64,000 bases of DNA from Planctomycetales bacterium (GTDB lineage Bacteria > 4484-113). The DNA lies in assembly GCA_030606285.1 (NCBI GenBank), contig JAUWGS010000001.1, positions 1-64,000 on the forward strand. The letters run 5' to 3'. This document shows positions 1-64,000 of the stretch, piece by piece. The notes below the pieces were generated by a model. That model was not told the DNA's origin and did not search any database. It saw only the letters and a list, made by a program, of their open reading frames with translations. Numbering within the stretch: the stretch's first letter is position 1; every line of letters starts with the position of its first letter. The translations under genes were made by a program, and so were the position numbers.

Positions 1-1
1 G

Positions 2-1804
2 GAAAGCAAGACCAGCCCTGTCGCCGACGCGCCAAAGCCGCTATGGCGACGGCACGAAGGGCTGGACTACCATCCAGAAGTCTCGTTTGACGACGCTATA
101 GCCGAACTCGACGCGCTGGAAACGCCCGAGGGCGTGGACGCAGCGCTGTTTCAGGAGTTGAAGGATGCGCTCTGGGAGGCGCTGGTTGACAATCCTCAGG
201 GTAGGCGGGGCTCACTAGCCCCGCAAGGTGAAGAGCCGGGCTGGTTAGCCCGGCCTACCCATGGGGGCAAAATCACTTCTGCGCCTCCAACGGGCGATGC
301 CAACAAGGTAACCGATCTCGCCTTCGGCGATGACGGCGAGGGCAACCTGATACTCACCTGGCACTACCGCAACATGGGTGATTTTAACCAGGACGGAGAA
401 GCTAATATCGCTGACATTGTGCCCTTGGCACGGCACTTCGGTGAAGAGACAACGGACCCAAACTCGATGATCGGCGTGATTGACGGGAGCGGGAACGGTA
501 GAGTGGGAATTGAGGACCTTACCTATCTAGCGTGGAACTACGGGTTCAGATGCGTTAGTTACGATGTTCTTACTCCGATGCCACCCTATGGACGAGCTAA
601 GTCGATCGGCAAAGTGAACCTTGCATTGGCTGTATCCTCGGACTCGGGTCGACTGCAGCTAAAATTCGTATTCTCGCCCCATCTCAGGGCTAAGTATTAT
701 GTCAAGCCATACTCGACAGACGGCAGTTGCGGTGTGCTAAGCGAGGTAATCGAGTTCTTGCCCGCTCGCGAGTGGCATATTGAAACGGTGGGTGATTGCG
801 CAGGTTCAGAGGAGCGGATACCGCTGGCAGTAGATAAGCAAGGCAATCCTGCAGTAAGCTATGTCGACTCTGAGGATGTACTGGTGCTAGCTCGGCGCAC
901 AGATGCAGATTGGAGCTTCGAAGCCGTGGATGATTCTATATACATTAGTCACGATAGCTCGTTAGCCTTAGACTGCGAGGGGAATCCGGCAATCACTTAC
1001 GTCAAGTGCGGCCTTTACAACAACATGCTCATGTTCGCGTGGAAGGAAGGCGAAGCCTGGAGTATAGAATGTGTGGACGCTGCCAGTTATCCTGTGGACC
1101 CGGTTCTTGCTTTTGACGACCAGGGCCGTCCTAACATCTGTTATTGGAACTGGGGGACTCAAATACTCTGGTTCGCTACACGTATTGATGGCTCTTGGGT
1201 CAGGGAAAAAGTCAGCTCGGAATTGAACGATTGCCCGTTTTACTCGCTAGCCTACGATTACGAAGGGAATCCTGCCATAAGCCTATATAGCCAAAAAAGC
1301 GATGGGTGCCTGATGTTTGCCCAGAGGCACGCAGACTTCTGGAATTTGGAGGTCGTTGACGCGAAGCCAGACGCGTTTAAACCCAATTTCATTGGAACGT
1401 ACAACTCACTGGCATTCGGCAGTGATGGGTTCCCGGCAATAAGCTATCAGGCTATTATCAGCCCGTATGATGACGATTGGTACGAGGATCATCTTAAATA
1501 TGCACATTGGGATGGAGCATCTTGGGAAATTCAGAAGGTTGATGACAGAGGCAATTACTGCGGCAGGTCATCATGTATTGCGTTCGACAATCAGGGGAAT
1601 CCTATTATTTCCTACCTGCACGACACGCTACCGCACGGCGTAAGGGTTGCGTGGTGGAATGGATATCACTGGGAGAAGCAGGATATTAACTTGGGCCTGG
1701 AGCGCGTTTACCACGCGTCACTAGCGCTTGCAGGTGAGGGCAGTCCAGTTATTTCATACTGCAATCGCGAAACCAACGAGATTCAAGTGGCTTGGTTTCG
1801 CTGA
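2..1804 (+). CDS. Dockerin-type, seven-repeat exported protein (5' end cut off by window)
   Basis: The reading frame is open to the left edge, so the protein begins outside the window; the first in-frame start inside (GTG at 134) is internal. The stretch before it aligns by eye with the Gly-rich lipoprotein at 27.7-30.8 kb (E-L-D-A/V-L, then VD-ALF-LK-AL, then PPTG-AN-V-DL). Two F-hand calcium loops of dockerin type follow at about nt 370-550 (DFNQDGEANIAD and DGSGNGRVGIED). From about nt 785 to the stop there are seven copies of a roughly 45-60 residue unit with core LAxDxxGNPAISY. Dockerins bind cohesins in cellulosome-like systems, but no cohesin is visible here, and seven copies suggests a seven-bladed propeller (inference). 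A palindromic element at 199-260 is translated as an insertion absent from the homologue. Family and ligand are not recognised. Confidence 0.75.
   Translation, partial: ESKTSPVADAPKPLWRRHEGLDYHPEVSFDDAIAELDALETPEGVDAALFQELKDALWEALVDNPQGRRGSLAPQGEEPGWLARPTHGGKITSAPPTGDANKVTDLAFGDDGEGNLILTWHYRNMGDFNQDGEANIADIVPLARHFGEETTDPNSMIGVIDGSGNGRVGIEDLTYLAWNYGFRCVSYDVLTPMPPYGRAKSIGKVNLALAVSSDSGRLQLKFVFSPHLRAKYYVKPYSTDGSCGVLSEVIEFLPAREWHIETVGDCAGSEERIPLAVDKQGNPAVSYVDSEDVLVLARRTDADWSFEAVDDSIYISHDSSLALDCEGNPAITYVKCGLYNNMLMFAWKEGEAWSIECVDAASYPVDPVLAFDDQGRPNICYWNWGTQILWFATRIDGSWVREKVSSELNDCPFYSLAYDYEGNPAISLYSQKSDGCLMFAQRHADFWNLEVVDAKPDAFKPNFIGTYNSLAFGSDGFPAISYQAIISPYDDDWYEDHLKYAHWDGASWEIQKVDDRGNYCGRSSCIAFDNQGNPIISYLHDTLPHGVRVAWWNGYHWEKQDINLGLERVYHASLALAGEGSPVISYCNRETNEIQVAWFR
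199..260. repeat. Two-hairpin palindromic element inserted inside a coding region
   Basis: An 8-bp terminal inverted repeat, GGGTAGGC (199-206) and GCCTACCC (253-260), encloses two internal hairpins: GCGGGG...CCCCGC and GCCGGGC...GCCCGGC. The same architecture recurs at 10522-10592 and 45432-45507. Here it lies in frame within the gene and adds residues around GRRGSLAPQGEEPGWLARP, which the related protein at 27.7-30.8 kb lacks. Confidence 0.7.
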
Positions 1805-1812
1805 GACGTATC

Positions 1813-2769
1813 CTACCCACGGGACTTGAGGATTTCTTCGAGCAGTAGCGGAACGACTTCTTTGCAGTCGCCGACGATGCCGTAATCAGCCACTTTGAAT
1901 ATGGGCGCGCTTTCGTTCGTGTTAATCGCCACGATGCACTTGCTGGTTTGCATTCCCGCGAGGTGCTGGATGGCGCCGGAGATGCCGCAGGCGATGTAGA
2001 GCGTGGGATTGACCGTCTTGCCCGTCTGGCCCACTTGGTGCGCATGCTCAATCCAGCCTTCATCCACCACCGCACGCGACGCGCCAACGGCTGCGCCGGT
2101 TTTTTCGGCGAAGTCGAACAGCATCTGGAAGTTCGCCGCTTCGCCGATGCCACGCCCGCCGGAAATGATGACGGTCGCTTCGCGCAGGTCGATCATCCCT
2201 GCGGCTTTTTCCGCGATGCTCGTGAGCACTGAGCGCGCTGACGTATAGTCAGGTTGCACCGTCTCGGTAGCCACTTCCGCGCCTGTGGCGTCCGAAGGAG
2301 AAAAGATGTTCGGGCGGATTGTCAGGATATGAGGCGGCTCGCCCTTGAACCTGAACTTGCCGATTATCTTGCCCGCATAGAGCGGCTTGACGAACGTGGG
2401 CGGCTCACCCGGCTCAATTGCGGTCACATCGCTCATATAGCCGACGCCGGTAGTTGCAGCCAGCCGTGCGGCGAGATCGCGCCCCAGGTTCGTCTGGCCG
2501 AAGATGATGTACGCGGGCGCTTCGGCCTCGACGAGTTTCGCAAGCTCTGCGGCAAAGGCCTCAGCGGCGTACAGCTTTCCGTTCTCGGGGGCGAGGTTCG
2601 CGAGTTTTTTCAGCCCCAGCTTACCCGCCGATGCCAGCGCTGCGTCGCTGCCGGTGGAGATGACGCCCGCAGCGCTGTCGCCGAGCATCCGGGCCACAGT
2701 CATCATTTCGCGCGAAATCTTCTTCAGCTCGTCGCCTTTCGCTTCCAGATATACCAGCGTTTTCGCCAT
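1813..2769 (-). CDS. etfA: Electron transfer flavoprotein alpha subunit
   Basis: This is the FAD-binding subunit of the heterodimeric electron transfer flavoprotein, which passes electrons between acyl-CoA dehydrogenases or bifurcating partners and other carriers in the cytoplasm. The C-terminal FAD domain is clear: GASRAVVDEGW, then QVGQTGKTVNPTLYIACG, SGAIQHLAGM and a terminal ADYGIVGD. The length of 318 aa is normal. The ATG at 2769 is chosen over the longer open frame because it has an AGGAGA ribosome site and begins MAKTLVYLE at the conserved N-terminus. It lies 10 bp behind etfB. No acyl-CoA dehydrogenase is in the window, so the electron partner is unknown. The stop is 8 bp from the convergent gene ending at 1804, with no obvious terminator between them. 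Confidence 0.95.
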   Translation of the reverse strand: MAKTLVYLEAKGDELKKISREMMTVARMLGDSAAGVISTGSDAALASAGKLGLKKLANLAPENGKLYAAEAFAAELAKLVEAEAPAYIIFGQTNLGRDLAARLAATTGVGYMSDVTAIEPGEPPTFVKPLYAGKIIGKFRFKGEPPHILTIRPNIFSPSDATGAEVATETVQPDYTSARSVLTSIAEKAAGMIDLREATVIISGGRGIGEAANFQMLFDFAEKTGAAVGASRAVVDEGWIEHAHQVGQTGKTVNPTLYIACGISGAIQHLAGMQTSKCIVAINTNESAPIFKVADYGIVGDCKEVVPLLLEEILKSRG

Positions 2770-2779
2770 CGTTTTCTCC

Positions 2780-3571
2780 TTACAGGACCTTCGCTTCTTC
2801 GCGCAGCACACGCACGAGTTCACACACGCGATCCAGCACTTCTTCACCTTCAATGATGCGACCGGGCTCTCTCGCGGGTGGGTGAGCCGCCTGAACCTCT
2901 TCGAGCCTGGCCTGGTCAGCGCCCACCGCCGTCGCATCCACGCCGGTGTCCGCGAGTTTGTGCACGGCAAAGGGCTTCTTCTTGGCCTTCATAATGCCTT
3001 TCAGCGAGGCGTAGCGCGGCGTGTTCAGGCCTTTCTCCGCCGTGATAACCGCGGGCAGGCTTCCGGTAAACGTCAGGTCGCCCTCGTCGGCCTCGGTAAC
3101 GGCGGTGAACGTCCCGGCTGCGAAGTCGGGCGTGAACTCCTTGACGACGCCCACGTGCGGCCAGTTCAGCTTTTGGGCAACAGCGATGGCGGTCAGGCCC
3201 CAGTCGTAGTCCACGCCCTGCTTGCCGGCGAAGACCAGCGTTGAATCGAGCTTCTTGACCTCGGCTGCGAGGACTTCCGCAACGGCGAGCGGATTGCCGC
3301 CGTCAATGGCTTCGTCGTCAATCACGACAGCCTCATCCGCGCCCAGCGCAAGGCAGCTCACCACCTGCTTGCGGACGCTTTCGGGTCCGACCATCAGCAC
3401 GCAGACTTTCGCGTTCTCGTCGGAGTCTTTTATCTTCAGCGCCTCTTCGAGCCCGTATTCGTCGAACGGGTTGATGACCATCTCCACGGATGACAGGTCA
3501 ACGCGCTCACTCGCCAGTGTGAGCCTGGCTTCCGTATCCGGCACAATTTTCGTGATTACTGCTATGTTCAT
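2780..3571 (-). CDS. etfB: Electron transfer flavoprotein beta subunit
   Basis: This 263-aa protein is the AMP-binding partner of EtfA and forms the cytoplasmic FAD-containing ETF with it. Family features are the N-terminal MNIAVITKIVPDTEARL, INPFDEYGLEEALKIKD near residue 35, GKQGVDYDWG near residue 115 (family form DxxTGQVP/GxQAxD) and the C-terminal GLNTPRYASLKGIMKAKKKP. AAGGAG precedes the ATG by 7 nt. It is the first gene of an etfBA operon, head to tail with etfA, and lies 169 bp downstream of the citrate synthase stop on the same strand. A hairpin at 3638-3673 separates the two. I see no Rex-like site directly upstream. Confidence 0.95.
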   Translation of the reverse strand: MNIAVITKIVPDTEARLTLASERVDLSSVEMVINPFDEYGLEEALKIKDSDENAKVCVLMVGPESVRKQVVSCLALGADEAVVIDDEAIDGGNPLAVAEVLAAEVKKLDSTLVFAGKQGVDYDWGLTAIAVAQKLNWPHVGVVKEFTPDFAAGTFTAVTEADEGDLTFTGSLPAVITAEKGLNTPRYASLKGIMKAKKKPFAVHKLADTGVDATAVGADQARLEEVQAAHPPAREPGRIIEGEEVLDRVCELVRVLREEAKVL

Positions 3572-3637
3572 ACAAGTGCTCCTTCGACGTATCGGCAGCA
3601 GCCAATGCGTTCTCTGGCTCCGAAGGTCAATCCGACA

Positions 3638-3673
3638 GGCCGGGCCAGCAGAGACAACTCCACTGACCCGGCC
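3638..3673 (-). terminator. GC-rich hairpin between citrate synthase and etfB
   Basis: GGCCGGGCCAG (3638-3648) pairs with CTGACCCGGCC (3663-3673), an 11-bp stem with one G-U wobble and a 14-nt loop. It lies about 70 nt past the citrate synthase stop. No T-run follows, so intrinsic termination is uncertain. Confidence 0.4.
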
Positions 3674-3740
3674 ATCTCGTTATCCTAACCCAGGCTGCGG
3701 GGCATCACATGCCAACGGCCTGACGGTGGGACGCAGGCGG

Positions 3741-5012
3741 CTATCCGCCGACCTGCTGTTTGATCCACTCAGTCGAGACCGATTTGGGTCGGGTAATGGC
3801 GGTGCCCAATGCCCGGTTGATGACCAATTGGCTGAGCATTCCCATGGCGCGGCTGACGCTGAATAGCACCGTGTAGTACGGGAACTCGGTCAGCCCGTAA
3901 TGGTAGAGCAGGGCGCCGGAACCGGCGTCCACGTTCGGCCAAGGATTCTTGGCCTTGCCGTGCTCCTTGAGCACCTTGGGCGCGACCTGGAATAGCAGGT
4001 CTACGGTCTTGAACATCACGTCATCCGCGCAGTGCTTCTTGCCGAACTCGTTGAAGGCGGTGAAGCGCGGGTCGACGACGCGCAGGACGGCGTGACCGTA
4101 TCCTGGAACGACCTGGCCCGCGTTCAACAGCTCCCAGCACATATCTGTGAGCTCTTGTTCCGTGGGCACTCCGCCGAAGCGCTCCGTGACCTTGATCACG
4201 AAGCCGAGGCACTCCTGATTCGCCAGCCCGTGCAGCGGACCCGCAAGGCCGTTCAGTCCCGCGCTAACGGCGTAGTAGGGATCGGACAACGCGCTGCCCA
4301 CGGTATGGCAGGTGTTCGCGCTCACGTTGCCGCCCTCGTGGTCGCTGTGCAGCACGAGGTAAAGGCGCATCATGTCGCGACATTCCTCGGTCTCATCCAG
4401 GCCCAGCATGTGAACGTAGTTCGCCGCCCAGTCCAGGCTCGCATCGGACGGGATGCGTTCGCCCTTGTCGTAGCGCATCCGGTACACGCCGGCGGCAAGG
4501 CCCGTGACCCTGCCGAGAATGTTCAGCGCATCTTCGAGCGCGGCTTCCCAGTACTCGGTCTTGGCCATTTCGCTGTAGCGCCGGGCGAACTCGGACTCGT
4601 GCTGCATTACCAGGATGCCGGTATCGAGCATCGCCATCGGGTGGCTCTCCTTCGGCATCGCCGCGAGTACGTCCCAGACGTATGCCGGGACATCGCTGTG
4701 GGAACTCAAATCGTCCTGTAGTGATTTCAGCTCCTCGGGGCTTGGTTTTTCGCCAGTCAGCAGCAGGAACAGGATTTCCTCCGGCAGCCAATCGGTCATT
4801 TCTAAAATCGGCGTGTCCCGGATGATCAGCCCCTTATCCGGCTCAACCACCGACGTGTCGCAGATCATGGCCTTGACTCCGCGCATTCCACCGTAAGCCT
4901 GTTTGATGCTTACGTCAGAAATGACCTGGTCCCCGTGCTCCTTACCCAATTTCTTGATGTCTTCACGAAGCCCGGGGATCTGTTGGGCTAGTTTCTCCTT
5001 AAGCAGTGACAT
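3741..5012 (-). CDS. gltA: Citrate synthase, mitochondrial (eukaryotic-like) type
   Basis: It condenses acetyl-CoA with oxaloacetate to citrate, entry to the TCA cycle. Of 423 aa, it follows the mitochondrial enzyme rather than the usual bacterial GltA: GGMRGVKAMICDTS near 41, HSDHEGGNVSANT at 222-234, GPLHGLANQE near 258, VVPGYGHAVLRVVDPR near 301, GKAKNPWPNVDAGSGALL near 352 and a C-terminal RPKSVSTEW. The catalytic triad is visible as His261, His307 and Asp362. AGGAGG stands 6 nt before the ATG. A near-consensus promoter (5181-5209) gives a leader of about 160 nt that contains a Rex-like operator at 5126-5143. Similar eukaryotic-type enzymes are known in some bacteria such as Geobacter. 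Confidence 0.95.
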   Translation of the reverse strand: MSLLKEKLAQQIPGLREDIKKLGKEHGDQVISDVSIKQAYGGMRGVKAMICDTSVVEPDKGLIIRDTPILEMTDWLPEEILFLLLTGEKPSPEELKSLQDDLSSHSDVPAYVWDVLAAMPKESHPMAMLDTGILVMQHESEFARRYSEMAKTEYWEAALEDALNILGRVTGLAAGVYRMRYDKGERIPSDASLDWAANYVHMLGLDETEECRDMMRLYLVLHSDHEGGNVSANTCHTVGSALSDPYYAVSAGLNGLAGPLHGLANQECLGFVIKVTERFGGVPTEQELTDMCWELLNAGQVVPGYGHAVLRVVDPRFTAFNEFGKKHCADDVMFKTVDLLFQVAPKVLKEHGKAKNPWPNVDAGSGALLYHYGLTEFPYYTVLFSVSRAMGMLSQLVINRALGTAITRPKSVSTEWIKQQVGG

Positions 5013-5125
5013 AGCCTTCCTCCTGAGTTTGGTGCCGCACGTCAGCCATACTCAACCTACTTTAGTTCGACGACGCGGCGTACAATCGGGATATCGTTTT
5101 ACAGCGGCGATATCCGGGGGACACA

Positions 5126-5143
5126 TTGTGAAGTCGTTCACAT
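5126..5143. promoter_or_regulatory. Putative Rex operator in the citrate synthase leader
   Basis: TTGTGAAGTCGTTCACAT matches the established Rex operator form TTGTGAA-N4-TTCACAA at every specified position except the last. It lies about 30-50 nt downstream of the predicted transcription start of citrate synthase, where a bound repressor could block elongation. A rex gene is at 13.4 kb. Confidence 0.7.
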
Positions 5144-5180
5144 ACTGGTTAGCTGGTTCCCCGTCGTCTCGCCCGTGGAA

Positions 5181-5209
5181 ATTATAGGTGTTACCTGATA
5201 CTTAGTCAA
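5181..5209 (-). promoter_or_regulatory. Sigma-70 type promoter of citrate synthase
   Basis: Read on the minus strand: TTGACT (5209-5204), a 17-bp spacer, then TATAAT (5186-5181). This is the best canonical promoter in the window. Transcription would start near 5174 and leave a long untranslated leader. Confidence 0.8.
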
Positions 5210-5340
5210 TACACCTTACTGTGCGCTTTATGATGGTGGGAGTGGGAGTCTGAAGGCGGGCGGAGTACCTGCGGACTATGTGAAATGACGCAACAGGTTG
5301 AGTTCCACTGTGGCCGGAACTCAGTGGCCCGGTCGGACTG

Positions 5341-5877
5341 CTAGCTCAGAGACTCGACAACAATCTCGGAGTTGGTGTAGATGCAGATTCCGGCGGTGAT
5401 TTCAAGGGCGCGGCGGGCGATTTGCTCCGCTGAGAGCTTCTTGTTCTCCGACAGAGCCTTGGCTGCCGCAAGCGCGTATCCAGCGCCGCTGCCGATGGCG
5501 GCGAAATCCTCGTCCGGCTCGATGACCTCGCCGGTGCCTGAGATCAGGAGCATTGTATCGCTGTCGCAGGTGAGCAGCAGCGCTTCAAGGCGCCGCAGGT
5601 ACTTGTCGGTGCGCCATTCCTTAGCCAGCTCCACAGCCGCGCGGCGAAGCTCCTTGAACTGCTTGAGCTTGGCCTCGAAGCGCTCAAAAAGCGTGAGCGC
5701 ATCGGCCACCGCGCCGGAGAATCCCGCAATGACCGAACCCTCGGCCAGCAGCCGGATTTTCCTGGCCTTGGTCTTGAGGATCATGTCGGCGTGAGTCACC
5801 TGGCCATCGCCGGCGATGGCGACGGTACCGCCCCGGCGCATGGCGCATATGGTCGTCCCGCGATACTCGGTCTCCAT
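5341..5877 (-). CDS. hslV: ATP-dependent protease proteolytic subunit HslV
   Basis: HslV is the peptidase dodecamer of the HslUV (ClpYQ) cytoplasmic protease, an N-terminal threonine hydrolase. The 178-aa protein has METEYRG then TTI, so Thr8 would be exposed after propeptide removal, as in relatives with an F-H-G-TT start. Further family marks are VAIAGDGQVT, VIAGFSGAVADALTLFERFE, ELAKEWRTDKYLRRLEA, AIGSGAGYALAAA and the terminal GICIYTNSEIVVESL. The unfoldase gene hslU, normally adjacent, is absent from this window. There is no Shine-Dalgarno site; an extended -10 box lies 6 nt from the ATG, so the mRNA is probably leaderless. Confidence 0.93.
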   Translation of the reverse strand: METEYRGTTICAMRRGGTVAIAGDGQVTHADMILKTKARKIRLLAEGSVIAGFSGAVADALTLFERFEAKLKQFKELRRAAVELAKEWRTDKYLRRLEALLLTCDSDTMLLISGTGEVIEPDEDFAAIGSGAGYALAAAKALSENKKLSAEQIARRALEITAGICIYTNSEIVVESLS

Positions 5878-5883
5878 GCCGCG

Positions 5884-5892
5884 ATTCTAGCA
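5884..5892 (-). promoter_or_regulatory. Extended -10 promoter of hslV (leaderless start)
   Basis: On the minus strand TGCTAGAAT is followed by 6 nt and the hslV ATG. With the usual 6-8 nt from -10 to transcript start, the RNA would begin at the start codon. Confidence 0.55.
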
Positions 5893-6041
5893 TAGGGCAC
5901 GAGGAGAGCCGGCTTCGACCTAGCCGTCTGCGTAATCCGCGACAGCTCAGGCGAGCCCCTCTGGGGCGAGTAAGCCCCGTGGCTGTGGTAGAATTAACGT
6001 GAGTTGACGCGCTCGATGCGGGCGCAAGGAGATGGGGACTC

Positions 6042-9000
6042 ATGTCTCGCAGGAAGATACTCGCTGTTTGGGCAGTCGTCATCGCACTGACGGTAATACT
6101 CGCGCTGATTCTTGCCGCGTGCGGAAGGCATTGCGGGCAGGTCACACAGCTCTCGCTTGCGCCGCCGACAATTGAGCAGCCGGCGGAGGAACAGGACTCA
6201 GATGATGGCGGCGTGCTGCCGCCGGTGCTGGAGCTGGACGGATGCATTGCGGTGTCGCGTGAGGTGTCTGAGGACGACACCAGGACCAGCCAGGGCTGGG
6301 AGGCGTATAGAGACGGACAGACCGGCACCAATGGCACGTCTGGACTGAACGTGGAGACCGAGGGTACAGCGCTAACGCTGCGAGCTTACACTGCGGGCGA
6401 ATACGCCTACGCTGTCTATGGCCAAGCTGTAGGTGCAGTCCTGAAGCCACTGCAGACGCTGATTGACAGCGACCCCTGCGCCTTCGGTGGCGGGCAGGAC
6501 GACGACATACCGCTATCGTATTTCGTGGGCGCGGCGGACTACAGCCGAGGCTCATGGCGCTGGTTCGGGCCGTTTGGCGAAGAAGACGTGATGGTAACAA
6601 TGAACTCGGAGATGCTGCGCAGCCGCTTCAAATCGCCCAACGGGAACTTCTATCTGTGCGTGCTGGCGAGTAACGGCAGCAAGGCTGCAAGCGCACTGCC
6701 GGAGGAAGGCTTGGTGGCGAACTTCCCGCTTGCGCCGAGCACACGAAGGATTTCAGCGCAAGACAATGATCCTGGCGGCCTAAAGGTCAAGGAGATCGTC
6801 ACATGGGTGCGAGAGAACCTGTATATGGAGCCTGCGGTGGTGACGGGGCTTTCAGTGAGCACCTCCACGGCTGGCGTAACGCTGGACTGGGACAAGAACC
6901 CCGATCCTGACGTGGACATCTATCAGATATTCCGCCGGGACGCGGACACGGAAGATCCCGGAGAGATGATAGCCTCGGTCTTTGCTACGCGCACCTACCT
7001 TGCGGACTCGAAGGAGGACCCACTCTGGCAGATATACCCCTGGGAAGTGGGCGTTCCAGGGAAAGAATATGAATACAGCGTTCGCGCACGCAACGATGCG
7101 GGCTACGGCGGATACAGCATTGTGACCGGCATTCGGCTGATGACTGCTCCGACGGTAGACGCATCGGACGGCGCGTACAGCGACCATGTGCGAATCGACT
7201 GGACGGCTGTCGAGGGCGCTGAGGGCTACTCGGTGCTGAGGGCGGACACGATAGACGGCGCGAAGATTGAGCTGGCATCCACTGATTCTGAGACATTTAC
7301 TTACAACGACTACGATGTCGTTCTCGAAAAGGGTTACTACTATTGGATTCAGTCTTCAGGCGAAGATATCGTGGGGCCGCTTGGCGGGCCGGATGCGGGA
7401 TTGGCGCTGGAGCTTGAGCCGTTGCAGGTAATAGCGACGGACGGGGACTATCCCGACCGGGTGGAGCTCATCTGGGGTGAGAGTGACGCGCCGCTGCTGG
7501 AGTATTACAGCGTTTACCGGGACACGGACGAGGTCGAAGGAGGAGAGGAGTTCCTGGGATCGGTTACTCCGCCGGAGCACGCATGCACAGACTACACTGC
7601 GCCGTGGGATGAGCCGCGCTTCTACTTCGTAAGGCCATTCACGGGAAGTGAGGGTGATCCCGGCACTGGAAACTGGGGGCACCGAGGACTGGCAGTGCCC
7701 GGTAATGTGACTGCGACGCAGGGGACATTTGCCGGCAAAGTTGTTGTTAGCTGGGACGCGGTGAATCAGGCAACGAGGTACCGGGTGTATCGCGGTGCGT
7801 CAGCGGGCGACCCGTCGCCCCAATACTTGGGTGAGGTGCCAGCGCCCGCTATGAGCTACCAGAACCCTACGGCGCAGTGGGACGTACACTACTTCTACTC
7901 GGTCTTGGCTTTACACACGGGGCCTGATGACGAGGCCAGCGACCTGAGCGAGCCCGCCGAAGGCTGGCGCGGCACTGGGATACCGGAGAATGTCTCAGCA
8001 ACCGACGGCACAAAGAAGGCATCGGTGAACGTCTCGTGGAATGCGGTATCGCAGGCGACGCACTACCGGGTGTACCGCAGCGAGACGGAGAACGACCCGA
8101 CGCCAACATTGCTCAATACAGTATCAGCGCCTGCGACCGGCTACACTGACAACGCAGCCGCGCATAACACGCTTTACTGGTACTGCGTGAGCGCGCTCTA
8201 CAAAGGCGACGAAGGCGCAAAAAGCGCTGACGACAGCGGCTATCGCGGCCTGTCTCCGCCGCTGAATGTCCAGGCGTCAGACGACTTAGAAGACACAATC
8301 GAGATAACCTGGAGCAGCGTGACCGGCGCGACGGGCTACATCATCTGCCGGTCGGAAACCGACACCGGCACCTACACCGAGATCGGCACCGACGACGCCA
8401 GTCCATATCTGGACGGCCCGTTTACTCCGCCCGTCATCTACTGGTACAAGCTCAAAGCCACCAATTCGTTGGCGACGAGCGCCTTCAGCAACGCCGATGA
8501 AGGGAGTGTGGGAGGAGACCTCCGCGGCGACTGGTGGATGTTTGGGCGCGAGCCAACGCACAATCGGAGAAGCCCTTATGTTGGAGCACAAACAAACAGT
8601 CTCAAGTGGAGACATCCCATTGGCGACTTCGTGAAATCCAGTCCTGCGATAGGCGCTGATGGGACTGTCTATGTGGGCAACGACTGCGACCTCAGTGCGA
8701 TCAGACCTGATGGGACGCTCAAGTGGGAATACCAGACGGAGGACCAAGTAGACAGCAGTCCGGCAGTTGGCGAAGACGGCACCGTGTACGTGAGAAGCTG
8801 GGACGGCTATCTCTACGCAATCAAACCCGACGGGTCGCTCGACTGGAGATGCCAGACGGGTGAGGCAACGGGGAACTGGGTGGATTCAAGCCCTACCATA
8901 GGTGAGGATGGAACCATCTACGTGGGAAGCTTCGACGGCGACCTGTGCGCCATCAAGCCTGATGGAACGCTCAAATGGCGGTATGAAACCGGGAACGGCG

Positions 9001-10193
9001 TGTATTCCGGTCCAGCCATAGGTTCAGACGGCACCATCTACGTGGGAAGCGATGATTACTACATTTATGCTATCAAGCCAGACGGGACGCTCAAATGGCG
9101 ATTCGAGACCGATTCATACGTGGATGCGAGCTCGGCAATTGGCGCAGATGGCACGGTTTACGTGGGGAGTTTTGATGGAAACCTGTATGCTCTCAGGCCC
9201 GATGGAACGCTCAAGTGGAGCTATGAGACCGGGGGGGGTGTGTACTCCAGCACCGCGATAGGGGAAGACGGAACCATCTACGTAGGAAGTGATGACGACT
9301 ACCTGTACGCCATCAGGCCCGATGGCTCGCTCAAGTGGAGATATCAGACGGATGATAGTGTGCTCTCCAGTCCGGCTGTAGGCGCAGACGGGACAATCTA
9401 TGTGGGAAGCTGGGGCGGCTTTCTCTACGCCGTCAATCCGAACGGGACGCTCAAGTGGATGGCTGACACCGGGGGCGAGATCTGGTCCAGTCCGGCCATA
9501 GGCGCTGACGGAACGGTTTATGTTGGCTGTGACGATGGCTATTTGTTTGCTTTCAATGCAGTAGTCGAGCAGCCTCCCACTATTTGCTCAGTGAGTCCCA
9601 TAGTAGGGCAAGAAGTAGAACCTGTTACGTTCTCTGCTGAGGTCTGGGGGACGCAGCCATTCGCCTATTCCTGGGACTTCGGTGGTGGTGCAACTCCGAA
9701 TACTAGCAGCGAAACATCGCCCACGGTTACCCTCGGAGTGCCGGGCAGTTACGATGCTTCGCTGGATGTTACAAATACGTATGGTGAAGATACGTTCGGA
9801 TTCACGCTCACGGTGAACGAACCCGGTGATTACGACGAGGTAGAGGACAATGACAGCCCGAGCAAGGCGAATCAACTTCCCTCGTTCGACTTCAGCAGCT
9901 TCACAGGAAGCCTGGGTCCCGGCGGATACGACGGCGATGATCACGACTGGTTCGAGTTCACCGCTTCCGTTGACGACACCGTGAAGCTGTGGATGCATTT
10001 GGACTCTGGCACCGGGGACCTCGATATAGAGCTGGAGGACAGCGATGGCATTTATCTCGACGGCTCCGGCGGCATCGGGAACGAGGAGTACATTGAGTAT
10101 ACGTTCCAGGTGGGCGACACATCGCCCTTCTACCTTCACGTCTACGCCTATAGCGGCTACTCGGACTACATCATTGTTGGTCATCTCTTTTGA
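6042..10193 (+). CDS. Giant lipoprotein: fibronectin-like, eight-blade PQQ propeller, PKD, PPC domains
   Basis: The 1383-aa protein starts at an ATG with AAGGAGA 9 nt upstream. A membrane segment and lipobox LAAC (Cys27) predict a lipoprotein. After an N-terminal domain shared with the protein at 45.5-49.0 kb (FGGGQDDDIPLSY, YSxGSWRWFGPF), several fibronectin III-like modules run from about 263 to 823. Then comes GDWWMFGREPTHNRRSPY near 829 and eight PQQ-type blades (core SSPAIGADGTVYVGS...LYAIKPDGTLKW) at about 865-1170, a PKD-like domain (YSWDFGGGATPN) at about 1177-1260 and a PPC-like C-terminus (EDNDSPSKANQL...DWFEF). PQQ-type blades often serve as scaffolds without cofactor, so enzymatic activity is not implied. 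Surface binding is inferred. The UGA stop is followed in frame by another header and blade. Confidence 0.85.
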   Translation: MSRRKILAVWAVVIALTVILALILAACGRHCGQVTQLSLAPPTIEQPAEEQDSDDGGVLPPVLELDGCIAVSREVSEDDTRTSQGWEAYRDGQTGTNGTSGLNVETEGTALTLRAYTAGEYAYAVYGQAVGAVLKPLQTLIDSDPCAFGGGQDDDIPLSYFVGAADYSRGSWRWFGPFGEEDVMVTMNSEMLRSRFKSPNGNFYLCVLASNGSKAASALPEEGLVANFPLAPSTRRISAQDNDPGGLKVKEIVTWVRENLYMEPAVVTGLSVSTSTAGVTLDWDKNPDPDVDIYQIFRRDADTEDPGEMIASVFATRTYLADSKEDPLWQIYPWEVGVPGKEYEYSVRARNDAGYGGYSIVTGIRLMTAPTVDASDGAYSDHVRIDWTAVEGAEGYSVLRADTIDGAKIELASTDSETFTYNDYDVVLEKGYYYWIQSSGEDIVGPLGGPDAGLALELEPLQVIATDGDYPDRVELIWGESDAPLLEYYSVYRDTDEVEGGEEFLGSVTPPEHACTDYTAPWDEPRFYFVRPFTGSEGDPGTGNWGHRGLAVPGNVTATQGTFAGKVVVSWDAVNQATRYRVYRGASAGDPSPQYLGEVPAPAMSYQNPTAQWDVHYFYSVLALHTGPDDEASDLSEPAEGWRGTGIPENVSATDGTKKASVNVSWNAVSQATHYRVYRSETENDPTPTLLNTVSAPATGYTDNAAAHNTLYWYCVSALYKGDEGAKSADDSGYRGLSPPLNVQASDDLEDTIEITWSSVTGATGYIICRSETDTGTYTEIGTDDASPYLDGPFTPPVIYWYKLKATNSLATSAFSNADEGSVGGDLRGDWWMFGREPTHNRRSPYVGAQTNSLKWRHPIGDFVKSSPAIGADGTVYVGNDCDLSAIRPDGTLKWEYQTEDQVDSSPAVGEDGTVYVRSWDGYLYAIKPDGSLDWRCQTGEATGNWVDSSPTIGEDGTIYVGSFDGDLCAIKPDGTLKWRYETGNGVYSGPAIGSDGTIYVGSDDYYIYAIKPDGTLKWRFETDSYVDASSAIGADGTVYVGSFDGNLYALRPDGTLKWSYETGGGVYSSTAIGEDGTIYVGSDDDYLYAIRPDGSLKWRYQTDDSVLSSPAVGADGTIYVGSWGGFLYAVNPNGTLKWMADTGGEIWSSPAIGADGTVYVGCDDGYLFAFNAVVEQPPTICSVSPIVGQEVEPVTFSAEVWGTQPFAYSWDFGGGATPNTSSETSPTVTLGVPGSYDASLDVTNTYGEDTFGFTLTVNEPGDYDEVEDNDSPSKANQLPSFDFSSFTGSLGPGGYDGDDHDWFEFTASVDDTVKLWMHLDSGTGDLDIELEDSDGIYLDGSGGIGNEEYIEYTFQVGDTSPFYLHVYAYSGYSDYIIVGHLF

Positions 10194-10397
10194 CCAGGTC
10201 CTGGCGACTGGTGGATGTTTGGGCGCGAGCCCACGCATAACCGCAGAAGCCCTTACGTGGGAGCGCAAATAGACAACCTCAGGTGGCGATGGCGATACCA
10301 GACCGACGGGAATGCGTACTCCAGTCCAGCGATAAGCGCTGATGGCACCATTTATGTGGGAAGCCATGACGGTTACCTCTACGCCTTCGGCGACTAG
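10194..10397 (+). pseudogene. In-frame single-blade PQQ relic downstream of the UGA stop
   Basis: Continuing past the TGA at 10191-10193 in the same frame, the sequence reads PGPGDWWMFGREPTHNRRSP, YVGAQ, then one blade (SSPAISADGTIYVGSHDG, YLYAFGD) and a TAG. The header and blade closely resemble those of the large proteins at 6.0-10.2 kb and 45.5-49.0 kb. It is either the collapsed remnant of another propeller gene or a readthrough extension. No start codon with a ribosome site is seen. Confidence 0.65.
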
Positions 10398-10521
10398 AGC
10401 TACTAAGAGGAAGTAGCCAGGGGCCAGCCCACCTTCGCCAAGGCTACGGCGGGTAAATAGCCAGTAGCCGGGGAAGAGATGTAGGGGCATCACGCCTTGG
10501 CGTGACCGTGTCCTTCCCACC

Positions 10522-10592
10522 GGGTAGACCGGGCTAACCAGCCCGGCTCTTCAGGAAATGAACGCAGCGGCGCTAGTTAGCGCCGCCTACCC
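10522..10592. repeat. Two-hairpin palindromic element (intergenic copy)
   Basis: GGGTAG (10522) and CTACCC (10592) bound two hairpins, CCGGGCTAACCAGCCCGG and GGCGCTAGTTAGCGCC. The first hairpin is nearly the reverse complement of one in the coding copy at 199-260. A further palindrome, TCACGCCTTGGCGTGA, stands just upstream at about 10490. The rest of 10398-10654 shows no gene. Confidence 0.65.
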
Positions 10593-10654
10593 AATTGGGG
10601 GTTTTCTCTGGAAGGTGGCTGACCTCTAAGTGACCGGTAACTGCGGGTGCTCAG

Positions 10655-10726
10655 AGCCGGCGGTCGGACTTGAACCGACGACCTGCTGATTACAAATCAG
10701 CTGCTCTGCCTCTGAGCTACGCCGGC
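10655..10726 (-). tRNA. tRNA-Thr (UGU anticodon)
   Basis: On the minus strand the acceptor arms are GCCGGCG and CGCCGGC. The D-arm is GTAGCTCAGAGGCAGAGC, the anticodon arm CTGATTTGTAATCAG with anticodon TGT, and the T-arm contains GGTTCGAGTCC. CCA is not encoded. It is convergent with, and close to, the mutL promoter region. Confidence 0.95.
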
Positions 10727-10769
10727 GCGCTGTGATTATAACGCAACCGCCCCTTCCGCTGCACAGGCG

Positions 10770-10798
10770 TTGACGCGCTGGCGTGCGTGGCTTACACT
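10770..10798 (+). promoter_or_regulatory. Promoter of mutL
   Basis: TTGACG (10770-10775), a 17-bp spacer and TACACT (10793-10798). The ATG follows after 8 nt, so the transcript would have essentially no leader, although GGAGG lies inside those 8 nt. Confidence 0.65.
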
Positions 10799-10806
10799 TG
10801 GAGGCG

Positions 10807-12642
10807 ATGGATGAGATTCGCCCCCTGCCCGCCGAGGAAGTCGAGAAAATCGCCGCGGGCGAAGTAGTCGAGCGGCCGGTCTCGGTGGTGAAAGAGTTCG
10901 TGGAGAACGCGCTGGATGCCGGCGCGCGCCACGTGGCGGTCGAAGTCGGCGACGGCGGGCGGAGGAGCATAGCCGTAACCGATGATGGGAGCGGCATCCC
11001 GTTTGGCGAGCTCGCCCTGGCGGTGCGCAACTTCCATACTTCCAAGATACGCGCCTGCGATGACATCTACCACCAGACGACGCTCGGTTTTCGCGGTGAA
11101 GCACTGGCGGCGATCAGCGCGGTGTCCAAGCTGACCCTTACGTCCCGGAGGGCTGACGACGAGCTGGGGGGTGTGGTCAGTGTCGACGGCGGGAGAGTGG
11201 GGAAGGCCCGGCGCCAGAGCCTGAATCCCGGCACTGTGGTGGAAGTGCGCGAGCTGTTCTTCAACACGCCCGTGCGCCGCAAGTTCCTGCGGAGCCGCGC
11301 CACGGAGCTGCACCACATCACGAACTGCGTGCGCAACTACATTCTCGCGTTTCCGGAGGTGGCGTTCTCGCTGGTCAGTGACGGCAAGCCACTTCTAACG
11401 AGCGGCGGCAGGGGGCTGACTCCAGATGTGCTGTATTCTGTTTTCGGCGCGGATGTCGGGCCGCATCTGTCGTCGTTTTCCCGCGAATACCCGCCGCTGG
11501 GAGTGTCGGGCCTTATTGCGCCACCGAGCTTGTACCGGGAGACGCGGAAGCTCCAGTTCTTCTTTGTGAACCAGCGGCCGGTGAAGAACCGGGTGATGTA
11601 CCGAGCGGTGGACGACGCATTGCAGGAGCACGTCTCAGCGGGGCGCTTCCCGCCGCTCGTGCTCTATCTGGAAGTCCCGCCCGAGGAGGTGGACGTGAAC
11701 ATCCACCCGACCAAGAGCGAGGTCTCCTTCCTGCACCAGCAGCAGGTCTACTCGTCGATAGTCGTGACGCTCAAAGATGCGGTGCGCGGCGCCGCCGGTG
11801 AGCAGATACGCGAGATCAAACAGGAGCTTCAGGCTGATCTGCCAGAGCCGACGGAAAGCGTCACCGCTCCGCTGAGTCCGCCAACAGTGGCTCACCCTCA
11901 AGGAGTCAGAAGCATCCCGGTGTTTGAGATGGGCAGTCCGCTGGTGCCGGACGGCCCGAGCGTCATGCAGACCGAGGCTACCAGAAGCCGCCTGAGCGTG
12001 GTGGATGCAGGAGCTGTAGTGAGCCTGGCAAGGGAGATGGGCATTCCCTCTTTCGTGCATCCCGATGGCAGGTACTTCGCCTGCCAGCTTGCAGCCACCT
12101 ATATCCTGCTGGTGAAGGACGACCAGCTTATCTTAATCGACCAGCACGCCGCACACGAGCGGGTGCTGTTTTCGGGAATGTGGGCGCGGCTGGGGCCTGA
12201 TGGCGGCGAAGTGGTGCGGCAGAAGCTGATGTTTCCACTCTCAATAGCTTTAGCGCCCGATGAGATTGCCGTCTGGCGCGAACATCTCCGCGTCCTTGAG
12301 CAACTGGGTTTCGCAGTGCGGTTCGGTGAAGGTGAAGCGTTGGTGGACGAAGTGCCGAAACTGCTGCTCGCCGGAAGCGACGAAGAGCGAATCGCCGGTG
12401 TGTTAGAAGAGCTTGTTTCGAGCGGGCGTTCGGCCAAGCTGGAGGACGAGCGCAAGGAACTTGTTGCGGGACTGGCCTGCAAGGGCGCGATAAAGGCCGG
12501 CGACGTGCTGAAGCCGGCGGAAATCAGGCTTCTGCTGGATGAACTGTTGTCTCTGGACGATGCTGCATCGTGCCCCCACGGCCGGCCGACTATGATACGA
12601 ATGGGTGTTAAGGAGTTGGCGAAGCTCTTCAGGCGGTCCTAG
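10807..12642 (+). CDS. mutL: DNA mismatch repair protein MutL
   Basis: MutL is the ATPase that links mismatch recognition by MutS to strand incision. This 611-aa protein has the GHKL ATPase motifs EKIAAGEVVERPVSVVKEF, ENALDAGA, DDGSGIP and GFRGEALAAIS, a linker of low conservation around 340-400, and a C-terminal dimerisation domain. Endonuclease-type MutL carries DQHAX2EX4E; here DQHAAHERVLFS is seen, so the last acidic residue of that motif is Ser. The zinc-site partners ACKGAIKAG and SCPHGRPT are present. The start at 10807 (MDEIRPLPAEE) is chosen because it begins the conserved N-terminus and fits the promoter. menG follows after one base. No mutS is in the window. Confidence 0.95.
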   Translation: MDEIRPLPAEEVEKIAAGEVVERPVSVVKEFVENALDAGARHVAVEVGDGGRRSIAVTDDGSGIPFGELALAVRNFHTSKIRACDDIYHQTTLGFRGEALAAISAVSKLTLTSRRADDELGGVVSVDGGRVGKARRQSLNPGTVVEVRELFFNTPVRRKFLRSRATELHHITNCVRNYILAFPEVAFSLVSDGKPLLTSGGRGLTPDVLYSVFGADVGPHLSSFSREYPPLGVSGLIAPPSLYRETRKLQFFFVNQRPVKNRVMYRAVDDALQEHVSAGRFPPLVLYLEVPPEEVDVNIHPTKSEVSFLHQQQVYSSIVVTLKDAVRGAAGEQIREIKQELQADLPEPTESVTAPLSPPTVAHPQGVRSIPVFEMGSPLVPDGPSVMQTEATRSRLSVVDAGAVVSLAREMGIPSFVHPDGRYFACQLAATYILLVKDDQLILIDQHAAHERVLFSGMWARLGPDGGEVVRQKLMFPLSIALAPDEIAVWREHLRVLEQLGFAVRFGEGEALVDEVPKLLLAGSDEERIAGVLEELVSSGRSAKLEDERKELVAGLACKGAIKAGDVLKPAEIRLLLDELLSLDDAASCPHGRPTMIRMGVKELAKLFRRS

Positions 12643-12643
12643 G

Positions 12644-13369
12644 ATGTTAGAAGGACAGGGTGGGAAGCAACAACGGGTGCAGCGAGTCTTCAGAAGCATA
12701 GCTACCCGCTACGACCTTCTGAATACGCTGATGACCTTTGGCCTGCATCGACGCTGGCGGCGCGCGAGTATCCGCCTGGCTGGTGGCATGCCTGAGGGCG
12801 GCAGCGGGCTTGACCTCGGATGCGGCACCGGTGATTTCCTGCATGAAATGCTGGTTTCTAGCGACAACACGGCTGTCGTTACCGGTGTGGATTTCACCAG
12901 TGAGATGCTCGCGGTTGCACAACGGCGGTTTGCAACGGAGATCGAGCGTGGAATCGTCAAGCTTGTGCTCGGCGATGCGACCGACCTGTCGTTTCTGCCC
13001 GACGCCCGTTTCGATATGGTGACCGCCGGTTTCACGCTGCGCAATCTCGCAGACCTGCCCCGGGTACTCGGTGAAACCCACCGCGTAATGAAGCCCGGCG
13101 GCGTCCTTGTCAGCGTCGAAGTGTGCCGGCCCTTCCGCGTATGGCTGCGCCCGCTGGCGGAACTCTACCTCCGATTCGTCGTTCCCGCGATTGCCACGCT
13201 GGTCGCTGGGAAGATTGGGGAGTACCGCTGGTTGCACGAGAGCCTGGCCACCTGCCCGGACAGGTATGAGCTGGCCAGAATGCTGGAGGCTGCGGGATAT
13301 GCCGAGGTACGCCAGGTTCCTTTCGGGTTGGGAGTGGTTGTGGGGCACATCGCCCGTAAACCTTGTTAA
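12644..13369 (+). CDS. menG: Demethylmenaquinone/ubiquinone C-methyltransferase (UbiE/MenG)
   Basis: This SAM-dependent enzyme methylates demethylmenaquinone (or the ubiquinone precursor) in the last steps of respiratory quinone synthesis. The 241-aa protein shows the family opener VQRVFRSIATRYDLLNTLMTFGLHRRWR, the SAM loop LDLGCGTGD, VTGVDFTSEML, GDATDLSFLPDARFD and FTLRNLADLPRVLGE with RVMKPGG. It starts one base after the mutL stop, suggesting co-transcription and coupling; the in-frame region upstream lies within mutL. Whether the product serves menaquinone or ubiquinone cannot be told, but menaquinone is likelier in an anaerobe. Confidence 0.9.
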   Translation: MLEGQGGKQQRVQRVFRSIATRYDLLNTLMTFGLHRRWRRASIRLAGGMPEGGSGLDLGCGTGDFLHEMLVSSDNTAVVTGVDFTSEMLAVAQRRFATEIERGIVKLVLGDATDLSFLPDARFDMVTAGFTLRNLADLPRVLGETHRVMKPGGVLVSVEVCRPFRVWLRPLAELYLRFVVPAIATLVAGKIGEYRWLHESLATCPDRYELARMLEAAGYAEVRQVPFGLGVVVGHIARKPC

Positions 13370-13448
13370 GGCGTTTGCAAACTCCCTGCGCTATGGTATC
13401 CTTAATACTAAGGGATTTTAAACACAAACTCACTTGGCGGGAGGGGCT

Positions 13449-14168
13449 ATGGCAAAGCGTAAGGAGAAGGCGGCAAAAACCGCAGCCAGAAGCGGCCGCC
13501 CAAAAAGTCCGTCCGGTTCCAGCAGGAAGCAGGGCAGGGCAGTCAAGGGCGAAATCCCATATTCAACCGTCGTCAGGCTGGCGCAATATCTCCGAATCCT
13601 CGAACGTCTGCAGACGGTTGGCACCGGTAAGATTAGCTCAAACGAGCTTGCGCGCGAGGCTAAAGTCAACTCCTTTCTTGTTCGCAAGGACCTCTCCTAC
13701 TTCGGGGAATTCGGTGTACGCGGTGTTGGCTACGAGATTAAGAAACTCATCCGCGAGGTGCGCAAAATCCTCGGCTTGAACCGGGAGCGCCGTGTTGTTC
13801 TGGTGGGTGTGGGCCACCTCGGCAAAGCTCTCCTTTCCTACAAGGGATTCGCCGAGGAGGGATTCTGCATCTGCGGGCTGTTCGATAGTGACCCCGCGAA
13901 GATTGGCACAGCTGTTCGCGAGCTGGAGGTGCGGAGCATCTTCACGCTGGATGATTTCGTCAAAGGTAATGGCGCGGTTGAGATTGGGATCATCGCAGTG
14001 CCGGCATTCTCGGCTCAGTTTGTCGCTAATACTCTTGTTGCGGTCGGCGTGAAGGGGCTGCTCAACTTCGCGCCGATCCCGCTGACTGTGCCGCCGCACG
14101 TGATTACCGTGTCCGTTGACCTGACAACCAACCTGGAAGTTATCAGCTACTACCTGTCGCAAAGATAA
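13449..14168 (+). CDS. rex: Redox-sensing transcriptional repressor Rex
   Basis: Rex binds DNA when NAD+ is high and releases it when NADH rises, controlling fermentation and respiration genes. The 239-aa protein has a basic Lys/Arg/Ser-rich N-terminal tail (1-34) longer than usual, a winged helix with IPYSTVVRLAQYLRILERL and SFLVRKDLSYFGEFGVRGVGY (35-95), then the Rossmann core GVGHLGKAL at 120-128, FDSDPAKIG and a C-terminal domain-swap helix (VDLTTNLEVISYYLS). The ATG at 13449 is preferred for its GGGAGGGG ribosome site. A perfect 10-bp palindrome, GTTTGCAAAC, stands at 13373-13382 just after menG. Likely targets in the window are citrate synthase and buk-ptb. Confidence 0.95.
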   Translation: MAKRKEKAAKTAARSGRPKSPSGSSRKQGRAVKGEIPYSTVVRLAQYLRILERLQTVGTGKISSNELAREAKVNSFLVRKDLSYFGEFGVRGVGYEIKKLIREVRKILGLNRERRVVLVGVGHLGKALLSYKGFAEEGFCICGLFDSDPAKIGTAVRELEVRSIFTLDDFVKGNGAVEIGIIAVPAFSAQFVANTLVAVGVKGLLNFAPIPLTVPPHVITVSVDLTTNLEVISYYLSQR

Positions 14169-14272
14169 CCTGCCTCCTCACCGCAGTCTTTCCATCTGCT
14201 CGCCCACCGTCCGGGGGGCGACTAGCCTCATACGCGTGTCATAATCGAGGATGGGAAGCTGCCCTACACTGA

Positions 14273-14284
14273 GTTGTATACAAC
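14273..14284. promoter_or_regulatory. 12-bp perfect palindrome upstream of a lipoprotein gene
   Basis: GTTGTATACAAC reads the same on both strands. It lies about 50 nt upstream of the gene at 14336, near a possible -10 (CATAAT, 14300-14305). It could be an operator; it does not fit the 18-bp Rex form. Confidence 0.35.
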
Positions 14285-14335
14285 CGGGCGGCGCTGTGGC
14301 ATAATGTCGCGCGAACCACCTTAGGAGGACGTCAG

Positions 14336-14785
14336 ATGACTTTTCGTTTGCTTTTCGTCGGAACGCTCTTGACAGGGATACTGCTGGGTGCTGCTGCCTG
14401 CAATCCCAGTCACGTTGTACTTGAGGGGAGGGTAAAGAGCTATCTGAAGGTCGCAACTGACTTCAATGCTGCTAAGGAATTTCTCACACCTTTGATGCAG
14501 GAAGCCGTAGGCAGCCACGGATCGGGTGGGGGTTCGATTACAATGCCCGGAGCAGCCCCTAAGCTTCAACAGCTAGGCCAGGAAGCTCTGAACAAGGTGG
14601 GATCCGGCAACATCGAAGTCCATGGCCGTGGGAAATGGGCGCGGGTGACGATTCTCGTGCCAACCGAGTATGGGAATGAGCCGGTGCCGACGATTTGGCT
14701 GAAACTAGGCACGACATGGTATCTCTTCAGCGGGAGCGGCGGCGAAGTGAACAAATACGGTGAGCCGCCGTTCTTCGCTAACTAG
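14336..14785 (+). CDS. Small predicted lipoprotein
   Basis: The 149-aa product has a signal segment MTFRLLFVGTLLTGILLG followed by lipobox AAAC (Cys22), so it is probably anchored to a membrane. A Gly/Ser-rich stretch (SHGSGGGS) near residue 62 separates an N-terminal helical part from a C-terminal beta-rich part (WARVTILVPTEYG...IWLKLGTTWYLFSGS) that resembles the small NTF2- or DUF4878-type domains of lipoproteins; this assignment is weak. TTAGGAGG precedes the ATG. It is followed after 14 bp by the hexapeptide transferase gene, likely in one operon. No precise function is recognised. Confidence 0.7.
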   Translation: MTFRLLFVGTLLTGILLGAAACNPSHVVLEGRVKSYLKVATDFNAAKEFLTPLMQEAVGSHGSGGGSITMPGAAPKLQQLGQEALNKVGSGNIEVHGRGKWARVTILVPTEYGNEPVPTIWLKLGTTWYLFSGSGGEVNKYGEPPFFAN

Positions 14786-14799
14786 CTGGAAAAGGCAGA

Positions 14800-15762
14800 A
14801 TGAGCGACCTCAGCATCGCGGCTGAAGAGCTTCGGCTTGGTCGTGATCTCATTATAGAGCCGCGCTGCACGATAGGTGGCATCCGGGGCAAAGCCGACCG
14901 CGTCGTCATCGGCGACAACGTCTTCATCGGCAATGATGTGCGGATCCTCGCTCCCGAAGTCTACATCGGCGACTACACTGTCATTCACAACCACGCGACC
15001 ATATATGGCCACGCGCCGGTCAGGCTGGGGGATTGCTGCTGGATTGGCCAGAATGCCATCATCAACTGCACCGCCCCCGCGTGGTTAGGGGACGGTGTGA
15101 CCGTCTCAGCATATTCAAACCTGTGGACGCACTTCGGAGCGGGGGATGTGCTGCAGGGATGCCGGTTTGACAGCGAGAAGCCGCTGATAATCGGTGATGA
15201 CGTTTGGATAGGAGTTCAGTGCTCGGTTGCGCCGATTGTCGCGCGCCCGAGAGCGCTGGTCCTGGCCGGTTCTGTCGTCACCGGCGACCTGGAGGAGAAT
15301 CACGTATACGGCGGTAATCCGGCCAGGGACATGACGGACAGTTTCGGGCAGCAGTTCGAAGAACCGTTGCTGGATGAGAAGTTCGAGATGCTGAAATCAC
15401 GGCTCTTGGAGTTCGATGCTGACTGGAGCGCTCGCCAGATACCCTATCGAGTTGATTCCGGTCCCAGTACCATTCTGGCTGGTTTCTTCGCCTCGACCCC
15501 GCCGGATCCGAGGTTCGGCGGGGAGCGGGAAGGAGAGTTCTACGCTTCGGGCATCATCGTCTCCTGCAATGCCTGGCGCAAATCCGAAGTTTCGCTCTTC
15601 AGCGTGGCTGATCGCACGTACAGCAAGCTGCGCACTCCGCAGGAGATGGCATTCATGCGCTTCCTGCTGCCGAGGATGAAGTTCTATCCTCACAAGCGAC
15701 CGCATCACGAGGAGCTGGTGGAGCGCTTCACTGAACTCATCCCAGAGCTGAGCAGCATCTAG
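14800..15762 (+). CDS. Left-handed beta-helix (hexapeptide) acyltransferase-like protein
   Basis: Residues about 30-180 of 320 form hexapeptide repeats ([LIV]-G-x4) such as VVIGDNVFIGNDVRILAPEV, YIGDYTVIHNHATIYG, RLGDCCWIGQNAIIN and IIGDDVWIGVQCSVAPIV, ending in the common VYGGNPARDM. This fold occurs in acetyl- and acyltransferases that modify sugars or cell-surface polymers. The C-terminal 140 residues (AGFFASTPPDP, SRLLEF, FYPHKRPHHEELVERFTE) are an extra domain I do not recognise. It follows the small lipoprotein gene by 14 bp with no clear promoter, so co-transcription is likely. The substrate is unknown. Confidence 0.8.
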   Translation: MSDLSIAAEELRLGRDLIIEPRCTIGGIRGKADRVVIGDNVFIGNDVRILAPEVYIGDYTVIHNHATIYGHAPVRLGDCCWIGQNAIINCTAPAWLGDGVTVSAYSNLWTHFGAGDVLQGCRFDSEKPLIIGDDVWIGVQCSVAPIVARPRALVLAGSVVTGDLEENHVYGGNPARDMTDSFGQQFEEPLLDEKFEMLKSRLLEFDADWSARQIPYRVDSGPSTILAGFFASTPPDPRFGGEREGEFYASGIIVSCNAWRKSEVSLFSVADRTYSKLRTPQEMAFMRFLLPRMKFYPHKRPHHEELVERFTELIPELSSI

Positions 15763-15781
15763 GCTTCTTCACGGAACGCAC

Positions 15782-16654
15782 TCATTCCTGACCGAAAGGC
15801 TCAATGTGGATTACAACATCCACCACTTCAGGGAGTTCGCGGTTAATGCAGTCTTTGACGCTGTGCGAGAGCCTATGGCCTTCTTCTACCGTGAGATCAG
15901 GTTTCACTTTCACGTGCAGGTCCACGGCTACGGCGTCGGGCGTGCCCCTGCTTCGCACGTTGTGCACTGAATAAATCCCATCAACTCTTAGAGCGCAGTC
16001 CGCGATTACTTGGGGGTCCAACTGCGCTGAGTCCACGAGGATACTGAATGTGCCGCGTATAAGCCTAAATCCTACCCAGACAATGACCAGAACCACCACG
16101 CACGCTGCCGCCAGGTCAGCCCAGGGCACTCCGAAGCTGACGCAGAGGATGGCGATGAGGACGATTGCGCTGCTCAGGAAGTCCGTAGCGGTGTGCGCAG
16201 CGTCGGCTGTCAGGAATTCGCTCTTGTGTTTGCGTCCCAGGATTCCTTCATACCTGATGACAAACAGGTTTGCCAGCATGGAGACTCCCATGGCGGCGAA
16301 CGGCCAGAAGCCGGTCTGAGGAGTGAAGCTCTCTCGGAAGCGGTTCATTGCGGCGAGAAAGATGTGCGTTCCCGCCAGGAACATCATGAATGCCACGACT
16401 AAAGCGGCGAAGGTCTCATACTTCCTGTGGCCGTAAGGATGGTCGGCGTCGGGGGCGCGCTTCGCCTGCCGCATAGCCGTGAAGCCGATTACGTTATTCG
16501 TCGTGTCCAGCAGGGATTCAAAACCGCTGGCGGTAACGGACAGCAGTCCGGTGAGCAGCCCAACGCTTATCTTCGTCATCGCAACCGCGAGGTTGATGAT
16601 AAACGTCACCACGATGGCGCGGATGATGGCTGCGGTTCGCTCGCTGCGAGACAT
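15782..16654 (-). CDS. Cation diffusion facilitator family efflux protein
   Basis: This inner-membrane antiporter family exports divalent metals such as zinc, iron or manganese. The 290-aa protein has about six membrane segments, the signature HPYGHRKYE after the second pair, a metal site with DAAHTATDFLSS (HxxxD) in TM5 and SGFESLLDTTNN in TM2, and a cytoplasmic domain with VDLHVKVKPDLTVEEGH and a final VVIHIEPF. There is no Shine-Dalgarno site. A TATACT box on the minus strand lies 9 nt before the ATG and overlaps the -10 of the divergent gene. The substrate metal cannot be assigned from sequence. Confidence 0.9.
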   Translation of the reverse strand: MSRSERTAAIIRAIVVTFIINLAVAMTKISVGLLTGLLSVTASGFESLLDTTNNVIGFTAMRQAKRAPDADHPYGHRKYETFAALVVAFMMFLAGTHIFLAAMNRFRESFTPQTGFWPFAAMGVSMLANLFVIRYEGILGRKHKSEFLTADAAHTATDFLSSAIVLIAILCVSFGVPWADLAAACVVVLVIVWVGFRLIRGTFSILVDSAQLDPQVIADCALRVDGIYSVHNVRSRGTPDAVAVDLHVKVKPDLTVEEGHRLSHSVKDCINRELPEVVDVVIHIEPFGQE

Positions 16655-16663
16655 ACGCTCAGT

Positions 16664-16671
16664 AGTATACT
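16664..16671. promoter_or_regulatory. Palindromic -10 shared by divergent genes
   Basis: AGTATACT contains TATACT on both strands (16666-16671 plus; 16669-16664 minus). The plus start codon is 8 nt away and the minus start codon 9 nt away, so one palindrome can serve both genes, with both transcripts starting close to the initiator codon. Confidence 0.55.
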
Positions 16672-16679
16672 ATGTCGTG

Positions 16680-17420
16680 ATGAAGAAGAGCGCCATAGCG
16701 ATTGCAGTAATCGGCGACGAGATACTCAATGGCACGACGCGCGACGACAACTCCTACTGGCTGACACAAAGGCTTGTGGAAATTGGTGCAGAAGTAGGCA
16801 TTGTCGTTGTGCTTCCTGATGATATGGATGTACTCGAGCGGAGGCTGCGCGAACTATGCCGGGAGTACAGCGCCGTCATTACGACCGGTGGCATCGGCCC
16901 GACGCACGACGATCTAACGCGGGAAGCAGTGGCGCGCGCCTGCCGCAGGCCTTTAGCGCTGAATGCGGATGCAGAAGCGATGATAGCCGCTTCGCACAAG
17001 GGCGAGCTTACCGAAGTGCGCAGGCGGATGGCGATGCTGCCGGAAGGCTGCGAACTCATTGGGAACACGCAAACCGGCGCGCCGGGCTTCCACGTGGACA
17101 ACATCTATGTGTTCCCGGGGATACCCGGACTGCTCCACGAGATGTTTGAGCAGGTGGCGGAGAATTTCCGCGGCAGTGTCTTCCACAAGGACTCGATTGA
17201 AGTCAGTGTCGGCGAGAGCCGCTTCGCTGACGTGCTCGAAGAAGCTCAGAAAAAGTGGCCCGACGTCTCCATCGGCAGTTATCCGAAGCTGGACAACTGG
17301 GCATGGGTGGAAGTGCGGATCCGCAGCCGCGACCTGGAGAAGCTGAAGGAGTGTTGCTCCTGGCTTCGGCCCCGGCTCAAAGAAGTGGAGGAGAAAAACA
17401 AGCCTTCCCGGGAGGACTAG
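16680..17420 (+). CDS. CinA-type competence/damage-inducible N-terminal domain protein
   Basis: The 246-aa protein is a stand-alone MoCF-like (molybdopterin-binding) domain of the CinA family, without the C-terminal nicotinamide-nucleotide amidase domain. Motifs are AVIGDEILNGTTRDDNSYWL, TTGGIGPTHDDLTREAVA, RRMAMLPEGCELIGN, APGFHVDNIYVFPGIPGL, then a C-terminal domain related to CinA's KH-like part. CinA N-terminal domains act as ADP-ribose or ADP-compound pyrophosphatases in nucleotide recycling; activity here is inferred. The ATG at 16680 begins the conserved region. No ribosome site is seen; TATACT lies 8 nt upstream. Confidence 0.85.
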   Translation: MKKSAIAIAVIGDEILNGTTRDDNSYWLTQRLVEIGAEVGIVVVLPDDMDVLERRLRELCREYSAVITTGGIGPTHDDLTREAVARACRRPLALNADAEAMIAASHKGELTEVRRRMAMLPEGCELIGNTQTGAPGFHVDNIYVFPGIPGLLHEMFEQVAENFRGSVFHKDSIEVSVGESRFADVLEEAQKKWPDVSIGSYPKLDNWAWVEVRIRSRDLEKLKECCSWLRPRLKEVEEKNKPSRED

Positions 17421-17481
17421 CGGGCTCACAATCTTTCGAACGGATAGGTGGCGAAGCACACTTCAGGTATAATGAAACAGT

Positions 17482-17781
17482 ATGATTGAGGTTACCAGAG
17501 AAAGCGGGACGCCAATGTACCTCAACGCCGACCACATCGAGTACGTGGAGGCGACCCCGGACACGGTCATAATGATGGATTCCGGGAAGAGCTACAAGGT
17601 GAAGGAGGACGCGCTGACGGTGGTGGAGCGAATTGTCGCCTATCAACAGAGAGTGCGCTATGTCGCCACGGTCGATGTCGATCAGCGTGAGGCTACAGGG
17701 AAAGCTGCGCTGAACGCGGCTTCACGGGCATCGGGCGAGGAAGTGGAGACTACAAGCGAGATCGGGAACCTACCTGACTAG
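17482..17781 (+). CDS. flbD: FlbD-family small protein
   Basis: The 99-aa protein opens MIEVTRESGTPMYLNADHIE, then YVEATPDTVIMMDSGKSYKV and VVERIVAYQQ, which matches the FlbD family (about 60-70 aa), usually encoded next to motA/motB in flagellar operons. A 35-residue polar tail (DVDQREATGKAAL...) is extra. No flagellar gene is in the window, so its role here is open. TATAAT (17468-17473) stands 8 nt before the ATG without a ribosome site, again pointing to a leaderless message. Its stop TAG overlaps the stop of the convergent gene: the four bases CTAG at 17778-17781 end both. Confidence 0.75.
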   Translation: MIEVTRESGTPMYLNADHIEYVEATPDTVIMMDSGKSYKVKEDALTVVERIVAYQQRVRYVATVDVDQREATGKAALNAASRASGEEVETTSEIGNLPD

Positions 17782-18869
17782 CGCGGTTTCTGCGCTTCTC
17801 CGTCCGCACGGCCTTTCTGTGCGGTTGCCAGGGCGAACTCTTCGCGCCTGAAAATGAGAATATTGAGTGCGATTTTGCCCGCAGCGGTTACAGGAAGCGC
17901 GATAAGGACTCCCAGAACGCCCAGAACCTGCGCGCCTATCATCATTGCGACGATTACCGTCATCGGGTGCAGGTCCATGTTCCGGCCCATGATGCGCGGG
18001 ACTAAAACGTTGTTCTCCAGCAGGTGGAGGCCGCCGTACAGGATTACCACCCACAACAGCTTCGCCGGGGAGATGGCGAGAGCCAGGAGTGCCGCCGGGA
18101 TGAATCCCAGTATCGGCCCGACCATCGGTATAAGCTCGGCGACGCCTGCAATCAATCCCAGCAGCAGTGCGTACTTGACCCCAAAGATGGTCAGGCCCAC
18201 CGTTACCAGCACTGCCATGATGAATGAAAGCGTCAGTTGGGCGCGAACGTAATTGCCCAGCATGACGTTCATCTGCGATATGGTCGTCTCAATGCGCTCG
18301 TTGTAGGTCTGAGGGAAGAGCAGCTTGAATGAGTGCTTGAATTTCTCCGCGTCGACCAGGAAGTAGTAGCACATCAGAGGGATCAGCACGAGGCCGAGAA
18401 TGAACGTAACGGAACCGCTGAGCGTGCGTGAGACGAAGAGGAACGATTGCTGCAGTGTCGCCGGGAGGTTCTGCCTTACGCTATCAAGCATCTGAACGAA
18501 AGCGTCTTTGAAGCCGAATTGTATTGTGCTCTCAGGGAAACTCTGCTGCAAAAGGCTGTTCAGGCGGTTCTCCAAAGCCGCGAGCGCACCCGGTACTTCT
18601 CTGGCAAGTTGGGCCGTTTCGCGGTAGAGAACGGGCATTATCAGTGCAATAAGGCCGGCGATTGCGATGAGAAGCCCCAGGAAAACGATGGCCACAGCCA
18701 GACCCCGCGGAACGCGGTGTTGCCTTAGCCAGCGGAGGGGAGCATACATCAAGTACGCCAGCAGAACTGCTATGATAAGGTAGAGGAATATCCCCCGGAC
18801 GAGGTAGAGAAACGCAAGTGCCAGTAGCACTCCAAGAACAAAAAGCGTCTTGCGAATGAAATCCTTCAT
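17778..18869 (-). CDS. AI-2E family transporter (PerM/UPF0118)
   Basis: The 363-aa polytopic membrane protein has an N-terminal hydrophobic pair (LFVLGVLLALAFLYLVRGIF, LIIAVLLAYLMYAPLRWL), a soluble helical part at about 95-150, and the C-terminal family core VGLTIFGVKYALLLGLIAGV-AELIPMVGPILGFIPA followed by LENNVLVPRIMGRNMDLHPM. The family includes autoinducer-2 exporters and Na+/H+ antiporters; substrate is unknown here. TAGAAT (18894-18899, minus strand) lies about 24 nt before the ATG. It converges with the flbD-like gene. Confidence 0.88.
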   Translation of the reverse strand: MKDFIRKTLFVLGVLLALAFLYLVRGIFLYLIIAVLLAYLMYAPLRWLRQHRVPRGLAVAIVFLGLLIAIAGLIALIMPVLYRETAQLAREVPGALAALENRLNSLLQQSFPESTIQFGFKDAFVQMLDSVRQNLPATLQQSFLFVSRTLSGSVTFILGLVLIPLMCYYFLVDAEKFKHSFKLLFPQTYNERIETTISQMNVMLGNYVRAQLTLSFIMAVLVTVGLTIFGVKYALLLGLIAGVAELIPMVGPILGFIPAALLALAISPAKLLWVVILYGGLHLLENNVLVPRIMGRNMDLHPMTVIVAMMIGAQVLGVLGVLIALPVTAAGKIALNILIFRREEFALATAQKGRADGEAQKPR

Positions 18870-19153
18870 ATTCCGGTCACTTAGACCTGTCTGATTCTAC
18901 CAGACATAGATAACAGATGCGCGGTCGCGGGGGGAAGTTCCAGGTTTCCGGCCGCAGCATAGCTGTTTTCTCCACACGCTGTAGTCCCCTTCTCAACAAC
19001 TTAGTAAAGCATAGCAATTTGAGGTGGACGATTTCTACGGATGATTAAGCTTCGCAGGTGCGCTCGGGCGGCATTGTGTGGACAGTGTTTAACCACCATA
19101 CACGCTGAGCCTGAAGAGCTGCACGGGAGCGTTTCCTATATAATGGTCGCACT

Positions 19154-20173
19154 GTGAAACGCAAGGCCAACTGGAAGGTTTTCGCTGTTTGTTTCGTTGC
19201 TGGATTGGTGCTTGCCGGGATGCCCGTGCAGGCGCAGGTGATGCCTGTGCCGCGAAGCACGGAGCCCGGCTTCGCCGCTATCGCCCAGGCCCAACTAGAG
19301 ACGATCCATTACATGGCGCACGTCTTTCTCGCGCGCAATGGTGTCTACCCCGAGTCTCTGCAGGAGTTGCGGGACAGCCCGTACTGGGTTGTGGACATCC
19401 TCAACCAGTACACCGGCTTGCCGATCCAGCAGATTCCGTTCATCCCGCGCGACGAGGATTTCGCCGTTGCCGGGGCGCTGCCTGAAGGTGGCGTTTTCGG
19501 TGCTGTCGAAGAGGAGTCGCCCGAGCCGCGCACCGGGCAGGTCATTGTTAACGAGGATGGCACACGCCGCGTAGCCATGGCCGGTACGAGAATCGAGCCC
19601 GGTCGCGTGATGTTCCCGTCACCCGGCGATATCCTGTACTACGGGGATATGGACAGCCTTCAGCTTGTCATGTACGACGACGCGGGAGCCTGGCAGGAGT
19701 TGTGGGTCGAGCTGCCGTTCAACTACCGCGCGGCGAATCTTCGCGTTGTCAAATCGATGCGACCACGCTCTGATTTCCTCGTTGCCGAGATGGCGACACA
19801 CCTCGAATTGCTGCTCCCCGGGATGTACAACCGCTACCTGTTCCTAACCGACCAGCCAACGCTGCCTCCGGATGAGCTTGAGGAGAAGCTGACCTGGCAC
19901 TTCGAGGAGATTGCGGAAGAGCTGTCACTGCAATACGTGAATCCGGTGAAGCGGCGCCCGTTCATGCGCGCAGACTACTACTCGCCCGGCGACATGGCGG
20001 TGACCGGGTGGCTGGATGAGGATGGACGGTTCTATTTCCTGGACGGCAGACGCGCCAGGAGTCTCTTGGAGCTGACGGATGAGGACGTTCTTCGGGAGCA
20101 CTCCAGCGCCATTAAAAGGCGTGACAAGCTCGTTGCCCGGCACGCCGACGATGTTCCGGCGCAAAGCGATTGA
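19154..20173 (+). CDS. Secreted protein with pseudopilin-like N-terminal domain
   Basis: A signal peptide ending near MPVQAQ precedes a 339-aa product. The first domain, AIAQAQLETIHYMAHVFLAR with NGVYPESLQELR, resembles the globular part of type II secretion pseudopilins and the repeat unit in the gene at 39.2 kb, but without the pilin prepilin site. The rest (GDILYYGDMDSLQLVMYDD, LELLLPGMYNRYLFL) is not recognised. GTG is taken as start because TATAAT (19139-19144) lies 9 nt upstream and no in-frame start precedes the signal peptide. The upstream 284-bp gap shows only promoter-like elements for both flanking genes. Confidence 0.65.
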   Translation: MKRKANWKVFAVCFVAGLVLAGMPVQAQVMPVPRSTEPGFAAIAQAQLETIHYMAHVFLARNGVYPESLQELRDSPYWVVDILNQYTGLPIQQIPFIPRDEDFAVAGALPEGGVFGAVEEESPEPRTGQVIVNEDGTRRVAMAGTRIEPGRVMFPSPGDILYYGDMDSLQLVMYDDAGAWQELWVELPFNYRAANLRVVKSMRPRSDFLVAEMATHLELLLPGMYNRYLFLTDQPTLPPDELEEKLTWHFEEIAEELSLQYVNPVKRRPFMRADYYSPGDMAVTGWLDEDGRFYFLDGRRARSLLELTDEDVLREHSSAIKRRDKLVARHADDVPAQSD

Positions 20174-20253
20174 TGCGAGCGCCCTAAGATATTGCACGCA
20201 CGCCCTCGGTAGACTAAAGAGTACCGGCATTTCAACAAGGAGTTTCCAACTTC

Positions 20254-21321
20254 ATGGCCGACGACGCAAAGAAACAAGAAATCCTGAATGCACTTAAAGC
20301 AATCATCGATCCCGATCTGGGCAAAGACCTTGTCACGCTCGGTTTTGTGAAGAACATCGAGATATCGGGCGGAGGCGTAAAACTCACACTTAAACTCACA
20401 ACTCCCGCCTGCCCGATGAAGGAAGAGTTTAAAACCCAGGCGGAGGAAATAATCGGCAAACTGGAATGGGTGGATAATGTCGAGATCAAGCTTACTTCCG
20501 AAGTCACGTCGCGTCCCCAGCAGCAACAGCAGATTTCGCTGCCCGGCGTGAAGAACGTGGTAGCGGTTGCCAGCGGCAAGGGTGGGGTCGGCAAGAGCAC
20601 GATTGCGGCGAACCTCGCCCTCGCGCTATCAAAAGAAGGCGCGAAAGCCGGCCTGCTCGACGCAGACGTCTACGGGCCGAGCCTTCCCATATTGCTGGGC
20701 GTGCGCGAGATGCCGCAGGTTACCGACCAGAAAAAGCTCATACCAGTAGACCGGTACGGAATCAAGCTCATGTCGCTTGGCTTCCTGGTTGACGCTGACC
20801 AGGCAGTAATCTGGCGCGGGCCGATGGTCCACTCGTTGGTCCAACAGTTTCTGCGCGACGTTGACTGGGGGGAGCTGGACTACCTCATAGTAGACCTGCC
20901 GCCGGGAACCGGTGACGCCCAGCTCACGCTGACCCAGAGCATCCCGCTTGCGGGCGCGGTGGTCGTAACCACACCGCAGGCTATGGCGAGTTCCATTGCG
21001 GGCAAGGCCGTGAGCCTTTTCCGGAAGATGAACGTGCACATGCTCGGTGCCATCGAGAATATGGGATACTTTATCTGCGACGAGTGCGGCAAGGAGCACG
21101 AGATATTCGACCGCGGCGGCGGCGAGCGCATGGCCAAGCGCCTAAAGATTCCCTTCCTTGGCACTATCCCGCTGGATCCCCGGATGCGGAGCGCGGACGA
21201 TGCAGGGATGCCGGTCGTGGAATCGCAGCCCGACAGCAAGGTCGCGCAGGTATTCCGTGAAATCGCGGGTAAGCTTGCCCAGCAGATCGCGATTGCCAAC
21301 GCCGAACTGAAGGGGTCTTAG
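20254..21321 (+). CDS. mrp: Mrp/NBP35 family iron-sulfur cluster carrier ATPase
   Basis: This cytosolic P-loop ATPase carries or assembles Fe-S clusters. The 355-aa protein begins with a DUF59/MIP18-like domain (residues 1-90, IIDPDLGKDLVTLGFV, TTPACPMKEEF), a Gln-rich linker, then the deviant Walker A SGKGGVGKSTIAANLALAL, GLLDADVYGPSLPILLG, LPPGTGDAQLTL and the ENMGYFICDECGKEHEIF segment with the CxxC that binds the bridging cluster. AAGGAG lies 8 nt before the ATG. It stands alone between the secreted protein gene and tRNA-Pro. Confidence 0.94.
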   Translation: MADDAKKQEILNALKAIIDPDLGKDLVTLGFVKNIEISGGGVKLTLKLTTPACPMKEEFKTQAEEIIGKLEWVDNVEIKLTSEVTSRPQQQQQISLPGVKNVVAVASGKGGVGKSTIAANLALALSKEGAKAGLLDADVYGPSLPILLGVREMPQVTDQKKLIPVDRYGIKLMSLGFLVDADQAVIWRGPMVHSLVQQFLRDVDWGELDYLIVDLPPGTGDAQLTLTQSIPLAGAVVVTTPQAMASSIAGKAVSLFRKMNVHMLGAIENMGYFICDECGKEHEIFDRGGGERMAKRLKIPFLGTIPLDPRMRSADDAGMPVVESQPDSKVAQVFREIAGKLAQQIAIANAELKGS

Positions 21322-21427
21322 TAGCCTTCAATACTGTACTGCCGGCGCGCCATTAGTTAGGATGCTTCGTTGCACATCCGTTTACGACGACCGGCGCACT
21401 CCAGTGCTCACAACTGACCTTCCTTCG

Positions 21428-21436
21428 TGATAGAAT
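21428..21436 (+). promoter_or_regulatory. Extended -10 promoter of tRNA-Pro
   Basis: TGATAGAAT ends 9 nt before the mature 5' end of tRNA-Pro. No good -35 is visible. Confidence 0.5.
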
Positions 21437-21445
21437 CGAGGTTGT

Positions 21446-21520
21446 CGGGGTGTGGCGCAGTCCGGTTAGCGCGCCTGCTTTGGGAGCAGGAGGTCGTGGG
21501 TTCGAATCCCGCCACCCCGA
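21446..21520 (+). tRNA. tRNA-Pro (UGG anticodon)
   Basis: Acceptor arms CGGGGTG and CACCCCG, D-arm GGCGCAGTCCGGTTAGCGC, anticodon arm CCTGCTTTGGGAGCAGG with anticodon TGG, T-arm GTGGGTTCGAATCCCGC, discriminator A, CCA not encoded. Confidence 0.95.
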
Positions 21521-21684
21521 CTGCTCCTCGCTGCACGTCCAGTTGCGAAGATTGTGTATTCGCTCCGTCGACGGTAGCCTTTGCGGTGGCAAATCGTAAG
21601 CATCTCACCCATGCACGTGCCTGATTCCCCCGTGCTATAATCGGATGGTAGCAAAACGCCGGATTCCGGCAGGGAGGTGGGCAG

Positions 21685-22476
21685 ATGGAAGACGTGTTCT
21701 CGCTTTTTGTGCCGCACCCACCCATAATCGTTGAGAAGATCGGCGGGTCGCACATCCACGAGGTTAAAAGTACGCGCGAGTCCTTGTTCCGCCTTGCGCG
21801 CGAGTTGTCCGCAGAGCCGCCGGACACGCTTGTGATCAGTTCACCGCACACGAGCGGCAGTCCCGGCTACATCGGCGTGCTCACGGAACCGCACCTTTCG
21901 GGCAGCTTCGGCGAGTTCGGCTATCACTCCCTCACGTACGCGTACGAAAACGACAACGAGCTCGTTGATGAAATCTTGCAGTCTGCGGACTCCGCAAGCA
22001 CAGTCGAGCCGCTCGCACAGTCTAGGCTGGACCACGGTGTTCTGGTGTTCATGGACTTCCTGGCGCGGGAAGGCTGCCGTCCGAAACTGGTTGTGGTCTC
22101 GGCGATCTGGGGCGAGCGAAACGCCTTTTGGGAGTTCGGGAAGAAGCTGGGAGGTATACTGCGGGGCCGGGAAGGGCGCTATGTATATGTCGCCAGCGGC
22201 GACCTGTCGCACTGCACGAAGGACGGCCCCGGCAGGAGCTTCCACAAGGAAGGCCCTGAATTCGACCGTAAGGTCGTGGAAGCGGTTCGCGAGAATAATC
22301 CGCAGCTTCTGATGGAGCTGGATGAGGACTTCATCCACCGCGCCCAGCAGTGCGGGCTGTTCTCGTTCCTCATAGGGTTTGGCGTAATGGACGGGGTACC
22401 CGCGAAGGGCGAGGTGTACTCCTACGAAGACACGTTTGGCGTGGGGTACCTGGTGGGCGCGATCAGGCCCGCATAA
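21685..22476 (+). CDS. Memo-like / class III extradiol dioxygenase-like protein (AmmeMemoRadiSam system)
   Basis: The 263-aa protein has the LigB/Memo fold signature: FVPHPPIIVEKIGG at the N-terminus, LVISSPHTSGSPGY, a long core with SRLDHGVLVFMDFL, VASGDLSHCTKDGP and FSFLIGFGVMDG. The conserved His residues (PHPP, SPHT, LDHG, LSH) would form the metal site. In many bacteria and archaea such proteins are encoded beside AMMECR1 and a radical SAM protein; here the AMMECR1 gene follows at once, but the radical SAM member is absent. TATAAT (21636-21641) and AGGGAGGTGG give it a normal leader of about 35 nt. The biochemical role of the system is poorly known. Confidence 0.8.
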   Translation: MEDVFSLFVPHPPIIVEKIGGSHIHEVKSTRESLFRLARELSAEPPDTLVISSPHTSGSPGYIGVLTEPHLSGSFGEFGYHSLTYAYENDNELVDEILQSADSASTVEPLAQSRLDHGVLVFMDFLAREGCRPKLVVVSAIWGERNAFWEFGKKLGGILRGREGRYVYVASGDLSHCTKDGPGRSFHKEGPEFDRKVVEAVRENNPQLLMELDEDFIHRAQQCGLFSFLIGFGVMDGVPAKGEVYSYEDTFGVGYLVGAIRPA

Positions 22477-22480
22477 TGAA

Positions 22481-23053
22481 ATGGAAGACAAGCAGCACAA
22501 CTGGTATATGTCAGAGGATTTCCATCCGTTCGTCAAGCTGGCGTTTGCCTCAATGTATAGCTACATCGTGGACGGCAAGAAGCTCAGCGTGCAGGCTCTG
22601 CCTTCGGAAGTGGACGCAGCGCTGTCGGAGGTGAGAGACGAACTGAACCAACCGTCGGCATGCTTCGTATCGCTGAAGATTGCTGGACAGCTACGGGGCT
22701 GCATCGGCACGATCGAGCCCACGATGAAGAACCTTGAGGAGGAAATTGTAGAAAACGCAATCAGCGCGTCCACGCGCGATCCGCGATTCCCGCCGGTGGA
22801 CACGGACGAACTGCCACGGCTGAGCGTCAGCGTTGACGTGCTCTCCGCGCCCAAGCCGGCCACCGAAGCGGAACTCGACCCCAAGAAGTACGGGCTCATC
22901 ATAGAGCAGGGCTACCGGCGCGGCCTGCTGCTGCCGGACCTGGAGGGCGTGGACGACGTGGCTACGCAAAAGCGCATCGTTGCCCAGAAAGGCGGAATAG
23001 ACCTCAGGCAGCCGCACGACCTCTACACCTTCACCGTCGACCGCTACCACTGA
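22481..23053 (+). CDS. AMMECR1 domain protein
   Basis: The 190-aa protein carries the AMMECR1 fold: HPFVKLAFASMYSYIVDG, ACFVSLKIAGQLRGCIGTIE, the segment AISASTRDPRFPPVDTDEL, LSVSVDVLSAP and GLIIEQGYRRGLLLPDLEGV. The LRGCIG motif is the most conserved family mark and contains a candidate reactive Cys. It starts 4 nt after the stop of the Memo-like gene with no ribosome site, which suggests translational coupling in a two-gene operon. Its partner is probably the Memo-like protein. The human homologue is linked to a multisystem syndrome, but no bacterial function is established. Confidence 0.88.
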   Translation: MEDKQHNWYMSEDFHPFVKLAFASMYSYIVDGKKLSVQALPSEVDAALSEVRDELNQPSACFVSLKIAGQLRGCIGTIEPTMKNLEEEIVENAISASTRDPRFPPVDTDELPRLSVSVDVLSAPKPATEAELDPKKYGLIIEQGYRRGLLLPDLEGVDDVATQKRIVAQKGGIDLRQPHDLYTFTVDRYH

Positions 23054-23063
23054 TCTTTGCGCT

Positions 23064-24164
23064 CTAGCGGCGCTGACCGAACCGGAAGTAGTTGGCGCAC
23101 GCGCCCTCGCTGGAGACCATACACGCGCCGACAGGCTCTTCCGGCGTGCACCGCGTTCCGAACAGCCCGCACTCCGGCGGCTTGATCAGTCCCAGAAGCA
23201 CCTCCCCGCATCGGCACTCGCCGAATCCCGACTCGTCCTCAATGATGCGCTCCAGCCCGAACCGTACGTGAGCGTCGAAGGTTTCAAAGCGCTTGCGCAG
23301 CACGTGTCCGGACAGGGGTATCGCGCCGATGCCGCGCCAGTGCGCGTCCGCGGGCACGAAGACCTCATCTATCATTTCACGGGCGTGCTGGTTGCCAGCG
23401 GGACGGACTGCCGCTTTGTAGGCGTTGACGATATGCGGCTCGCCTTTCTCGCGCATTGCCAGTAGGTAATAAAGCGCGACGATGATATCCAGCGCCTCGA
23501 AACCGGCAATTACTCCGGGAAGCCCGTGGTCGCGCGCAAGGAACTCGTACGGCTCTTCGCCGATTATCGTCGAGACGTGTCCCGGCAGCACAAAGCCGTC
23601 CAGCTTCAGCCGTGGGTCCTTCGCCAGCACTTCCAGCACCGGTGCGACGAGCTTGTGGCTGACATACGCCGTGAAATTCGAGAGATACCGCCGCTCGGCT
23701 TCCAGCAGCGTGTGAGCCAGGCCCGGCTGCGTGGTTTCAAAGCCGATGCCGAAGAACACAATCTCGCGTTCGGGATGCTGCTGCGCCAGGGCGATATTCT
23801 CATTGGCCGAGAGCACTATCCTTACATCCGCGCCTCTCGCGCGCGCATCAGTAAGCGACGTTTCGTGCCCTTTGCTCCGCAGCAGGTCGCCATAGGTCGT
23901 GACGGTGATTCGCTCAAGTTCGCGCAGCGCAAGTTGCGCCACGTCGTCAATCTCCGCAGCAGCGGTTACGCAAACGGGGCAGCCAGGGCCGGAGACAAGT
24001 TCGGCCTTTCGCTCGGCCAGAAGCGTGTTGCGAATGCCCGCGCGGAAGATGGCGACGGTGTGGGTCCCGCAGACTTCCATGAACTTCGCGGGCCGCAGGG
24101 GCAGGGCGCGTATCCGCTCGATTACGGTCGCAGCGTCGGGATGCTTGCTCTGAGCTTCGCTCAT
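23064..24164 (-). CDS. hypD: Hydrogenase maturation protein HypD
   Basis: HypD with HypC assembles the Fe(CN)2CO unit of [NiFe]-hydrogenases. The 366-aa protein has CGTHTVAIFRAGI (Cys32), GPGCPVCVT (Cys62, Cys65), GIGFETTQP and the C-terminal Cys-rich segment with CRCGEVLLG, CGLFGTRCTPE, GACMVSSEGACANYFRF that holds the [4Fe-4S] cluster. The start at 24164 overlaps the hypC stop in ATGA, so the long upstream frame extension (24165-24356) is not used. HypA, B, E, F and hydrogenase structural genes are not in the window. Confidence 0.95.
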   Translation of the reverse strand: MSEAQSKHPDAATVIERIRALPLRPAKFMEVCGTHTVAIFRAGIRNTLLAERKAELVSGPGCPVCVTAAAEIDDVAQLALRELERITVTTYGDLLRSKGHETSLTDARARGADVRIVLSANENIALAQQHPEREIVFFGIGFETTQPGLAHTLLEAERRYLSNFTAYVSHKLVAPVLEVLAKDPRLKLDGFVLPGHVSTIIGEEPYEFLARDHGLPGVIAGFEALDIIVALYYLLAMREKGEPHIVNAYKAAVRPAGNQHAREMIDEVFVPADAHWRGIGAIPLSGHVLRKRFETFDAHVRFGLERIIEDESGFGECRCGEVLLGLIKPPECGLFGTRCTPEEPVGACMVSSEGACANYFRFGQRR

Positions 24165-24400
24165 TTCGCCTCGTCGAGTGATTCCTGGAATTCGCTGAAC
24201 TCGCGAAGAAGCTCCAGCGTTTCCTGCGCTTCCTCCTGCGGAAGAAGCTGAATCGCGTATCCCGCGTGCACCAGCACGTAATCGCCGAGCGCGGCACCGG
24301 GCACCAGGGCGACATTGGCCTTGACTGTCACGCCGCCAACGCGCACCTTCGCCCATTCGCCCTCAAGCTCTTCAATCACGCCCGGTATAGCCAGACACAT
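24161..24400 (-). CDS. hypC: Hydrogenase maturation chaperone HypC
   Basis: HypC/HupF proteins (79 aa here) deliver the Fe cyanide carbonyl group to the hydrogenase large subunit. The essential N-terminal Cys2 in MCLAIPGVI is present, with VKANVALVPGAALGDYVLVHAGYAIQLL as the OB-fold core. TATAAT (24409-24414 on the minus strand) lies 8 nt before the ATG and no ribosome site is present, so the mRNA is probably leaderless. It is coupled to hypD by a 4-bp ATGA overlap. Confidence 0.93.
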   Translation of the reverse strand: MCLAIPGVIEELEGEWAKVRVGGVTVKANVALVPGAALGDYVLVHAGYAIQLLPQEEAQETLELLREFSEFQESLDEAK

Positions 24401-24500
24401 GGCAGACGATTATACCTGCTTACCGTGCTGAAGGTCGCGAATGTCAGGCGCGTCGCAGACTCTACTGCGGTTGCAGCCGAATACCTGATAGAATTATGCT

Positions 24501-25097
24501 GTGGGCAAGGGCGCAGGCAAGCCGGAAACCGCACCCGTCTGGGTGGTAATGACTGTGGCGATTCTCGTCGTCCTGGCAGTATCCGCGTTCCTCCTGCCAC
24601 CGTTTGTGTCCGAGTACCTGAAAGTAGCGGAGATGAGAAGCCGCTACGCGGAGGACAGTGAAGCGGAGCCGGGGCCCGAAAGCGAGTTCTTTACGGCGCG
24701 TCAGGGAGGGCAGGGCGCCGTGCGGGATCTTCCGCCGGATATCGGTAAGCGGACGCCAATACCGATCTCGGTTAGTCAGGGCTTCCCTTTTGCGGCCGTG
24801 TTCGCCTACTCAGTGGCGGGCGAGCTTCCGTTCAGGACCGATGAAGTCAACCAGTCCTACGTTAACTTCAATCTGGGTCTCAGCGTTGCTGGTGAGACCG
24901 ACTACCTGCTGTTGTTTCTCGTTGAAACGAGTTTCGCCGCCTACTACGAGCAGGGCTTCCCGAATGTTACGGCGCTTCTCGCAGAGACAAGAACGGAAGA
25001 GGTTCTCGGCATCATCGAACGTGTGGATGGGGAGTTCGCAGTCTTCAATCTGCCGGAGGATGTTGGCGGCGAACTCGAGCGGCTCAGACAGCCGTAG
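24501..25097 (+). CDS. Single-pass membrane protein of unknown function
   Basis: The 198-aa product has one N-terminal membrane anchor, APVWVVMTVAILVVLAVSAF, a charged linker, and a C-terminal domain (FAAVFAYSVAGELPFRTDEV, NFNLGLSVAGETDYLLLFLV, LEEV-type helices) likely outside the membrane. No family is recognised. It is read from GTG because the extended -10 TGATAGAAT (24486-24494... ending 24494) stands exactly 6 nt upstream, leaving no room for a leader. The divergent hypC promoter lies about 90 bp away. The next gene starts 19 bp after its stop under its own -10 box. Confidence 0.65.
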   Translation: MGKGAGKPETAPVWVVMTVAILVVLAVSAFLLPPFVSEYLKVAEMRSRYAEDSEAEPGPESEFFTARQGGQGAVRDLPPDIGKRTPIPISVSQGFPFAAVFAYSVAGELPFRTDEVNQSYVNFNLGLSVAGETDYLLLFLVETSFAAYYEQGFPNVTALLAETRTEEVLGIIERVDGEFAVFNLPEDVGGELERLRQP

Positions 25098-25116
25098 GCT
25101 GTGCTAGAATGAGTGT

Positions 25117-26943
25117 ATGAAGCGGCTCTGCGTCACGGCTGCATTGGCTTCGCTCCTTTTTTGCGCTGCATCCTGCATGTCCGGCAGCACAAGCCCTTAC
25201 GCCCCGTACCAATCCGGCGATAGCTCCGTCCAGGTGGAAGCGGTGCTGCGCGCCGTCGCCGATATGGCGGGAGCGATTACGGACGAGGATATCAACGCGC
25301 TGCGTGACGTCTTCTCCGATATCTATACGCTCGATGGCAACGTGGCGCTGCGCTTTTTCACAACGGCCACTACGGCGGACAATCCAACTGCCACTACGAA
25401 CGCGGTCGGCTTCTTCGACAGCTTCTTCCAGCAAAACGAAAATGTCTACTGTCAGCTCACGGTCACCAATATCAGCATTCTGGGCACGGTGGCCACGCTC
25501 AATGTGGACTTCGGGTTATCCGCGCTCTACATAATCGACCTGCCGCCGATGACTTACCAGTCCGAGGGCTCCGACCTGATGGTGTTCGTCCTGGAGGACG
25601 ATCGCTGGAAGCTGACGTCCTGGCAAATAGGCTCAGACACGGAGGATGTCGAGTCGGTGGAACAGGAACGCGTGCTGGAGCAGCTTGCGGCGCTGACGCA
25701 GGCGTTCGCCGACGAGGATATTGATGCGGCCGCGGACATCGCCGAGCCGGGCATGTTCCTGGACCGCGAAGTACAGCTTCGCTTCCGCACGATGCAGACT
25801 CTGGGCGACGACCCCCAGCCGTCCAGCGACTTCCGCGAGTTCTTCAGCACGGTGTTCGTGGAGAATCAGAGCATTGAAGCGGTCTTTGACGCGACCTCGG
25901 TCATCGTTTTGGGCACGCAGGCGTTCGTAAACCTGAATTTCTCGCTCTCGGCGGTGTACGCCGGGGTAGTTCCGCCGGAGTCCTACGTCGCCGGCGGAGC
26001 TGATGAGATGACGTTCGATCTGGTTAGTGGCCAATGGCGGCTGGCGCTGTGGCGCGAGAAGTCCGAGCCTCAGCCGGGGCCTACTGCGGAGGCGCTGCGC
26101 GCGACTGTTGCCGCATTTGCCCAGGCGATTAGCAGTGAGGACTTGAGCACCATTCAGGGCATCGCTTCAGGACTGTTCTCGGTGGACGAGACAGTGGCGT
26201 TGCGCTTCATGACCGAGAATACACTGGCTGACCCGCCCACGCCGCCGGCTGGTGTGGGGGCATTCTTCGGCGAGGTTTTCGCGCAGAACCAGAACATTGC
26301 GGCGGGCATTGATATCCACACGATAGACCTTGACGGCGCGGCTGCCTATTGTGAAGTCGGATTCAGCCTGTCGGCAACCTACATACTGGAAGCCCCACCT
26401 ATAAATTACAGCTTCCCCGAGCAGGACACTGCGGTAGTGGACGCTATGGTCTGGGGTTTCGATGGCTCTAGCTGGCAGCTCGTCAGCTGGCGCCCGAAAG
26501 AGGTGCCGCCGCCGGAGCCACCGCCGAGTCCCACGGAGGAGTTGCTGAGCGCGACTATTACTGCTCTTGCGCTGGCAATCAGCAGCGAGGATCTGAGCAC
26601 CATGCAGGGCATCGCTTCTGAGCTGTTCTCGGTGGATGAGACCGTGGCAATGCGCTTTATGACCGAGAATACGCTCGCTGATCCACCGTCGCCGCCGACG
26701 GATGTCAGCGCATTCTTCGGCGAAGTCTTCGCGCAGAACCAGAACATAGCTGTGGGAATGGATGTTGACACGCTGAACATCAATGGCACGGTTGCGGATT
26801 GCGAAGTCGCGTTTGCCCTAAGCGCAACTTACATACTCAAAGTTCCGCCGGAAAACTACGAAGCTGCGGCAACGGACATTACGGTATGGGAGTTTGACGG
26901 CGCGAACTGGCGCTTGGTAACCTGGCAGGAAGCTGAGGAATAG
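25117..26943 (+). CDS. Lipoprotein with four tandem NTF2-like repeats
   Basis: The 608-aa protein starts with a signal ending CAASC (Cys20 lipobox). It then holds four repeats of about 140 residues (roughly 40-175, 185-320, 325-465, 470-608), each with LxxxxxAxAxAISxEDLSTxQxIAS, VALRFMTENTLADPP, FFGEVFAQNQNI and a closing W-x-L-x-W. The layout of a helix pair, then beta strands ending in Trp-rich strands, resembles the NTF2/SnoaL fold. Repeats 3 and 4 are nearly identical and reflect a recent duplication. The extended -10 TGCTAGAAT (25102-25110) lies 6 nt before the ATG, with no ribosome site. Ligand and role are unknown. Confidence 0.75.
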   Translation: MKRLCVTAALASLLFCAASCMSGSTSPYAPYQSGDSSVQVEAVLRAVADMAGAITDEDINALRDVFSDIYTLDGNVALRFFTTATTADNPTATTNAVGFFDSFFQQNENVYCQLTVTNISILGTVATLNVDFGLSALYIIDLPPMTYQSEGSDLMVFVLEDDRWKLTSWQIGSDTEDVESVEQERVLEQLAALTQAFADEDIDAAADIAEPGMFLDREVQLRFRTMQTLGDDPQPSSDFREFFSTVFVENQSIEAVFDATSVIVLGTQAFVNLNFSLSAVYAGVVPPESYVAGGADEMTFDLVSGQWRLALWREKSEPQPGPTAEALRATVAAFAQAISSEDLSTIQGIASGLFSVDETVALRFMTENTLADPPTPPAGVGAFFGEVFAQNQNIAAGIDIHTIDLDGAAAYCEVGFSLSATYILEAPPINYSFPEQDTAVVDAMVWGFDGSSWQLVSWRPKEVPPPEPPPSPTEELLSATITALALAISSEDLSTMQGIASELFSVDETVAMRFMTENTLADPPSPPTDVSAFFGEVFAQNQNIAVGMDVDTLNINGTVADCEVAFALSATYILKVPPENYEAAATDITVWEFDGANWRLVTWQEAEE

Positions 26944-27033
26944 CCGGAAGAATAGGGCGGGTTAAGTATGCATTCGCACATTGATCCTGTGAGGAGTAAG
27001 TTGCGCTGCCGGACGGCTGTGGTGCAAGCATCC

Positions 27034-27243
27034 TTAATAAACGCAGCGTTTGAAGATAGCGGCGACTACAATAAGGCACAGGATTACGCCCACCCAGATA
27101 CTCACCAGGTTTTCCCGGCGCGCCTGCGGGTCGTAGCTTCCCTCACCGCGCGCAAGCGCCTTGAAGGAGTTGTAAAGGAGTCCTAGAGCGAGCAGGAGAA
27201 CGACCAGATAAACCACGGCCATGAGTATTTGTCTGTAGATCAT
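27034..27243 (-). CDS. Small two-segment membrane protein
   Basis: A 69-aa product with two hydrophobic helices (ILMAVVYLVVLLLALGLLY and LVSIWVGVILCLIVVAAIF) separated by a charged loop, and a positively charged C-terminus. No family is recognised. A 7-bp inverted repeat CGATGAT/ATCATCG at 27283-27299 lies about 40 nt upstream and includes a possible -10, TACAAT. Coding is plausible from the membrane pattern, but there is no ribosome site of note. Confidence 0.5.
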   Translation of the reverse strand: MIYRQILMAVVYLVVLLLALGLLYNSFKALARGEGSYDPQARRENLVSIWVGVILCLIVVAAIFKRCVY

Positions 27244-27400
27244 CGCTCACATCCGTCGCACGCCTTGGGGCCAGTGCGCTCACGATGATTGTATCATCGC
27301 GCGCGGCCTATGAGCATCTCGCTCGCACAGATGCTCGGAACTAAGCCTTGCGTGAACTCGTGCAGTGCTGGCCTGCGATTCCAGTGTGGGTAAATGCGGA

Positions 27401-27424
27401 CGCGGCCGGACAAGACCGGCCACG
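27401..27424 (-). terminator. Palindromic hairpin beyond the Gly-rich gene
   Basis: CGCGGCCGG (27401-27409) and CCGGCCACG (27416-27424) form a 9-bp stem with a 6-nt loop. It lies about 50 nt past the distal TAG of the Gly-rich frame; no T-run follows. The remaining bases of 27244-27473 show no gene. Confidence 0.35.
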
Positions 27425-27473
27425 CCCTGTTCGCAGGCTGTGATATGCAGCTCAGGTTTTCATGCGCGAGCGG

Positions 27474-27734
27474 CTAGTCGTGTTCGCACGGTATTCCATT
27501 CATGCCATCAGGTCCGTTCGGGACGCCTGTGCCAACACCTCCAGCGCCGCCGGAGCCTGGCGGGTTGCCGTTACCACCCATTCCGCCCCAGCCACCGGTG
27601 CCATCGGTATTGCCGTTGGCTCCGCCCGGGCTGCCAGGGCTGCCAGCCGTTCCAGTGGCAGTGCCACCTTCGCCGCCATCACCAGCTTCAATATGAGGAT
27701 TAGCCCCACCGGGGCAGCTAGTGCCATTTCCGCC
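27474..27734 (-). pseudogene. Gly-rich C-terminal extension behind an in-frame UGA
   Basis: Reading on past the TGA at 27737-27735 in the same frame gives 86 more codons with the same composition as the protein upstream (GGNGTSCPGGANP..., GDGGEGGTATGTAG, GGWGGMGGNGNPPGSGGAGG) and then TAG. The TGA sits where a Gly codon (GGA) would fit the pattern, one base change away. Either a recent nonsense mutation truncated the gene or UGA is read through. Confidence 0.75.
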
Positions 27735-30700
27735 TCATCCGCCCTTTACCCAAAGCACGTCACCGCCTTTGCCGCCGAATTCGTTCGCGGCTCCCGGGTG
27801 GGGAATGGCCGCGTTGCCGCCACCGCCACCTGTCGCTTTGCCCTTGCCGCCTTTAGCGCCGTCCCCGGCCGGCTTATCGCAGTGTCCGCCATCTCCAGCG
27901 ACTGCGGTAACATCGCCACCGTCGCCGCCATTGGCGGTTGCTGTACCGTCAGTGCCACCAGAACCGCCCGCACTCCCGCGGAAAGCAAAGGCAAATCCGC
28001 CCTTCCCGCCAGTGGCTGTAGCATCCAGGCCGGGAAGCTGATTGACCAAGGCGACCGGCGGGTCGGGATTAGCAGTAGCATTGCCGCCTCTGCCTCCTGT
28101 CGCGGTGCCACTGCCACCATCACCATCTCTTCTTTCTCCCGGGATACCTCCTGTACCTCCTGGGCGACCGTACGCCACCGCGGCTCCGCCAGCACCACCT
28201 TCCGCGATTGTAGGACCCGGGATATCAGCAATAGCATTACCGCCCGCGCCGGCGGTAGCGGTGGCAGTACCACCATCGCCAGCTTCGAATGCATCCCCGG
28301 TAAAAGCTCCGATGCCTCCAGTCGCCCCGGAAAGGCGGGAATTGCCGCCCTTTCCGGATTTGGCATCCGCTTTACCGCCATCTCCGCCGGTCGCATTTGT
28401 CGCACAGTTAAGGGCGTGGCCGCCACCTCCGCTGGTCGCGGTAGCATCGCCGCCCTGGCCACCTCGTCCGCCATCAACTGTCACATTGATGAGACCATTA
28501 ACGGTTCCTCTCAAAATGGCTAGTTTAGAGGCATTACCTCCTCTTCCCCCATACGCTGTAGCCGCGCCACCATTCTGTCCACGGGGGCAATCGTTATTGC
28601 CAATGGCACAGGTTGCGGTTCCATTACCTCCGTTCCCGCCACTTCCGGGATTCAGAGTAACGGGGCCCTGGAAGTCAAGTTCCACCGTAGCGGCAATCCT
28701 GAGACGGCTTGCGGCATTTCCGCCGCTTCCGCCTCTGGCGTGTGCACTTCCTCCCGCAGCCGCGGCATCGTTCCCGGCCTCGCCAGCGCCGCCATCCCCA
28801 CTAGAGAAAGTACCGCCCCTAATAATCAGCGTTCCTCTAACAGAAACGTCTAGGCTGCCACCTTGCCTGCCATAACGACCCGAGCCGCTCGCTCCTGGGA
28901 CAGCTCCCACACCGTTGCCGCCGTGCATCGCTCGGACGTCTCCACCGTTGAAAACGATAGTGCCGCTGCCCCAGAGTCGGCCTCGTTTACCGGGGCGGTT
29001 GTCTGGAGCCCGCCTTACCGGGTTAGTGAAGTTGAAAGTACCGTCGGGATTCGGAGGAATAACGGCTGAAGTGGAGAGTGACGAAGGAGCTGAAGCCACG
29101 AAAACGTATACCGAAGCCGTGGCGGTGGACTCATTGGTGTCCGTGTCGGTCACCGTAAGCGCCACGTCGTAGCGTCCGCCAGTAGTGAAAGCGTGGGACG
29201 GATTGGGTTCGCTGGACGACCCCATATCTCCGAAATCCCAGTTATAGGTAAGCTCCTCCCCCTGTGCGTCCACAGCATCCGAGCTAAAGAAGACCTCCTC
29301 GCTAACCTCCGCCACGATGACCGGCGGTTCTATCCAAATCCCCGGGGACTCCGGGATGTTCTCTTCTCCGTCGTCTGTTACGATGCGCAGCGTCGCCAGT
29401 GAAAATTCTCCATCGTCGTCAGTCACCATTAGAATTACGTCATAGGTGCCCCAAGCCGTGTAGGTGTGCACTGGGTACTTCTCGGTCGAAGATGCGCCAT
29501 CGCCAAAATCCCACTCGTAGGTGACAGGTCCTCCGTCCGGGTCGGCGCCTTCGCCATAGAACTGGATTTCCGCCGAAGAGCCGTCAAACAGAGAGTCGTG
29601 GATAATGTCTGCCGTAGCCGCGCCCACAGGTGGTAGCTGAGTTGCGGAACGCTCGTGAGGTAACACGTCAAACTCCCATCCCTCGACGCTCGGATCGTTT
29701 GTGATGTCGATGTTACCGGAAGAATCCAAAGTTGCCGCAGTATCCTCAGTGCCAATATTAATAACGCCACCGTCGGTTTGAATGATCAGGTCACCGGGCT
29801 CCTCCGGGTCGCTATCAGTACTGTTGTCCACCGTTCCGGTGATCGTTATGTCTCCTTGTCCCTGGATGTTAATCTCATAGCCATCGCTGGTAAGTGTGCC
29901 CTCAACGTTGATATCCCCACTCACTTCGAAGGTCGCATCTCCAAGAACGGTAACGGTCACACCTGGAGGGATATCTATGGATGTGAAGGCGTAAGTGCCC
30001 CCGTCCAGGTTAACATCTGAAGTGGGGTGAAACTCGCCAATCACCCTGGAGGGCTCACCCTCGACCGAAGAGGAATCGTACGGTACCACGCGATGATAGA
30101 CATGCGACAGCGCTCCGAGGTCAAAGCTGAACTGTAGGCGTTCCTCGCCCGTAGCATCAGCAAACGCCACTGTGTCAATTGGGGTGAATTCTGCTCCTAG
30201 CTCGACCACTCCCTGAACGGAGTAGCCTGCAAGTTCGCTGTTGAAGTTTACCGCAAGCGGTGTGATGTCGCTGATGCCGATGGCACCGTTGCTGTCGCCA
30301 TCGATCCATTCGTTCGCCGGCACAGCAGTCTGGTTATAGCAAATGGCGATTGGCGTGATGTCCTCAATGCCCACGGTTCCATCTTGGCCGTAGTCGCCAA
30401 CATTGGTGTACGACCACGTGAGGGTGTACGTCCCATCGCCGTCATCGATGAGTTCGAGATCGTCCACCCGGTTAGCTTCGCCGGTAGGCGGCTTGGAGAC
30501 GATCTTGCTGACGCCTCTGGCCATAAGCTGCTCGGCCAGCGCCTTCTTGAGTGTGTCGAATAGCGCCGGATCGACTTCGGACGGCGCCTGGAGCACGTCC
30601 AGCTCCGCCAGCGCTTCGTCCAGCGACTGCTCAACCAGCACCCCGGGCGCAGGTCGCTCCGTAGTAGTGCTGCCGATCGTCGGTAGCGTAGTCTTACGGC

Positions 30701-30797
30701 TCTTCTTCCCGCCGCACGTCGCCAGCAGTGCGACCAGTAGCACGAGCGTAAGGGTGAATAAGGCGATGGGAATCCAGTGTAGATGCCTGATTCTCAT
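27735..30797 (-). CDS. Lipoprotein with dockerin-like, two PKD and PGRS-like Gly-rich regions
   Basis: The 1020-aa product has a signal and lipobox ending at Cys28 (LLATC). Residues 50-130 match the partial protein at the window start. Two F-hand loops follow at 135-184 (DYGQDGTVGIED, DGDSNGAIGISD), then a beta-rich region, two PKD domains (YEWDFGDGASS at about 420; YNWDFGDMGSS at about 525), and from about 600 a region dominated by GG[NDR]GG, TATGGRGGNA and similar repeats, like mycobacterial PGRS tails that fold as polyproline II sandwiches. A surface-exposed adhesive role is inference. The frame continues past its UGA stop. Antisense frames that look open here are composition artefacts of the Gly-rich DNA. 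Confidence 0.8.
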   Translation of the reverse strand: MRIRHLHWIPIALFTLTLVLLVALLATCGGKKSRKTTLPTIGSTTTERPAPGVLVEQSLDEALAELDVLQAPSEVDPALFDTLKKALAEQLMARGVSKIVSKPPTGEANRVDDLELIDDGDGTYTLTWSYTNVGDYGQDGTVGIEDITPIAICYNQTAVPANEWIDGDSNGAIGISDITPLAVNFNSELAGYSVQGVVELGAEFTPIDTVAFADATGEERLQFSFDLGALSHVYHRVVPYDSSSVEGEPSRVIGEFHPTSDVNLDGGTYAFTSIDIPPGVTVTVLGDATFEVSGDINVEGTLTSDGYEINIQGQGDITITGTVDNSTDSDPEEPGDLIIQTDGGVINIGTEDTAATLDSSGNIDITNDPSVEGWEFDVLPHERSATQLPPVGAATADIIHDSLFDGSSAEIQFYGEGADPDGGPVTYEWDFGDGASSTEKYPVHTYTAWGTYDVILMVTDDDGEFSLATLRIVTDDGEENIPESPGIWIEPPVIVAEVSEEVFFSSDAVDAQGEELTYNWDFGDMGSSSEPNPSHAFTTGGRYDVALTVTDTDTNESTATASVYVFVASAPSSLSTSAVIPPNPDGTFNFTNPVRRAPDNRPGKRGRLWGSGTIVFNGGDVRAMHGGNGVGAVPGASGSGRYGRQGGSLDVSVRGTLIIRGGTFSSGDGGAGEAGNDAAAAGGSAHARGGSGGNAASRLRIAATVELDFQGPVTLNPGSGGNGGNGTATCAIGNNDCPRGQNGGAATAYGGRGGNASKLAILRGTVNGLINVTVDGGRGGQGGDATATSGGGGHALNCATNATGGDGGKADAKSGKGGNSRLSGATGGIGAFTGDAFEAGDGGTATATAGAGGNAIADIPGPTIAEGGAGGAAVAYGRPGGTGGIPGERRDGDGGSGTATGGRGGNATANPDPPVALVNQLPGLDATATGGKGGFAFAFRGSAGGSGGTDGTATANGGDGGDVTAVAGDGGHCDKPAGDGAKGGKGKATGGGGGNAAIPHPGAANEFGGKGGDVLWVKGG

Positions 30798-30902
30798 TTG
30801 CAGTTACCCCTCATTACCAGGTTAAGTTCAGGTGAGCCTTTTCTGGCTCGATTAGCTTATACGCTAACGCGCCATCACTTCTTGTGAGCGCGGTTGGCTA
30901 GC

Positions 30903-30931
30903 ATCTTATACAGCGCCGCGCGAAGTGTCAA
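30903..30931 (-). promoter_or_regulatory. Promoter of the Gly-rich lipoprotein gene
   Basis: On the minus strand TTGACA (30931-30926), a 17-bp spacer and TAAGAT (30908-30903). It leaves a leader of roughly 100 nt before the ATG at 30797. Confidence 0.7.
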
Positions 30932-30935
30932 GGAA

Positions 30936-30953
30936 TCCCTTAAGGGATATCCC
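30936..30953. promoter_or_regulatory. Overlapping palindromes next to the -35 box
   Basis: TCCCTTAAGGGA (30936-30947) and GGGATATCCC (30944-30953) overlap by four bases and end 5 bp from the -35 of the Gly-rich gene promoter. They look like an operator; the regulator is unknown. Confidence 0.4.
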
Positions 30954-31125
30954 TACGTGCGGAGTAAGGAGTGGAAGGCCGCGCAGCAGCTATCATCGAA
31001 GCCACACCTGTTATTTGACACCTAAACCAGGCGTGCGAATCCGCCCGCCGAAGCGAGCATGCGCACGTGTGCGCGTAAATAGATACGTTACGAAGGTGAT
31101 TGCAGAAATATCAAGCAGATAGAGT

Positions 31126-34117
<2,992 letters not shown>

Positions 34118-34123
34118 ACTCTA

Positions 34124-34642
34124 CCTTGAGCTTGCGGAATTAGAAGAAGACACCTTTAGAAGTGGTGGCTCTCGAAAACCGTTTGATCAAGGCAGAGCAA
34201 AATGCTAAGGCAAGTTGCAATCTACCCAATCATGGTTTTCAATGTACCCAGGGACAAGGTTGTGCCGGAGTTCCGACTCAAGCCTTCTCCCTCAAGTCTG
34301 CCACCAGAAGTGCGCAGTTGATCATATTGCATGTTGCTACCGCGGGCGTAGCTTATAAAAGTTACCACCAGGAGGCGCCAATGTCAATAGCTGCGGGTAC
34401 ATTTCGTTCAGAGCAGGGCAGGGGAGCGCTGTGGGCGCATAGGGCTTCTACCACCTCAAGCATGCGGCTGACAGGCGCTAGCTCGGCCCAACCAGCTTGG
34501 CCAGCGCAGCGGATAGCAAATTGGCCACGGGCAGTCGAAACCGCCAGCAGATGGGGCTTTTCTGTCCGCGAGGAGTTGAAGCATGTATACATGTGCGGTA
34601 ACATTGCAGCGAAGGTGAGTAATCCAAGGGAGGATGTATCAC
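34124..34642. other. Leader region of 23S rRNA and accessory-island edge without an intact gene
   Basis: About 520 bp. On the minus strand it must hold the 23S promoter and leader; I see no unambiguous -35/-10 pair. A possible antitermination-like TGCTCTGCC lies near 34200. The relic of a ptb 3' end occupies 34478-34525. An open frame of 162 codons on the plus strand lacks any protein-like pattern and is not called. Confidence 0.6.
34478..34525 (-). pseudogene. Relic of a phosphotransbutyrylase gene 3' end (copy A)
   Basis: The minus strand reads ANLLSAALAKLVGPS then TAG. The genuine ptb gene at 40.9 kb ends ANLLSAALAKLVGRS, TAG. Fourteen of 15 residues agree, while about ten bases differ, mostly at silent positions. 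Upstream the similarity fades through a frameshift (HLLAVSTAR against VLLVSRAA). It is therefore a decayed ptb homologue end, not random similarity. Confidence 0.7.
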
Positions 34643-36634
34643 ATGTATAGACATCTATTGATGCTACTTTACAGCTTGGCATTTTCTTTGGGGATTGCGT
34701 TCTCCGCCAGCGCTACGCCGCTGACTGATGCTGTGGATGCCTACAACACGACAGTATCGGGCCTTCCGAGCCTTTGGAACTCCTTCCAAGATGACCAGAA
34801 CGTAGCGTACGACGACTTCAAGTCCATGATTGACAGCCTGGCGTACTACGTTATAGAGGATGACATTGACGACGCACTCGCTTACTGGGACGACTATGTT
34901 GTTGCGCGAGACGACCTGGCACTCAGTTCCGTAATGCTTGACTACAGCTTCTTCACAGTTTTCGTGACCACGCTTGAGGACGCAGCCGAGAAACTCAATT
35001 TCGTGATTGTCCTAGACGAGCTAAGTGAAACCGAGGTTGCCTACGTTGATGGAAACCCCCACTTCTCGCTTCCTGCGACACCGTTTGTCTTCTGGAAAGA
35101 CAAAGGGGAACGACCATTCGATGAGTTCATGGAGTTCGAGTTCCCTCATCTTTCGGTGGGCGACCCCGCTTCATACAGCTCGTACGAAAGTGAGAGCCTA
35201 GAGGACTTCATCGTATTCACCGGCGACATAAAGGACTGGATCGATCTCGGCGAGTGGTATAACAAGCATAAAGATGCTGGGACTGACATGAACGCCTCGC
35301 TCGCAGGCGACTACGATTTGCTCTGCCTCTACTGCGAGACCCGTGTTCAGATGTACGCTGACTTGTTGCACGAACTGGACTACACAGAAGACATGATCGA
35401 GAACTTCTGCACTTGGTATGGCCCGAATGGTGCGAACTGGTGCGGTGAGAGTAACATGTCAGACCAGAAGAAAGCCTTTGCAATGCGCGATGGTGCTATC
35501 GACAGAGTTCGAGTTTCCCAATCTCTTAGTCGACGAGCATGGATTGATATGAATCGCCTTAGAACGCCAACGTGGACTGCGCTTCCCGCAATGAGCGCCG
35601 GTAGCACAGCGGCCCACAGCTCGGAGAATCTGTTTTCTTTGCGCGCCGTTCCTCTTGCATCGGGGATATACTATTTCTGTCACATGGTTTCATACGAGAG
35701 TGGAACCCTTGCCGCCTTCTGCTCACCTACTCCCGGGTACAGCCACGGGAATTCCACAGTCGTTAGACTCGCGGTCGAAGATGACGTTCTTAAGCCTGTA
35801 TTCTCTGCACCGAAGACGATTAAGTCCTTTCCCCAGCAGCTACTGGAGGACAACCGGGTGCTGACGAGACGCAGGGACTATGAGCGGGAGAAGTCCCCTG
35901 ATTCCAGGTCCGACATCATACTCGAGCTTCTTGACACATCGTCGGGCGAAGTTGAGGACATTACGCCTGCCAACCTTGACGAGACGCCGAAATGGCCCTG
36001 GATAACTGGGCCGCCTTGCCTGTGGACGCAGAGATTCGGTCTGGCCTATTTCATCCCTGATCGGGAGAGCCGCGAGGTGCAGGTCTGGCAGGGGAAGGAA
36101 TCTCTAGAAGACGTACAGCACACCCAGCCAATCCTCGCCCTGGGCCGTGGCTTCATCAACGGACGTTTTGTGCATGCAGTCGTCACGGACGCGGGAGAGC
36201 TACTGGCATACAACCATGAAATCGGCAGGATGACGGAGTCGATAAGGCACCGCGCCCTGGGCAGGGAAATCGCACGGGTAATCGGAAGTCCCCAGGAGAG
36301 ACCGGTACGGTTCATCTTCGCGGAAGAGGTAGCGGTGTTCAAGTGGGATTCTTACGAAGTCTACGCTCTGGTGGCCGCTGACGGCTCCAGACAGGACCTG
36401 CAAAGGCACCATGCCCTCGATGAAAGACCTGACGGCACCAAACGAAGCGATGAGGAATCAGATGCCTTAGTAATCGACTCTAGCCCGTTGAGAAGCGAGG
36501 GGGAGCACCTGCCACCTCACGTGGTCAACGGTGGTTCTGTCCTGGTTCCGGTTAACGAGACGCACGTGGGCATCTTCGACACCTTTTATCAGCGGCTCAT
36601 CGTGATTGGCCCACCGGAGGAGAAGAGCGACTGA
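34643..36634 (+). CDS. Exported two-domain accessory protein
   Basis: The 663-aa product begins at the second ATG (34643), which has AAGGGAGGA 8 nt upstream, and carries a signal peptide ending SASA. The N-terminal half (residues 25-310) is acidic and helical (DAVDAYNTTVSGLPSLWNSF, DDIDDALAYWDDYV) and not recognised. The C-terminal half from about 330 (ENLFSLRAVPLASGIYYF, VQVWQGKESLEDVQ, FKWDSYEVYALVAADGSRQD, ETHVGIFDTFYQRLIVIGPP) is homologous to the whole next gene at 36.8 kb. A beta-propeller-like fold is possible. The gene is bordered by ptb 3'-end relics on both sides. Confidence 0.6.
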   Translation: MYRHLLMLLYSLAFSLGIAFSASATPLTDAVDAYNTTVSGLPSLWNSFQDDQNVAYDDFKSMIDSLAYYVIEDDIDDALAYWDDYVVARDDLALSSVMLDYSFFTVFVTTLEDAAEKLNFVIVLDELSETEVAYVDGNPHFSLPATPFVFWKDKGERPFDEFMEFEFPHLSVGDPASYSSYESESLEDFIVFTGDIKDWIDLGEWYNKHKDAGTDMNASLAGDYDLLCLYCETRVQMYADLLHELDYTEDMIENFCTWYGPNGANWCGESNMSDQKKAFAMRDGAIDRVRVSQSLSRRAWIDMNRLRTPTWTALPAMSAGSTAAHSSENLFSLRAVPLASGIYYFCHMVSYESGTLAAFCSPTPGYSHGNSTVVRLAVEDDVLKPVFSAPKTIKSFPQQLLEDNRVLTRRRDYEREKSPDSRSDIILELLDTSSGEVEDITPANLDETPKWPWITGPPCLWTQRFGLAYFIPDRESREVQVWQGKESLEDVQHTQPILALGRGFINGRFVHAVVTDAGELLAYNHEIGRMTESIRHRALGREIARVIGSPQERPVRFIFAEEVAVFKWDSYEVYALVAADGSRQDLQRHHALDERPDGTKRSDEESDALVIDSSPLRSEGEHLPPHVVNGGSVLVPVNETHVGIFDTFYQRLIVIGPPEEKSD

Positions 36635-36722
36635 CTTGTCCGCGTATACAAAGTGCTCGTGGCCACAAGCAGCGGGTTTGAGCATAAGCCGTGCGAACAC
36701 AACAGCGGCTAGGCACCGCCCT

Positions 36723-36758
36723 CTACTCTCTGCCCACCAGCTTCGCCAGCACCGCCGT
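36723..36758 (-). repeat. Relic of ptb 3' end (copy B)
   Basis: The minus strand encodes TAVLAKLVGRE then TAG, resembling the SAALAKLVGRS terminus of ptb; 20 bases around the central part (CCCACCAGCTTCGCCAGC) match exactly. It lies between two homologous exported-protein genes. Confidence 0.55.
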
Positions 36759-36794
36759 CACCTGCATAGCCTATAATGCTAATGGAGGTAGATG

Positions 36795-37901
36795 ATGACT
36801 GCGATTAGAGCACTCGTGCTGTTTGTGTGCGCTCTGGCGATTGCAGCCTGTTGTCCAGCGCAGAGCCAGGAGAATGTATTCTCTTTACGGGCTCTCCCCC
36901 TCGAAACGGATAACTACTACCTGGGTTGTACCTTATCCAGTGAAAGCGGAACCCTTTCCGGTCTTTACTCGCCTACTGGGATGCATGATGAGCAAGTGGT
37001 TCTTTGCAAGTACTTAATAGAAGACACGGCGTTAAGGCTGGTCTTCTCTACGCCAATGCCTCGAGTTCCGATCGGGCAACCTCGTCCTCATCTGGTGCTT
37101 GCGGATAACCGCGTTTTCTTGAAGGACTGGGTCAACTTGGACGCTGCATCTTCCGATTTCAGAAGCCACATCAGATATTCACTGCTGGACACGGAGACCG
37201 GAACATCGCAGGATGTCACGCCGACCAATCTCACACAAACCACACAATGGATGTACCTGACGGGCATCCTTTACTTATGGTCAGACCTGTATGGCGTGAT
37301 TCTCTTCACTCCGAATAAGGAAACGCGCGAAGTGCACCTGTGGCAGGGGAAGGAAACGCTGCGAGAAGTTCAGAAGATACCTTCAGTTCTCGGTGTCGGA
37401 CGGAGCTTCGTTGGTGGTCGTATCACCACCGTGATTGTCACCGAGAAAGGAGACGCACTTGTGTATGACCACCATACCGGTAGGATTGAAGACTCGCCGC
37501 GGCACCAGGCCGTCGCAATCCGCATGGTTGAGATTGTGACGAAGCCCAAGAAGTGGCCGCTTTATTTCGTGATGGCAGAAGAAGTGGCAGCATTCAAGTG
37601 GGATTCTTACAAAGTCTACGCTCTCGTGGCCGCTGACGGCTCCAGACAAGACCTCGGGAGGACTGACAGTTTCGCTACAAAACCCGATGGCAGCAAGAGA
37701 AGCAGGGCAGAAGGGGATGCGTTATCGCTGTACCCGTCTAGGGCACACAAGGTTTTCAAGGAAGAAGGGAAAGGACTCCCCCCAGAGGTTGTCGATATTA
37801 TGTCCATCCTGGTGCCAGTTGACGAGACGCATGTGGGTATCGTCGACACTTCCTATCAGCGGCTCATCGTGATTGGTCCACCGAAGGAGAAAAGCGACTG
37901 A
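36795..37901 (+). CDS. Predicted lipoprotein, paralogue of the C-terminal half of the previous gene
   Basis: The 368-aa protein has a signal ending AIAACC, a lipobox, then the shared pattern ENVFSLRALPLETDNYYL, VHLWQGKETLREVQ, GRSFVGGRITTVIVTEKG, FKWDSYKVYALVAADGSRQD, ETHVGIVDTSYQRLIVIGPP. TATAAT (36773-36778) and GGAGG give a normal start; the second ATG (36795) is better spaced from GGAGG than the first (36792). No known family is recognised. The duplication with the 34.6 kb gene probably arose in place. Confidence 0.65.
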   Translation: MTAIRALVLFVCALAIAACCPAQSQENVFSLRALPLETDNYYLGCTLSSESGTLSGLYSPTGMHDEQVVLCKYLIEDTALRLVFSTPMPRVPIGQPRPHLVLADNRVFLKDWVNLDAASSDFRSHIRYSLLDTETGTSQDVTPTNLTQTTQWMYLTGILYLWSDLYGVILFTPNKETREVHLWQGKETLREVQKIPSVLGVGRSFVGGRITTVIVTEKGDALVYDHHTGRIEDSPRHQAVAIRMVEIVTKPKKWPLYFVMAEEVAAFKWDSYKVYALVAADGSRQDLGRTDSFATKPDGSKRSRAEGDALSLYPSRAHKVFKEEGKGLPPEVVDIMSILVPVDETHVGIVDTSYQRLIVIGPPKEKSD

Positions 37902-37942
37902 CTTGAAATCTACTCTTCTCGGCATCCACGAGGAAGAAGCCA

Positions 37943-39079
37943 ATGAGGAACTTACGGTATACTGGAGCGACCAGCTTGGCACTACTTCTCCGTAATAGGT
38001 TTTGCCTGAAATCGGTGCAGCGCTCGTTGTTTGTGCTTCTGGCTGCTACGCTCACAGCTTTTGCAGCCGGATGTATGCAGAATAAAGGAAAGGCTAGCGC
38101 AGCGCCCCTGCAAATTCCGGCCAAGGAAGTGCCTCAGCTCGAGACGCTGTTTACCTTCTTGACTGTCGTCCCCTCCGCGCATGACAAGGGGACTCTAATT
38201 GCGAGCAAGGAGGACATGAACGACTCATCCATGAGTTACTACTGGTTTGAGCCCGGAAAACTACCCAGGGACACCGGCATGGACTTCGAGGACGGTTTGA
38301 ACTTCGAGCCCACCAAGCTGGCGCCGCTCATAGTGCTTTCCGACGGTTCTATTATCTGGGGTCCTCTACCAACTGAGCTGAACAATCAAGCAGGGGTAAC
38401 CCTCGCGCTTCAGGCGGGTCTTGATGCGGCTATTGATATGTCCTATTCCAGCAAGTTTCCGGGCCTGGACGAGATGGTGTTTGGCAAGAAGCACCGTAGC
38501 ATAAGGCTTTATCCCGCCACAGACAATTGCTTCATTCTCCAAGTGAAGCGAGCGTGGCGTGGAAACGAATCCGACTACTTCCTGCTCGAACCGGGCCAGG
38601 CGCCTTCTAAGTTGCCGCTTCCCGATGCGGACGTTGTTTGCCACGGTTACGCTGACGACCTCTCGCTCGTGTTCTTCACTGAATCCGGCCAAGCGTTTCA
38701 CCTGAACGCCGACCGTGCGGCGTTTGAGCCCGACAATTCTCTGCGGGCGTATGGGCGGGTGCCTGAAGCGAGCAACTGCGCAGTTGGCTCGGAGTACTTG
38801 TGGGTCAGGACGAAGGCTGGCGTTGAAGGCATTCCGCTGCACAAAGGTGTCCAGCGGGTGCTCTTGCCCATGCGAGACTTGCCGGAAAGCGAGGAAGAGC
38901 TTGTAAGTTCGATGGCTACGGACGAGAAATGGCAAGCGATGCATCAGCGTCGCAAGGACTGGGCGTCCGCACAGGGACCTGGAATAGTATCCATCAGAGG
39001 TTGTCTAGCAATCATTGGCGGTCGCGTATTCGTGGTCGATTCCTTTTTCCACCGCATACTGGAATTAGAGAGTCGGTAG
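37943..39079 (+). CDS. Predicted lipoprotein, distant member of the same family
   Basis: The 378-aa protein has a long N-terminal signal with lipobox FAAGC (Cys44). Its body is weakly like the two preceding proteins in length and in the final segment VDSFFHRILELE, which aligns with VDTSYQRLIVIG there. It has the same alternation of short beta strands and acidic loops. GGAAGAAG precedes the ATG. It follows the 36.8 kb gene by 41 bp and may share its transcript. Function is not recognised. Confidence 0.6.
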   Translation: MRNLRYTGATSLALLLRNRFCLKSVQRSLFVLLAATLTAFAAGCMQNKGKASAAPLQIPAKEVPQLETLFTFLTVVPSAHDKGTLIASKEDMNDSSMSYYWFEPGKLPRDTGMDFEDGLNFEPTKLAPLIVLSDGSIIWGPLPTELNNQAGVTLALQAGLDAAIDMSYSSKFPGLDEMVFGKKHRSIRLYPATDNCFILQVKRAWRGNESDYFLLEPGQAPSKLPLPDADVVCHGYADDLSLVFFTESGQAFHLNADRAAFEPDNSLRAYGRVPEASNCAVGSEYLWVRTKAGVEGIPLHKGVQRVLLPMRDLPESEEELVSSMATDEKWQAMHQRRKDWASAQGPGIVSIRGCLAIIGGRVFVVDSFFHRILELESR

Positions 39080-39097
39080 GCAACTTCGCGCTGCGTG

Positions 39098-39135
39098 GCG
39101 TTTCACTAGCTCCGACCCACCAGCTTCGCCAGCGC
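39098..39135. repeat. 38-bp direct repeat, copy C (end of ptb)
   Basis: These 38 bp are identical to 40933-40970, which contains the last codons and stop of the real ptb gene. In this copy the minus strand reads ALAKLVGRS and TAG, and identity stops abruptly on both sides. The pair brackets the 39.2 kb gene. Confidence 0.85.
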
Positions 39136-39234
39136 AGTAGTTGAAAAAAGCGAAACCTTTCTCTTCTAACCTGCGTCTATAATGGTGTGAGGAGGAAGGA
39201 ATTACTGAAAATTTTAAATCGGAGGTAACGGACA

Positions 39235-40728
39235 ATGAAAAGAATCTTAGGCAGGTTCGTTTTCCTGCTTGCGATTTGCGGTCTGGCTCTCTTCGTCGGT
39301 GCAGCTAGAGAGGGAGGCTCGTCACTGGATGATTCCGCAAAGGGCGGCTTACACCAGGTGCAGCTTGGAGTGGAACGGTATTATGTCGATCACCGTGCCT
39401 ACCCGCTGCTGCTCTCAGAGCTTGTCCCAGAGTACCTGCCCGCGATGCCAGACAATCCTTATCTCCCCGGCGAGCGGATGAAGCAGGTGAGCCCGGAGAA
39501 TTTCCATCGCGGGGGCATTGTCTATCACCCCTTTTTGCTTGAAGGTGAGGTCATTGACCACTACTTCCTTGGTGTCTTCGGCGCCAAGAAGGATGGCGGG
39601 CTGGACCTGTTCCTGAGCGGCGACAGGATTTACTGGTTCGTGGACCACCGCTTCTTTCCCGAGCGCAAGCACGACGGCAAGCCGGAAGGTCTGATAATGC
39701 TGCTGGATAATCTGGATGCTGGCGCGGTCGCAAAGCTGGGGGAAAACCGCAAACTCATATATCAGTTGCCTGAAGAGATTGTCGCGAAGCTGGACGCAAG
39801 GGTGAAGGAGTTTGCACAGGCGTTACAGGCTCAGATTGAACTTTGCGGAGAGGACTGGGGATTCGGAGATGACCTCGACTATATCCTGGAATACGGGCGC
39901 TACGAAGAAGGGATCACCGAGCTTCCGGAGAATCCCTACTATCTTATCAGCGACTCCTCGGCGGGACCCAGGATGCAGGCTGCGAAGCTGGATAATGCGA
40001 AAGCCGGCGACCTAGTGTATTACACATTCTCGACCACTGGCACCGCCCTCGACCGTTACATCCTGTTGGTGAAAGGAGGGTGGTGGAGCGATAGCCTTGA
40101 CCTGTTCCTGGGCCCGAGATACTGGGACAACCTCTACGCCACCTTTGAGCCGCCAGTTGAGCCTGACGGTCGCGGTGAAGGATTCATCATTGCCCTTGAT
40201 AACTGGGATGATTCCACGCGCAAGCTCCTGCGCGAAAAGCCATGGCTGATCTACCACGATGCCGCGTGGCACGCATCTCAAGTCGATCGACGAGCAAAGG
40301 AAGCTGCCTTCCAGATGCAGCTAGGGGTGGAGCGGTATGCGGTGGACAACGAAGTCTATCCGTTGAACCTACAGACACTTGTGGATGAGAGCTACACTTA
40401 TTGGCCGCTCAATCCTTTAGCTGAGCTCGACGCCTCTGCGCCCACGCGCGTTATTCAGGTAAAGCCCGGTGAATTCGTCCCCGGCGGCATCGTGTATTTC
40501 CCGTTTGAATTTCCCGGCTACGAGGGCAAGGGGCTATCCGCATACTACATCGGCATCTATGGTGCGGCTCCCGACGAAGGCAGCGATGTCGGCGCGATGA
40601 CGCCGGATGGATGGCGCTTTTACTGGTATGACGAGAATCTACCGGCACCTATCGGATTCACCCAGGACAAGGATGGCGAGCTTGACGGGATCGTCGTTCT
40701 TCTTAGTTCAGGGCCCGCGCCTCCGTAG
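39235..40728 (+). CDS. Exported protein with three pseudopilin-like repeats
   Basis: The 497-aa product has a signal peptide (RFVFLLAICGLALFVGAA) and three repeats at about 35-190, 195-345 and 350-497. Each starts like the globular part of type II secretion major pseudopilins (LHQVQLGVERYYVDHRAYPL; FQMQLGVERYAVDNEVYPL) and goes on to D-N-P-Y, GGIVYxP and a second strand set ending in LLDN/ALDN. The hydrophobic pilin helix and prepilin peptidase site are absent, so it is not a pilin. The ATG has GGAGG 9 nt upstream. It lies inside a segment bracketed by 38-bp direct repeats. Confidence 0.65.
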   Translation: MKRILGRFVFLLAICGLALFVGAAREGGSSLDDSAKGGLHQVQLGVERYYVDHRAYPLLLSELVPEYLPAMPDNPYLPGERMKQVSPENFHRGGIVYHPFLLEGEVIDHYFLGVFGAKKDGGLDLFLSGDRIYWFVDHRFFPERKHDGKPEGLIMLLDNLDAGAVAKLGENRKLIYQLPEEIVAKLDARVKEFAQALQAQIELCGEDWGFGDDLDYILEYGRYEEGITELPENPYYLISDSSAGPRMQAAKLDNAKAGDLVYYTFSTTGTALDRYILLVKGGWWSDSLDLFLGPRYWDNLYATFEPPVEPDGRGEGFIIALDNWDDSTRKLLREKPWLIYHDAAWHASQVDRRAKEAAFQMQLGVERYAVDNEVYPLNLQTLVDESYTYWPLNPLAELDASAPTRVIQVKPGEFVPGGIVYFPFEFPGYEGKGLSAYYIGIYGAAPDEGSDVGAMTPDGWRFYWYDENLPAPIGFTQDKDGELDGIVVLLSSGPAPP

Positions 40729-40932
40729 GAATGCCCAACTTGATAAGCTCTTCCTCCACGGTACGTGGGACGGTAAATAAGCACCATTCTCGCGGATTTG
40801 CCCGCCCCCGGCGAGAGACTGCCCCTGACATTGTATGTGATTCTATTTATAGGAGCGGTCATATATCAATTGGAGCGAGGCAGGGGAGCGGCGCGGACAC
40901 GTGGGTTTTGGAACTCCAACTGGGCGCGGTCA

Positions 40933-40970
40933 GCGTTTCACTAGCTCCGACCCACCAGCTTCGCCAGCGC
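40933..40970. repeat. 38-bp direct repeat, copy D (native ptb 3' end)
   Basis: This is the original copy. It spans the last ten codons and stop of ptb (40941-40970) and 8 bp beyond. It is identical to 39098-39135. Confidence 0.85.
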
Positions 40971-41846
40971 CGCTGAGAGTAGGTTGGCTTCCGGGGGTGC
41001 GGCTCGTGAGACCAGCAGCACCGGCGCGACGCCACCCACAACCAGCCCGAGCATGAACGTCTTCGTGTAGTAGAGCACCATCTTCACGGCGATATTGCAG
41101 GACTCCAGGTTCGGCACGACAACGATGTCGGCGTCGCCGGCAATCGGCGTGTCGATATCCTTCACCTTCGATGCTTCGGGGTCGAGCCCCAGGTCCACTC
41201 CGAACGGCCCGTCAATCACTGCGTCGGGCCATTCGCCGTCGCGATGTCGCTGTACTATCTTGCGCGCATCCGCGATTGCCGGTATGTCCTGGCCCGTGTC
41301 TTCCATGCCTGCTGCGAGGATGACTTTGGGTCTCTCGATGCCGAGCCGGTGGGCGACGACAACGGCGTTCTGCATGATCTTAATCTTCTCTTTGAGGCTC
41401 GGCAGGACGTTCATCCCGCCGTCCGTGACCTGCAGCAGCTTGCCTGCGCGCGGGTTCTCAATCACCGCCGTATGCGAGAGGAAGTAGCCGTGTCCCTTTA
41501 TCTTCTCCTCGCCCGTGTGGAGAACGGCCTTTAGCAGCTCGTTGCTTTTTACATTGCCCTTCATAACGAAGGATGCTCCACCCGATAGGCACAGGCGCAC
41601 CGCTTCGGCTGCAATGTCGGCTGCTGGTGCGGGGTGTATCCTGGCGCGTTCTGGTCGTTCCTTGGCCTGTGCGAGCGTATCCTCTATGGACGCCGGATCC
41701 CCGACGAAAACACAGTTGGCGATGCCTTCGTGTTCCGCCAGGTGTGCGAATTCAACGGCTCCGCCGGAATCACCGCCGGCGATGGCGATGACGGCGGGAT
41801 CACCGCTGCGTGCTGCTTTCTTGAGTTCAGCGAAACTCGTTATCAT
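40941..41846 (-). CDS. ptb: Phosphate butyryltransferase (phosphotransbutyrylase)
   Basis: It converts butyryl-CoA and phosphate to butyryl phosphate, the substrate of butyrate kinase. The 301-aa protein belongs to the PTA/PTB family: AGGDSGGAVEFAHLAEHEGI near the start, FVMKGNVKSNELLKAVL, a TDGGMNVLPSLKEKIKIMQNAV core, VDGPFGVDLGLDPEAS-type segment and ADIVVVPNLESCNIAVKML-like VPNLESCNIAVKMVLYYTK. The ATG at 41846 is 6 nt from GGAGG. It follows buk by 23 bp, so buk-ptb is an operon with a Rex-like operator at its promoter. Acetyl or other acyl groups are possible alternative substrates. Confidence 0.9.
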   Translation of the reverse strand: MITSFAELKKAARSGDPAVIAIAGGDSGGAVEFAHLAEHEGIANCVFVGDPASIEDTLAQAKERPERARIHPAPAADIAAEAVRLCLSGGASFVMKGNVKSNELLKAVLHTGEEKIKGHGYFLSHTAVIENPRAGKLLQVTDGGMNVLPSLKEKIKIMQNAVVVAHRLGIERPKVILAAGMEDTGQDIPAIADARKIVQRHRDGEWPDAVIDGPFGVDLGLDPEASKVKDIDTPIAGDADIVVVPNLESCNIAVKMVLYYTKTFMLGLVVGGVAPVLLVSRAAPPEANLLSAALAKLVGRS

Positions 41847-41869
41847 CACAAGCCTCCGGGAATGGGCGT

Positions 41870-42976
41870 TCAGCCCTTATAGGTGCGGACGCGTTCTTCG
41901 CCCGCCAGCGCGGCATTGGCTGCTGCTGCGAGCGCCTCCATCTCGTTCTCGCCCGGGTAGACCAGGACTTTCCCGAGCCACTTGATGTACTTCTTGAGGT
42001 CGCTCACCAGCTTAGACGAGTGCGCCAGCCCGCCGGTGATTATGACTGCGTTGTGCGCACCGAAAAGCGGCACGGCGTACATGCCGATGTTCTTTGCGAT
42101 CTGGTAGACCATTGCCGAGTAGATGAGTTTGGCCTGCTTGTCGCCGCCGACAACGCGCTCAAGCACCTCCGGCAGGTCGCTGGTGCCGAGATAGCCGGCG
42201 AGACCGGATTTCTTCACCAGAAGCTTCTTCAGCTCGCCGTCCTCGTGCTTGCGCGCCAGCTCGACGACTCCCCGAAGCGGCAGCACTCCTGCACGCTCCA
42301 CCGAGAACGGCCCTTCGCCGAGCATGCCGTCGGCGTTATCGATGATGCGGCCGTTCTTGACGCTTGCGATGGTGAAGCCCGAGCCGAGATGCGCCACCAC
42401 GAAACTCGCTTTATTGAAGGCGATGCCCAGTTCCGCCGCCGCGCGTTTGCACATCGCGCGCACATTCAGAGCGTGCAAACGGCTCACGCGCTCAATGCCG
42501 GGGCAGCCTGAGACCCGCGCGACATCGCTGAACTCGTCCACTACAACCGGATCCGCGACGAAGGCGGGAACTCCCGTATCCTTCGTCAGCTCGTGCACGA
42601 GCAGCGCGCACAGATTGCTGGGATGCTCACCGTGTTTGCTCGCACGCAGGTCTTCCAGCATCTTCCGGTTTATGCGGTACACGCCGGCGGGAAGTGGCGC
42701 AAGCAAGCCACCCCGGCCGATGACGGCGGCGAACTTGTTTAGTTTCGCTCCGATAACCTTGAGGAACGAGCGCACCTGCTCTTCGCGCCCCGGAAGCTCA
42801 TCCGCGATGCGCTTGACGCCCAGAGGCGGCGTGAACATCAGGTTCTCCTGGTGCACTACTGCATTGCCGGAGAAGATGGCGAGCTTCGTGCTCGTTCCGC
42901 CCATGTTAACCACCAGAACGCGCCCGAGCTGCCTGTGCCGGGATTCTGTTGCTCTTGTCGATTTGCTTTTCATCAT
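41870..42976 (-). CDS. buk: Butyrate kinase
   Basis: This cytoplasmic acetokinase-family enzyme makes ATP and butyrate from butyryl phosphate. The 368-aa protein has VVNMGGTSTKLAIFSGN at the N-terminus, VVDEFSDVARVSGCPGIER, ALNVRAMCKRAAAELGI, VVAHLGSGFTIASVKNGRII, DADGMLGEGPFSVERAG-like NADGMLGEGPFSVERAG and a C-terminal NAVIITGGLAHSS. A 25-residue polar N-terminal extension precedes the kinase start. ATG at 42976 is followed by a second ATG. A promoter at 43136-43164 and a leader of about 150 nt stand before it. Divergent from infC. Confidence 0.92.
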   Translation of the reverse strand: MMKSKSTRATESRHRQLGRVLVVNMGGTSTKLAIFSGNAVVHQENLMFTPPLGVKRIADELPGREEQVRSFLKVIGAKLNKFAAVIGRGGLLAPLPAGVYRINRKMLEDLRASKHGEHPSNLCALLVHELTKDTGVPAFVADPVVVDEFSDVARVSGCPGIERVSRLHALNVRAMCKRAAAELGIAFNKASFVVAHLGSGFTIASVKNGRIIDNADGMLGEGPFSVERAGVLPLRGVVELARKHEDGELKKLLVKKSGLAGYLGTSDLPEVLERVVGGDKQAKLIYSAMVYQIAKNIGMYAVPLFGAHNAVIITGGLAHSSKLVSDLKKYIKWLGKVLVYPGENEMEALAAAANAALAGEERVRTYKG

Positions 42977-43129
42977 AAAGCTTCCGGCGCAGGGAAGTGG
43001 AGCATTACACGCCTGCGTTGCACGGCCGCATGTGACAGGAGCCTGCATCCCTGGGACTCTGGCCGCGAACGGCGGTGGAAGAGACCCCCTCCGGTGGATG
43101 TTCTGTGACCTGACAAGCCCCGTTCCCGC

Positions 43130-43147
43130 TTGTAATTTATATCACAA
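43130..43147. promoter_or_regulatory. Putative Rex operator over the buk -10 box
   Basis: TTGTAATTTATATCACAA is an inverted repeat with arms TTGTAAT and TTGTGAT (six of seven alike) around a 4-bp centre, the spacing of Rex sites. The -10 box of the buk promoter (43136-43141) lies inside it. Confidence 0.6.
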
Positions 43148-43164
43148 ATGGGAGAACCTGTCGA
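43136..43164 (-). promoter_or_regulatory. Promoter of buk-ptb
   Basis: On the minus strand TCGACA (43164-43159), a 17-bp spacer and TATAAA (43141-43136). Confidence 0.65.
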
Positions 43165-43204
43165 GAATCGGGCTTGAGTGTAATGCCGGCGGAGCTGCTG
43201 TGCA

Positions 43205-43233
43205 TTGACGCGTGGCAAAGTGTCTGATATAAA
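43205..43233 (+). promoter_or_regulatory. Promoter of infC operon
   Basis: TTGACG (43205-43210), a 17-bp spacer and TATAAA (43228-43233). The GTG start of infC follows after 9 nt. Confidence 0.75.
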
Positions 43234-43242
43234 CACTGACTA

Positions 43243-43893
43243 GTGTCACCAAGACACAAACGGCGAAGCAGCCACAGGAAACTACCTCGCGGCCCCAGGG
43301 TCAACCGGCAGATACGAGTACCCGAAGTGCGCTTGATAGACGACACGGGCGTCAATATGGGAATCGTCACCATCGACGAAGCGTTCAGCCGGACGTGGGA
43401 GAAGGGCTACGACCTGGTTGAGGTCGGCCCAAGCGAGAACCCGCCGGTGTGCCGGATGTTGGATTTCGGCAAGCTCAAGTACAAGGAACGCAAGAAGCGC
43501 GCGTCGTCCAAACAGGGCGCCGGCGGGGAGCTCAAAGAGCTCGGCTTGTCGATGAAGATCAGCGACCACGATCTTGGCGTAAAGATAACGCGGGCTAAGA
43601 AGTTCCTCGAGCGCGGGTACAAGGTTAAGTTCAACCTGCTCCTCCGTGGCAGGGAGAAGGCGTTCCAGGACACGCTGGCCATCAAGCAACTCGATCGCGT
43701 CGTTGAACTGATGTCGGATGTCGCCTCTGTGGATTCCCGCAGCAAAGGGATGGTAGGCAGCAGACTTTTTGTTATAATGACCGCTTTGAGAGGGAAACCC
43801 TCCCGAGAGGATTCGAGTAAACATGCCAAAGGTAAAAACGCACAAGGCGACGGCGAAACGGGTTCGCCTGACGAAAAGCGGGAAGCTTCTTAG
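43243..43893 (+). CDS. infC: Translation initiation factor IF-3
   Basis: IF-3 binds the 30S subunit and checks start-codon and initiator tRNA pairing. The 216-aa protein has a basic N-terminal extension, then RVNRQIRVPEVRLIDDTG, DLVEVGPSENPPVCRMLDFGKLKYKERKK (linker helix) and a C-terminal domain with KVKFNLLLRGREK. A TGA two codons upstream leaves GTG at 43243 as the only possible start, and the promoter -10 is 9 nt from it, so the message has almost no leader. Past the usual IF-3 end, a polar tail of about 30 residues ([19 protein letters not shown]) is encoded across the start of rpmI, a 71-bp overlap. Confidence 0.93.
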   Translation: MSPRHKRRSSHRKLPRGPRVNRQIRVPEVRLIDDTGVNMGIVTIDEAFSRTWEKGYDLVEVGPSENPPVCRMLDFGKLKYKERKKRASSKQGAGGELKELGLSMKISDHDLGVKITRAKKFLERGYKVKFNLLLRGREKAFQDTLAIKQLDRVVELMSDVASVDSRSKGMVGSRLFVIMTALRGKPSREDSSKHAKGKNAQGDGETGSPDEKREAS

Positions 43894-44023
43894 GAAGCAC
43901 GCTAGCGCACGCCATCTGCTCACAAAGAAATCATCCCGTCGGAAGCGTCGTCTGGCTGAGACGGCTCAAGTGGCCAGACCCGACAGGAGCCGCTACATTC
44001 AGCTGCTGGGAGGGAAGAAGTAA
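43823..44023 (+). CDS. rpmI: Ribosomal protein bL35
   Basis: The 66-aa basic protein [20 protein letters not shown] is a standard bL35 of the large subunit, with the [10 protein letters not shown] patch. It starts inside infC in another frame, behind GAGAGGA, and its TAA overlaps the ATG of rplT by one base. The order infC-rpmI-rplT is the classical arrangement. Confidence 0.96.
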
Positions 44024-44376
44024 TGACGCGTGTCAAGGGAAGTGCCGCCTCCCGTGCGAGGCGCCGCCGGATTCTCAAGCAGGCGTCCGGGTACCGCGGG
44101 ACGCGGGGCCGCCTGTACCGTGCGGCGAAAGAAGCCGTGATGCACGCGGGGCATTACGCCTACGTGCACCGGCGGTTGAAGAAGCGCGACTTCCGGCGCC
44201 TTTGGATAGCGCGCATCAGCGCATCCAGCCGCGCAGCCGGCCTGACGTACTCCCGCTTTATGAACGGCCTGTCCAAAGCAGGAGTTGAGCTCGACCGCAA
44301 GCAGCTCGCCCAGCTCGCCATAATCGACGAGCAGGCGTTCTCTAAACTGGCGGACCTGGCGCGGGAGAACCTGTAA
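44023..44376 (+). CDS. rplT: Ribosomal protein bL20
   Basis: The 117-aa protein has the bL20 pattern: [60 protein letters not shown] and the C-terminal [14 protein letters not shown]. bL20 is an early 50S assembly protein and, in some bacteria, represses its own operon. Its start overlaps the rpmI stop (TAATG), a sign of coupling. Confidence 0.96.
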
Positions 44377-44385
44377 GGATCCGCC

Positions 44386-45420
44386 GTGCCGCCGCTCCTG
44401 GAAGAACTCGCTTCCCTGATTGAGGAAGTCCGAAACGACGCGAAAAGCGCCGCGACTCCCAACGAACTTGCGCAGGTGAAGGCGCGCGCACTTGGCGGTA
44501 AAGGCTTTCTCAAGTCCGCGCTGTCGGGCATCAAAGACGTGCCTTCCGAAGAGCGCAAGGCGTACGGCCAGCAGCTAAACGCGCTGAAAAACGAGTTCGA
44601 AGAGTTCTTCAAGCGTCGGGCTGCGGAGATAGACGCTGCGGCGAAGGCCGAAGCGGAGTTCTTCGACAGCGGCCTGCCGGGAATGCGCGTGCAGATGGGA
44701 CGGCTGCATCCCATACGCGCCGCGATGCGCAACATCGTGGATATCTTCGTCTCGATGGGCTTTGACGTCTTCACCGGCCCCGAGATGGAGTATGAGAAGT
44801 ACAACTTCGACCTGCTCAACATCCCTGAGTACCATCCGGCGCGCGATGATATGGACACGTTTTATATCCTGCCGGGGCTCGTGCTGCGAACGCACACGTC
44901 GCCGGTGCAGGTGCGCGTGATGGAAAAGATAAAGGCGCGCGAAGACGTGATAGTGCAGATGATATCGCCGGGGCGCGTGTTCCGCCGCGACCGGCCGGAC
45001 GCGACCCACACGCCCTGCTTCCACCAGCTCGAGGGCTTGCAGGTGGGACGCGGCATCTCGATGGCGAATATGCGCTGGATACTCGACGAGTTCGCGCGCA
45101 GGTTCTTCGGGCCGGAGACGCGCACGCGCCTTCGCCCGGACTACTTCCCGTTCGTCGAGCCAGGCGCGGAGCTCGCCGTCACCTGCTCGATGTGCGAAGG
45201 GAAGGGCTGCCGCGTGTGCAAGGAGACCGGCTGGATTGAAGTGATGGGCTGCGGCATGGTGCACCCGCAGGTGCTGCGCAACGTCAACATCGACCCGGAC
45301 GAGTACAGCGGATGGGCGTTCGGCTTCGGCGTCGAGCGGATGGCGCAGGTGCTCTACCAGGTGCCGGACGCGCGCATGTTTTTCGAAAACGACATGCGCT
45401 TCCTCCGCCAGTTCAGCTAG
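44386..45420 (+). CDS. pheS: Phenylalanyl-tRNA synthetase alpha subunit
   Basis: PheS is the catalytic subunit of the heterotetrameric PheRS. The 344-aa protein has an N-terminal coiled region, then class II motifs: HPIRAAMRNIVDIFVSMGFDV (motif 1), TSPVQVRVMEK and GRVFRRDRPDATHTPCFHQLEG (motif 2) and GWAFGFGVERMAQVLY (motif 3). A Cys4 insert, CSMCEGKGCRVCKETGW near 258, looks like a zinc knuckle found in part of the family. The start GTG is 9 nt after the rplT stop. pheT, normally next, is missing here; the gene is followed by a palindromic element and a convergent gene. Confidence 0.95.
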   Translation: MPPLLEELASLIEEVRNDAKSAATPNELAQVKARALGGKGFLKSALSGIKDVPSEERKAYGQQLNALKNEFEEFFKRRAAEIDAAAKAEAEFFDSGLPGMRVQMGRLHPIRAAMRNIVDIFVSMGFDVFTGPEMEYEKYNFDLLNIPEYHPARDDMDTFYILPGLVLRTHTSPVQVRVMEKIKAREDVIVQMISPGRVFRRDRPDATHTPCFHQLEGLQVGRGISMANMRWILDEFARRFFGPETRTRLRPDYFPFVEPGAELAVTCSMCEGKGCRVCKETGWIEVMGCGMVHPQVLRNVNIDPDEYSGWAFGFGVERMAQVLYQVPDARMFFENDMRFLRQFS

Positions 45421-45431
45421 ACTGCTGTCTT

Positions 45432-45507
45432 CTGTAGGGCGCGGACTTGTACCGCGCCGTCTTGTTCGACGATGATGCACGGCGGCATACAAGTTGCCGC
45501 CCTACAG
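45432..45507. repeat. Two-hairpin palindromic element between convergent genes
   Basis: Terminal inverted repeats CTGTAGGGC (45432-45440) and GCCCTACAG (45499-45507) enclose two hairpins, GGCGCGGACTTGTACCGCGCC and GGCGGCATACAAGTTGCCGCC. It fills the gap between pheS and the convergent PQQ gene and may double as a bidirectional terminator. Confidence 0.65.
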
Positions 45508-45537
45508 GGCGATCCCCCGCTACTTCCCCCCTGCCCG

Positions 45538-48500
45538 CTAATAATAGAAGGCGTACTTGAGGTTTCCGTTGGTGTAGTCGACGTAGCTAATGGCGGGGTT
45601 GCCGTTGACTATCGCGAGGGAGGCGTTCCCGCCCACACCTGCGCTGTCCACGGTTTGTGGTGTTCCCCAGCTACTTCCGCTGGCATCGGTTGCCCGCACA
45701 TACTTGAGGTCGCCGTTGGTGGCGTCGAGGTAGCCAATGGCCGGGTAGCCATTGACAATCGCGAGGGATGTACCCTCGATGCCCACATCCCCTTCGCTAT
45801 CCACCGTTACCGGGCTTCCCCAGATGTTCCCGCTGGCATCGCTCGCCCGGACATACTTGAGGTCGCCATTGGTCTCGTCATAGTAGCTAATGGCGGGATT
45901 GCCATTGATAATTGCCATGCGCGCGTAGTGGCCCACATCTCCCTCGCTATCCACCGTTACCGGGCTTCCCCAGATGTTCCCGCTGGCATCGCTCGCCCGG
46001 ACATACTTGAGGTCACCGTTGGTCTCGTCGTAGTAGCCAATGGCGGGGTTGCCATTGACAATTACCAGGGATGTGTACGGACTGCAGTCGTAAGTACTTC
46101 CGATGCTATCCAAAACTTCCGGGCTTCCCCAGCTTGCTCCATTTGCATCAGTCGCCCGCACGTACTTCAGGTAGGCGTTGCCGTCCTTGTCATAGTAGCT
46201 AATGGCCGGGTTGCCATTGACCACACAGAGCGAGGTCCCGGTCCCGGTGCGCACCGCCCCCCCGCTATCCACGGTTACCGGCGTTCCCCAGCTACTTCCA
46301 TTCGCATCAGTTGCCCGAACATACTTGAGGTCGCCGTTGGTGTCGTCGAAGTAGCTGATGGCGGGGTAGCCATTGACAATCTCGAGGGAGGTATCCCATC
46401 CCACATCCCCGTCGCTATCCACGGTTATCGGGCTTCCCCAGCTTGCGCCGGCGGGATCGCTTGCGCGCACATACTTGAGGTCGCAGTTGCCCCAGTCAAA
46501 GTAGCTAATGGCGGGCTTACCGTTGACAGCAGCAAGCGAGCTGTGCGTGCCCACATTATCTTCGCTATCCACGGTAACTACCCTCCAGTGGTATCCCGAA
46601 TCATTAAAGGCGTAGAGGTAACCGTCATGGCTTCCCACATAAACCGTCCCATCAGCGCTTATCGCTGGACTGGAGTCGATATAGCCGCCCGTCTGGTATC
46701 GCCACTTGAGCGTCCCTTCAGTCTCGCTATCAGTGATGGCGTAGAGGTAGAAGTCCTCGCTTCCCACGTAAACAGTTCCATCAGCGCCTATCGCCGGGCT
46801 GGACTCCACATAGCCGCCAGTGACGTATTTCCACTTGAGCGTTCCATCTGGGTCTATGGCGTAGAGGTAACCGTCATGGCTTCCCACATAAATCGTCCCA
46901 TCGGCGCCTATCGCTGGACTGGAGAGAATGACTTCAGTAGGAGGAGAGCCGCCTTGCTCTGTCATGTACTCCCACTTCTTGGTCCCCTCAGTCTCATTGT
47001 CGATGATGGCGTAGAGATAGCAGTCATGGCTTCCCACATAAATAGTCCCATCGGCGCCAATCGCTGGACTGCAGTCCACCATATCCCCCGTCTGATATTT
47101 CCACTTGAACATCCCATCGGAGTTGATGGCGTGGAGGTAGCCGTCCTCGCTTCCCAGGTAGACAGTCCCATCTGCTCCTATCGCTGGACTTGACTGAGTC
47201 TTCCAGCCCGTCTCGTAGCGCCACTTGAGTGTGCCGTCAGGCTTGATGGCGTAAAGGTAATTGTCTTCGCTTCCCACATAGATGGTTCCATTGGCGGCTA
47301 TCGCCGGACTGGAGGGCACACAGTCACCGGTCGGGTATCGCCACTTTAGCGTCCCTTCAGTCTCGCTATCAGTGATGGCGTAGAGGTAGTTGTCCATGGT
47401 TCCCACATAGATAGTCCCATCCCGGCCTATCGCAGGACTGGAGAACACAGGGCCTCCAGTCTCGTATCGCCACTTGGGCGTACCGTCAGGATTCACAGCG
47501 TAAAGGTATTTGTCGCAGCTTCCCGCGTAGATAGTTCCGTCGGCGGCAATTGCGGGGCTTGAGATTACAATACCTTCAGTTTGATAGCGCCACTTGAGAC
47601 TTGCAGTTTGCGTTCCCACGTAAGGACTTCTACGGTTGTGCGTCGGCTCGCGTCCGAACATCCACCAGTCACCGCGCTCAGGCTCAGGCTCATACACCGT
47701 GAGCGTGAAGGGGAATGTGTCGTCGCCGTGCGCGTTCGTCAAAATAAGCGAACCACTGTAGCTCTCCGGGTCACCCAGGACCACTATCGGCCTGGCCTCG
47801 GTGCTGGTGTTGGGCGTCGCGCCGCCGCCGAAATCCCATTCGTAAGTGAACGGCTGGCTTCCTGAGACTATCGCGGCGAACTTCACCAGGGCGCCCTCGC
47901 TGCCCGATGTCGGGCTGACACCTCGAATCACCGGTGGGCCGACGTTAACGTATCCCATGCCGCCGGGCCCGACATCGTTTACCGCCTGCACGCCGTAGAC
48001 GTAGGTTACGCCGGCTTCGGCGCTCATATCGTCATACCCGGTCGTCGGGGCTGCTACTGAATCAAGCCATACCGGCGGCCCTTCAATCCCCGCTTCCTTG
48101 CGGTAAATCTCGTAGCTGGTCACGTCCGGGTCGGGATTCACGTCCCAGCTAAGCGCGATCCTGTCGGCTTCGATGCTCGCCACAAGCCCGGTCACTATTT
48201 CAGGCACCGTGCCGATGCCGCTGTCTGCGTCGGTCACGACACGAACGATTGTTACACCACAGGCGTCTTCACCGGATTGGGAGGCGTTTCGCAGTCCTGC
48301 CGCAAATGGAAGCTTTCCCACCAGCCCATCTTCCGGCAGCCGGCTTGCAGCCTTGTCGCCGCTGGCTGTGAGCACTGCCAAGTACAAGTTGTCGTTGGGT
48401 GACTTGAACCGATTTTTAAGCGTGTCGGTATTCAGATAGGCCGTCTCGTCGTTATCGCTAAACGGCCCGAACCAGCGCCACGAGCCGGCACTGTAGTCTG

Positions 48501-49011
48501 CCGCGCCTACATAATACGATAGCGGTATGTCATCGTCCTGTCCGCCGCCAAAGCTGCAAACTTCGCTGTCAATCAGGGACTGAAGGGGAACGTCGTCGTC
48601 CTGCCCGCCTCCCCACTCGCCGTCTCCGATCTGCTGCACAAACAGGGCATAGGTGTATTCGCCGGGCTCATAGGCTCTGAGATGCAGCTCCGAGCCATCG
48701 ACTTCAATGCTGTATTCGCGGTCGCTGGTACTGCCCGAGCCTTCGGGAGAGTAATCGGAGCCAAAGCTGATTACCTGGGATTCGGCGCGCACGCCTTTTG
48801 GCGCATTGACCATTAGCTCGTCAAGCGCCATCACCGGCGGCAGGACTCCGCCACCTGACTCCTGTCCTTCAGCAGACTGTTCAGTCGCAGGAGTCAGCGA
48901 AAGCTGCATCACCTGCCGCGCGCGCTTTCCACACGCGGCAGAAATCAGCACGAGTATGACCGTCAGCGCGATGATGACTGCCCAAGCAGCAAATATCTTC
49001 CTATGAGACAT
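45538..49011 (-). CDS. Giant lipoprotein: eight-blade PQQ propeller plus seven PAISY repeats
   Basis: The 1157-aa protein starts at MSHRKIFAAW with GGAGAGGGG upstream; the lipobox is SAAC (Cys27). The N-terminal domain (about 30-260) is shared with the 6.0 kb protein (FGGGQDDDIPLSYYVGAADY). Then come a fibronectin-like module (270-350), a PKD-like domain (YEWDFGGGATPN, 357-440), GDWWMFGREPTHNRRSPY near 450, eight PQQ-type blades (470-797) and seven repeats of about 50 residues with core SLAIVNGNPAISYYDETNGD and LKYVRA (800-1157). The seven-unit part matches the repeats of the protein at the window start. A TATAAT (49056-49061, minus strand) lies about 45 nt upstream. Long plus-strand frames here are antisense shadows. 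Role unknown, surface exposed by inference. Confidence 0.85.
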   Translation of the reverse strand: MSHRKIFAAWAVIIALTVILVLISAACGKRARQVMQLSLTPATEQSAEGQESGGGVLPPVMALDELMVNAPKGVRAESQVISFGSDYSPEGSGSTSDREYSIEVDGSELHLRAYEPGEYTYALFVQQIGDGEWGGGQDDDVPLQSLIDSEVCSFGGGQDDDIPLSYYVGAADYSAGSWRWFGPFSDNDETAYLNTDTLKNRFKSPNDNLYLAVLTASGDKAASRLPEDGLVGKLPFAAGLRNASQSGEDACGVTIVRVVTDADSGIGTVPEIVTGLVASIEADRIALSWDVNPDPDVTSYEIYRKEAGIEGPPVWLDSVAAPTTGYDDMSAEAGVTYVYGVQAVNDVGPGGMGYVNVGPPVIRGVSPTSGSEGALVKFAAIVSGSQPFTYEWDFGGGATPNTSTEARPIVVLGDPESYSGSLILTNAHGDDTFPFTLTVYEPEPERGDWWMFGREPTHNRRSPYVGTQTASLKWRYQTEGIVISSPAIAADGTIYAGSCDKYLYAVNPDGTPKWRYETGGPVFSSPAIGRDGTIYVGTMDNYLYAITDSETEGTLKWRYPTGDCVPSSPAIAANGTIYVGSEDNYLYAIKPDGTLKWRYETGWKTQSSPAIGADGTVYLGSEDGYLHAINSDGMFKWKYQTGDMVDCSPAIGADGTIYVGSHDCYLYAIIDNETEGTKKWEYMTEQGGSPPTEVILSSPAIGADGTIYVGSHDGYLYAIDPDGTLKWKYVTGGYVESSPAIGADGTVYVGSEDFYLYAITDSETEGTLKWRYQTGGYIDSSPAISADGTVYVGSHDGYLYAFNDSGYHWRVVTVDSEDNVGTHSSLAAVNGKPAISYFDWGNCDLKYVRASDPAGASWGSPITVDSDGDVGWDTSLEIVNGYPAISYFDDTNGDLKYVRATDANGSSWGTPVTVDSGGAVRTGTGTSLCVVNGNPAISYYDKDGNAYLKYVRATDANGASWGSPEVLDSIGSTYDCSPYTSLVIVNGNPAIGYYDETNGDLKYVRASDASGNIWGSPVTVDSEGDVGHYARMAIINGNPAISYYDETNGDLKYVRASDASGNIWGSPVTVDSEGDVGIEGTSLAIVNGYPAIGYLDATNGDLKYVRATDASGSSWGTPQTVDSAGVGGNASLAIVNGNPAISYVDYTNGNLKYAFYY

Positions 49012-49104
49012 TAGCCCCTCTCCCCGCGCCCATATCCGGCGCACAAGCTAATCAGATTATACCATCGCGAGACAACAGCAAGAACGTGGTTCGCGTGGTG
49101 ATCG

Positions 49105-49956
49105 CTAGCTCTGGACCGGCTCGGTGTCGCTGGAGGCGAGATGGTCGCGGCCCATTGTAAGCGCGATGAATAGCTGGCTCAGCAAGCCCTCTTCGATCAG
49201 CCGGTTGATGACCGCGCTGGATATAGTTTCGCCGGAAGTCACGACAGGCGTCCCGCTGCGCCCGTTCAGCGTAACCGGCGAGGGCTTGCCCAGCATATAG
49301 CGTATCTGCCGCTCGCGGTACATCACAGACGCCGGGGCGTCCTCGCCGTTGCCAGAGTCGTCTTCCACCGCTTCCACCACTTCCCCGGCCACGGCCTCCA
49401 GTATGACGGGCTCGGGAGTTTCTTCACGGGCGGGTGGCTGTGCAGGCTCTGCTTCTAACTCGGTTGCCGGGCTCAAGTTCACGACCGCGTAGCGCGGGCC
49501 GACGGCGACGATGCCGCTGAGCGTCACCATCTGCACCACGAGATCTTTTTCCGCCTCCAGCGCGATAATGCGCCCCGACTGGTTGAAGATGACGCCAACG
49601 GGGTTGCCGTAGACCTGGCCTTTCTGGTCAATCAACGTAAGGTGGTTGAGCTCGCTGCACGAGACGAAGTCCTTCTTTATTTGCTTTTCGGTATAGCTCA
49701 CCAGGCGCTCGGCGCTGGGAATGAGGATTACGCTTTCGTCGAAGCCCACGATGTCGCCCGTGCGCAGCAGCAGGCCCGTCTTGTGCCACTCGGCAGGAAG
49801 GATGCCCAGGAATTCGACGGTCGCCTTGCCGGTGCTCAGTATGGCCTCAATCACGGTTCCGAGAACCGAGCCGGTCTCCAGGTCGACGACCTCAGCTTTG
49901 AGCAGATCCCGCGTGTTGTAGATTTTCCCGTGCTCTTGCATTCGGGTTGCGTCCAT
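49105..49956 (-). CDS. PRC-barrel domain protein
   Basis: The 283-aa protein has two PRC-barrel-like units in its first 160 residues: AEVVDLETGSVLGTVIEAIL and VYGNPVGVIFNQSGRIIALE, each a beta barrel of the family that occurs in photosynthetic reaction centre H subunit and in RimM. A disordered acidic linker (about 165-215) leads to a C-terminal helical part with YRERQIRYMLGKPSPVTLNG and INRLIEEGLLSQLFIAL. PRC proteins often bind RNA or membranes; the function here is not known. It is divergent from the permease gene, with about 80 bp between starts. Confidence 0.75.
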   Translation of the reverse strand: MDATRMQEHGKIYNTRDLLKAEVVDLETGSVLGTVIEAILSTGKATVEFLGILPAEWHKTGLLLRTGDIVGFDESVILIPSAERLVSYTEKQIKKDFVSCSELNHLTLIDQKGQVYGNPVGVIFNQSGRIIALEAEKDLVVQMVTLSGIVAVGPRYAVVNLSPATELEAEPAQPPAREETPEPVILEAVAGEVVEAVEDDSGNGEDAPASVMYRERQIRYMLGKPSPVTLNGRSGTPVVTSGETISSAVINRLIEEGLLSQLFIALTMGRDHLASSDTEPVQS

Positions 49957-50026
49957 CCATAGACCACCCCTTAGCCGTATATTTTACCGTGAATCCGCGA
50001 ATTGCGCATATTTGCTGTCTGCGGGC

Positions 50027-50032
50027 TATAAT
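50027..50032 (+). promoter_or_regulatory. -10 box of the permease gene (leaderless start)
   Basis: TATAAT ends exactly 6 nt before the GTG start. A possible -35 is TTGCGC at 50002-50007, with a long 19-bp spacer. Confidence 0.55.
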
Positions 50033-50038
50033 CTGGGC

Positions 50039-51250
50039 GTGCTCAAGGCGCTCGTAGTCTACGCGTTTCGCCGCTTGCGGGCGCGCAAACTCACGACCAT
50101 TCTTACGATGCTCGGCATCGCAATCGGCGTGGCAAACATCGTCGCGCTGATCTCCGTTTCCGAGAGCGCGCGAGCGCAGGCGCTGCGGCTGCTAAACGAG
50201 CTGGGCGCAAACACGGTCTTCGTCACGCCGTACTTCGAGCTGGAAGAGGGCTTCTTCGACAACCAGTCCAGCACCGCCGCGACCTTCCTTCCGCTCAGCG
50301 ACTACGAGCTGATAAAGGACCGCCCGTACGTGGAGACCGCGACGCCCATACTCGCGCTGCCGGCGTTCGTGGCGCACAAGGACAGGCGCAAGTTCACCAC
50401 CGTAATCGGCACCAACGAGGTTATGCAGAAGATCCGCCCCTACCGCAATGCCGAAGGGCGCATGTTCACAGCCGATGACGTGGCGCAGGGCGCAAGCGTG
50501 ATGGTGCTGGGCTACGAGATAGCGAAGAGGCTCTTCCCGGAGGGTGGGGCGGTTGGGAAAAAAGTCGTGCTCAAGGGCGAGTATTTCACCATCGTCGGCA
50601 CGTTTGAGGAAAAGGGGCACATCGGCTTCGAGAGCTTCGATGACCGCGTGTTTACGCCGCTTTCCACCGCGCAGCGCATATTCGACTTCCCGTACATCCA
50701 CGTCGTCGCCATCCGGCATCCCGACAACCTCGACAGCGAAGAAGTGGTTGCAGCCGCCAAGCGCGATCTCGCCGAAGCCAAGGGTGTGGAGCTGGAAGTC
50801 CAGGACGAGTTCCAGGTGTTTTCGATGAAGGAGATTACGCGCACGATGCAGGGCACGTTCCGCATCTTCGCCGTCGTGATGCTTTCGGTTTCCAGCGTCG
50901 CGCTGATTGTCGCGGGGATTCTCATAATGACCGTGATGCTGATGAGCGTTATGGAGCAGACGCGCGAGATCGGCGTGCGCCGCGCGGTGGGGGCGCGAAG
51001 GCGCGACATTTTGGTGCAGTTCCTCACCGAAACGCTGCTGCAGGTTTTCGGCGGGCAGGTGCTGGGTTTCATCCTGGGCATCATCGGAGTGTGGATAGTG
51101 TGCGCGCGCGCCGACTGGCCGTTTTACCTCACTTGGCATACCGTGCTCACCGCGTTCCTCTTCAGCCTGGGCGTGGGCATACTGTTCGGCCTGCTCCCCG
51201 CCTACCGCGCTGCCACCCTCGACCCCGTAGACAGCTTGCGCTACGAGTGA
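50039..51250 (+). CDS. MacB/FtsX-type ABC transporter permease
   Basis: The 403-aa protein has a cytoplasmic start and first helix LTTILTMLGIAIGVANIVAL, a large periplasmic MacB-type domain (about 45-275, with IGTNEVMQKIRPYRNAEGRM and VMVLGYEIAKRLFPE), then three C-terminal helices with EQTREIGVRRAVGARRRDIL between them. The family works with an ATPase such as LolD or MacB in lipoprotein or macromolecule export. No ATPase or periplasmic adaptor gene is next to it here. The GTG at 50039 is preferred over the upstream TTG because TATAAT is 6 nt before it. Confidence 0.85.
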   Translation: MLKALVVYAFRRLRARKLTTILTMLGIAIGVANIVALISVSESARAQALRLLNELGANTVFVTPYFELEEGFFDNQSSTAATFLPLSDYELIKDRPYVETATPILALPAFVAHKDRRKFTTVIGTNEVMQKIRPYRNAEGRMFTADDVAQGASVMVLGYEIAKRLFPEGGAVGKKVVLKGEYFTIVGTFEEKGHIGFESFDDRVFTPLSTAQRIFDFPYIHVVAIRHPDNLDSEEVVAAAKRDLAEAKGVELEVQDEFQVFSMKEITRTMQGTFRIFAVVMLSVSSVALIVAGILIMTVMLMSVMEQTREIGVRRAVGARRRDILVQFLTETLLQVFGGQVLGFILGIIGVWIVCARADWPFYLTWHTVLTAFLFSLGVGILFGLLPAYRAATLDPVDSLRYE

Positions 51251-51300
51251 GCGGGGGTGGCTCGCTGTTATAATGGTGACGGTGGGCGTGGTGGTGGCAA

Positions 51301-52578
51301 ATGCTACGAGAGCAGATTGCTAAGAGTTTTATCTACACACATCGGAGTCACGCCGCAGTTTGTGCGACAGTTGGCGCGTGGGTGCTGGTAATCGCGATCG
51401 TCTCAAGCTGCTGTGATTCCAGCACAGAGAACCAGCGTGACGCTCCTGACTCTACTAAGGCTCTAGTAGGAAGCCCTGAGAATAGAGACTCTGTCAGCGA
51501 TGGGCTCCATGAAACTGACGCTGCAGTTGGATTCTATGGCGACCTGAGGGTGGGGATGAGTAGACAGAGTGCTTTTGCCAACCTGCCGGATGGCATAGCC
51601 GCCGATGACTTGAAAGGACCGGTATCATTCAAAGGAGGTGACATAACGTTCTGGGATGGCACCTTTCCCGCATCAAGGCTGCCGATATTCAACGAAGCGG
51701 AATTGCCCGACAGCACAGTCGCTCAAATCATGCTGGCGTTCGTACAAGACCGGCTTTTAGCGATTGCAGTAAGCGCTCCCGAACGCCTGGCGACGCCGGA
51801 AGTAAAGAGCGCCATCGCCCGCTCCATGAATAAGCACTACGGCTTAAACGGAGAAATGTCGGCTAGTGAGGATTCCGCTGGCGTATTCTGGGGGGCTAAC
51901 GGAATTGACGAATGCTATGTGAGAGCCTTTGTCGGACGAGGTTACACGATCCAGGAGCGCAAACTCCGCGTAACAGTTGTCAGCGACGAGTATTACGATC
52001 ACTCGCGCGGCGACACTTCTGAGCGCTTGTTTGATTACAGAGCTATTTGGCCGGTCTGGGAATATATCAAGCCTGTGAGGGGCTTTGAGAGCCTAAAGTT
52101 TGGCATGACGGGACAAGAAGCTTGGAACAATCTGCCATGGGGGCTTACCAGAGAGGACCTGCCCTACAAATGGTTGAACGACGAAGATAACGAAATCTGG
52201 TTCTATTACGCTGAGGAGCTTTCTCCCTCACTCTGGAAAGCACTGACGTGGTGCGAATTCGACGAAAGCGTAAAAATGCAGTTCGTACTTGGATTCACCG
52301 ATAACGGTCTGGAATTAGTCATGCTAGTGCTCCCCTCGGCAGCGGTGGACTTCGACGCATTGCAGGTGATTAAGGCCGATATCAAGCGAAGGTACGGCAC
52401 AAATATGATTCACATGATGGGCCCGGAAGCCTCGTATGAAGAGTGGTGGTTCTGCCGGGAGGACGCAGATGTGTTGATTCGAAACCAACTTGACGATCCC
52501 GAAGGGATGCTGAAAATCTGGATAGAGACCGACAACGGTTCCGAGCTTTACGATTCGCTGTCGGAGCGTGATATTTAG
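51301..52578 (+). CDS. Predicted lipoprotein with a duplicated domain
   Basis: The 425-aa product has an N-terminal hydrophobic segment ending VSSCC, a lipobox with Cys37. Two units of about 150 residues follow, each opening with GM[ST]xQ(S/E)A(F/W)xNLP and DDL (51536 on and 52080 on), and containing VQDRLLAIAVSAPERL or TDNGLELVMLVLPSA and an IK-x-R/K-YGT segment. The fold and function are not recognised. TATAAT (51269-51274), an extended -10, lies 27 nt before the ATG, with GGTGG as a weak ribosome site. Confidence 0.6.
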   Translation: MLREQIAKSFIYTHRSHAAVCATVGAWVLVIAIVSSCCDSSTENQRDAPDSTKALVGSPENRDSVSDGLHETDAAVGFYGDLRVGMSRQSAFANLPDGIAADDLKGPVSFKGGDITFWDGTFPASRLPIFNEAELPDSTVAQIMLAFVQDRLLAIAVSAPERLATPEVKSAIARSMNKHYGLNGEMSASEDSAGVFWGANGIDECYVRAFVGRGYTIQERKLRVTVVSDEYYDHSRGDTSERLFDYRAIWPVWEYIKPVRGFESLKFGMTGQEAWNNLPWGLTREDLPYKWLNDEDNEIWFYYAEELSPSLWKALTWCEFDESVKMQFVLGFTDNGLELVMLVLPSAAVDFDALQVIKADIKRRYGTNMIHMMGPEASYEEWWFCREDADVLIRNQLDDPEGMLKIWIETDNGSELYDSLSERDI

Positions 52579-52636
52579 CACTAGAAGGGCACCGTACACA
52601 GCTGATCTTGTCGCGTATGAGCCCGCAGCCAACTCC

Positions 52637-54580
52637 TCACTCCTCCACATCCGGCTCCACGGGTCTCAGGCGCATCCTGCGGCGGAAGGTGGCTTCCTCG
52701 ACGGCAATTTCCACAAACGCGTCCTCCAGAAGCGCCGCGTAAACTCGCTGCGCCAGCGCAAGACTCACGCCCGGAACTTGCGCAATCTCGTCCACGCCCG
52801 CTTCGCGCATCTTCTCCAGCGACCCGAACTGTTTCAGCAGCCGCTTGCGCCGCACCGGCCCCACGCCGGGCACGTCGTCCAGCAGCGAATGCACCGCCGC
52901 CTTCTGCCGCCGCGCGCGATGCTGCTTCAGACAGAACCGGTGCGCCTCGTCGCGCACGGCGATCAGAAGCGATAGCCCCGGGTCGGTCTCGTCGAGCTTC
53001 ACTTCGCAAAACTCGCCGTTGTCTTTAGTGACCAGCGTTTCCTCGCGCTTGGCGAGCGCAGCAATGCGCAATAGCTCAAGGCTCTCGCGCTGCTCGGTGG
53101 AAAACGACGGATCCTCCATCAGCCCGTCGCGCACCGCCAGCACGCTCGAAAGCTGTCCCTTGCCGCCGTCCAGCAGTATCAAATCGGGCGCTTCCGCCCA
53201 CTTGTCGTCGGTGAGCATCCGCAGCAGCCGGCGGCGCAGCACTTCGCGCATCATCGCGAAATCGTCCGGCGTCTGCTTAAGCTTGATGTTGAACAGCCGG
53301 TAGCTCGCGGGCTGGGGCCGTCCGTCAACGAACACCACCATCGCGCCCGACGCCTGACGCCCCTGGATGTTGGAGATGTCGTAGCCTTCGATGCGCTTTG
53401 GCGGATGCTCCATATTGAGCACTTCGGCGATAATGCGCGCCGCGTTCCCCGGCTCGCGCGATTTCGGCGCCAGCACCAGATGCGCGCGTAGTCGTTCCAT
53501 CGCATTCGTCGCCGCAAGCTGCGCCAGTTCGCGCTTGTGCCCGCGCTGCGGCACGACGAGCTTCACCGCCGTTCCCTTTTTCTCGCTGATGAAGCGCGAT
53601 AAAAGCGCGCATTCGGCGGGCTCAAAAGGCAGGATGATTTCCGGCGGCACGTTCGTGGGGTGGAAGTAGTAGAGCTTCACAAAATCCGCGAGCAGCTCTT
53701 CGCGCGTGCGCTCCGCCTCGTTTGCCAGCGGGAACTCGCGGTCGCCGATGAGTCGCCCGTCGCGCACCTGCAGCAGCAGCACCATCAGCGCGTCGCCGCT
53801 CGCGGCGAAGCCCAGCGCGTCCGCATCCACGCCGGGGTCGGCGACGACGTGCGATTTGTGTATCACCTTTTCCAGCGAGCGCAGCAAGTCGCGGTAGCGC
53901 GCCGCCTGCTCGAAGCGCAACTGCTCCGACGCCAGCCGCATCCGCCCATTGAGCGCCGCCTGCACATCGCTATAGCTGCCGGAATAAAACTTCGCCAGCG
54001 CCTCGCACTGCGCCCGGTAGTCCTCGGCCTTCACGTATCCCACGCACGGTGCGCTGCACAGCTTCAGGTGGTAGTCCAAACACGGTTTGGGGTAGCGCTT
54101 CTTGCCGTCAATCTCCAGATTGCACGTGCGCACGTTGAATAGGCTGGCGACGAATTTGAGCGTCGAGCGCACGGCGCGCACGTTGGTGAACGGCCCCCAG
54201 TATGAACCCTTGTCGGCGACCCACGTTCGCGTCAGCAATATGCGCGGGAATTTTTCGCGCGTGAGTTTCACGTAGGGAAACGACTTGTCGTCCTTGAGCA
54301 TCACGTTGTAGTGCGGCCGGAACTGCTTGATGAGGTTGGCTTCGAGCACGAGCGCATCGTACTCGCTGTCGGTGACGATGAAGCTTAGGTCCTGCGCGCG
54401 CTTCATCAGCCGGCGCACCATAGCCGCGCGGCTGTCGGTCTGCGAAACGTACTGGCGCACGCGGTCCTGGAGGTCGACCGCCTTGCCGATGTAGAGCGGG
54501 CGGCCGGTTTCGTCCTTGAACTCGTAGACGCCCGGCGCGTGCGGCACGGAGCGCAGAATGCTCTCCCAGCGCTTCCTCAC
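52637..54580 (-). CDS. uvrC: Excinuclease ABC subunit C (UvrC)
   Basis: UvrC makes the two incisions of nucleotide excision repair. The 647-aa protein has the GIY-YIG domain (PGVYEFKDETGRPLYIGKAV, residues 14-95), a Cys-rich segment with CLDYHLKLCSAPC near 160, the UvrB-binding region (about 205-240), the RNase H-like domain (KRIEGYDISNIQGRQASGAMVV, DLILLDGGKGQLS, DEAHRFCLKQHR) and a double helix-hairpin-helix end (LLDDVPGVGPVRRKRLL). GTG is the start: it has TAGAAT 6 nt before it, and no ribosome site. It is divergent from folK. Confidence 0.95.
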   Translation of the reverse strand: MRKRWESILRSVPHAPGVYEFKDETGRPLYIGKAVDLQDRVRQYVSQTDSRAAMVRRLMKRAQDLSFIVTDSEYDALVLEANLIKQFRPHYNVMLKDDKSFPYVKLTREKFPRILLTRTWVADKGSYWGPFTNVRAVRSTLKFVASLFNVRTCNLEIDGKKRYPKPCLDYHLKLCSAPCVGYVKAEDYRAQCEALAKFYSGSYSDVQAALNGRMRLASEQLRFEQAARYRDLLRSLEKVIHKSHVVADPGVDADALGFAASGDALMVLLLQVRDGRLIGDREFPLANEAERTREELLADFVKLYYFHPTNVPPEIILPFEPAECALLSRFISEKKGTAVKLVVPQRGHKRELAQLAATNAMERLRAHLVLAPKSREPGNAARIIAEVLNMEHPPKRIEGYDISNIQGRQASGAMVVFVDGRPQPASYRLFNIKLKQTPDDFAMMREVLRRRLLRMLTDDKWAEAPDLILLDGGKGQLSSVLAVRDGLMEDPSFSTEQRESLELLRIAALAKREETLVTKDNGEFCEVKLDETDPGLSLLIAVRDEAHRFCLKQHRARRQKAAVHSLLDDVPGVGPVRRKRLLKQFGSLEKMREAGVDEIAQVPGVSLALAQRVYAALLEDAFVEIAVEEATFRRRMRLRPVEPDVEE

Positions 54581-54586
54581 ACGCCT

Positions 54587-54592
54587 ATTCTA
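54587..54592 (-). promoter_or_regulatory. -10 box of uvrC (leaderless start)
   Basis: TAGAAT on the minus strand, exactly 6 nt before the uvrC GTG. Confidence 0.5.
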
Positions 54593-54601
54593 CCCGACGC
54601 G

Positions 54602-54610
54602 TGCTATCAT
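54602..54610 (+). promoter_or_regulatory. Extended -10 box of folK (leaderless start)
   Basis: TGCTATCAT, exactly 6 nt before the folK ATG. It is 9 bp from the divergent uvrC -10 box, so the two promoters interleave. Confidence 0.5.
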
Positions 54611-54616
54611 TCACCG

Positions 54617-55120
54617 ATGCACGAGGTGTATCTTTCGCTGGGTGCGAACCTGGGCGACCGCGAGACTGCGATTCGCGGCGCGATAGACGAGCTGGGAAAG
54701 CTTCAGAGCACAGACGTCGCCGCCGTGAGCGGTTTCTACGAGACCAGCGCGGTGGGATTTGTCTCCGAGCACCGGTTCCTCAATTGCGTTGTGCGGCTGC
54801 ACACCAGCCTCCCACCGCCGGTGCTGCTGGAAGTGTGCCGGCGCATTGAGCGCGAATTCGGGCGCGAGCGCGATGGGGGAGGGGGGCAGATGCGCGACCG
54901 CACGCTGGATATTGACATCATCCTCTACGGGGAACTTACGCTTCAGACGCCCGGCTTAGTTATCCCGCACCCGGAGGCCACGCGCAGGCTTTTTGTGCTC
55001 GTGCCACTTGCCGAGCTTGAAAAGGGCCTTGTAATTGGCAGGCGCACGGTCGAGAAATGGATCGAACTCGTGCGTAAAGAACACCCCGAACAGGAAATCC
55101 GCCGCTACGCCGGCGGCTAG
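54617..55120 (+). CDS. folK: 2-Amino-4-hydroxy-6-hydroxymethyldihydropteridine pyrophosphokinase
   Basis: FolK (HPPK) transfers pyrophosphate from ATP to the pterin precursor of folate. The 167-aa protein has YLSLGANLGDRETAIRGAID, FLNCVVRLHTSLPP, EREFGRERDGGGGQMRDRTL with the RxRTLDIDIILYG signature, and PHPEATRRLFVLVPLAEL. The ATG at 54617 begins the conserved N-terminus; the longer open frame upstream would run through uvrC's promoter. It converges on the DUF5615 gene. Confidence 0.94.
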   Translation: MHEVYLSLGANLGDRETAIRGAIDELGKLQSTDVAAVSGFYETSAVGFVSEHRFLNCVVRLHTSLPPPVLLEVCRRIEREFGRERDGGGGQMRDRTLDIDIILYGELTLQTPGLVIPHPEATRRLFVLVPLAELEKGLVIGRRTVEKWIELVRKEHPEQEIRRYAGG

Positions 55121-55134
55121 CTGGTGTGCACGCC

Positions 55135-55497
55135 TCAGAGCGGCAGAGGTCTCAGCCTGATCCGTGATTCCTCAATCACAACGACCGCTCCTTTCGCCAA
55201 ATGTTCTTCAATTGCCGGCAGGTTGGAAAGGAGCACTGCGAGCTGTTCTTCAGGCCGCCTTGGTTTCCCCCTGAAGAGTATGACGCTCAGCCTACCTGCC
55301 GGGTCTTCCGACACCAGCCTTGCGAAGTCCATATCCGCCGATATGATAATGCGCTCTTCACGAAGAGCAGTCTCACGAATCTCGGCGTCCGAAGCTCTCT
55401 GGAGTTCGTAATCCCGCACGTGAGCGCTGTCATAGCCCGCCGACTTCAGCCCCTGCGCAACGACCGGTGACAGGGCGTTGTCAACCAGGAACTTCAT
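55135..55497 (-). CDS. DUF5615 family PIN-like toxin
   Basis: The 120-aa protein MKFLVDNALSPVVAQGLKSA with HVRDYELQRASDAEI, REERIIISADMDFARLV and SVILFRG has the DUF5615/Mut7-C pattern: a PIN-like nuclease fold with acidic residues Asp6, Asp (SADMDF) and others. Such proteins pair with DUF433 antitoxins. The ATG overlaps the antitoxin stop by one base (TGATG), the standard coupling. Confidence 0.85.
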   Translation of the reverse strand: MKFLVDNALSPVVAQGLKSAGYDSAHVRDYELQRASDAEIRETALREERIIISADMDFARLVSEDPAGRLSVILFRGKPRRPEEQLAVLLSNLPAIEEHLAKGAVVVIEESRIRLRPLPL

Positions 55498-55724
55498 CAG
55501 GAGCTAACGAGCGGAAGTGTTTGCTCTCTAACCGCTTCAGCAGCGTACTTAAGGGCTTCGCTAATGTCCTCCGGTTGCAGGTCGGGATAAGCGTTGAGGA
55601 TTTCCTCAGAGGTCATGCCTTCCGCTATCAGCCCGACAACGGTCGCGACCGGTATCCTCAGCCCGCGAATGCAGGGTACTCCTCCCATTTTCTCCGGGTC
55701 AATGGTGATACGCTCAAACTTCAT
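55497..55724 (-). CDS. DUF433 family antitoxin
   Basis: The 75-aa protein MKFERITIDPEKMGGVPCIRGLRIPVA is a DUF433 (VapB-type, winged helix) antitoxin, with IAEGMTSEEILNAYPDLQPEDISEALKYA. It precedes and is coupled to the DUF5615 toxin gene. The start at 55724 is the conserved one. TATAAT (55734-55739, minus strand) lies 9 nt from the ATG. Confidence 0.85.
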   Translation of the reverse strand: MKFERITIDPEKMGGVPCIRGLRIPVATVVGLIAEGMTSEEILNAYPDLQPEDISEALKYAAEAVREQTLPLVSS

Positions 55725-55784
55725 CGCAGCATTATTATACCCTGAGGGGAAAACGCCTGCCCTGCTCACTCATACCACAGCCTC

Positions 55785-55916
55785 TCAGGAACCTTCAGTA
55801 ATCAACACCACCTGCGCAATGTGCGCCGCGATATCCGGCTTCAACACGCCCGCCGCGACGTCGACCCGCCCCAGATGGGGCCGGTCCACCGAGAGCTGTA
55901 GTGTGGTTAGGAGCAT
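55785..55916 (-). pseudogene. Relic resembling the 3' end of ftsQ
   Basis: A 43-codon frame ends AHIAQVVLITEGS and stop, which parallels ATHAVLITQGT at the end of ftsQ (56948). Just beyond the two stops a 22-bp stretch is alike in 21 positions (55764-55785 and 56927-56948). The upstream part (LTTLQLSVDRPHLGRVDV) is not clearly ftsQ. No ribosome site is seen. Confidence 0.55.
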
Positions 55917-55941
55917 TGTGTCTTCAATCTTCGATTACCAG

Positions 55942-56031
55942 CTACCTTAGATAGGTCGCTTTAGTCTCGCCCGAAGGCGTGGCCACGCGTGTCACTCCAC
56001 CGCGCTTGTCGTAGGTGTATTCGATGTTTCG
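55942..56031 (-). pseudogene. Fragment of an RHS/YD-repeat protein
   Basis: The minus strand reads RNIEYTYDKRGGVTRVATPS then GETKATYLR and TAG. This is a typical YD repeat (YTYDxxGxVTRV) of RHS-type toxins or wall proteins, with no start and no continuation. It begins 2 nt after the stop of the 56.0 kb gene. Confidence 0.55.
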
Positions 56032-56033
56032 TA

Positions 56034-56873
56034 CTAATACGACTTGAGTGACAAGGCGCGGCTGACCAAGCGCTCAATCGCCTCAGGACCAGCATGGATT
56101 TCGACAGAGCTCTCGTCGTGCGTGATTCCCATGACTACCCCATCAGCGGTGAGCATGTTCTTGAACTGTTCAAAATTAACATCCGGTCGACCGAAAACCA
56201 CACGCATACCTATGATGTGCACCTTCCCCGGCTTTTCCCGTGCGTCACGGGGCGCTTCCCGGAGGATGATCTGCTCCGGATATCGCCGCTTGAACTCTTT
56301 GATGCTAATGCGCTTCGTCCACTTCTCCATGTCATCAGGAGGAATATAATCGGTGCGGTATCTGTCCTTTGCCGTCAGCAGCGTCACTGATTCCTCGTCA
56401 TATGTCATGAAACTGAAATTCTCGCGGTTGGGATTGAGCTTGTTGAAGTACACTTCATCAACCCATTCGTTAATAGGCACACGCTTGTACAGCTTCATCA
56501 GGTCAGTTCTGAAGTCCGAAGTAATTAGAAACATAATACCCGGGCAGGGGGCTGGACCTTTAGCTTTGCCCTGTGGTAGGAGCATTCTCTGAATGTTCTC
56601 GTCCTGCGCGATCTCCCTGGTTAGCCCTGGAACATATGAAACCATGATTACCGTATGAAACTCGGGGTCCTCAGCATAGCCATTGAACATGTCAACGAAA
56701 TCTCTCTCCCATCTCTCCTCGTTATCCTCAGCATAGCCTGTGGACATGTCAACGAAATCTCTCTCCAGTCTCTCCTCGCTATCCCCAATCCAGTGCGCTA
56801 ATGCTGATATGCCGAGGACGAAAGCTGCGAGAATCACGACCAACCATACTGCTTTCTTAACCCGCGTGGTCAT
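56034..56873 (-). CDS. Membrane-anchored accessory protein with a 19-residue tandem repeat
   Basis: The 279-aa product starts at ATG 56873 behind TTGGAGGAACG. One membrane segment (AVWLVVILAAFVLGISALAH) is followed by two 19-residue copies of EERxERDFVDMxxGYAED (57-bp period in the DNA). The rest has VIMVSYVPGLTREIAQDENI, IMFLITSDFRTDLMKLYK and VHIIGMRVVFGRPD; no family is recognised. TATAAT on the minus strand near 56910 gives a leader of about 30 nt. It lies between ftsQ and a relic of ftsQ's 3' end. Confidence 0.6.
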   Translation of the reverse strand: MTTRVKKAVWLVVILAAFVLGISALAHWIGDSEERLERDFVDMSTGYAEDNEERWERDFVDMFNGYAEDPEFHTVIMVSYVPGLTREIAQDENIQRMLLPQGKAKGPAPCPGIMFLITSDFRTDLMKLYKRVPINEWVDEVYFNKLNPNRENFSFMTYDEESVTLLTAKDRYRTDYIPPDDMEKWTKRISIKEFKRRYPEQIILREAPRDAREKPGKVHIIGMRVVFGRPDVNFEQFKNMLTADGVVMGITHDESSVEIHAGPEAIERLVSRALSLKSY

Positions 56874-56947
56874 CGTTCCTCCAATAATGCGCGACTCGGT
56901 TGCTTTCATTATACCAGTGCAGCCCCGCTCGCTCATACCACAGCCTC

Positions 56948-57709
56948 TTATGTGCCTTGCGTAATCAACACCGCATGCGTCGCATCTCTAAACACTATCT
57001 CGCGCACGGGCTTGTCCATATTCCGCGCTGCGCGGACGGTCTTGTCGAGCACGCTGAGCTTATCTCTTAGGTCCGCCGCATTGTCAAACTCGATTATCCC
57101 CAGGTCCACGGTCATCCCGCCGCGCAAAATAAGCTGGCACTTGCGCCTTAAGTCCACGCGCATCTCCTCCACCTGGCGCGGCAGGATGTCTTCTAATCGT
57201 ATCGCGGCGTATGAAATGAGCGCGAGCATCGCCGGATCGTCTTCAATTAGCTGCATTCCCGCAAGCCTTATCGACACCTGCCGGCGCAGCTCGTCAAACG
57301 GCAGCCCGAAGTCCTTTTGCACGTCCATCGGGATAATCTCACCGTCGCGGCACAGCCAGTACTTGTTGTTTCCCACCACGAGCCGGAAGTACGGGCGCAG
57401 CTCGGTTGTGCGGAAAACGACGGTTTTTCCCTGCCGCCGCACGGATGCGTCGCTCACGAAGCGGTGCTCGCGCAAAGCCACGCTCATCGCAGCCGGCCTG
57501 AGCTTCTGGTCGCCCGGATTCTCCGGGAATCCCGCAAGCATAAGCGCTTCGCGCGCCGAAAGCAGGTGGTTGCCCACGACTGTCACCCGCTGCACCCCTT
57601 TCAGCGAAAACGACTGCAGGCGCGTCACGTGCAGCACCGCCAGGACGGTGAGCGCGGCAAACGCTGCTATGGCGATGACCAGCAGCATTGCCCGTCCGGG
57701 GCCTTTCAC
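56948..57709 (-). CDS. ftsQ: Cell division protein FtsQ/DivIB
   Basis: The 253-aa single-pass protein has an N-terminal anchor (AMLLVIAIAAFAALTVLAVL), a POTRA domain (FSLKGVQRVTVVGNHLLSAREALMLAG) and the FtsQ beta domain (VFRTTELRPYFRLVVGNNKYWLCRDGEI, DLRRKCQLILRGGMTVDLG). Such proteins scaffold the division complex at the septum. It follows ddl with 4 bp between the coding regions. ftsA and ftsZ, which usually follow, are absent downstream. Confidence 0.88.
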   Translation of the reverse strand: MKGPGRAMLLVIAIAAFAALTVLAVLHVTRLQSFSLKGVQRVTVVGNHLLSAREALMLAGFPENPGDQKLRPAAMSVALREHRFVSDASVRRQGKTVVFRTTELRPYFRLVVGNNKYWLCRDGEIIPMDVQKDFGLPFDELRRQVSIRLAGMQLIEDDPAMLALISYAAIRLEDILPRQVEEMRVDLRRKCQLILRGGMTVDLGIIEFDNAADLRDKLSVLDKTVRAARNMDKPVREIVFRDATHAVLITQGT

Positions 57710-57713
57710 CGTC

Positions 57714-58736
57714 CTATTCCTCCAGAGTAATGTACGCGAGTATACGCAAAAGCTCCCCGTAGCTTACGCCCGTCGCCGCCGCCGCCTGGGGCACGAGCGA
57801 CAGCGCCGTGAAGCCCGGCAGCGTGTTCACTTCTAAAAAATATGGCGTCCCCGCGTCGTCGACGATGGTGTCTATGCGCGCATAGGGCGCGAGCTGCAGC
57901 GCGTCCTGCAGCAGCGCCGCAGCCTGAGCCAGTTGTAGGCTTGCGTTATCGCTCAGCCGCGCGGGGATGATGTAATCGGTTTCACCTTTCGTGTACTTCG
58001 CGCGGTAGTCGTAAAACTCGCGGCTCACCGGCGCAATCTCCACGTGCGGGAGCACCACCGGCCGGCGGTGGCGTCCCAGCACGCTTGCGGTAACTTCGCG
58101 CCCGATGACGCGCTCCTCCACGAGCATGAGAGGGTAGGTCACTAGCGACTCGGCGACCGCAGCGGGAGCATTCTCAAACGAGACGATTTGCACGCCAACG
58201 CTGCTGCCCTCGTTTACCGGCTTGACGACGAGTTCCGCTGAAAACATCAGCTGTTCGAGCTTTGCTGGAACATCGTCACCCCGGTGGACGACCACCGCGT
58301 GCGGCACCTTTAGGTCCAGCCCTCGCGCGAAGGCCTTGAACGTGGGCTTGTGCATTCCCACCGCCGACGCAAGAACGCCCGCGCCGACGTAGCGCACACC
58401 GATGGAATCGAAGTATCCCTGCAAGCTGCCGTCCTCGCCGCGCCCCCCGTGCAGCGTGAGAAACGCGAGGTCGTAACCCGCAAGAGTTTCGCGGTCGAGA
58501 GTATCGTAATCGAGGTCAACGAGCGTTGTGCTGATGCTCTCGGCTTGCAGCGCGTCGCGCACGCAGTTCCCGCTCGTCAGCGAGACTTCGCGTTCCGCGG
58601 TATCGCCCCCGTAGACGACTGCAACGCGCAAGGATTCAAGTTGCGGCGCGGCTTCCGCTGTCTGTTGCCGCAGGCGTTCAAGCTCATCCGCGCCGAGCGG
58701 TGGTTTGATGCTTTTCGCCGGTTCAGCTTCCATCAT
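57714..58736 (-). CDS. ddl: D-alanine--D-alanine ligase
   Basis: It joins two D-alanines for peptidoglycan. The 340-aa ATP-grasp enzyme has VAVVYGGDTAEREVSLTSG, LTLHGGRGEDGSLQGYFDSI (the HGxxGEDG loop), VKPVNEGSSVGVQIV, EERVIGREVTASVLG, and FLEVNTLPGFTALSL at the metal site. An N-terminal extension of about 35 residues precedes the core. It overlaps murB by 14 bp and is followed by ftsQ. Confidence 0.94.
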   Translation of the reverse strand: MMEAEPAKSIKPPLGADELERLRQQTAEAAPQLESLRVAVVYGGDTAEREVSLTSGNCVRDALQAESISTTLVDLDYDTLDRETLAGYDLAFLTLHGGRGEDGSLQGYFDSIGVRYVGAGVLASAVGMHKPTFKAFARGLDLKVPHAVVVHRGDDVPAKLEQLMFSAELVVKPVNEGSSVGVQIVSFENAPAAVAESLVTYPLMLVEERVIGREVTASVLGRHRRPVVLPHVEIAPVSREFYDYRAKYTKGETDYIIPARLSDNASLQLAQAAALLQDALQLAPYARIDTIVDDAGTPYFLEVNTLPGFTALSLVPQAAAATGVSYGELLRILAYITLEE

Positions 58737-59700
58737 TTTCTTCCAGGTTGGTATGCAGGTATTCTAGGTCCGCTTCGTTGAAGCGCCCCACGAACTTGAC
58801 CTCTGGCTGCAGGCTGCGCCCGAACTTTTCCCACACGGTGCGCTTGCCCAAAACCATAAGCTCCACCACGTCGCCGCTCGTCGCGTCGCCCACGTTTACG
58901 ATGAAGTTCGCGTGGCGTTCGGAGTACATCGCGCCGCCGCGCCGGGCTTCCTTCATGCCCGCCATATCGAGCAGCGCGCCCGCCGAATCCCTCGGCGGAT
59001 TGCGAAAGACACAGCCTGCGCTGGGCCAGTTGAGTGGCAGCTTGCGCGCGCGCTTCTCATTTCGCTCCTTAACGATGCGCCGCGTCTCCTCGCTGTCGGC
59101 GGGATGCAGCCGAAGCAGCACAGCCCCGAGGATGGACTCCTGCACCGAGCAGTAGCGGTACTTATACGTGTGGTCACATGCGGGCTTCACGCTCATTTCG
59201 CCGGTCTGCCGGTTCACCTCTGCGAGCCACAGGTTCTCGTACATCACTTCGACCACGCTCTCGGCATTCATCGCGATTGCGCCGCCGAAGCTTCCCGGCA
59301 CTCCCGTCAGGCACGTGAGGTCACCCAGCCCCAGCTCGATGCACCGCTGGATGACCCGCGTGTTGGGCGCGCCCGCTTCAACGTACAGCAGGTTCTCGGC
59401 ATTTCCCGCTGCATCGGCGACTGAGCTGAAGACTGAGCGCGCGGCGTTAATTGCATCGTAACGCCCGCAGGCGTCCATCCCTCTGGTGACTATCAGCGGG
59501 AGGTCAATCGATTCCGTGCTGAAAAGCAGATTGCTTCCGAGGCCGACGAGGAAGAACTCAGTTCCGCCCTCGCGGATTCTCCGTACGCATTCCGAAAGCT
59601 CTGCGAAGTCTTTTGGGAAATACACGGACGCGGCGCTTCCGCCGATGCGCCAGGTGGACAGCTCTCTTAGGTCTACTCCGGATTGTCTGTCAGTTGTCAA
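58723..59700 (-). CDS. murB: UDP-N-acetylenolpyruvoylglucosamine reductase MurB
   Basis: MurB makes UDP-N-acetylmuramate with FAD and NADPH. The 325-aa protein has STWRIGGSAASVYFP, LVGLGSNLLFS, EAGAPNTRVIQRCIELGLGD, LTGVPGSFGGAIAMNA and a C-terminal WPSAGCVFRNPP with SGDVVELM. The YKYRYCSVQES segment is short, which fits a compact MurB. The start is taken as TTG at 59700, overlapping the murC stop by 11 bp, since the longer open frame lies inside murC and no ATG is available. The exact start is uncertain. Confidence 0.92.
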   Translation of the reverse strand: MTTDRQSGVDLRELSTWRIGGSAASVYFPKDFAELSECVRRIREGGTEFFLVGLGSNLLFSTESIDLPLIVTRGMDACGRYDAINAARSVFSSVADAAGNAENLLYVEAGAPNTRVIQRCIELGLGDLTCLTGVPGSFGGAIAMNAESVVEVMYENLWLAEVNRQTGEMSVKPACDHTYKYRYCSVQESILGAVLLRLHPADSEETRRIVKERNEKRARKLPLNWPSAGCVFRNPPRDSAGALLDMAGMKEARRGGAMYSERHANFIVNVGDATSGDVVELMVLGKRTVWEKFGRSLQPEVKFVGRFNEADLEYLHTNLEENDGS

Positions 59701-61168
59701 CTTCCCGCCTGGTCTCAAACAGGTCGGACGATTGCTCTTCCAGCGTTTCGGGCGCCCGCCGGGGCTTGCCCGCAAAAGACAGCTTCTTGTCCCGAAGGTA
59801 GTTCGCCAGCGCGTTTGCAACCAGGTAGATATCGCCGGCTCCCACAGTCAGCACCACGTCGCCTTGGACGAGCGTCTTCTTCAAATATGTGAGTATCTCT
59901 TCTTTGCGCAGGATGACTTTCACTTTTCCCGGTGGATAAGTGCGCTCAAAGAAGCTGTAGAGGTACTCGGTGGTAATACCTTCAATGGGCTTTTCCAGCG
60001 CCGAATAGATGTCCGCTAAGATAATCTCGTCGGCGGGGGCGAAGGCGTCGGGGAACTTGGCAGCGAGCCTCTGGCTGCGCGTGAACCGGTGCGGCTGGAA
60101 AACGACCCGCAGGCGCCGCTTCTTCGCGCGCGCCACCGCTTCGAGCAGCGCGGCGATTTCGCTGGGATGGTGGGCGTAATCGTCCAGGATGAGGATGTCG
60201 TCGCGCTCCAGCACGCGGTCGAACCGGCGTGCCACGCCGGGGAAGTTCTCCAGCGCGAAGGCGCTCTTGCCGAAGTCAATCCCGCAGTGCTGGGCGACTG
60301 CGACGGCGGACAGCGCGTTCAGGATGTTGTAGACGCCGGGCAGGCGCAGTGTGATGCGCCCCAATTCGCCCGCTTCTCGGTGCACCACGGTGAACCGGGA
60401 GCCTTCTGGCATGTGCTCGATATCCACCGCCCGGAAGTCGGCGTCTTCGCTCAGCCCGTACGTGTAGGTGGGACGGGTCACCAGTGGATACAGCTCTTTG
60501 AGCACGGGATCGTCTGCACAGAGCACGCACACCCCGTCAGGGTGCGGGCTGTTCATAAACGTCAGGAAGCTGGTGCGCAAATTATCCAGGCTCTTGTGGA
60601 AGTCCATATGGTCGTCGTCGATATTGGTGACGACCGCGACGCGCGGCGCGAATAGCAGCATGGAATTGTTGCTCTCGTCACCCTCGCAGATGAAGTAGTT
60701 GCTGCGCCCCAGGCGCGAGTTGCCGAACAGGTGCTTCACCCTGCCGCCGAGCACGATGGTGGGGTCGGTGTCAGCGTAGTAGAAGATGACCGAGATCATC
60801 GCGCTCGTTGTGGACTTCCCGTGGCTGCCGGATACCGAGATGGAGTATTTCTTCTGCGCCAGGTAGGAGAGGAAATCAATGCGCGAAAGCACGGGCAATC
60901 CCTGCTCCTTTGCGGCGACGATTTCTGGATTGTCGTCCGGTATTGCCGTGGAGATGATGACCAGGTTGGCCTTGCGCACATGGCGGGAATCGTGGGTGTC
61001 GAAGATGATTGCGCCGAGCTCCCTGAGCTCTTCCGTGACTTCGGACGGCAAAACGTCGGAGCCCGTGACCTCGTAGCCCATATCGAGCATCAGGCGTGCC
61101 AGCGCGGAGACGCCGGCGCCGCCGATGCCGACGAAATGAATGCGCTTGATCTTCTTTGTCAGGACCAT
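59690..61168 (-). CDS. murC: UDP-N-acetylmuramate--L-alanine ligase
   Basis: MurC adds the first amino acid of the peptide stem. The 492-aa protein has HFVGIGGAGVSALARLML (UDP-binding), VSGSHGKSTTSAMISVI (P-loop), DDYAHHPSEIAALLEAV and the Mur ligase C-terminal domain. A region with GAGDIYLVANAL closes the domain, followed by a 30-residue tail. It starts 105 bp downstream of the ftsW stop; that gap has no gene and murG, which usually stands there, is missing. Confidence 0.95.
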   Translation of the reverse strand: MVLTKKIKRIHFVGIGGAGVSALARLMLDMGYEVTGSDVLPSEVTEELRELGAIIFDTHDSRHVRKANLVIISTAIPDDNPEIVAAKEQGLPVLSRIDFLSYLAQKKYSISVSGSHGKSTTSAMISVIFYYADTDPTIVLGGRVKHLFGNSRLGRSNYFICEGDESNNSMLLFAPRVAVVTNIDDDHMDFHKSLDNLRTSFLTFMNSPHPDGVCVLCADDPVLKELYPLVTRPTYTYGLSEDADFRAVDIEHMPEGSRFTVVHREAGELGRITLRLPGVYNILNALSAVAVAQHCGIDFGKSAFALENFPGVARRFDRVLERDDILILDDYAHHPSEIAALLEAVARAKKRRLRVVFQPHRFTRSQRLAAKFPDAFAPADEIILADIYSALEKPIEGITTEYLYSFFERTYPPGKVKVILRKEEILTYLKKTLVQGDVVLTVGAGDIYLVANALANYLRDKKLSFAGKPRRAPETLEEQSSDLFETRREVDN

Positions 61169-61273
61169 TTGAGGTCAGTGTGGGCCCGCAACGTCCGGGG
61201 TAAACCGGATGCCCGCCCCATATTCGTCATTATAGTTGTTTTTGCTTGCGTTTGCAGCAGCATAGCGTCTTTC

Positions 61274-62518
61274 CTACGCCTCGGTGGCGGCGGGGAGTTT
61301 TCGCCGGATAAGGCCCAGAATCGTGCCGACGATGAGCAGGCTGACGAGCATCGAAGTTCCGCCGCTGCTGAAAAACGGCAGCGTCAGGCCCGAGACCGGC
61401 AGTGCGCCGACGTTCGTCGCCACATTGATGATTGCCTGTAGCGACAGGTTGAATCCGAGCGCGAAGACCGCAACGCTCTCGAAGCAAAACGGCAGCAGCA
61501 TGCTTATGCGCAGGCACAAGAACGCGAGGTAAAGGAACAGGCCCACGACCAGCAGTCCGCCAAGCAGTCCCGTCTCTTCAACCCATATGGCAAAGATGAA
61601 GTCGCGGTCCTGGAACGGCAGCCGGTTCATCTTCTGCTCGCTCTTCATATATCCGCGCCCCAGCAAACCGCCGCTCGAAACGGCTCCCATGGACTGCACT
61701 ATCTGGTAGCCCTCGTCGCTGGGTTCTTCCATCGGGTGAAACGCCGTATAGATGCGCTCGAATCCGTACGCGTACTTCTCCGGCTCGAACAGGTAACCCG
61801 CGCCAAGCAGGACTACGAGCAGCACGGCGAACGTCACAAATCCTCTCATCGGCACGCCCACTAAAAACATCGTCACGACGGATGCTGCGAATACAATTGC
61901 GGTGGTTCCGAGATCGGGCTGAACCGCGACTAGCGCCAGGCAGAGCAGCACTGCCAGAAGCACCCATATGAGCTGCAGCCGGTCGCGCCGGATAGTCATC
62001 AGCTCCCCGCGCTCGGTGCGGAAGCTGGCGAACAGCTTGCTCTTTCCGGTGGTCAGCAGCAGAGACGCGATGAACAACACGAGCGTAATCTTCAGGAATT
62101 CCGCCGGCTGGAACTGGATCGGGCCGATGCGCAACCACCGGAATGCTCCATTGATCTCCTGGCCCAGCGGTGTGAAGAGGACTGCGAGGAGCATCAGTAC
62201 GCTGAAAACAAACGATGCCTGAACGAGTATCTTCAGAGCGCGCTCAGATAGTTTTGGCAGCACGACAGCTCCGACGAAACCAGCCAGCAGCAGGCTAATG
62301 CCGATGAACATTATCTGCTTGAGTACGGTGGAGTAGGGGAAGTTCCCGCGCGCCGCCAGTGGAGCGGTGCTCGCGGAAAACAGAGCGAGGATTCCCAGAA
62401 CGAGCAGGGCTCCGGTGACGAAGAGAAGCAGGCGCGAGTAATGACGTATTTCTTCCTGCCGCTTTTGCACCTGCGACTTGCGGCGGTGTTTTTCAATTGT
62501 CTGGCTGCTCTGCGTCAT
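61274..62518 (-). CDS. ftsW: Septal peptidoglycan polymerase FtsW
   Basis: This SEDS-family protein polymerises glycan strands at the septum with a class B PBP. The 414-aa membrane protein has a charged N-terminus, about ten helices, and the SEDS marks INGAFRWLRIGPIQFQPAEF, AVQPDLGTTAIVFAA, YQIVQSMGAVSSGGLLGRG, WVEETGLLGGLLVV and LPVSGLTLPFFSSGGTSM. It follows murD by 42 bp. RodA is a close relative; the position in the division cluster favours FtsW. Confidence 0.93.
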   Translation of the reverse strand: MTQSSQTIEKHRRKSQVQKRQEEIRHYSRLLLFVTGALLVLGILALFSASTAPLAARGNFPYSTVLKQIMFIGISLLLAGFVGAVVLPKLSERALKILVQASFVFSVLMLLAVLFTPLGQEINGAFRWLRIGPIQFQPAEFLKITLVLFIASLLLTTGKSKLFASFRTERGELMTIRRDRLQLIWVLLAVLLCLALVAVQPDLGTTAIVFAASVVTMFLVGVPMRGFVTFAVLLVVLLGAGYLFEPEKYAYGFERIYTAFHPMEEPSDEGYQIVQSMGAVSSGGLLGRGYMKSEQKMNRLPFQDRDFIFAIWVEETGLLGGLLVVGLFLYLAFLCLRISMLLPFCFESVAVFALGFNLSLQAIINVATNVGALPVSGLTLPFFSSGGTSMLVSLLIVGTILGLIRRKLPAATEA

Positions 62519-62560
62519 CTTCTTGCGCCATCCAGCGGTGGGACCCGCCGGCCCGTCGGC

Positions 62561-63919
62561 TCACAGCTTCTGCACCAGCTCCTTGAACAGGTTCCCGCGT
62601 TCCTCGAAGCTCTCGAACATGTCAAAGCTCGCGCAAGCGGGTGACAGAAGCACCACTTCGCCCGGCTCGGCAGCCTTCCGCGCGGTTTCCACCGCTTTTT
62701 CCAGGCTGCCGGCTCGCGTAATCGCGTCGAATCCTCCCTCGCGAAGGACCTGCTCGAAGCGCCCGGCGGCCTCACCCAGAAGCACGATTTGGCTACAGTC
62801 CTTCTGCGCTTGCGACATGAACTCCGTTAGATCGGTGCCTTTGTCGCGTCCACCGGCGATTAGCACGACTGCCTGCGGAAACGATTTGAGTGCGGTCACG
62901 GTAGCTTCGGGATTGGTTGCCTTGCTGTCGTTGTAGTAGCGCACGCCGTCCAGTTCCCGGACGAACTCGATGCGGTGCTCGTAACCCTCAAAGCTCCCCA
63001 GGCCCTTCTCCAAATGGTTTTTCTTGGCTCCTAGAAGGCGGGCGGCCAGTGCGGCGGCAAGAGCATTCTCCACGTTATGCAGCCCGGGAAGGCGTAGCAC
63101 ATCACGCGCGATGCGCACTTCGCCGTTGCCGGCGTCGACAATCATCTCGCCGTTCTCCAGATACGCGCCCGGCGGCCCCACTTCGCCCACGCTGGAAAAC
63201 GGCAGGAACGTCACGGGTCGGCGTGGAAACTCGTCCGGCTGCAGGTTCTCGTCCTCCGCGTTATAGACAACGCTGTCTCCCTCGATCATCGTTTTCACAA
63301 GGCTGCGCTTCATTGCCGCATAGTTGGCGAACGAATGATGTCGCTCCAGGTGGTCTGGCGTAATATTTGTGAAAACGGCGATGTGCGGATGGAAGTCCGG
63401 GCTGGCTTCGAGCTGGAAGCTGCTCACCTCGCAGCACACGACGTCGTTCTCGTCAAGGTCGTCCACGATACCGATGAACGGAGCGCCGATGTTGCCCACC
63501 GCAAAGGCTTTGCGGAATCCGCTCAGCAGGTGAGCCAGCAGCATGGTCGTTGTGGATTTCCCGTTGCTGCCGGTTATGCCTACGAGCTGGGCGCGGCAAT
63601 TGTGGTATGCCAGCTCAATCTCAGAGATGCAGGCGGTTCCGGCTTCCCGGGCTGCGGCGAGTATAGGATTGTCCAGTGTCACTCCCGGCGAAACTATGAC
63701 CAGCTCGCATCCGGCGAGCGCGTCCTGCGGTATCTCGCCCAGGTGCGCTTCCACGCAGTGCTCCGCCATAAGGCGCTGCAACTCCCGAAGCTTCTCCGGC
63801 TGGGTTACCTCATCAACGCATACGGGATGGGCCTCGTGCAGCAGAAGATAATCCAGTACCGCTCTGCCGGTGATTCCCAACCCGAAAATACCGACCCGTT
63901 TCTTTGCTAAATCCATCAT
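62561..63919 (-). CDS. murD: UDP-N-acetylmuramoylalanine--D-glutamate ligase
   Basis: MurD adds D-glutamate to UDP-MurNAc-L-Ala. The 452-aa protein has GIFGLGITGRAVLDYLL, VSPGVTLDNPILAAAREAG, GITGSNGKSTTTMLLAHLL (P-loop), EVSSFQLEASPDFHPHIAVF, YNDSKATNPEATVTALKSF and IAGGRDKGTDLTEF, LLSPACASFDMFESFEERG. The ATG overlaps the stop of the upstream gene by 4 bp (ATGA). A second ATG follows the first. Confidence 0.96.
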   Translation of the reverse strand: MMDLAKKRVGIFGLGITGRAVLDYLLLHEAHPVCVDEVTQPEKLRELQRLMAEHCVEAHLGEIPQDALAGCELVIVSPGVTLDNPILAAAREAGTACISEIELAYHNCRAQLVGITGSNGKSTTTMLLAHLLSGFRKAFAVGNIGAPFIGIVDDLDENDVVCCEVSSFQLEASPDFHPHIAVFTNITPDHLERHHSFANYAAMKRSLVKTMIEGDSVVYNAEDENLQPDEFPRRPVTFLPFSSVGEVGPPGAYLENGEMIVDAGNGEVRIARDVLRLPGLHNVENALAAALAARLLGAKKNHLEKGLGSFEGYEHRIEFVRELDGVRYYNDSKATNPEATVTALKSFPQAVVLIAGGRDKGTDLTEFMSQAQKDCSQIVLLGEAAGRFEQVLREGGFDAITRAGSLEKAVETARKAAEPGEVVLLSPACASFDMFESFEERGNLFKELVQKL

Positions 63920-64000
63920 AGCGCGTACCGGTAGAACAGCATGACGCTCCCCGCGCAGACCAGCGCGTGCGCCACCCAGAACAACAGCACGGTGGCGATT
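63916..64000 (-). CDS. mraY: Probable MraY C-terminus (cut by window edge)
   Basis: The last 27 codons read ATVLLFWVAHALVCAGSV then MLFYRYAL and TGA, one membrane helix with a short cytoplasmic end. The 4-bp overlap with murD and the cluster order point to mraY, the phospho-MurNAc-pentapeptide transferase. The fragment is too short for a certain call; it could be another membrane protein. Confidence 0.5.
   Translation of the reverse strand, partial: IATVLLFWVAHALVCAGSVMLFYRYAL

Follow-up and report, generated by a model that had tools for sequence, protein, structure and literature searches.

The gltA–etfBA locus and its predicted operator

The window (the whole 64,000-nucleotide stretch that was analysed) carries on its minus strand gltA (3741–5012), encoding a eukaryote-type citrate (Si)-synthase of 423 amino acids (NF007128, 544 bits against a cut-off of 344). 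It is followed after 169 bp by etfB (2780–3571, minus strand) and then by etfA (1813–2769, minus strand, with its ATG at 2769), which encode the beta and alpha subunits of an electron transfer flavoprotein, respectively. The host (G000) was compared with a sister species of the same genus (G001), a member of another genus in the same family (G002), four order mates (G003–G006), and two class mates (G007 and G009). In G001 etfB also lies behind gltA, and etfA is unchanged in arrangement and length; in G002 etfB does not follow gltA. Immediately upstream of gltA and in the same direction lies hslV (5341–5877, minus strand), an arrangement that the sister species shares; no adjacent hslU was noticed.

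A gltA promoter was assigned to 5181–5209 (minus strand), where TTGACT (5209–5204) and TATAAT (5186–5181) are separated by a 17-bp spacer. It agrees with the promoter consensus at 11 of 12 positions, is identical in the sister species and similar in G002, and is the only promoter-like match found between 4990 and 5400. Transcription was assumed to start 7 nt past the −10 hexamer, at about 5174, and positions of the palindrome relative to the start depend on this assumption. Within the leader so defined, at 5126–5143 (about +32 to +49, no strand assigned), lies the palindrome TTGTGAAGTCGTTCACAT, a predicted Rex-type operator. It differs from TTGTGAANNNNTTCACAA in the last base alone and thereby matches the 18-bp inverted repeat TTGTGAA-N4-TTCACAA, the consensus form of Rex sites, with a single mismatch. 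No other match with up to one mismatch was found by pattern search, either in the window (of 100 dinucleotide shuffles, 0 contained one) or across the 2.30-Mb genome, and none occurred in six simulated genomes matched for size and composition. The sequence-only reading had described a Rex site with one differing position, placed 30–50 nt past the start set by a TTGACT-17-TATAAT promoter, in front of a citrate synthase gene and 8 kb from rex; all of this is borne out, the distance to rex (13434–14168) being 8.3 kb.

The nearest named relatives of the gltA product come from MAG GMC4.metabat2.94 (92%) and MAG 4484_113 (87%). Because GTDB uses 4484-113 as its placeholder name for Candidatus Niteriota (PMC11382960), the host is probably a member of this candidate phylum, a placement drawn from one protein and from names.

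Conservation of the gltA site

The site is equally far from the gltA start codon in the host, the sister species, and G002, where it reads ATGTGAACGACTTCACAA, ATGTGATTGGTTTCACAA, and ATGTGAGCACGTTCACGA, respectively. Column by column, the three leaders are invariant at 11 of 12 positions in the arms, compared with 1 of 6 in the spacer and 38 of 135 elsewhere (p = 2e-5). Invariant arms with a variable spacer are the pattern expected of a protein-bound dyad. The sequence-only reading had made its proposal depend on conservation of the 18-mer upstream of gltA in related genomes. The dyad is kept in the genus and the family, and comparable sites occur in the class mates (two near-matches apiece before gltA in G007 and G009) and in many Zixibacteria; the order mates G003–G006 possess rex, yet have no site before gltA.

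A wider survey covered 78 orthologous gltA loci in named genomes. Perfect copies of W-TGTGA-N6-TCACA-W within 200 bp upstream of gltA were present at 18 loci (the sister species and 17 others), and 21 loci had a copy with at most one mismatch. Control searches at gltA loci, using further-upstream stretches, intragenic stretches, and the reversed pattern, returned no perfect site. Genomes with a perfect gltA site are mostly labelled Zixibacteria. The presence of rex was set against that of the gltA site by eye in 50 genomes, several of them incomplete, and most have rex. It was not found in G002 (77% complete), although this genome keeps the gltA site, and was not found in G098 or G114.

The Rex protein and sites adjoining rex

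The rex gene (13434–14168, plus strand) was identified by NF003993 (250 bits against a cut-off of 217), closes a mutL-ubiE-rex run, and encodes the one clear Rex in the genome. The domains of its product stand in the required order, with a winged helix (PF06971) at residues 40–88 and a Rossmann NAD(H) domain (PF02629) at 117–214, and its recognition helix and wing, RKDLSYFG..G.RGVGY, are identical in T-Rex (3ikt/1xcb). In S. agalactiae Rex, the base-contacting residues are Arg50 and Arg51 in the recognition helix and Arg62 in the wing (PMC8376106), in that protein's own numbering. A Rex-like site before host rex, TTGTTAAGGCGTTTGCAA (13363–13380, no strand), has three mismatches and a counterpart in G001 that is weaker still; assigned with low confidence, it was dropped as evidence as too weak.

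Each of the three Zixibacteria genomes examined contains exactly three perfect copies of WTGTGAAN4TTCACAW. One lies at gltA and one just upstream of rex; the third precedes a gene for an Fe-S protein followed by an NrfD/HybB-like gene in two genomes and an ABC transporter in G103. With one of only three perfect sites in each genome at gltA, the predicted coupling of citrate synthase to Rex may belong to the core of the regulon in Zixibacteria. As a separate observation, G007 and G009 each encode a second, divergent Rex-like protein (33–36 bits) besides a normal Rex.

Other predicted Rex sites in the host and its relatives

Sites elsewhere in the genome were sought by pattern searches and in chosen stretches, and matches inside apparent genes were left aside as probable chance occurrences. 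The pattern TTGTGAN6TCACAA was found 10 times in the host with at most one mismatch, against 2.8 in simulation, and 56 times with at most two, against 40; Rex-type sites with two to three mismatches are little above chance. Nine of the host's ten best sites lie upstream of mdh, oadGAB, gdhA (two in one intergenic stretch), ald, gltA–etfBA, buk–ptb, kor, and nifJ, and the remaining one is intragenic. In the sister species, eight of the nine best sites precede genes of these same kinds; the mdh site was looked at in the host only. Weaker, two-mismatch sites that could be paired, among the matches listed, precede nuoA, a VorB-type oxidoreductase, a NuoE/HoxE-type operon, and icd (isocitrate dehydrogenase). 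The sites at the NuoE/HoxE-type operon and at icd (TTGTAAAAGCGCGCACAA) are each identical in the host and its sister species. In G002, sites are retained at gltA, kor, buk, and the NuoE-type operon, and TTGAGATTCAAATCACAA precedes aconitase. Each of the first three steps of the TCA cycle is thus associated with a predicted Rex-like site somewhere in the family of the host.

Within the window, a further Rex-type site, TTGTAATTTATATCACAA (43130–43147, no strand), overlaps the likely −10 element of the buk–ptb operon. Every letter of it is identical in G001, and buk of G002 is preceded by TTGTGATATTTTTAACAA. As the longest open reading frame, buk (butyrate kinase; TIGR02707, 387 bits) spans 41870–43048 on the minus strand, with the true start probably further in, at about 42976. 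The neighbouring ptb (40941–41849, minus strand) is phosphate butyryltransferase-like, its best match being NF004472 at 214 bits, under the cut-off of 399. The names given to ptb, ald, mdh, nuoA, and the NuoE/HoxE-type genes all go with profile scores under the curated cut-offs, and oadG, the nuo order, purC, and some further genes were recognised by eye. The glutamate dehydrogenase (gdhA) scores best as the NADP type and so may not use NADH directly. Taken with these sites, 5126–5143 is very probably one of about a dozen that would place NADH-consuming and central-carbon operons under one sensor.

Predicted mode of action and alternative readings

We consider it highly likely that 5126–5143 is an operator of the Rex encoded at 13434–14168, which would bind at low NADH, hinder the polymerase, and release at high NADH. 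What the sequences themselves provide is the site, its rarity, the conserved dyad, the rex-adjoining motif of Zixibacteria, the set of NAD(H)-related targets, and the finding of no CRP/FNR-type regulator in the host or sister genome, and these observations support the Rex operator that the sequence-only reading had proposed; Rex binding, the response to NADH, repression, and a roadblock at gltA are predictions. Weighing the other way are the order mates that have rex yet no gltA site, the genomes in which rex was not found (G002, G098, and G114), the weakness of the site at host rex, the fit of the core to CRP, and the near-chance counts of sites with two to three mismatches. Both the consensus and the response to NAD+ and NADH have been described (PMC2883068, PMC8376106), and elsewhere Rex binding is favoured by NAD+ and weakened by NADH (PMC8376106). 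By analogy, when NADH is low relative to NAD+, a Rex dimer would occupy the site 32–49 bp downstream of the gltA start and hinder RNA polymerase leaving the gltA promoter. As NADH rises, Rex would let go and gltA would be transcribed, in the genus of the host probably together with etfBA.

A roadblock at gltA is plausible but would not be special to this gene, because the ald site (about +41) and probably the nifJ and nuoA sites (read by eye) also lie downstream of their promoters, and repression from downstream has been proposed in S. avermitilis. It is possible, if on balance doubtful, that Rex binds the gltA site but blocks initiation, or activates, and poses no roadblock to a moving polymerase. 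Rex sites in the host genome stand before, on, and after promoters: by eye, those of buk, vor, mdh, and the NuoE-type operon are on or next to a likely promoter, and that of korD is just upstream of one. Sites in S. aureus are in or near promoters (PMC2883068), and the Zixibacteria gltA site, also read by eye, falls close behind the −10 hexamer of a TTGACA-type promoter, at about +1 to +25. The host site, however, at about +32 to +49, is past the usual footprint of a starting polymerase, and at S. avermitilis wblE repression has been proposed from a site as far downstream as +108 to +135 (PMC5355995).

Regulation by a member of the CRP/FNR family, which would make gltA responsive to cyclic AMP or another signal, is very unlikely. 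The core TGTGA-N6-TCACA is that of CRP sites, perfect in the host and its sister species and with one mismatch in G002, and the host genome does encode a cNMP-binding protein whose C-terminal part resembles a cyclase. In S. aureus, for its part, the Rex motif was originally written as TGTGA-N6-TCACA (PMC2883068). No cNMP-fold protein with a C-terminal CRP helix-turn-helix was found in G000 (91% complete) or G001 (88%), and the CRP/FNR reading is disfavoured because no such regulator was found in these two genomes. The sole cNMP-binding protein of the host lacks a helix-turn-helix, the sole one of G001 has the same length, and the two clear cNMP proteins of G002 likewise lack this motif. HTH_Crp_2 reaches only about 27 bits in G000 and G001, in unrelated proteins, compared with 71 bits for a genuine CRP in G008. 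The identical perfect motif upstream of rex in Zixibacteria and the predominance of NAD(H) enzymes among the targets also argue against a CRP/FNR site.

Two further observations concern cNMP proteins. The one in the host joins a cNMP-binding domain to a nucleotide-cyclase-like domain, and in G007 and G009 the gene for a similar-sized protein with a cNMP domain lies about 5 kb or less from rex.

It is extremely improbable that the palindrome works at the RNA level, as a hairpin in the gltA leader, and not as a DNA operator. It does fall within the transcribed leader and can fold into a hairpin of 6 bp, but the whole leader folds no better than its shuffles (z = 0.38), and for want of any excess fold this explanation was rejected; moreover, at korD, vor, and buk the palindrome lies upstream of or across the promoter and would be untranscribed or not wholly transcribed. 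A chance palindrome, conceivable when the motif is short, the genome large, and sites with two to three mismatches are not much commoner than expected, has a probability close to negligible given the rarity of the site, its conservation, and its recurrence before orthologous gltA genes, and was rejected by the controls (shuffles, simulated genomes, and gltA control stretches).

Comparison with known Rex systems and physiological meaning

The comparative study of Ravcheev et al. 2012 (J Bacteriol 194:1145) reportedly found the consensus TTGTGAANNNNTTCACAA across several phyla, with targets in central carbon metabolism and hydrogen production, and the phyla it covered are said not to include Niteriota or Zixibacteria. 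In the open-access literature that was searched, citrate synthase was not found as a recurrent Rex target. The S. aureus regulon is alike in its operator, TTGTGAA-W4-TTCACAA, and in targeting NAD+-regenerating dehydrogenases, including alanine dehydrogenase; it differs in belonging to a Gram-positive bacterium and in the promoter-proximal position of its sites, and citrate is unmentioned in the paper (PMC2883068). The Streptomyces avermitilis regulon shares nuo as a target and has some operators past the start of transcription, for which inhibition of polymerase progress was proposed, whereas the organism is an aerobe with the respiratory targets cyd, atp, and nuo, and citrate is again unmentioned (PMC5355995). 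Closer in lifestyle is Caproicibacterium lactatifermentans, a butyrate-type fermenting anaerobe, for which Rex sites are predicted before the operons acn-icd-rex and ldh-etfBA-bcd; as described there, the motif is of the clostridial form TTGTTAA-N4-TTAACAA, and the TCA link is through acn-icd, not citrate synthase (PMC9600882).

With Rex taken as the regulator, many of the predicted targets consume NADH, namely the NuoE/HoxE-type module, nuo, butyrate formation with etfBA, and the alanine, glutamate, and malate dehydrogenases. These targets point to an anaerobe that gets rid of NADH by forming hydrogen, butyrate, alanine, glutamate, and malate. In it, gltA and icd can supply 2-oxoglutarate to gdhA. 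We regard it as very unlikely that Rex turns on a reversible TCA module at high NADH (gltA, icd, kor, nifJ, and mdh with the hydrogenase-type module and nuo), so that citrate synthase would serve a reductive, NADH-consuming cycle and not TCA entry. We know of no link between Rex and the reversed oxidative TCA cycle of Desulfurella. This system is similar in that Desulfurella is an anaerobe with the citrate-synthase version of the cycle, which is revertible, and there the citrate synthase reaction runs backwards (PMC9768450).

With high probability, 5126–5143 is a genuine Rex operator, and the predicted regulon to which it belongs is newly seen but of a known kind. Its interest lies in the predicted tie of citrate synthase to Rex, which recurs across two uncultured phyla. 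Control of citrate synthase by Rex appears, from the sites found, to recur in a second such phylum. These predictions would extend Rex regulation to the uncultured phyla Niteriota and Zixibacteria and put the enzyme at the entrance to the TCA cycle, citrate synthase, under predicted NADH control there, and the target set can inform attempts at cultivation or work in a laboratory host.

Apart from the regulon, the window contains two very long, related, lipoprotein-like open reading frames, at 6042–10193 (plus strand) and 45538–49044 (minus strand). Both have repeats of the form 'SSPAIGADGTIYVGS', PQQ-propeller-like by eye, together with fibronectin-like segments, and similar repeat proteins are encoded elsewhere in the genome and in G001.

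What the first reader, a model, noticed from the sequence alone, without database searches (positions are those of the whole stretch)
5875..55739. Many genes have a -10 box exactly 6-9 nt from the start codon: widespread leaderless transcription
A TANAAT-type -10 box ends 6 nt before the start codon of hslV (5877), the 24501 gene, the 25117 lipoprotein, the permease (50039), uvrC (54580) and folK (54617); 8 nt before mutL, cinA-type, flbD-like and hypC; 9 nt before infC, the CDF gene, the 19154 gene and the DUF433 antitoxin. Several are extended boxes (TGnTANAAT) with no -35 and no ribosome site. A constant 6-nt gap puts the transcript start at the initiator codon. Leaderless mRNAs are common in Deinococcus, Actinobacteria and archaea, so this is a useful trait of the lineage.
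Basis: partly seen in the sequence, partly recalled or inferred. Interest (0 to 1): 0.75.

Follow-up and report, generated by a model that had tools for sequence, protein, structure and literature searches.

The report
Leaderless genes throughout an uncultured phylum
In this uncultured bacterium (candidate phylum 4484-113, also called Ca. Niteriota), roughly one in five of the genes that begin a transcription unit has its promoter -10 box placed so that the RNA should begin at or within a few bases of the start codon, without a ribosome-binding leader; the trait is known from Mycobacterium and Deinococcus, but I found no report of it in this phylum.

Summary
I fetched 1.60 Mb of the 2.30 Mb genome and called genes from codon statistics alone, using no motif. 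TANAAT then ends 6, 7, 8 and 9 nt before 35, 21, 11 and 13 of 761 transcription-leading starts, against about 3.5 per position elsewhere. Genes inside operons show no peak and carry Shine-Dalgarno sites instead. The learned motif is TGnTATAAT, with a sharp left edge at 6 nt, no -35, a pyrimidine before the start codon at the 6-nt spacing, and almost no TTG starts. E. coli lacks the peak; Deinococcus deserti has it. The -10 box and its distance are conserved in relatives while the flanks diverge; uvrC keeps the arrangement in 9 of 10 genomes of the phylum. About 11% (direct excess) to 25% (model-based) of leading genes are affected. This is a known kind of expression in a phylum where I found no report of it. 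No transcript starts were mapped.

The parts
5884..5892 (-). Extended -10 box TGCTAGAAT, hexamer ending 6 nt before hslV ATG at 5877
   Evidence: score 14.2, no SD; conserved as TGCTAGAAT-N6-ATG in G002 and, with the start moved, in G001
24486..24494 (+). Extended -10 box TGATAGAAT, 6 nt before GTG 24501 (protein without a Pfam match)
   Evidence: conserved in G002 as TAGAAT-N6-ATG
25102..25110 (+). Extended -10 box TGCTAGAAT, 6 nt before ATG 25117 (lipoprotein with SnoaL-like domain)
   Evidence: conserved in G002
50027..50032 (+). -10 box TATAAT, 6 nt before GTG 50039 (MacB/FtsX-type permease)
   Evidence: score 13.6; the box lies inside the longest ORF, so the likely start is 50039 rather than TTG 50012
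54587..54592 (-). -10 box TAGAAT, 6 nt before uvrC GTG 54580
   Evidence: same arrangement (6-8 nt) in 9 of 10 genomes of the phylum
54602..54610 (+). Extended -10 box TGCTATCAT, 6 nt before folK ATG 54617; back-to-back with the uvrC box in a 36-nt intergenic region
   Evidence: both boxes and spacings conserved in G002
17468..17473 (+). -10 box TATAAT, 8 nt before flbD ATG 17482
   Evidence: Pfam FlbD matches from residue 1 to profile position 1, supporting the start
24409..24414 (-). -10 box TATAAT, 8 nt before hypC ATG 24400
   Evidence: HypC profile aligns 1-65 to 1-65, supporting the start; same spacing in G002, 6-7 nt in G007 and G004
55734..55739 (-). -10 box TATAAT, 9 nt before the DUF433 ATG 55724
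   Evidence: score 12.7, no SD
19139..19144 (+). -10 box TATAAT, 9 nt before GTG 19154
   Evidence: model probability 0.96 leaderless; no Pfam match
16663..16672 (.). Palindromic TAGTATACTA between two divergent genes: on - it gives TATACT 9 nt before the cation-efflux gene (ATG 16654), on + TATACT 8 nt before the cinA/MoCF-type gene (ATG 16680)
   Evidence: score 7.3 on each strand, above the 99th percentile of the null (6.6)
43228..43233 (+). TATAAA, 9 nt before infC GTG 43243: uncertain member
   Evidence: score 5.5, between the 95th and 99th percentiles of the null; start of infC not fixed
10793..10798 (+). TACACT, 8 nt before mutL ATG 10807: not supported; GGAGG just before the ATG
   Evidence: score 2.8, below the 95th percentile of the null (3.0); model probability 0.47

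Best explanation
The boxes are -10 elements of ordinary sigma-70/sigma-A-type promoters, mostly of the extended TGn kind that works without a -35. They are placed so that RNA polymerase, which starts 6-8 nt downstream of the hexamer on a purine after a pyrimidine, starts on the A or G of the ATG/GTG codon or 1-3 nt before it. The mRNA then has no ribosome-binding leader, and the ribosome must begin at the 5'-terminal start codon as in mycobacteria and Deinococcus. Shown here: position, motif, spacing edge, start-codon and -1 base bias, absence inside operons, conservation. Inferred: the actual transcript ends and the leaderless mode of translation.
For: Sharp peak at k=6, with k=4-5 at background, from starts called without any motif. 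A mixture model gives TGnTATAAT (TG 59% and 79%), 209 of 761 leading genes above 0.9 probability, against 22 when the same model reads sequence 200 nt upstream. Pyrimidine at -1 and purine at +1 in 85% at k=6. TTG 0 of 100 at k=6-7; GTG 43% at k=6-9 against 14% in SD genes. No -35 enrichment in boxes with TGn. Footprint: hexamer 79-89% identical between G000 and G002, spacer down to about 43-46%; TANNNT retained at the identical distance in 23 of 28 orthologues. E. coli 0 at k=6 (2.3 expected), D. deserti plasmid 4 (0.7 expected). TGnTAnAAT-N6-RTG against N18 spacing: 320/85 summed over 10 genomes of the phylum, 161/126 over 18 other genomes.
Against: No transcript or protein data exist in the tools for this lineage. 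The spacing tail (k=7-10) shows that a good part of the set may have leaders of 1-3 nt. Direct excess gives only 11% of leading genes; the 25% depends on the model and on moved start codons. Shifted controls at 30-100 nt upstream give higher false rates (89 to 32 genes), probably in part because real distal promoters lie there.
Confidence: 0.93

Rival explanations
1. The transcripts are not strictly leaderless but have very short leaders (1-6 nt), too short for a Shine-Dalgarno site; only the k=6 group starts on the codon itself.
For: Only about 29% of the modelled set has k=6 (60 of 209); at k=7-9 the base before the codon is G in 41 of 94 against 40 of 203 SD genes (p=4e-5), and a pyrimidine-purine step one base before the codon is about as common as at the codon.
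Against: At k=6 the pyrimidine-purine step is at the codon in 85% and rare one base earlier (12%); k=4-5 is at background. Functionally both versions need leaderless-type initiation.
Confidence: 0.4
2. The TA-rich motif is a non-Shine-Dalgarno ribosome-binding or unwinding element in the mRNA, as proposed for the AT-rich sites of Bacteroidetes, not a promoter.
For: It sits at the distance where ribosome sites sit, and SD is missing there.
Against: It is absent from operon-internal genes, which would need it equally (4 TANNNT of 260 at k=6); it is a TGnTATAAT promoter consensus with T1, A2 and T6 nearly invariant; an RNA element would not explain the pyrimidine at -1, the loss of TTG or the sharp edge at 6 nt.
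Confidence: 0.03
3. Chance: AT-rich hexamers in upstream regions, picked out by a reader looking for them.
For: A few listed cases (mutL, infC) are within or near what chance gives.
Against: Ten-fold excess of TANAAT at k=6 (35 against 3.5, p about 4e-23); none at internal start-like codons; conservation across relatives; E. coli negative.
Confidence: 0.01

Closest known systems
Leaderless genes with TANNNT about 12 bp upstream in bacterial genomes (Zheng et al. 2011, PMC3160421)
   Same: Same -10 box position and the same inference; medium-GC genomes show TAtaaT rather than TAnnnT, as here; extended TG also noted there in some genomes.
   Different: That survey of 953 bacterial genomes names Acidobacteria, Actinobacteria, Aquificae, Chloroflexi, Deinococcus-Thermus, Firmicutes, Proteobacteria, Spirochaetes and others; 4484-113/Niteriota is not among the groups named.
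-10-motif adjacent to ORFs in Deinococcus-Thermus (Zhong et al. 2025, PMC12340547)
   Same: Box 6-7 bp before the ORF, coexisting with an SD class, tested by reporters and sigma binding in Deinococcus; a peak at 6 nt also seen here on a D. deserti plasmid.
   Different: There nearly one third of genes, with TACACT the most frequent form; here TGnTATAAT with a strong TG, in another phylum.
Leaderless transcripts of mycobacteria (Shell et al. 2015, PMC4633059; Cortes et al. 2013, PMC3898074)
   Same: About one quarter of transcripts; only ATG or GTG works at the 5' end, matching the TTG exclusion found here.
   Different: Mapped experimentally there; inferred from sequence here.
Bidirectional promoters with symmetric -10 elements (e.g. 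NAR 2026, PMC12825309)
   Same: The 16663-16672 palindrome could serve both strands from one element.
   Different: Only one such shared palindrome was noticed; the divergent leaderless pairs listed have two separate boxes, and such pairs are no more frequent than chance (25 against 26.8 expected).

Membership tests
Leaderless genes with sigma-70-type promoter (bacterial) | -10 hexamer ending about 6-7 nt before the start codon, more than chance | tested here: met
   peak at k=6, 35 against 3.5 for TANAAT
Leaderless genes with sigma-70-type promoter (bacterial) | No Shine-Dalgarno site before the codon | tested here: met
   SD scores of the supported window genes from -4.7 to 2.2; SD class separate
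Leaderless genes with sigma-70-type promoter (bacterial) | Start codon restricted to ATG/GTG (purine +1), pyrimidine at -1 | tested here: met
   TTG 2 of 125 at k=6-9; pyrimidine 46 of 52 at k=6
Leaderless genes with sigma-70-type promoter (bacterial) | Found at genes that start a transcript, not inside operons | tested here: met
   53 of 761 leading against 4 of 260 operon-internal at k=6 (TANNNT)
Leaderless genes with sigma-70-type promoter (bacterial) | Arrangement conserved between relatives | tested here: met
   23 of 28 orthologues; uvrC 9 of 10, hslV 5 of 10, hypC 4 of 6 genomes
Leaderless genes with sigma-70-type promoter (bacterial) | Mapped transcript 5' end at the start codon | not testable with these tools
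   uncultured lineage, no RNA data in the tools
Leaderless genes with sigma-70-type promoter (bacterial) | Translation from a 5'-terminal start codon | not testable with these tools
   needs ribosome profiling or reporters
Bidirectional (symmetric) promoters | One element with -10 sequences readable on both strands | tested here: met
   only for 16663-16672
Bidirectional (symmetric) promoters | Divergent leaderless pairs more common than chance | tested here: not met
   25 observed, 26.8 expected

The most novel reading that the evidence does not exclude
Leaderless expression is an ancestral, phylum-wide mode in Ca. Niteriota that selection keeps for particular genes: uvrC retains a -10 box 6-8 nt from its start in 9 of 10 genomes although the start codon itself has slid along the protein by up to six codons, whereas hslV and hypC switch between leaderless and Shine-Dalgarno starts across the same genomes.
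Probability: 0.4. Interest if true: 0.55.

Novelty: new member of a known kind. Interest (0 to 1): 0.42.

Why it matters
It adds a candidate phylum to the bacterial groups predicted to use leaderless mRNAs heavily and shows the pattern in the ten genomes held, though only weakly in one of them. In practice, automated annotation that relies on Shine-Dalgarno sites may misplace some starts here, as my own codon-only caller did at 25117 and 50039; the -10 box can help to fix them. The orthologue comparison (leaderless in one genome, Shine-Dalgarno in the next, uvrC nearly constant) makes the question of how genes switch between the two modes testable across one clade.

Tried and rejected
TANNNT alone, without gene calls, gives no visible peak; TANAAT does. 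Operon-internal genes put through the same model gave no -10 motif. A special excess of divergent leaderless pairs was tested and rejected; they are merely closer together. A -35 element was looked for and is not enriched where TGn is present; slightly better -35 matches occur where TGn is missing, a usual trade-off. uvrC in 79 other loci: a strong leaderless-type box in 11, including several Caldilineaceae and Armatimonadetes, so the uvrC arrangement is not unique to this phylum. The repeated TGCTACAATCTGCCTATG was examined as a possible inflation of counts; it concerns few genes. G002 and G008 contigs were chosen partly because they held pattern hits, so their percentages may be somewhat high.
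Full report
What the genome is. The window lies on a 315-kb contig of a 2.30-Mb, 36-contig genome. UvrC places it next to JAOZQG01 (91%) and MVCR01, 'Planctomycetales bacterium 4484_113' (62%). The handle searches show these are the same-genus and same-family genomes (G002 and G001; identical match lists). 4484-113 is used in the literature as a candidate phylum (PMC10060404, PMC11484514) and is listed as Candidatus Niteriota, 12 genomes, in PMC11382960. Only ten genomes of the phylum are held. That the window belongs to phylum 4484-113 is inferred from this kinship. A search for 'Niteriota' finds only that review; I found no report on its promoters.

Checking the observation. To test for chance I joined the fetched stretches (1,602,824 bases) and wrote a gene caller that uses in-frame hexamer statistics only (1,178 genes). 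For 761 genes that begin a transcription unit (upstream gene on the other strand, or more than 50 nt away), TANAAT ends k nt before the start as follows: k=4: 4, 5: 4, 6: 35, 7: 21, 8: 11, 9: 13, 10: 5, and about 3.5 per position from 12 to 44. For 260 genes inside operons there is no peak; those show GGAG-type sites at about 5-11 nt. TANNNT at k=6 is 53 against 11.9 (p about 2e-18). Without any gene calls the spectrum of TANAAT to ATG still peaks at 6-7 (46 and 39 against about 21). The exact pattern TGnTAnAAT-N6-RTG occurs 37 times in the 1.6 Mb. Twenty-eight sites are in frame with a called gene, 25 of these exactly at the called start (3 others moved by 5, 6 and 39 codons), and some of the rest head plausible ORFs that the caller had missed.

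Motif and model. A three-class mixture (leaderless, Shine-Dalgarno, neither) with free choice of start returns TGnTATAAT with T1, A2 and T6 above 92%, G of the TG at 79%, and spacings 6: 25%, 7: 18%, 8: 14%, 9: 11%, 10: 8%, with only 1.6% at 5. It assigns 209 genes above 0.9. The same fixed model reading sequence 200, 100, 60 or 30 nt upstream assigns 22, 32, 74 and 89; the nearer controls probably contain real distal promoters. Direct excess with unmoved starts gives 11.4% of leading genes, the model net of the 200-nt control 24.6%. I take these as lower and upper estimates. In the window 8 of 32 modelled leading genes are leaderless above 0.9, and hypC and DUF433 (too small for my caller) add two.

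Why a promoter and not a ribosome site. The left edge at 6 nt is what is expected if the RNA starts at least 6 nt after the hexamer and must contain the whole start codon (inference from established sigma-70 geometry). At k=6 the base before the codon is a pyrimidine in 46 of 52 coding-only starts against 352 of 709 of the other leading starts (p=1.4e-8), as expected of a transcription start on A or G. TTG is nearly excluded (2 of 125 at k=6-9 against 99 of 636, p=1.9e-6). GTG is favoured (67 of 154 against 29 of 203 in SD genes, p=9e-10), though start-codon frequencies were part of that model. In mycobacteria only ATG and GTG work at a 5' end. The element is missing from operon-internal genes, which a ribosome site would not be. 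No -35 enrichment is seen in leaderless promoters with TGn (2.77 mean best match, genome background 2.85); those without TGn have slightly better -35 matches (3.17). At k=7-9 the base before the codon is often G (41 of 94), so leaders of one or a few nucleotides are likely for part of the set. The anti-Shine-Dalgarno CACCTCCTTT is intact at the 16S 3' end, so both modes coexist.

Controls. With the same code, 200 kb of E. coli K-12 has no site at k=6 (2.3 expected) and 250 kb of a D. deserti plasmid has 4 (0.7 expected). The D. deserti sample is small, and its fitted motif was poor; only the distance profile is used.

Conservation. In 28 orthologue pairs with the same-genus genome G002, the hexamer is 79-89% identical and the TG 75-79%, while some spacer positions fall to about 45% and upstream sequence scatters around 55%; TANNNT is kept at exactly the same distance in 23 of 28, and most of the other five have a recognisable box shifted by a few bases. 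G002 and the more distant G008 show the same peak. Over the phylum the 6-nt pattern exceeds the 18-nt spacing 320 to 85, against 161 to 126 in 18 other genomes; G009 has few sites (4 to 1). uvrC has a TANNNT box 6-8 nt before an in-frame start in nine of ten genomes, although the start codon lies at different codon positions (0, -2, -3, -6) and the proteins are as little as about 40% identical. hslV has it in five of ten and hypC in four of six, several of the others showing Shine-Dalgarno-like sites. HypC and FlbD match their Pfam profiles from residue 1, which supports their starts.

Divergent pairs. Divergent genes that are both leaderless sit unusually close: 36 nt between uvrC and folK, 17 of 25 pairs under 80 nt, against 5 of 63 pairs where neither is leaderless. 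Their number is as expected from independence (25 against 26.8). One further pair, the cation-efflux gene at 16654 and the cinA-type gene at 16680, seems to share a single palindromic TAGTATACTA.

Verdict. The trait is known (predicted for 21.6% of bacterial species by Lomsadze et al. 2018, as quoted in PMC9581028; table in PMC3160421). What is added is the phylum and the orthologue comparison. RNA 5'-end mapping remains the decisive test.

Noticed in passing
C12:11258 (L095), C2:10752, C5:6343, C15:5571, C17:169843, C35:7770 of the same genome: The leaderless start TGCTACAATCTGCCTATG recurs. One full copy (L095) heads a 509-aa DNA methylase fused to an Mrr-type nuclease domain; other copies keep only the first codons, and at C15 the 5' end is joined directly to the 3' end of the same gene. 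This looks like an element with internally deleted copies; at C35 the same promoter precedes a PKD-domain protein.
   Followed up: partly
upstream of C35:7770 and C12:11258; many contigs: Dispersed repeats of about 37-70 bases, in both orientations, occur in more than a dozen contigs (blastn).
   Followed up: no
window 6042-10193, 27735-30797 and 45538-49044; C35:7770: Several very large, probably secreted repeat proteins, two of them (6042, 45538) with closely similar segments; pieces related to the C35 PKD protein are scattered over the genome.
   Followed up: no
window 31124-34117 and contig C26:54908-56421: The 23S rRNA lies alone in the window, while the only 16S found is on another contig, so the rRNA genes are apparently not in one operon.
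   Followed up: no
window 16663-16672: A perfect palindrome TAGTATACTA is the only strong -10-like element seen between two divergent genes 25 nt apart, a candidate minimal bidirectional leaderless promoter.
   Followed up: partly
L024, L025, L032, L035, L036 (Caldilineaceae) and L007, L008, L013 (Armatimonadetes): uvrC in these other groups also has a strong -10-like box 6-7 nt before a start codon.
   Followed up: no
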